Translations under genes and position numbers: made by a program | Notes under the pieces: model-generated | Told to the model about the DNA's origin: nothing | What the model saw: the letters and a program-made list of their open reading frames with translations, nothing else | The model's database searches: none | In this document: piece after piece, positions 1 to 17,549 of the stretch | Layout: the number at the start of each line of letters is the position of its first letter | Position numbering within the stretch: the first letter of the stretch is position 1 | DNA from: Lactobacillus helveticus DSM 20075 = CGMCC 1.1877 | GTDB lineage: Bacteria; Bacillota; Bacilli; Lactobacillales; Lactobacillaceae | Assembly (NCBI RefSeq): GCF_000160855.1 | Contig: NZ_GG700752.1 | Location: forward strand, 230,749 to 248,297 | DNA: 17,549 bases | Reading direction: 5' to 3'

Positions 1-9
1 GCTTTTTTA

Positions 10-897
10 TTATCCCTTAGATTTTACAATTGCAAGTAAAATTGCACCTGTTACGAACAGAACGATCCCAATTCCAATATAAACCAATTCTTTTTTGGTT
101 TTCTTTTCACCAAGGAAGAGAATTCCTCCAATAGTTGCAATGATAACGCCTAACTGTGAGAATGAAAAGGCAATTGCGTTACCAGCAGCGCTTGCAGCCA
201 TAAGCATAAAGATATTACCTACACCAAACATTGCCCCATCAATCATATTTTGATAAACACATTTTTCCATTTTAATTTTGAAATGCCCCATCACAAGTGC
301 TCCCAAGATCATTCCAACTGACATTGGCAAGGTAATTGTCAGTGTATTAAAATGAACATTGAACCAAAGTACTGCTAAGTTATTAAAAAGAATAACATAG
401 CTAACATATCCCAAAGTTGAGTAAGTTAAAGCAGTAAATCCTCTAGTATAATTACGTCCTTCTTCAACAACTGTATTTTCTGGGTCACGTTTAGCTGAGA
501 AATAGAACCCAACTACCAAAACAGCCATCGCAATAAATCCGAGAATAAATTGAATTTGTTTTGTCCATTCGTGGAAAGCAAAAACCCCAAGCAATCCACC
601 AATTACTAATTGACTTCCTGATGAAAGTGGACTCGCTACTGAAACACCCATGTATTTCATTGAATTAAACTGACCAAATTGTCCAATTACCCAAAGCAAT
701 CCACCAATAAATCCAATTAAGAAAATTTGCCATGTCAACGTTGGCATGCGGAATAAGAAAACAATAAGTGCAAAAACAAAAGCGCCCAAAGCCATTCCAA
801 GCGTTTGTTGATCAGCATCACCACCAAATTTATTAGCTACCACTCCGATAGAACCCCAAGCAAAAATTGGAACAAGCGCGAGAAGAACTCCTTGCAT
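10..897 (-). CDS. GRP/GlcU-RbsU family sugar uptake permease
   Basis: Predicted 295-residue integral membrane protein of the glucose/ribose porter (GRP) branch of the drug/metabolite transporter superfamily, likely importing a sugar by proton symport. Seen: about ten hydrophobic segments, an N-terminal LVPIFAWGSIGVVANKFGG stretch and a central MGVSVASPLSSGSQLVIGG stretch, both typical of GlcU/RbsU proteins. I start at the ATG at 897-895 (protein MQGVLLALVP) because an AAAGAGG ribosome binding site lies 11 bases upstream; an upstream in-frame ATG at 999 would add a charged 34-residue leader that the family lacks. Length fits the family (about 285-295). It stands alone, with the insertion sequence just upstream, and its base composition looks more AT-rich than the fatty acid genes. 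Substrate (glucose or ribose) cannot be decided from sequence. The 3' end is at the window edge, so its terminator is not visible. Confidence 0.85.
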   Translation of the reverse strand: MQGVLLALVPIFAWGSIGVVANKFGGDADQQTLGMALGAFVFALIVFLFRMPTLTWQIFLIGFIGGLLWVIGQFGQFNSMKYMGVSVASPLSSGSQLVIGGLLGVFAFHEWTKQIQFILGFIAMAVLVVGFYFSAKRDPENTVVEEGRNYTRGFTALTYSTLGYVSYVILFNNLAVLWFNVHFNTLTITLPMSVGMILGALVMGHFKIKMEKCVYQNMIDGAMFGVGNIFMLMAASAAGNAIAFSFSQLGVIIATIGGILFLGEKKTKKELVYIGIGIVLFVTGAILLAIVKSKG

Positions 898-952
898 GTT
901 TATATTTACCTCTTTAAAATAATTTTTCACATAAAAGATTAAGCATTCCTCT

Positions 953-980
953 ATTTTACTATTTTTTCGGGAAAAAACAA
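953..980 (-). promoter_or_regulatory. candidate promoter of the sugar permease
   Basis: Read on the minus strand, a TTGTTT -35-like hexamer (980-975) is followed after 16 bases by TAAAAT (958-953), about 55 bases upstream of the start codon. The match to the -10 is good and to the -35 modest. The IS left end lies about 30 bases further upstream. Confidence 0.35.
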
Positions 981-1012
981 GAGATAAAAGAATACACAAG
1001 AACCATAACTGT

Positions 1013-1042
1013 GGCTCTACGTCAACTGGTGTTGAAGAATAA
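1013..1042 (+). repeat. IS terminal inverted repeat, left
   Basis: Starts GGCTCTACGTCAACTGGTGT. It pairs with the reverse complement of 2441-2470 at 22 of 30 positions and sits downstream of the transposase stop codon. It defines the likely left end of the insertion sequence. Confidence 0.7.
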
Positions 1043-1057
1043 ATTTATCATTTGAGG

Positions 1058-1079
1058 CGGTTCTCCATTTGGGGAGCCG
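1058..1079. terminator. hairpin downstream of the transposase gene
   Basis: CGGTTCTCC (1058-1066), a four-base ATTT loop, then GGGGAGCCG (1071-1079) make a nine-pair stem if two G-T wobbles are allowed. It lies between the transposase stop and the left inverted repeat. No strong T run follows on the minus strand, so it may be a weak terminator or a subterminal IS structure. Confidence 0.4.
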
Positions 1080-1090
1080 TCTTTGTCATG

Positions 1091-2334
1091 TTATGCCGTG
1101 ATTTGGTAGATTCGTTTGAAGAAGTTCAGCTAATTCTTGAAGCCAAAACAGGATCGTTTGAGTGACTTGATAAGGCGGTTAATCCCTTCGATCGGACCGT
1201 TGGAATAAGGGCTGGTGACAACAGCGGCGAGAACAGCGACTTTGTATCGCTTAAGCGTCGCGATCGTCATGTCCATTGCCGTACCGTTTGGCTCGTAAGT
1301 AGCTAACAGGTTTGCCAGTTCCGCGGGATGTTTCTTCACTATCAAAGCATCATGAAGCGCTAAGTAGGTCTCGTAGGTTTGCTTGAGCTTGGGCTCAGTA
1401 TCAAGTGCGATATCGATGTCCTCGTGTTGCGTGACGTCTTCATTCAAACCAAACAGGAACTGTTTGTGTTTAGCGTCAGGCGCAGTTTGATGAAAAAGCC
1501 GCCAGTTTGTCTTCATAATCTTATAAGGACGGCTGTGTTTGTCATCAAGCTGTTTGAACGCTTGGACGCGTACCTGATCAAGGGCACGAGCCGCAAGTTG
1601 AATGATATGGAACCGATCGACGATTGGGCCTTGGGGAAAACCTTATGAATAATCGTCTGATAAGCTGCGTTCATGTCCATGGTGACCGTCTGGACCCGAG
1701 TGCGTTCAGTGAGTGAATAATGAGCGATGAAGAAGTTTTTAATCGTGCGGTTGAATCGATCACCAAGCAAGGCAATCAGACGATGTGAATCGGCATCAAG
1801 ACAGATAAACGACATCATGCCATGAGTGGAACGGAACTCATCAAAGCAGAGTCGCGTGGGTAGCCGGCGAGCCGGTCGGAGTTTGAGATTTTGGTCAATG
1901 ATCCGTTGAACCGAGGAAGCTGAGATCCCGATAATACGGGCGATGGTTTTGACTGGCAACCGTTCATGCGCTAACTTCATGATTCGCTCTGTCATGTGAG
2001 CGGCGATCGTGTGGTTGGGTTGCACGAGTGGCGTCTTGGCACTGACTGTGTGGTAACAGCTATGACAGCGCCATCGTTGCTTTTGCAAGTCAATGACTGT
2101 CGGCATTTCAACCCCATTGAGGACGCGCACGTGGGTCGTGTAAAACCTGTTAGGGTGCAAGGCCTCAAAGCCACACAGTGGGCACCGAGTTAACCGGTAA
2201 GTCAGCTCGGCATCAATCACATGATACTGGCGGCGACGTACCCCGTTGCCGCGATATTCATGACGAACAAAGGCTACTTTGATATTATGGTCTGGTATTC
2301 CAAGGACGGACAGTGTAGGATCGTATTGTGACAT
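1091..2334 (-). pseudogene. ISL3-family transposase, frameshifted and with internal stop
   Basis: Originally about a 414-residue DDE transposase. Seen in order: an N-terminal zinc-binding part with CPLC and CHSC pairs, a helix-turn-helix around VKTIARIIGISASSVQRI, then the catalytic domain with FDEF (first Asp) and, after the break, a DRFHIIQLAARALDQ segment holding the second Asp. Two lesions are visible. A single-base deletion near 1624 (GCCCAATC where the intact frame needs GCCCAAATC or similar) shifts the frame just before DRFH. A TAG at 1132-1130 sits where the usual CFGFKNQLNFFKRIYQ tail needs Gln; twelve further family-like codons follow to a TAA at 1093-1091. The start ATG at 2334 has a GAGGTGA ribosome binding site. 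The lesions are read directly; loss of function is inferred. A sequencing error could explain one of them but less likely both. Confidence 0.88.
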
Positions 2335-2440
2335 TTACTCACCTCACTTGCTTTTGGTTTCGACGCTAACAAGCATAGCATGGACACTGAGTAGGTGTCT
2401 TTTTGCGTTATCCAAAAATGGCCTACACGTTCAGTGCTGA

Positions 2441-2470
2441 TTATTTCTCAACACCAGAAAGTGTAGACCC
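2441..2470 (-). repeat. IS terminal inverted repeat, right
   Basis: Read on the minus strand it begins GGGTCTACACTTTCTGGTGT, matching the left repeat at 22 of 30 positions. It lies upstream of the transposase start and defines the likely right end of the insertion sequence. Confidence 0.7.
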
Positions 2471-2476
2471 ATTTAT

Positions 2477-2524
2477 ATTACAATTCCTGACAAAAGCTAT
2501 TAAATTATTGAAAGGAATTGTAAT
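2477..2524. repeat. 12-bp perfect inverted repeat with 24-base loop
   Basis: ATTACAATTCCT (2477-2488) is the exact reverse complement of AGGAATTGTAAT (2513-2524). It lies between the IS right end and the 3' end of the recombinase remnant. It could be a weak terminator for the minus-strand recombinase or the trace of another element's end; no T run supports the first strongly. Confidence 0.5.
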
Positions 2525-2549
2525 GTAAATAGACAGTGGTATTTGTTAT

Positions 2550-2990
2550 TTATCTAAATAGCTTTTTAATGTGTTGCACTGTGCGCGGAGAAATATTAAA
2601 AGCTTTAGCAGCTTCCTTCACAGTATGAGAGTTAGAATATTCAAAGATAGCCATATTCCGGCTATCTTTTTTTTTGGGTCTACCCTCCTTATAGTCGGGA
2701 TTGTGTTGCCTTGCAAATATTTTACCGGCTTGCGTACGCTCGATAATCATATCACGCTCCATCTCCGCAACCGATAGCAAAGTTCTGACAATCATACGCC
2801 CAATTGGGGTGTTATCTATTGTTCCTAAACTTAAAACCTTAATCATTATTTTTTCTTTCAATAAGTCATCAATTAAGTTCAATGCTTCTCTAGTATTACG
2901 AGCAAAACGATCTAACTTTGTGACGATCAATGTGTCATTGGGTTCAATCAGATGGACCAGTTTTTCAAATTGCGGTTGCCTGGTATTACA
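2550..2990 (-). pseudogene. serine recombinase (resolvase/invertase), 5'-truncated
   Basis: Recognisable from QPQFEKLVHLI onward: NDTLIVTKLDRFARNTREALNLI, IDNTPIGRMIVRTLLSVAEMERD and the E-helix region through EGRPKKK are classic resolvase-family motifs. A C-terminal helix-turn-helix (VKEAAKAFNISPRTVQHIKKLF) ends at a normal stop (2552-2550). The first 35-40 residues of the family, which carry the nucleophilic Ser in an ARVST-like motif, are absent. The frame stays open upstream to 3128, but that part (cysteine-rich, no family resemblance) is antisense to another ORF tail, so I do not count it as protein. The break is near 2980-2990. Without the catalytic Ser it cannot recombine DNA. It probably comes from a plasmid- or transposon-type resolvase gene. 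Confidence 0.8.
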
Positions 2991-3124
2991 TTTCAGAGAA
3001 GAAGTATAGTTTGCGAGAAACCTTACGCTGGATTCAGAAGGATTACCTGTGGCACAAGCAGGAGGACAAAAGAAGGAGCAAGATGTCATACAAGAATGAC
3101 ACCCTGACTGTGTATACAGCATGA
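2990..3124 (+). pseudogene. unidentified ORF tail joined to the recombinase remnant
   Basis: The plus-strand frame from the break point reads WYYISEKKYSLRETLRWIQK and continues as a lysine/arginine-rich helix-like sequence to YKNDTLTVYTA and a TGA at 3122-3124. It looks like a genuine protein C-terminus (charged, amphipathic, no rare-residue pattern), while the opposite strand reads as a cysteine-rich shadow. There is no start codon with a ribosome binding site; upstream it runs into antisense recombinase sequence. I do not recognise the family; a transposase or plasmid-protein tail is possible. Confidence 0.4.
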
Positions 3125-3497
3125 TCATTTTTTATTTACCCACTTTTTTATTTTATTTAAGAAAAAATGATTAATGCTAAGTTAACTGATCTATCCGAAA
3201 ATACATATTGGTGTAGCTAATAATATAAGTTGACACCCAGTCAACCCAACACTAGCAATCTCAAAAATTGGTTAATGGACACTCCACTTGATCGGAGATA
3301 TGAAACACAAATAATTGTTTTACATACCTATTTTATTATTGAAACATTTATGAAATAAATAGCATGCACAGGAAATATTGTGAATTTGTTCAACAGCTTT
3401 GATCGTATGGTTTCCTTGCATCACACCCTTGATAAGGGTATATTTATCCTTGTAATCATTATAGAATGTTTGTTCAAAAAAAGGGGAAGTGAATTTT
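3125..3497. other. gene-free stretch upstream of the GlsB-like gene
   Basis: About 370 AT-rich bases without a supportable gene. It contains a short perfect inverted repeat GTTGAC-ACCCA-GTCAAC (3229-3245) and, near the downstream gene, TTGATA (3429-3434) followed after 16 bases by TGTAAT (3451-3456), a weak candidate promoter. A minus-strand frame across 3320-3739 covers this stretch and the whole GlsB-like gene. Its part before 3480 reads plausibly as protein, but it has no start support and most of it is antisense to the GlsB-like gene. Confidence 0.5.
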
Positions 3498-3746
3498 ATG
3501 CATTGGTTATGGGTTTTAATTGTTGGTGCTGTTATCGGCGCAATTGCTGGTGCCATCACTAATCGGGGCGCAGCTATGGGCTGGATTAGCAATATTATCG
3601 CTGGCTTAGTTGGCTCATCCATTGGTGAAGCTATTTTAGGCAGTTGGGGGCCAAATATAGCTGGTATGGCCATTATTCCGTCAATTATAGGCGCAATAGT
3701 TGTTGTAGCAGTAGTTTCTTTCTTTTTAAGTCGTAGCACAAGATAA
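3498..3746 (+). CDS. GlsB/YeaQ/YmgE family small membrane protein
   Basis: 82-residue, almost wholly hydrophobic protein (MHWLWVLIVGAVIGAIAGAI at the N-terminus) with three predicted membrane segments and the glycine-rich pattern of the transglycosylase-associated/GlsB/YeaQ family. Such genes are often stress-induced in Gram-positive bacteria and sit beside Asp23-type genes; the exact molecular role is unknown. I choose the ATG at 3498 because AGGGGA lies about ten bases upstream; a GTG at 3489 is too close to that site. A strong hairpin terminator follows at 3811. It stands alone between the recombinase debris and the truncated pdp, with no asp23-like partner here. Confidence 0.82.
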   Translation: MHWLWVLIVGAVIGAIAGAITNRGAAMGWISNIIAGLVGSSIGEAILGSWGPNIAGMAIIPSIIGAIVVVAVVSFFLSRSTR

Positions 3747-3810
3747 ATTTTTCCCTATATGTTAAACTTTTTAACAACCTTTTAAATGAATCCATGGTTG
3801 TTATTGGCTG

Positions 3811-3839
3811 GCCAATTACTGTAGTAATTGGCTTTTTTT
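3811..3839 (+). terminator. Rho-independent terminator of the GlsB-like gene
   Basis: Perfect nine-pair stem GCCAATTAC / GTAATTGGC with a TGTA loop, followed by seven T. It lies 65 bases after the stop codon and only about 80 bases before the pdp remnant, so little transcription should enter that remnant from upstream. Confidence 0.9.
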
Positions 3840-3865
3840 ATAAATGTTTTACTTTAATTTCAGGC

Positions 3866-3921
3866 AGATTGTAAAATTAATCCGAACGCTGTTCGGACAA
3901 AAAAGATCAGCTTCCTTTAAA
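3866..3921 (+). repeat. 56-bp direct repeat, left copy
   Basis: Identical base for base to 17465-17520 and in the same orientation, 13,599 bases apart. Just outside, GG precedes and TGG follows the mismatched edge base in both copies. It contains the palindrome TCCGAACGCTGTTCGGA (3881-3897). The pdp homology begins at the next base, 3922. The distant copy lies at the broken end of a TMEM175-like gene on the minus strand, which reads through it as FFVRTAFGLILQS. It may be a gene fragment, an unrecognised element end, or a recombination joint. Confidence 0.9.
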
Positions 3922-4965
3922 GTGGGAGACAAAACAAGTATTCCTTTGGCAGCGGTGGTGGCCGCTTTAGGGATCCCGGTACCCATGATCTCCGGTCGGA
4001 GCCTCGGCCATATCGGTGGAACCCTGGATAAACTGGAAGCCATTCCAGGCTATCAGGTTGAAATTAGTGAGCAGGATTTCATTAAACAAGTCAAGAAGGA
4101 TCACTTAGCCATTATCGGCGCCACGGGAAATATTGCGCCGGCCGATAAGAAGATCTACGCCTTACGTGACGTAACCGATACGGTTGATTCAATTCCACTA
4201 ATTGCCGGTTCAATTATGAGCAAAAAGATTGCTTCTGGGACCGATGCCTTGGTGATTGATGTTAAAACTGGTGCGGGCGCCTTCATGAAGACATTGGAAG
4301 ATTCTAAAGCGCTTGCCAGGGCCTTGGTTGACATTGGCAAAGGCGTTGGCATGCAATTTATGGCGCTGATTACAGACATGAACCAGCCATTAGGGAATGT
4401 GATTGGCAACTCACTTGAGATTGAAGAATCAATTGATTTATTGAAAGGTAATGGCCCAGCTGATTTGGAAAAACTGATTGTGACTATTGGTGGCTACATG
4501 GCAGTCATGGGTGACAAAGCTAAAACAACTGCTGAAGGGCAGAAAATGTGTGAGGAAGTCATTCATAATGGCCAGGCCTTAGCCAGCTTCGAAGCGATGG
4601 TTAGGGATCAGGGCGGTGATCCCAATGTTGTCAACGATCCAAATGGGGTCTTGCCCCAGGCTAAATACCAAATTCAATTACCTGCCAAAACATCAGGTGT
4701 AATTGCTAAAATTGTTGCCGATGAAGTTGGCGTTGCCAGCATGTTACTCGGTGGCGGCCGTCAAAAGGCTGACAATCAATTGGATTACTCGGTTGGTATT
4801 GTACTCAATAAAAAGATTGGTGATAAGGTCGAATCTGGTGAACCGCTGTTAACGATTTATAGTAATCGTGAAGAGATTGATGATATTAAGAAATTGTTGT
4901 ATGACAATATTGAAGTGGCAGACACAGCCAAAGTGCCAGAGTTGATTTACACAACGATTGAGTAA
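3922..4965 (+). pseudogene. pdp: pyrimidine-nucleoside phosphorylase, 5'-truncated
   Basis: Thymidine/uridine phosphorylase of the Pdp/DeoA family, which splits pyrimidine nucleosides with phosphate. Family sequence starts abruptly at VGDKTSIPLAAVVAALG (3922) and continues intact: SGRSLGHIGGTLDKLEAIPG, then IMSKKIASGTDALVIDVKTG, and the C-terminal domain to a normal stop. About 347 residues remain of the usual 433. Missing are the first 85-90 residues, including the KHSTGG part of the phosphate-binding site, so activity is very unlikely. The frame is open back to an ATG at 3844, but those 26 residues come from intergenic and repeat DNA, have no ribosome binding site, and follow a terminator. 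No internal stop or frameshift has accumulated, suggesting a recent break or a joint made in assembly. Confidence 0.87.
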
Positions 4966-5031
4966 GCCGATTTTAATCAGTGAATCAGCCATAATGATGA
5001 TGTAATTTTGGAACCATCATAATCCATCCCC

Positions 5032-5081
5032 AAAAGCTTCACCTGCGATGCATAAGTAGCGCTCAGAGGTGAAGCTTTTTT
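5032..5081 (+). terminator. Rho-independent terminator after pdp
   Basis: A 13-pair perfect stem AAAAGCTTCACCT (5032-5044) with AGGTGAAGCTTTT (5067-5079), a 22-base loop, and a T run. It separates the pdp remnant from the fatty acid promoter region. Confidence 0.85.
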
Positions 5082-5132
5082 GCTGCTCATTTGAACTGAA
5101 GCTACTTTAAATATCCGTTATTTAAAAAAATC

Positions 5133-5161
5133 TTTACGGGTCCTCGCAACCCGTATACAAT
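5133..5161 (+). promoter_or_regulatory. fab operon promoter P1
   Basis: TTTACG (5133-5138), 17-base spacer, TACAAT (5156-5161). The operator core starts about 30 bases after the -10, so repression from it alone would act downstream of the predicted start site. Confidence 0.7.
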
Positions 5162-5183
5162 GACGTTTATCGGCATGCCGTTA

Positions 5184-5216
5184 ACCAGAATAGTTTGATA
5201 TTCAAACTAATATGGT
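5184..5216 (+). promoter_or_regulatory. FabT-like operator O1
   Basis: Core palindrome TAGTTTGATATTCAAACTA (5191-5209), perfect over 8-bp arms with a TAT centre. The outer arms out to 5184 and 5216 contain two mismatched pairs. The TTTGA-N3-TCAAA core fits known FabT sites of Gram-positive bacteria. Confidence 0.75.
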
Positions 5217-5251
5217 ATATGATGTGTTTTATTCAAATATTTAAAAAAATC

Positions 5252-5280
5252 TTTACGGGTCCTCGCAACCAGTATATAAT
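5252..5280 (+). promoter_or_regulatory. fab operon promoter P2
   Basis: TTTACG (5252-5257), 17-base spacer, consensus TATAAT (5275-5280). Predicted transcription start falls at about 5287, right at the edge of operator O2, so FabT binding should block it directly. The -10 is better than that of P1. Confidence 0.78.
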
Positions 5281-5287
5281 GCCGTTA

Positions 5288-5320
5288 ACCAGAATAGTTT
5301 GATATTCAAACTATTCTGGT
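5288..5320 (+). promoter_or_regulatory. FabT-like operator O2, 33-bp perfect palindrome
   Basis: Same core as O1 (5295-5313), but the symmetry is perfect for 15-bp arms from ACCAGAATAG outward around a TAT centre. It directly follows the P2 -10 box. FabT (encoded second in the operon) is the expected ligand, giving autoregulation. Confidence 0.8.
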
Positions 5321-5386
5321 ATATGATGTGTTTTGTTCAAAATGAGGGCTTCATGTTTTTAATTTTAAGGGACGCTTCTCAATAAT

Positions 5387-5405
5387 TAGTTTAGGTTTCG
5401 AACTA
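5387..5405 (+). promoter_or_regulatory. third FabT-like operator O3
   Basis: TAGTTTAGGTTTCGAACTA keeps the 19-bp frame of O1 and O2 (14 of 19 positions equal) and has perfect AATTAGTT / AACTAATT outer arms (5384-5408) but a degenerate centre. It lies 43 bases upstream of the fabZ start codon. Confidence 0.5.
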
Positions 5406-5448
5406 ATTTAATTGAATGTAGCTGTTTGCAACTGAAAGGAAGAAATCA

Positions 5449-5895
5449 ATGAGTGTATTAGATGCAGCTGAAATTATGGATTTGATTCCGAACCGTTACC
5501 CAATCCTGTTTATGGATAAGGTCGACGAATTAAATCCTGGTGAGTCAATTGTTTGTACCAAGAACGTGACAATTAATGAAGAATTTTTCCAAGGCCATTT
5601 TCCTGGCAATCCAGTCATGCCTGGTGTGTTGATCATTGAGTCACTTGCCCAAGCCGCTTCAATTTTGATTTTAAAGACAGAGAAATATCAAGGCAAAACG
5701 GCTTATCTGGGGGCAATTGACAGTGCCAAATTCAGAAAAGTCGTTCGTCCGGGCGATGTCCTTAAACTACACGTCACCATGGAAAAACAACGTGACAATA
5801 TGGGCAAAGTCAAGTGTGAAGCAAAGGTCGAAGATAAGGTTGCCTGTTCTGCAGAGTTAACGTTTATCGTCCCTGATCCTAAGAAGAAAATCTAA
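5449..5895 (+). CDS. fabZ: 3-hydroxyacyl-ACP dehydratase FabZ
   Basis: 148-residue hotdog-fold dehydratase that removes water from 3-hydroxyacyl-ACP to give trans-2-enoyl-ACP in the elongation cycle. The active-site motif [20 protein letters not shown] is intact, with His50 and Glu64 as the catalytic pair. Length and start (AAAGGAAG six bases before the ATG) fit the family. It is the first gene of the operon, directly behind the duplicated FabT-controlled promoters. No fabA, fabB or fabM is present in the window. In some Firmicutes a FabZ relative (FabN) also isomerises the double bond; whether this copy does so cannot be told from sequence. Confidence 0.95.
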
Positions 5896-5924
5896 TTTGG
5901 ACAAATTGGTAGGAGACCAATCTC

Positions 5925-6392
5925 ATGAATGCAATAAGTGATGAAATTAAAGAAGACTACAACTTCATTAGCGATTCTTTGGTGGACATTTATGATCAGA
6001 TTATGCGAATCGAAGAGAGCGAAATCAAGAAGAGCCATTTTAAGGACATCACCGCAAAAGAATTGCATTTGGTCCATACGATTGGCTTACATGACCGTAA
6101 AACGACGTCCGAGGTTGCTCGGATCTTGCGATTGAGCAAGGGAACGCTGACAGCTAATTTAAATAATTTGGAACGCAAAGGGTACATTTCCCGGATAAGG
6201 AATCAACGGGATCGGCGAATCATTAATTTGGTGTTAACTAGTAAAGGCCGACTGCTTTACCGAGCCCATTATGCATTCCATCAAAAATTGGTTGAGCAGT
6301 GTCTCAAGGGATTCGACGGTTCGGATATCAAAAAAATGAAGCAAGCGTTAATGAACGTGGAAGATTTTATTGGTGAGGTTTCGGGTAGATGA
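5925..6392 (+). CDS. fabT: MarR-family fatty acid synthesis repressor FabT
   Basis: 155-residue MarR-type winged-helix regulator. Helix-turn-helix about residues 58-90 (TSEVARILRLSKGTLTANLN), wing at RNQRDRRIINLVLT (93-105), flanked by dimerisation helices at both ends. FabT proteins in streptococci and lactococci bind a TTTGA-N3-TCAAA palindrome, helped by long-chain acyl-ACP, and repress the FASII genes. Here matching palindromes lie in the operon's promoter region and before fabI, so autoregulation is likely. Ribosome binding site GGTAGGAG lies about nine bases upstream. The stop codon overlaps the fabH start as ATGA. Identification as FabT rather than another MarR protein rests on position and operators. 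Confidence 0.9.
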   Translation: MNAISDEIKEDYNFISDSLVDIYDQIMRIEESEIKKSHFKDITAKELHLVHTIGLHDRKTTSEVARILRLSKGTLTANLNNLERKGYISRIRNQRDRRIINLVLTSKGRLLYRAHYAFHQKLVEQCLKGFDGSDIKKMKQALMNVEDFIGEVSGR

Positions 6393-7372
6393 AATTTGAA
6401 GATTTCAAAATCATGGCAACAGCCAGTTCGGCACCTGACCACGTTGTGACTAACGATGAGTTAGCGACGATGATGGATACGTCAGATGAGTGGATCACGC
6501 AACGGACCGGGATTAAGCGCAGACGGATTGCGACTGAGGAAACGACCAGTTCAATGTGTACTGATGTGGCGACACAATTAATTGCCCAAAGTGACTTAAC
6601 TGCTAAAGATATTGATTTGATTGCGGTGGCTACGATGTCGCCGGATTATCTCACCCCATCTGTGAGTGCGATGGTTCAAGGTAATATTGGGGCGGATCAT
6701 GCCATTGCCTTTGATATTGACGCAGCCTGTTCAGGATTTGTTTACGGGTTACATTTGGTAAAACAGATGTTGATTGCCAATCAGCAAAAAAATGCCATTT
6801 TGATTGGTGGCGAAACCCTCAGCAAATTGTTGGATTGGTCTGATCGATCCACCGCAGTGCTGTTTGGCGATGGTGCTGGCGGCGTTTTGATTCGAAACAC
6901 AGCTGTAGATAAGGGTTCGTTTATCAGTGAAGATCTGCGGACATTAGGTAATCTGGGTCAATATTTAACTGCTGGCCAAACAGGCAATCCGTCACCATTT
7001 GCAACAGATCAACAGCCATTTTCACCGTTCTTCAAGATGAGTGGCCGGCGAGTTTATAGCTTCGCCGTTAAGAACGTGCCAGAATCAATTAACGACGCCT
7101 TGAAGCAGGCCAATTTAACGGCTGATGAGGTTGACTGTTTTGTTTTACATCAGGCCAACCGCCGGATTGTGGAACGGATCGCCGATGAATTGGCGGTCTC
7201 GATGGCTAAGTTTCCAATTAACATTGATGAATATGGAAACACAGCTGCGGCCAGCGAACCAATTTTGTTAGATCAATTAGTTAAACAAAAAATCATTAAA
7301 AGGGGGGATGTCATCGCCCTATCCGGATTTGGCGGCGGATTAACGGTTGGAACCATGATTATGAAATATTAG
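6389..7372 (+). CDS. fabH: 3-oxoacyl-ACP synthase III FabH
   Basis: 327-residue condensing enzyme that joins an acyl-CoA primer to malonyl-ACP and so starts each fatty acid chain. Catalytic triad visible: Cys114 in DIDAACSGFVYG, His254 in VLHQANRRIV, Asn284 in DEYGNTAAAS; the C-terminal GFGGGLTVGTMIMKY is typical. The spacing between His and Asn (30) equals that of the E. coli enzyme. The start overlaps the fabT stop by four bases, so translation is probably coupled; a GGTGAGG lies about ten bases upstream. Confidence 0.96.
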   Translation: MKFEDFKIMATASSAPDHVVTNDELATMMDTSDEWITQRTGIKRRRIATEETTSSMCTDVATQLIAQSDLTAKDIDLIAVATMSPDYLTPSVSAMVQGNIGADHAIAFDIDAACSGFVYGLHLVKQMLIANQQKNAILIGGETLSKLLDWSDRSTAVLFGDGAGGVLIRNTAVDKGSFISEDLRTLGNLGQYLTAGQTGNPSPFATDQQPFSPFFKMSGRRVYSFAVKNVPESINDALKQANLTADEVDCFVLHQANRRIVERIADELAVSMAKFPINIDEYGNTAAASEPILLDQLVKQKIIKRGDVIALSGFGGGLTVGTMIMKY

Positions 7373-7430
7373 CAAGCAATGAACATTGATGAACAAAAAA
7401 AGAATAACAAACATTTAGAGGAGATTTATT

Positions 7431-7673
7431 ATGACTAAAGAAGAAGTATTTAACAAGATCAAGGACATTATCGTAGACCAATTGGACGTAGACGCTGACA
7501 AGGTTAAAGAAAACACCAATTTCAAGAACGACTTGGATTTAGACAGTTTGGACATCTTTGAAGTGATTGACAAGATCGAAGACCTTTACGATATCGAAAT
7601 CGATACTGATGAAAGTATGGAAACTGTCGGTGAATTAGTTGATTACGTTTTGAAGCAAAAAACTGACAAGTAG
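7431..7673 (+). CDS. acpP: acyl carrier protein
   Basis: 80-residue, strongly acidic four-helix carrier. Ser39 in DLDLDSLDIFEV is the site for the 4'-phosphopantetheine arm that carries the growing chain. Strong ribosome binding site (AGAGGAG eight bases before ATG), in keeping with the high abundance of ACP. The 58-base gap before it is the largest between the early genes of the operon; no terminator or clear promoter is seen there. The acyl carrier protein synthase gene is not in the window. Confidence 0.96.
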   Translation: MTKEEVFNKIKDIIVDQLDVDADKVKENTNFKNDLDLDSLDIFEVIDKIEDLYDIEIDTDESMETVGELVDYVLKQKTDK

Positions 7674-7682
7674 GTCGATAAT

Positions 7683-8600
7683 TTGAAACTAGGTTATTTA
7701 TTTAGCGGCCAAGGTAAGCAATTTGGCAAAATGGGACAGGACTTGTATCAACAAGAACCTGTTTATCGGCAAACAATTGATCAAGCTTCCGAAGCTTTGA
7801 ATATGGATATGAGCGATGCCACCGTTTTTGATAATCCGGTCAATACCCAAGTGGCGATTGTCGCCATGAGTACAGGGATTGAACGGATTATCAATCAAGA
7901 TTTTGGTGATCCAGTTGGTGCCACTGGTTTGAGTCTTGGTGAGTATAGCGCGATTGTCGCTGCCAAGGGATTGGACTTCAGTGATGCCCTTCAATTGGTT
8001 CGTGATCGCAGTCACTACATGGATAAAGCCGGTCAGGATCATCCTGGCAAAATGGCGGCTGTCTTAAAAACGACTGCTGACATGGTCGACCAAGCGGTAA
8101 AAGTCGGTTCGAAGAAGGGTGAGATCTATGTAGCCAATTACAACACAGATTCTCAAATTGTGATTGGTGGTTCCATTGAGGGGCTTCAAGCAGCTACCGA
8201 TTATCTGCATGAGCACGGTGTTAAACGGGTTGTCCCGTTGAAAATGACGGTTGCGTCTCACACCCCATTTATGCAGGAGGCCTCCGATTTGTTGGCAAAA
8301 CGAATTCAAGATGTCTCGTTTAACCAGTTGGCTTTCCCAGTGATCAGTAACACAACGTCTCAACCTTTCGAAGTTAACACGATTAAGCAAACGTTAATCG
8401 ATCAGCTCATTAATCCAACCCATTTTTATAACTGCATTCAACAGCTTACTCAATTGGGTGTTGATACAGTTGTTGAACTGGGCCCTGGCGATACGTTGAT
8501 GAAGTTTGCCAAGAATGTGGTGGCGAACGATCATACATTCCATATTGATAGTGTTAAGACGTTAAACGATTTTCGATCAAAAGCAAAGTTGGTGAAATAA
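7683..8600 (+). CDS. fabD: malonyl-CoA:ACP transacylase FabD
   Basis: 305-residue transacylase that moves malonyl from CoA to ACP. Nucleophile Ser84 in TGLSLGEYSAIVAAKGL and His193 in VASHTPFMQEA are visible, as is the N-terminal FSGQGKQ loop and a C-terminal ELGPGDTLMKF. The only start matching the family N-terminus is TTG at 7683 (protein begins with KLGYLFSGQG), nine bases after the acpP stop, with a weak AGGTCGA. The rare start codon and weak site may keep FabD below ACP. The stop overlaps the fabG start (TAATG). Confidence 0.94.
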   Translation: MKLGYLFSGQGKQFGKMGQDLYQQEPVYRQTIDQASEALNMDMSDATVFDNPVNTQVAIVAMSTGIERIINQDFGDPVGATGLSLGEYSAIVAAKGLDFSDALQLVRDRSHYMDKAGQDHPGKMAAVLKTTADMVDQAVKVGSKKGEIYVANYNTDSQIVIGGSIEGLQAATDYLHEHGVKRVVPLKMTVASHTPFMQEASDLLAKRIQDVSFNQLAFPVISNTTSQPFEVNTIKQTLIDQLINPTHFYNCIQQLTQLGVDTVVELGPGDTLMKFAKNVVANDHTFHIDSVKTLNDFRSKAKLVK

Positions 8601-9331
8601 TGAATGACACAAAACAAGTTGCATTAGTAACCGGAGCTGCCAAGGGAATTGGCCTGGCAATCGCTAAACGGCTTTCAAGTGATGGGATGACAGTTGTGAT
8701 TAACTCACACCATCCCTTAACTGACGAAGAGAAACAAAGCTTTTCAGACGCAGGCTTTTCATTTGATAATTTGGTTGGCGATGTGGCTAATGAAGCCGAC
8801 GCTGAAAAAATAGTCGGCGAAGTTGTTGAAAAATACGGTCAAATTGACGTTCTGGTGAACAATGCCGGCATTACAAAGGACAAGTTGTTAAGCCGGTTAA
8901 AGTTAGCTGATTTTAAAGCCGTGATCGACACGAACCTGGTGGGTGCTTTTAACATGACCAAGTTTGCGATGAAATTCATGCAAAAGAGCCGCTCAGGGGC
9001 CATTGTGAACTTGTCCAGCATTTCTGGGTTACATGGTAATTTGGGTCAGGCAAATTATTCAGCCAGCAAGGCCGGACTAGTCGGGTTAACGAAGACCGCT
9101 GCCAGAGAGGGTGCCCTGAGAAATATTCGGTGTAACGCGGTTGCCCCCGGAATGGTTGCCACTGACATGACTGGTAAAATGAGCGAACGCCGACAAAAAG
9201 AATTTACGGATCAGATTCCGTTGAAACGATTTGCCGAACCTGATGAGATTGCCGACGCGGTCGCATTTTTGATTCATAATCAGTACATCACTGGCCAAGT
9301 GGTCACGGTCGATGGCGGTTTAACAATTTAG
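8600..9331 (+). CDS. fabG: 3-oxoacyl-ACP reductase FabG
   Basis: 243-residue short-chain dehydrogenase that reduces 3-oxoacyl-ACP with NADPH. Seen: Rossmann loop TGAAKGIG (11-18), NNAG (87-90), Ser140, then Tyr153 and Lys157 of NYSASKAG. The end VTVDGGLTI is typical. One-base overlap with fabD implies translational coupling. No other SDR protein except FabI lies in the window, so this is the cycle reductase. Confidence 0.95.
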   Translation: MNDTKQVALVTGAAKGIGLAIAKRLSSDGMTVVINSHHPLTDEEKQSFSDAGFSFDNLVGDVANEADAEKIVGEVVEKYGQIDVLVNNAGITKDKLLSRLKLADFKAVIDTNLVGAFNMTKFAMKFMQKSRSGAIVNLSSISGLHGNLGQANYSASKAGLVGLTKTAAREGALRNIRCNAVAPGMVATDMTGKMSERRQKEFTDQIPLKRFAEPDEIADAVAFLIHNQYITGQVVTVDGGLTI

Positions 9332-9352
9332 AGTTGTTGAAGGAGTAAATTA

Positions 9353-10582
9353 ATGAGCAGGGTAGTGATTACCGGAATGGGAATTGTTTCCCCAATTGGA
9401 AACGATGTTGAAAGTTTTTTGAAGAATTTATTTGCTTCTAAAGTGGGCATTAATCCAATTACCAAATTTGACGCAGAGCCGACTGGCATTACCGTTGCTG
9501 GTGAGGTGAAAGACTTTGACCCGTTAAAACGAGTTGACAAGAAGTTTGCCAAGCGAAATGATTTGTTCTGTACTTATGCACTGTATAGTGCCAAAGAAGC
9601 AATGGAGATGGCTGGTCTCACCGAAGACAACATTGATCCTGAAGATCTTGGCGTGATTTATGGTTCTGGAATTGGTGGCTTGACCACTATTCAAGAACAG
9701 GTTATCAAGATGCATGATAAGGGCCCTAAGCGGGTATCCCCATTGTTTGTTCCGGATTCAATTAGTAATATGGCGGCCGGTAACATTTCGATTGCTTTTA
9801 ATGCGCTGAACACCAGCCAGGGAATTGTCACCGCCTGTTCATCAGGAACTAACGCGATTGGAAATGCGTTTGAGTATATCAAGCAAGGCAAGGCGAAGGC
9901 CATTATTGCGGGTGGAACCGAAGCGTCAGTGAATGAAATTGGAATTTCTGGCTTCGCGGCCTTAACGGCATTGTCCAAGGAAACTGATCCAAAGAAGGCT
10001 TCAATTCCATTTGATAAGGATCGGAATGGATTTGTGCTTGGTGAAGGTTCTGGAACTTTGATCCTTGAAGATTACGATCACGCCAAAGCCCGCCATGCCA
10101 ATATTTTAGCTGAAATTGTTGGTTATGGAACCACCAGCGACGCCTATCATATGACTGCCCCGGACCCAGAAGGCAAGGGTGCCATTCGTGCCATGCAACA
10201 AGCGATTGATGAAGCCGGCATCGATGAAACCGAAGTTGATTACATCAATGCTCATGGAACCAGCACCCATGCTAACGACAGCGCCGAATCTAAAGCTATT
10301 AAACAAGTCTTTGCCAAGAATGACCATGTTAAAGTCAGCAGTACCAAAGGGATGACTGGCCATGCACTGGGAGCTGCCGGCGCAATTGAAGCCGTTGCAA
10401 CGATTGGCGCAATCCAGCATAACCAGATGCCCGTGAACGTCGGTGTGGTTAACCAAGACGAAGCCTGTGATATTGAGTTGGTTAACGACGACAATAAAAA
10501 AGCCCCCGTAAATTACGCAATTAGTAACTCATTTGGTTTTGGAGGCCATAACGCGGTAATTGTATTTAAGGGATGTGATTAA
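9353..10582 (+). CDS. fabF: 3-oxoacyl-ACP synthase II FabF
   Basis: 409-residue elongating condensing enzyme. Catalytic Cys162 in VTACSSGTNAIG, His301 in INAHGTSTHAND, Lys332 in STKGMTGHALG and His337 are all present, with the C-terminal SNSFGFGGHNA. AAGGAG ribosome binding site nine bases before ATG. No fabB paralogue is in the window, so FabF probably carries out all elongations encoded here. accB begins three bases after its stop. Confidence 0.96.
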   Translation: MSRVVITGMGIVSPIGNDVESFLKNLFASKVGINPITKFDAEPTGITVAGEVKDFDPLKRVDKKFAKRNDLFCTYALYSAKEAMEMAGLTEDNIDPEDLGVIYGSGIGGLTTIQEQVIKMHDKGPKRVSPLFVPDSISNMAAGNISIAFNALNTSQGIVTACSSGTNAIGNAFEYIKQGKAKAIIAGGTEASVNEIGISGFAALTALSKETDPKKASIPFDKDRNGFVLGEGSGTLILEDYDHAKARHANILAEIVGYGTTSDAYHMTAPDPEGKGAIRAMQQAIDEAGIDETEVDYINAHGTSTHANDSAESKAIKQVFAKNDHVKVSSTKGMTGHALGAAGAIEAVATIGAIQHNQMPVNVGVVNQDEACDIELVNDDNKKAPVNYAISNSFGFGGHNAVIVFKGCD

Positions 10583-10585
10583 ACA

Positions 10586-11056
10586 ATGAATGAGAAAGAA
10601 ATTGAACGCTTGCTTGAGAAATTTGATCAATCATCACTGAAAGACTTCGAATTGACTCAGGATGACTTCAAATTAAAGTTGAGTAAACGTGAGCAGAATG
10701 ACCAAGTTGTTGTTCAGCAGCCGACTGGTTCTAAAACGCCAGTCAGTGAAGTGCCAAAATCTACCAGTGCCAATTCTCAACCTGCTGGCGAGCCGCAACA
10801 GTCAGTCAAGGACTATGTTGCCGAAATTAAGGCACCGTTTGTCGGCGTCGTTTACTTTGCACCAAGTCCGGATAAACCGGTTTATAAAAAACAGGGTGAC
10901 CACGTTGAAAAAGGTGAGGTCGTTTGTGTGATTGAAGCCATGAAGATGATCAACGAGGTCAAGAGCAATGTCACTGGAACAATTTCTAATATTTTAGTTG
11001 AAGATGGGAGCATGGTCGAATATGACCAGCCGATTTTTCAAGTCACGAAGGGTTAA
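10586..11056 (+). CDS. accB: biotin carboxyl carrier protein of acetyl-CoA carboxylase
   Basis: 156-residue BCCP. An N-terminal helical part (1-35) is followed by a flexible linker rich in Gln, Pro, Ser and Thr (about 40-78) and the biotinyl domain (80-155), with biotin-accepting Lys120 in VIEAMKMINEV. A thumb-type insertion (FAPSPDKPVYKKQG) marks it as a true AccB. It carries CO2 between AccC and AccDA. BirA, which attaches the biotin, is encoded at the end of the same operon. Confidence 0.96.
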   Translation: MNEKEIERLLEKFDQSSLKDFELTQDDFKLKLSKREQNDQVVVQQPTGSKTPVSEVPKSTSANSQPAGEPQQSVKDYVAEIKAPFVGVVYFAPSPDKPVYKKQGDHVEKGEVVCVIEAMKMINEVKSNVTGTISNILVEDGSMVEYDQPIFQVTKG

Positions 11057-11060
11057 TTAA

Positions 11061-11477
11061 ATGAAACCAGCAGTAAATGATGTCATTCCACAGCGTTATC
11101 CCTTTGAAATGATTGATAAGTTTATTGATGTTCAACCAGGAGTTTCAGCCTCAGCCATTAAGCTGATTTCGATTAATGAGTGGTTCTTTGCCAACCAAAC
11201 GAGTAGTCGATTAGCAGTGCCACGCCCAATTATGATCGAGGCAATGGCTCAAACCGGGGTTGCGGCGATTTTGTCGATTCCTGAAAATAAAGGGGAGAAT
11301 GTCTTTTTCGGTGGAATCAAGAATGCCACTTTTCAAGATGACTTTCGACCCGGTGACAAATTGGAATTTGAAGTTGTCATGAAAAAATTGAAACGGAATA
11401 TTGGCTTGGGTCACGGGACGATTCATCGTGATGGCCAATCAATTTGTGAAGCTGATTTAATTTTTGCAGTTGAATGA
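11061..11477 (+). CDS. FabZ-like hotdog protein lacking the catalytic His
   Basis: 138 residues, clearly a FabZ paralogue: the N-terminal IPQRYPFEMIDKF aligns with [13 protein letters not shown] of the first FabZ, and IMIEAMAQTG with [10 protein letters not shown]. Aligning without gaps, the [11 protein letters not shown] loop is replaced by NQTSSRLAVPR: Gln46 stands where catalytic His50 lies, while the Glu (Glu60) is kept. A second fabZ-type gene between accB and accC is usual in lactobacillus fab operons. Without the His, ordinary dehydration is doubtful; it could partner the active FabZ, bind acyl-ACP, or work with altered chemistry. Gaps to neighbours are 4 and 13 bases, so it is co-expressed. 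Confidence 0.9.
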   Translation: MKPAVNDVIPQRYPFEMIDKFIDVQPGVSASAIKLISINEWFFANQTSSRLAVPRPIMIEAMAQTGVAAILSIPENKGENVFFGGIKNATFQDDFRPGDKLEFEVVMKKLKRNIGLGHGTIHRDGQSICEADLIFAVE

Positions 11478-11490
11478 CGGAGGTGAGCAG

Positions 11491-12870
11491 ATGTTTAAAA
11501 AAGTATTAGTGGCTAATCGTGGTGAAATTGCCGTCCAAATTATTCGGGCACTGCACGATATGGGCATCACGGCGGTAGCAGTCTATTCTAGTGCTGATAA
11601 AGACAGTTTGTTCGTTCACTTAGCTGATGAGGCAATCTGTATTGGTGGACCACAACCGAGCGAGTCGTATCTCAATATGGCTCAAATCATTAGTGCTGCT
11701 AACCTGACTGGGTGTGAAGCAATTCATCCTGGCTACGGATTCTTGTCAGAGAACGCCGAATTTGCGGAACTCTGCGAAACCTGTCATATCAAGTTTATCG
11801 GTCCCAGTCACGAATTGATTTCGCTGATGGGTGATAAAGCAAATGCCAGAGAAGCCATGAAAAAAGCTGGCGTGCCAGTAATTCCTGGTAGCCAGGGAGT
11901 TGTCAAAACAGCCAGCCAAGCAGAAACAGTTGCAGAAAAAATTGGCTTCCCAGTCTTATTGAAGGCAGCTGCAGGTGGCGGTGGTAAGGGAATTCGTGAG
12001 GTTGATCGACCAGAAGATCTTCATAGTGCCTTCGAGCAGACTCAACAAGAAGCCCGGGTATCGTTCAACAACGATGATATTTATGTCGAAAAATTGATTC
12101 GAAATGCCAAACACGTCGAAATGCAAGTCATTGCCGATGAATTTAACCATGTGGTCTATCTGCCAGAGCGGGATTGTTCCCTTCAGCGGAACCACCAAAA
12201 GGTGATCGAGGAAAGCCCCTGTGTCCAGATTTCACCGACTGAACGGAAAAAATTGGGCGAAATTGTTGCCAATGCAACTTTAAAATTAGGCTATACCAAT
12301 ACAGGGACCTATGAATTCTTGATGACCGAAGACCACCACTTTTACTTCATGGAAATGAACACCAGACTTCAAGTTGAGCACACGATTACCGAAGAAGTGA
12401 CCGGTATCGAATTGGTTAAAGCCCAGCTGAAGGTTGCTGATGGGCAAGAGCTGCCATTTACGCAAGCAGATGTAGCCGTAAAGGGACATGCCCTTGAGTG
12501 TCGTCTCAACGCCGAAGATCCTAGTCATAACTTCGCTCCCCGACCAGGTCGGATTAATAATTTGTTCTTTCCGGCTGGGTCACTCGGAGTTCGAATTGAT
12601 TCCGGGGTCGCCCAGGGAAGCTTTATTTCACCATTCTATGATTCAATGATTGCCAAAGTGATCGTTCATTTGAATGATCGGAATACCGTAATTGCCAAGA
12701 TGAATCGAATTCTAGGGGAACTCAAGATCAATGGGGTAGTGACTAATCAAACCTTCTTAAAGTATTTGATTAACACTGCTGAATTTAATTCCGGCCAGTA
12801 TTCAACCAACTTTATCGAGAATCAGGTTTTAACGAACAAGGAGGGATTCCATGTTGCAGAGTCGGTTTAA
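11491..12870 (+). CDS. accC: acetyl-CoA carboxylase biotin carboxylase subunit
   Basis: 459-residue ATP-grasp enzyme that carboxylates the biotin on AccB. Seen: biotin carboxylase N-domain (FKKVLVANRGEIAVQIIRAL), glycine-rich loop AAAGGGGKGIRE (159-170), and EMNTRLQVEH (288-297) holding Glu288, Asn290, Arg292, Gln294 and Glu296 in the E. coli numbering. I start at ATG 11491, five bases after an ideal GGAGGTGA site; an upstream in-frame ATG at 11464 lies inside the preceding gene and adds residues foreign to the family. The end overlaps accD by 20 bases. Confidence 0.96.
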   Translation: MFKKVLVANRGEIAVQIIRALHDMGITAVAVYSSADKDSLFVHLADEAICIGGPQPSESYLNMAQIISAANLTGCEAIHPGYGFLSENAEFAELCETCHIKFIGPSHELISLMGDKANAREAMKKAGVPVIPGSQGVVKTASQAETVAEKIGFPVLLKAAAGGGGKGIREVDRPEDLHSAFEQTQQEARVSFNNDDIYVEKLIRNAKHVEMQVIADEFNHVVYLPERDCSLQRNHQKVIEESPCVQISPTERKKLGEIVANATLKLGYTNTGTYEFLMTEDHHFYFMEMNTRLQVEHTITEEVTGIELVKAQLKVADGQELPFTQADVAVKGHALECRLNAEDPSHNFAPRPGRINNLFFPAGSLGVRIDSGVAQGSFISPFYDSMIAKVIVHLNDRNTVIAKMNRILGELKINGVVTNQTFLKYLINTAEFNSGQYSTNFIENQVLTNKEGFHVAESV

Positions 12871-13693
12871 AATGCCCAGTCATGACGAATTAGTCAAACG
12901 AATGGATGCAATCCCCGACCATGTAATGCGGGAATGCCCAATTTGTCATGCCAAGTTTTTATCGATGAGGTTGGGCCGTGACCATACATGTCCAAAGTGT
13001 GGGTATGGTTTTCGGATTTTGGCCAAACGGCGTGTCAAGATCACATTTGATAAGTTCACTGAAATTGATCAAAATATCACGGTTCCTGATCGATACACTG
13101 ATGAGAAGTATCGAGCTAAGATTGCCAAAGCCAAGAAAGTAACTGGTCTTAACGAAAGTGTGCTGACTGGAATTGGGTCGCTGAATAAGCAACAGGTTGC
13201 TGTGGGCATTATGGATCCATTTTGGATCATGGGTAGTCTAGGCAGTGCAACCGGTGAAAAAATTACCCGATTGTTTGAACTGGCCACTCGAAAGGATTTA
13301 CCAGTGGTCATGTTCACCTCTTCAGGTGGTGCTAGGATGCAGGAAGGCATACACTCCTTGATGCAAATGGCAAAGATTTCCAGTGCCGTTGCGGAACATA
13401 GTGCGGCTGGGTTATTGTACATCGTGGTTCTTTGCGATCCAACGACTGGTGGGGTGACTGCCAGTTTTGCAATGGACGGGGACATCATTTTAGCTGAACC
13501 ACACGCTTTAGTGGGATTTGCCGGTCGTCGTGTAATCGAACAAACAATCATGCAAACACCCCCCAAAGATTTTCAAAGCGCTGAAACCGTCATGAAACAT
13601 GGTTTCATTGATCAGATTGTGAAACGGTCCGACATGAAGAAAACACTGACCCAACTCCTCCGCTTACATACAAAGGAGAATGCATATGGTTAA
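12851..13693 (+). CDS. accD: acetyl-CoA carboxylase carboxyltransferase beta subunit
   Basis: 280-residue CT beta subunit with an N-terminal zinc ribbon (Cys29, Cys32, Cys47, Cys50 in CPIC and CPKC pairs) and a crotonase-type domain with FTSSGGARMQEG and GGVTASFAMDGD. With AccA it moves the carboxyl from biotin to acetyl-CoA. The AAGGAGGG site eight bases before ATG lies inside accC, giving a 20-base overlap. It overlaps accA by eight bases; the two subunits are made in equal amounts in the complex, which coupled translation would favour. Confidence 0.95.
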   Translation: MLQSRFKMPSHDELVKRMDAIPDHVMRECPICHAKFLSMRLGRDHTCPKCGYGFRILAKRRVKITFDKFTEIDQNITVPDRYTDEKYRAKIAKAKKVTGLNESVLTGIGSLNKQQVAVGIMDPFWIMGSLGSATGEKITRLFELATRKDLPVVMFTSSGGARMQEGIHSLMQMAKISSAVAEHSAAGLLYIVVLCDPTTGGVTASFAMDGDIILAEPHALVGFAGRRVIEQTIMQTPPKDFQSAETVMKHGFIDQIVKRSDMKKTLTQLLRLHTKENAYG

Positions 13694-14456
13694 TAAAACA
13701 GCCTATCAGCGGGTTCAAGGTGCTCGTAGAAAAGATAAAATTTCGATTGCAGAGCTGATTCATGGTTTGACAACTGACTTCTTTGAGCTCCATGGCGATC
13801 GATTAGAGGCGGATGATCACGCGTTGATTGGTGGAGTTGGTTTGTTGAACAACCGGCCAATCACGGTTGTGGGTATCCAAAAGGGCGCTGATACTGACGA
13901 GAATATTGACCGTCATTTTGGGAGTTCGACGCCGCAAGGTTATCGCAAAGCACTACGCTTAATGAAGCAAGCTGAAAAATTCCACCGGCCCATTTTGGCG
14001 TTGGTTAATACACCAGGTGCCTGGCCAGACGTGGAATCCGAATATCATGGTCAGGGCTCAGCAGTTGCTCAATGTATCATTCAGGGGATGCAGCTCAAGG
14101 TACCTTATATCAGTATCATTGTTGGCGAAGGTGGGAGTGGGGGAGCTCTCGCCTTGGCATGTGGTGATCGGGTGTTGATGTTTGAGGACAGTATTTACTC
14201 CGTTCTCTCGCCCGAAGGCTATGCAAGTATTATGTGGAAAGATTCTTCAAAGGTGCAACAGGCTGCCGAAGAACTTGGGTTAACTCCAGATAGTTTACTG
14301 AAAGATGGTATTATTAATCAAATTATTCATGAATATAAACCTGGTGATGATTTAAGTGATTTGCGCGACTTCTTGGACAAACAGTTTACCGAACTCGAGA
14401 ATTTGCCAATGAGCGAATTAATTGAACAAAGACAACGACGTTTTAGAAAGTATTAA
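13686..14456 (+). CDS. accA: acetyl-CoA carboxylase carboxyltransferase alpha subunit
   Basis: 256-residue CT alpha subunit. Seen: ELHGDRLEADDHALIGGVG, LALVNTPGAWPDVESEYHGQ and VGEGGSGGALALACGDRV, which form the acetyl-CoA/biotin face with AccD. I choose the ATG at 13686 because AGGAG (13674-13678) is seven bases upstream; the ATG at 13680 is only one base from it. It is somewhat shorter than the E. coli protein (about 319), as usual in lactobacilli, lacking the long N-terminal extension. It is followed by a 58-base gap with a FabT-like palindrome before fabI. Confidence 0.94.
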   Translation: MVNKTAYQRVQGARRKDKISIAELIHGLTTDFFELHGDRLEADDHALIGGVGLLNNRPITVVGIQKGADTDENIDRHFGSSTPQGYRKALRLMKQAEKFHRPILALVNTPGAWPDVESEYHGQGSAVAQCIIQGMQLKVPYISIIVGEGGSGGALALACGDRVLMFEDSIYSVLSPEGYASIMWKDSSKVQQAAEELGLTPDSLLKDGIINQIIHEYKPGDDLSDLRDFLDKQFTELENLPMSELIEQRQRRFRKY

Positions 14457-14471
14457 TTCTTGAATTTGCAC

Positions 14472-14493
14472 TTAATTTGACAATTCAAATTAA
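14472..14493 (+). promoter_or_regulatory. FabT-like palindrome upstream of fabI
   Basis: Perfect 9-bp arms TTAATTTGA (14472-14480) and TCAAATTAA (14485-14493) around a CAAT centre. The arms share the TTTGA...TCAAA core of the operon operators, but the centre is four bases rather than three. A TTGACA hexamer overlaps it (14477-14482), yet the only -10-like box (TAAAAT, 14497) is at a poor 14-base distance. It may be an internal FabT site. Confidence 0.4.
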
Positions 14494-14514
14494 AAATAAA
14501 ATGGAGGCTCAATC

Positions 14515-15273
14515 ATGAGTGACTTTTTAGATGGTCAAACAATCGTAATCATGGGGGTTGCGAATAAGCGAAGCATTGCTTGGGGATGTACTCGGGCAAT
14601 TATGAACCAGGGCGCAAAAGTTGTCCTGACGTATCAAAATGATCGGATCAAGAAGAGTCTGAAGCGCTTTGTTCCCGAAGATCTGGACTTACTTGAATGT
14701 GACGTTTCAGAAGATGAAAACATTGAAAAGGCGTTCGCTGAAATTGGCGACCGCTATGGTAAGATTGACGGTGTCATTCATGCCATTGCTTATGCTGACA
14801 AGGATACATTGACTTCTGGATTGGTTAATACCACTAAAGATGGGTATGATTTAGCCCAAAATATCAGTGCTTATTCATTAATTGCAGTTGCCAGATATGC
14901 TCAACCAGTGCTGAACAACCCAGCCAGCATCTTGACGTTGACTTACTTTGGGTCCACTCGGGCAATCCCTAATTACAATATGATGGGCGTTGCCAAAGCC
15001 GCTTTGGAAGCCAACGTCCGTTATTTAGCATCAGATTTAGGTGCGACTGGTATTCGAGTGAACGCAATTTCTGCTGGGGCCGTTAAGACATTGGCAGTTA
15101 CTGGGATTAAAAATCATGGCGAGTTATTAAAAGAATCCGAATCACGGACAGTTGATCAAAAGAGTGTTACAACTGATGAAATTGGTAACGTTGCTGCCTT
15201 TTTGATGAGTGATTTGTCAACTGGAATGACCGGCGATGTGGTATATGTTGATAAGGGCGTTCATCTGATTTAA
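14515..15273 (+). CDS. fabI: enoyl-ACP reductase FabI
   Basis: 252-residue NADH-dependent reductase that completes each elongation round and is the target of triclosan-type inhibitors. Seen: IMGVANKRSIAWGCTRA nucleotide loop, Tyr144, and the catalytic Tyr154-x6-Lys161 in NYNMMGVAKAALEA, spaced as in E. coli FabI; the end GDVVYVDKGVHLI is typical. GGAGG lies seven bases before ATG. No fabK is in the window, so this is the visible enoyl reductase. Confidence 0.96.
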   Translation: MSDFLDGQTIVIMGVANKRSIAWGCTRAIMNQGAKVVLTYQNDRIKKSLKRFVPEDLDLLECDVSEDENIEKAFAEIGDRYGKIDGVIHAIAYADKDTLTSGLVNTTKDGYDLAQNISAYSLIAVARYAQPVLNNPASILTLTYFGSTRAIPNYNMMGVAKAALEANVRYLASDLGATGIRVNAISAGAVKTLAVTGIKNHGELLKESESRTVDQKSVTTDEIGNVAAFLMSDLSTGMTGDVVYVDKGVHLI

Positions 15274-15320
15274 TCAGGACGGTAAATTGTCAAAGCCGGC
15301 GAGGAAAATGAGGTAATAAA

Positions 15321-16310
15321 ATGGCGGATCATCAATCACAGATTTTACGAGCATTATTGGAACTGGATAACCGTTATATTTCCGGAAATGAACTTGCTCG
15401 GCACTTCAACATCAGTCGGCTGGCCGTTTATAATAACATTCAAAAGCTTAAGCAAAAGGGGCATCTGATTGAGACGAAGAAGGGATTGGGATACAGCTAT
15501 CAGAAGTCAAAATGTTTTGATGCTCAAGTGATCGATCATTATCGAGTGACAACTTACCCGGTCAGAATGCACGTGTTTGATCGGCTAACTTCAACCAATG
15601 ATTACGCTAAGCAGTACGGCACCGAAAAAACGGTGTACAAGCCCCAGATCTTCGTGGCGGATACCCAGACGAAAGGGCGTGGGCGCTTGGGTCGGCGATT
15701 TTATTCACCAGCCAAGACCGGTATCTATATGAGCTTGCTGATTCCGATTCAAACTCGCCAAACGCTGCATTCCGGGTTAATCACAACTGGCACAGCCGTC
15801 TGTGTAGTTCGTTCACTTCAACCCTTTTTTCCACAGGTCGATTTTCGCGTGAAATGGGTCAATGATATTCTTGCTCATGACAAAAAATGTGGTGGGATTT
15901 TGACTGAGACAACTGCCAGTCTTGAAGATGGCTCTCATGAAAATGTGATCGTGGGGATTGGTCTCAACGTTGATACAGATGACTTTCCGGATCCGATTAA
16001 ACACAAAGCCGGCGCAATTGTTGCTCATAGCCAAATTGACCGCAATAAGATTGTGGCCAAGATTATCGACAATTTCTTTTACATGTATCAAACTTACCAA
16101 ACTGGCAATTTTTTGTCGGAATATGCGCAATTATCAGATATCCTGGGTCGAAAGATTCGGGTCGAAATGGGCAGCCGGGTCTATCTGGGCATTGCTGATC
16201 ATTTCGATAATGAAGGGGCATTGGTGATGAACACTGATTCAGGCCAGCTGACAGTTTCTAGTGGTGAAGTGACGAAAGTTTATTTACCAGAAAATGGTTA
16301 TACTGGCTGA
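15321..16310 (+). CDS. birA: biotin--protein ligase / biotin repressor BirA
   Basis: 329 residues. An N-terminal winged helix-turn-helix (about 5-60; SGNELARHFNISRLAVYNNI) precedes the ligase domain with GRGRLGRRFYSPAKTG (119-134), KWVNDI (178-183) and Lys188/Lys189 before CGGILTE, and a C-terminal SH3-like part. It makes biotinyl-AMP and attaches biotin to Lys120 of AccB; the DNA-binding domain suggests it also represses biotin genes. It follows fabI after 47 bases without a visible terminator, so it is probably in the operon. The GAGGTAATAAA before ATG supports the start. Confidence 0.94.
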   Translation: MADHQSQILRALLELDNRYISGNELARHFNISRLAVYNNIQKLKQKGHLIETKKGLGYSYQKSKCFDAQVIDHYRVTTYPVRMHVFDRLTSTNDYAKQYGTEKTVYKPQIFVADTQTKGRGRLGRRFYSPAKTGIYMSLLIPIQTRQTLHSGLITTGTAVCVVRSLQPFFPQVDFRVKWVNDILAHDKKCGGILTETTASLEDGSHENVIVGIGLNVDTDDFPDPIKHKAGAIVAHSQIDRNKIVAKIIDNFFYMYQTYQTGNFLSEYAQLSDILGRKIRVEMGSRVYLGIADHFDNEGALVMNTDSGQLTVSSGEVTKVYLPENGYTG

Positions 16311-16328
16311 GCTAATCCATTACATTTA

Positions 16329-16366
16329 TGGTTAACTTGGATTGGGGTTCACTTAACCGTTAACAA
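16329..16366 (+). promoter_or_regulatory. possible BirA operator upstream of bioY
   Basis: Half sites TGGTTAACT (16329-16337) and CGTTAACAA (16358-16366) resemble the TTGTTAACC...GGTTAACAA pattern of Firmicute biotin operators. The centre-to-centre distance is about 28 bases, roughly three more than usual, and the outer bases match imperfectly. No clear promoter was seen with it. Confidence 0.3.
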
Positions 16367-16383
16367 CTCATAGGAGCGTTTAG

Positions 16384-16926
16384 ATGAAAATCACAGAAAT
16401 TGTTCAAACGGCACTGATTACTGCAACCATTATTATTTTGGGAATGATCCCACCGTTACCACTTGGTTTCATTCCGGTTCCAATTGTGATGCAGAATTTG
16501 GGAATCATGTTAGCAGCCGTAATTTTAGGACCCAAAAAAGGAACCCTGGCGATTTTCGGGTTCCTCTTGCTGGCGTTGATTGGTTTTCCAGTGCTCAGTG
16601 GTGGTCAGGCAGGGCCTGCATTTTTTGTCGGACCAACTGGCGGCTATTTGCTCGGGTGGTTATTAACGCCACTCATGATCGGCTATGGTCTTTCCCGGCC
16701 ATTTATTAACCGTCGTTGGAGTCGATTAAGTATTATCTGGTTCGCCGGCGTCTTATTGGTCGATGTTATCGGCTCAGTCTGGTTATGGCTGGTCAGCCCA
16801 ATTTCATTGATTGGGTCACTCGTGTTAAATTTGGCATTTATTCCGGCGGATACATTGAAGGCAGTGGCTGTTTATTTGGTGGCCGAGAGAATGCGGATTT
16901 GGAATAAAGAAACCACTCGTTTATAA
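16384..16926 (+). CDS. bioY: biotin transporter BioY (ECF S-component)
   Basis: 180-residue membrane protein with about six hydrophobic segments and the BioY patterns PVPIVMQNLGIMLAAVILGP, GGQAGPAFFVGPTGGYLLGW and the final NLAFIPADTLKAVAVYLVAE. BioY captures biotin and works with the shared energy-coupling module EcfAA'T, which is not encoded here. AGGAG lies eight bases before ATG. Placement after birA ties biotin uptake to acetyl-CoA carboxylase; no biotin synthesis gene is present, suggesting that imported biotin is important. The 3' end overlaps the convergent minus-strand gene by 55 bases, and no terminator is seen. Confidence 0.93.
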   Translation: MKITEIVQTALITATIIILGMIPPLPLGFIPVPIVMQNLGIMLAAVILGPKKGTLAIFGFLLLALIGFPVLSGGQAGPAFFVGPTGGYLLGWLLTPLMIGYGLSRPFINRRWSRLSIIWFAGVLLVDVIGSVWLWLVSPISLIGSLVLNLAFIPADTLKAVAVYLVAERMRIWNKETTRL

Positions 16927-17261
16927 GAATACAAAAATTGATAGTGTCCAACAGCTTTTTCGAGATGATCCAGATCAATAGAAGTCACGCTGCCATCACC
17001 ATTTGTTATCATCAGACTGGGCAAGGCGGTAATGCCAATCCGGTAAAAAAGGGATTGGTAGTCATCTGGGTCAGCATCAGCAAAATCGAAATAATAAGCC
17101 TGTATCGAATTTAATTTCAGCGCGTATTTCAATTTAGGAACAATGAGGCGACTCAGTCGATAGCGAGGGCTGCCAATAAAAATCAATTTGAACTGAGATT
17201 CTTGAATCAGGGTGGTTAGTTTCTGCAGATCGACTGGGGAAATAAGCTTGGAAGGTTTCAT
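16872..17261 (-). CDS. thioredoxin-fold protein without the CxxC motif
   Basis: 129 residues. A thioredoxin-like pattern is visible: beta strand FKLIFIG (24-30), then S31-P-R-Y34 where CGPC would stand, a helix, strand AYYFDFADADPDDYQ (56-69), and ITALPSLMITNGDG (77-90) with the cis-Pro (Pro81) region. No cysteine is seen anywhere, so disulphide chemistry is excluded; a binding or chaperone-like role is possible. The start ATG overlaps the TGA of the upstream TMEM175-like gene (ATGA), implying coupled translation. The last 18 or so codons overlap the end of bioY. Function unknown; fold assignment is by eye and moderate. Confidence 0.65.
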   Translation of the reverse strand: MKPSKLISPVDLQKLTTLIQESQFKLIFIGSPRYRLSRLIVPKLKYALKLNSIQAYYFDFADADPDDYQSLFYRIGITALPSLMITNGDGSVTSIDLDHLEKAVGHYQFLYSYKRVVSLFQIRILSATK

Positions 17262-17515
17262 CTCTTTGCGGTAGCGATGGCACTGTCACGACTAAGAAAA
17301 CTGTCGTTGAGCCATGATGTTGCAAACGGGGTTAAGCTGATGAAACAGAGGTAGTAGATGTTCGTAATGGTTAACATTGGGGTGGCCTTCTTAATCCCAC
17401 TGAGCAACTCTTGATGATAAACCCAGTACTGGGAGACAATTGCGAAACTAATAAAGTAAATGGTAGATTGTAAAATTAATCCGAACGCTGTTCGGACAAA
17501 AAAGATCAGCTTCCT
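17258..17515 (-). pseudogene. TMEM175/DUF1211-like membrane protein, C-terminal part only
   Basis: 85 codons before the TGA at 17260-17258. IYFISFAIVSQYWVYHQELL and IYYLCFISLTPFATSWLN match the helix pattern of bacterial TMEM175 (potassium channel-like, SF...YW..H...L then LxPFATS). The N-terminal helix with the FSD-type motif is absent. Upstream in this frame the reading runs through the 56-bp repeat (FFVRTAFGLILQS) and meets a TAA at 17518-17516, without a start codon. The remaining window bases stay open only in another frame (from LKDGFVVNTIL), so a frameshift in a longer gene cannot be excluded. It lies directly upstream of, and overlaps by four bases, the thioredoxin-fold gene. Confidence 0.6.
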
Positions 17516-17520
17516 TTAAA
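17465..17520 (+). repeat. 56-bp direct repeat, right copy
   Basis: Identical to 3866-3921 in the same orientation, including the TCCGAACGCTGTTCGGA palindrome (17480-17496). It lies at the 5' edge of the TMEM175-like fragment and only 29 bases from the end of the window. Here the reading frame on the minus strand passes from the repeat into the recognisable family sequence without a break, so this copy may be the original. Confidence 0.9.
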
Positions 17521-17549
17521 ATGGTGTTTACCACAAACCCATCTTTTAG

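Follow-up and report, generated by a model that had tools for sequence, protein, structure and literature searches.

Two identical 56-bp sequences in the same orientation (positions 3866-3921 and 17465-17520; 13,599 bp from start to start) bracket the fatty acid synthesis (FASII) locus of the window, the whole stretch of 17,549 nucleotides analysed here, and raise the question of what they are and whether a single event placed both. An earlier interpretation made from the letters alone (the sequence-only reading) had reported the repeats and their co-orientation, which comparison within the window confirmed; the match stretches to 63 nt at 97% (3863-3925 versus 17462-17524), far beyond chance. 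It had also seen a broken gene at each repeat, pdp on the left and a TMEM175-like gene on the right, and both breaks were supported.

Both repeats are left tips of ISLpl1, a 1043-bp member of the IS30 family that is already known and very common in lactic acid bacteria and was reportedly described by Nicoloff and Bringel in 2003. The sequence-only reading had proposed searching the complete genome and relatives, and had named a simple known element scattered over unrelated sites as an outcome that would refute it. That outcome was obtained: the repeat occurs in at least 118 stretches of public genomes and in 1115 plasmid records. Across 126 copies compared, 110 different 20-bp left flanks precede a common sequence to the right, so the repeat is the end of an insertion sequence (IS); 46 of these copies reach a contig end and 10 reach N, 70 can be followed, and the gapless survey overcounts breaks where copies carry small indels. 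Of 27 copies whose right end was recognised, 16 measure 1043 bp (1035 counted plus 4 per tip), and the inverted repeats (GGTAGATTG...) match. The transposase of a full copy (L040) scores 262 bits against the IS30 model NF033563 (cut-off 80) and is identical at 305 of 308 residues (99%) to a protein annotated as "IS30-like element ISLpl1 family transposase". The window differs in holding just the first 59 and 88 bp of the element, and no ISLpl1 transposase gene was found within it. A mobile-element end had been suggested, correctly, but the element, then called unrecognised, is ISLpl1. No consistent target duplication was seen by eye in the listed flanks of ISLpl1 copies, neither window copy has both ends, and a phage origin was rejected, none of 50,697 phage records matching. 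As a sequence the repeat is unexceptional, and recognising this removes a false lead; the setting of the FASII genes is more interesting.

The true IS starts are 3863 (GGCA...) and 17462 (GGTA...). The left relic (3863..3921, plus strand) consists of the first 59 bp, with a GGCA tip, the left terminal inverted repeat, and a small hairpin, which was set aside as unremarkable (z = -1.62); the remaining IS is missing. On the closed plasmids pH10 (L. helveticus H10) and pEB01-1 (L. gasseri DSM 14869), the window's left flank on the GlsB side meets a GGCA-tipped ISLpl1 relic at the identical base, and the same flank and tip, with ~335 bp of the IS, occur on contig C39 of a relative, the Lactobacillus genome G001. 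The plasmid relics differ in extending over IS nt 1-287, compared with 59 bp in the window, and in continuing into other sequence (nrdFIE in pEB01-1) and not into pdp. Because flank and tip are common to pH10, pEB01-1, and G001:C39, and GGCA, the rarest of four tip variants, occurs in 2 of 126 copies, the left insertion was a separate event. The relic is a fossil insertion carried by a Lactobacillus plasmid family in which the GlsB flank is followed by ISLpl1 and, in pEB01-1, by an SDR remnant and then nrdF-nrdI-nrdE.

The right copy (17462..17549, plus strand) is the 88-bp left tip of another ISLpl1, either the element itself or a shorter derivative, and leaves the window. The same IS continues through 29 further bases to the window end, and the apparent end at 17520 is merely the point where the left copy stops matching. 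The copy adjoins a TMEM175-like fragment (PF06736; 17282..17464, minus strand), which has an intact 206-aa relative in L. parakefiri (L190); its position in a broken TMEM175-like gene had been described accurately, but this gene is a fragment of ~180 bp that is cut on its 3' side too. The right flank (16900-17470) had no plasmid match. The copy would be a separate ISLpl1-type insertion into this gene fragment. The proposal that one event made both repeats is not supported, since the left copy is an insertion common to Lactobacillus plasmids and G001 and the right copy has a different tip and a different flank. The left site establishes that the two tips were placed independently, and we infer the same for the right. 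The reading that we regard as probable combines this independence with a left fossil plasmid insertion shortened by a deletion into pdp, a separate insertion on the right, and a FASII block of Lentilactobacillus type in plasmid-type DNA.

The left copy stops where pdp homology begins, as had been claimed: at 3921/3922, IS nt 59 is joined to the inside of pdp and the two sides have no base in common at the break, a probable deletion junction without microhomology. What is left of pdp (pyrimidine-nucleoside phosphorylase; 3922..4965, plus strand) is 5'-truncated and lies in a fused ORF (3844-4965, 373 aa) that had no match to the N-terminal domain. The frame happens to be kept across the joint and the ORF passes two phosphorylase models (TIGR02644 and NF004490), which counts against the reading favoured here. 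G001 has an intact pdp of 439 aa (L138:16306-17625, minus strand) and carries nrdF-nrdI-nrdE-deoR-pdp-FASII-birA-bioY on one contig (C57). As nrdFIE adjoins the relic in pEB01-1 and adjoins deoR-pdp-FASII in G001:C57 (99.6% over 4152 bp, in matching orientation), the left joint most plausibly reflects a deletion of ~6.6 kb (6647 bp in the combined pEB01-1 and G001 layout) that would have taken out nrdFIE and deoR together with the 5' part of pdp; a single deletion from IS nt 59 into pdp codon ~90 would give the joint seen. It speaks against a deletion that the IS|pdp joint was found in the window alone. C39 and C57 are, moreover, not joined in G001, whose sequence past nrdF is unlike that of pEB01-1, and the pre-deletion order is thus pieced together from two sources. 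As the cause of the break, insertion of a further IS at nt ~60 was rejected, with nothing of the kind at the window joint; one other ISLpl1 copy (L045) departs from the IS at nt 60 and re-enters its far end after ~100 bp.

The best-surviving rival, which we consider unlikely yet worth weighing, is that the left IS|pdp joint is an artefact (a chimeric read, a gap closure, or a draft or metagenome misjoin) and that deoR-pdp is in truth intact at this locus, as it is in G001. The solitary joint agrees with this: it was found in 0 of 397 family genomes, none of the matches listed from 298 relatives crosses it by more than 5 bases, and of 1060 matching plasmid records none covers 80% of an 80-bp query with the joint at its centre. 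The plasmid matches reaching furthest span 57 of 80 bp at 89.5%, and 2 of the 10 such records listed, when examined, had an IS30-type transposase, a recombinase, and pcp as annotated neighbours, not pdp. The window also stops inside an IS, as draft contigs do. Yet, because the joint shares no bases, a k-mer graph could produce it only from a read that contains it, and pdp codon ~90 offers no repeat where a contig would stop. Drafts of Furfurilactobacillus milii contain numerous odd joins in the first ~100 bp of the IS (11 of 16 enter its far end directly or after a short stretch, and 5 of 16 enter other DNA), but tip-only relics joined to other DNA were also found in drafts of three other species (L016, L027, and L060), so such relics need not be errors. 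The narrower suggestion of an assembly joint, made because 56 is near a k-mer size, was rejected: closed plasmids carry the flank|IS joint too, and at the IS|pdp joint the two sides share nothing that a k-mer graph could confuse.

The substitutions in pdp bear on the same rival. Three of its seven amino-acid differences fall within the first 31 codons past the joint, as errors might, and two of these, G53S and T57I, affect residues invariant in the listed homologues that have a residue there (119 of 120); they may point to a loss of function or to errors but do not settle the matter. Pseudogene decay was rejected as proof of an old truncation, with no excess of amino-acid change over the FASII genes (nonsynonymous/synonymous counts of 7/4 in pdp versus 49/24 across 14 other genes, without bioY; Fisher p = 1.0), and the truncation is therefore recent or not real.

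It is improbable that the two repeats are the ends of one FASII-carrying, IS-bounded unit, with an entire ISLpl1 as its right boundary and a solitary inverted repeat as its left, moved together by the ISLpl1 transposase. The left relic does retain its terminal inverted repeat, the copies are co-oriented, and the plasmid-type surroundings of FASII differ between the window and G001. In a composite transposon both ends arrive with the cargo, whereas the left relic occupies the same site on pH10 and pEB01-1 without adjoining FASII and bears the rarest tip; the left outer end is present as a relic, and the right one, the right end of the right copy, lies beyond the window. The G001 block, moreover, is flanked otherwise on both sides, its nearest ISLpl1 tip (C57:334) lying 3.3 kb past the collinear part. 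One duplication-mediated rearrangement of an unknown 56-bp sequence, one of the earlier explanations, would fit the identity and co-orientation of the repeats but has almost no probability left, because the sequence is the end of a known IS that has more than a thousand copies elsewhere and the left copy stands at an identical site in other plasmids. Excision of FASII by recombination between the copies, as the sequence-only reading envisaged, is hypothetical but would be possible in principle.

The FASII cluster (5449..15273, plus strand) comprises fabZ, a MarR/FabT-type regulator, fabH, acpP, fabD, fabG, fabF, accB, fabZ2, accC, accD, accA, and fabI, a complete gene set in a single cluster within the window, followed by birA and bioY (15321..16926, plus strand). 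The FASII order is the same in an L. backii plasmid (L163) and in L. parakefiri (L189). The locus of L. parakefiri JCM 8573 (G398:C99) shares order and spacing throughout pdp-FASII-birA-bioY, but its pdp is frameshifted and 81% identical to that of the window, and its FabH is 73% identical. Comparison of the G001 block matched pdp to L. kisonensis (87%) and BirA to L. fungorum (80%); the best other FabH in the genus of G001 is at 65%. Since pdp, BirA, and gene order point to Lentilactobacillus relatives while the EF-Ts of G001 is of Lactobacillus type, FASII is foreign in G001. The block would be a Lentilactobacillus-type segment now within plasmid-type DNA; the donor genus is not settled, because for several FASII proteins a brewery plasmid is nearer to the window than L. 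parakefiri is. In G001, the sole FabH match at E 1e-60 lies in the FASII locus, and FabF has one further match outside it, partial and at 41%.

Left of the relic, the window is plasmid-type DNA (1..3862) with a GRP sugar transporter (10-999, minus strand), an ISL3 element with a split transposase (1012-2471), a resolvase (2550-3128, minus strand), and a GlsB/YeaQ-type protein (3489-3746, plus strand); positions 2506-3080 had no match of their own among the records compared. Plasmids match most of the first 3.9 kb of the window and both sides of the G001 copy at 96-99.6%; C57 agrees with L. plantarum plasmids at 99.3% in its left module and with L. gasseri plasmids at 99.6% in its right one. 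The proteins identified there include no replication protein, and the window FASII had no near match in 72,556 plasmids, which, like the lack of a plasmid match for the right flank, weighs against the reading favoured here. By its flanks, the pdp-FASII-birA-bioY block is embedded in plasmid-type DNA in both genomes, and in the window it probably sits on a patchwork plasmid. IS relics such as these allow the build-up of a plasmid mosaic to be retraced step by step.

A plasmid FASII cluster in brewery Pediococcus damnosus (PMC4814128) and Loigolactobacillus backii (PMC5000825) has been published as a determinant of growth in beer; it has the same order as the window, fabZ-marR-fabH-acp-fabD-fabG-fabF-accB-fabZ-accCDA-fabI (in L. 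backii also birA-bioY), and lies on plasmids with IS elements including ISLpl1. The brewery clusters are ~73% identical in DNA to the window FASII, no pdp was found beside them, and the L. backii cluster has transposase genes inside, whereas the window cluster has none. The window locus is probably a new addition to this known plasmid-borne kind. If it is plasmid-borne here too, mobile fatty acid synthesis recurs in a different host genus and at some sequence distance, beyond a brewery oddity of P. damnosus and Lg. backii, and host lipid autonomy could be tested by plasmid curing. More tentatively, with slightly less than an even chance, the window may represent a second plasmid-carried FASII lineage, in which the whole pdp-FASII-birA-bioY locus passed from a Lentilactobacillus-like genome to IS-rich Lactobacillus plasmids, serving hosts without a full FabH/FabF of their own, and flanking ISLpl1 copies let the locus be reshuffled or lost; fatty-acid prototrophy would then be a plasmid trait of gain and loss. 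Upstream of fabZ lies a tandem duplication (5119..5341), present in G001 too, with the palindrome AGTTTGATATTCAAACT, which we take to be a putative FabT-type operator.

The two 56-bp copies, at 3866-3921 and 17465-17520, are identical and share one orientation, just as the sequence-only reading had noted; they lie 13,599 bp apart from start to start, and with their flanking bases the match extends to 63 nt at 97%. In public genomes, the core of the 56-mer turns up in at least 118 stretches; the full 56-mer matches 1115 plasmid records from lactic acid bacteria (761 of these at ≥99% identity) and no phage record. We compared a set of 126 copies, of which the 118 public stretches supplied 121, the Lactobacillus relative G001 three, and the window itself two. 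On the left, their 20-bp flanks comprise 110 different sequences; on the right, they have a common sequence until a contig end, an N run, or a break. The element measures 1043 bp in 16 of the 27 copies with a recognised right end, and its transposase (309 aa) belongs to the IS30 family (NF033563 score 262 bits, cut-off 80) and shares 305 of 308 residues with a Loigolactobacillus (Lg.) backii plasmid protein that carries an ISLpl1-family annotation. The original description of ISLpl1, by Nicoloff and Bringel in 2003, reportedly gives 1043 bp. Because of this shared element sequence, the length, and the transposase match, the repeat is identified as the left tip of ISLpl1, a known insertion sequence (IS). 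The suspected mobile-element end is thus real, but it is not an unrecognised one.

The four bases preceding the core are GGTA in 105 of the 126 copies, GATA in 13, AGTA in six, and GGCA in two, these being the left copy of the window and one on contig C39 of G001. G001 is the nearest genome compared (84% of the window's sampled 31-mers), and its C39 carries window 3081-3925 at 98%, GGCA tip included; there, the IS extends for ~335 bp, up to the contig end. The closed plasmid pH10 of L. helveticus H10 carries the same segment at 97%, with GGCA and IS nt 1-287 (counted from the left tip). Plasmid pEB01-1 of L. gasseri DSM 14869 retains window 3081-3180 and the 104 bp of flank nearest the IS, again with GGCA and IS nt 1-287, and a 166-bp match of this kind is listed for eight further plasmid records, seven from L. 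gasseri and one from Lactobacillus sp. JM1. Judged from these alignments, the left copy is an old insertion common to Lactobacillus plasmids and G001, of which the window retains 59 bp.

The left copy ends at 3921 and pdp sequence begins at 3922, so that IS nt 59 is joined to pdp, with no base shared on either side. In G001, pdp is intact (439 aa) and adjoins a DeoR-like regulator (410 bits, slightly below the model cut-off of 420). The fused frame of the window has 373 aa with no N-terminal domain detected; it falls short of the NF004747 equivalog cut-off (466 vs. 559; G001 pdp scores 622) and passes TIGR02644 (422 vs. 409) and NF004490 (416 vs. 269). In pEB01-1, an SDR remnant (assigned by eye) and then nrdF-nrdI-nrdE come after the relic, and contig C57 of G001 continues from nrdF-nrdI-nrdE (99.6% to pEB01-1 over 4152 bp) into deoR-pdp-FASII in matching orientation. 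The simplest route to the joint would be a deletion of ~6.6 kb (6647 bp, as the sum of the two spacings). An artefact is a possible reading, because the joint was found in none of the genomes and plasmids searched: it is absent from all 397 genomes of the family at up to three mismatches; no listed match in 298 relatives, with two candidates scored per genome, extends more than five bases across it; and an 80-bp query centred on it matched 1060 plasmid records, none at a place covering 80%. We infer that the ~6.6-kb plasmid deletion probably produced the joint, an order pieced together from two sources, with C39 and C57 not linked in G001. Two pdp changes at window 4000 and 4013, G53S and T57I in fused-frame numbering, affect residues that are invariant in all those listed homologues, 119 of 120, in which the position is occupied. 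The pdp of Lentilactobacillus parakefiri JCM 8573 (L189:244-1562) is interrupted too, with a frame change after residue ~55.

At the right joint lies a fragment of a TMEM175-like gene (17282-17464, minus strand; PF06736), which shares 78% identity, across 63 residues, with the central part of a complete 206-aa protein of L. parakefiri. Its start is replaced by the IS from 17462, and its end is cut at 17281, where G001-collinear sequence resumes; the stretch had no match among plasmid records and no alignment to G001. With the common GGTA tip, the right copy runs past 17520, as the same element, to the final base of the window; it may belong to a complete ISLpl1 or to a reduced version of it, such as the ~202-bp derivative. 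A single event behind both gene breaks, as proposed earlier, does not fit an old shared GGCA insertion on the left and a GGTA tip at the TMEM175-like fragment on the right; the breaks probably differ in origin, and the repeats were probably placed by two events.

In these plasmids, ISLpl1 copies act as ordinary mobile and recombination units. Among the 126 copies, 46 reach a contig end and ten reach N, leaving 70 that can be followed. In only two of these, the left copy of the window and L045, does the IS break off by nt 60, and in L045 it resumes; eight further copies keep just the tip, 73-103 bp, followed by other DNA. Nine loci (L006, L019, L031, L039, L078, L083, L087, L089, L094) carry a 202-bp derivative, likely a MITE, in which ~180 bp of the left end are followed by the left inverted repeat in reversed orientation. 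Its right flanks differ in L019, L078, and L083; the other six loci share one and therefore lie within a larger shared repeat. In Furfurilactobacillus milii drafts (L014, L036, L037, L043, L044, L047, L048, L110, L114, L119), ISLpl1 copies pass directly from their first ~93-101 bp to their final ~92-98 bp, which looks like gap closure of collapsed repeats, though these may be short internal-deletion forms.

The FASII locus probably adds another example of fatty-acid synthesis encoded on a plasmid. Its left neighbour in the window is plasmid-type DNA (1-1440 and 1624-2505, ~96% to an L. reuteri plasmid), and on C57 bioY-birA-FASII-pdp-deoR is flanked by an ISLpl1-MFS-nadC-IS1165 module (99.3% to L. 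plantarum plasmids) and nrdIEF (99.6% to L. gasseri plasmids). By EF-Ts, G001 is a Lactobacillus (closest named relative L. amylovorus CAG:719, 94%); in a set of 41 genomes from its genus, itself among them, 22 carry this EF-Ts at 87-100%, 16 match it at 53-59% over ~195 residues, and three have no match. The FASII block sets G001 apart from most of that genus: FabH reaches 65% at best elsewhere in it and is absent from 25 of 42 genomes at E 1e-60, FabF is absent from 23 of 41 at 1e-40, and pdp is found in two of 41, G001 counted. One member, G227, has a more distant FASII cluster in the same order (FabH 64-65%, FabF 81-82%), in which no pdp was found. For pdp and BirA, the named relatives are Lentilactobacillus (87% L. 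kisonensis and 80% L. fungorum, respectively), and L. parakefiri shares the order pdp-FASII-birA-bioY. Brewery plasmids of Lg. backii and P. damnosus have the same FASII order at 73-74% DNA identity, and their proteins are about as distant from the window as those of L. parakefiri: FabD, AccB, the regulator, and BioY of Lg. backii are closer, whereas brewery-plasmid AccC, AccD, and FabG are further. The brewery cluster has been described as plasmid-encoded and required by P. damnosus for growth in beer (PMC4814128, PMC5000825); a search of the open-licence literature for plasmid-borne FASII in lactobacilli generally listed these two papers and two more, on Lactococcus lactis and Clostridium perfringens. 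Recombination between the 59-bp relic and a longer ISLpl1 copy could in principle excise the 13.6 kb, and a host with no other FASII would then require external fatty acids, going by the beer-growth report (PMC4814128).

On contig C39 (L139:3502-6000, L184), there are also IS30-type transposase ORFs that are interrupted, together with an ORF resembling polysaccharide deacetylase and a glycosyltransferase/acyltransferase pair (assignments by eye), reminiscent of icaA, a brewery-plasmid marker in PMC4814128. An ISL3-family element at 1012-2471 is probably inactive, since its transposase is divided between two frames (2334-1513 and 1516-1130). At 16954, close to where bioY and a thioredoxin-like ORF (assigned by eye, without Pfam match) have their 3' ends, the window lacks 171 bp of G001 (L138:3927-4097). 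The listed length of BioY is 113 aa for G001 against 180 aa for the window, and all 180 codons align, so G001 bioY probably has an early stop. Upstream of fabZ, a tandem duplication of ~104-119 bp (5119-5341), present in G001 too, contains the palindrome AGTTTGATATTCAAACT, which we take to be a FabT-type operator.
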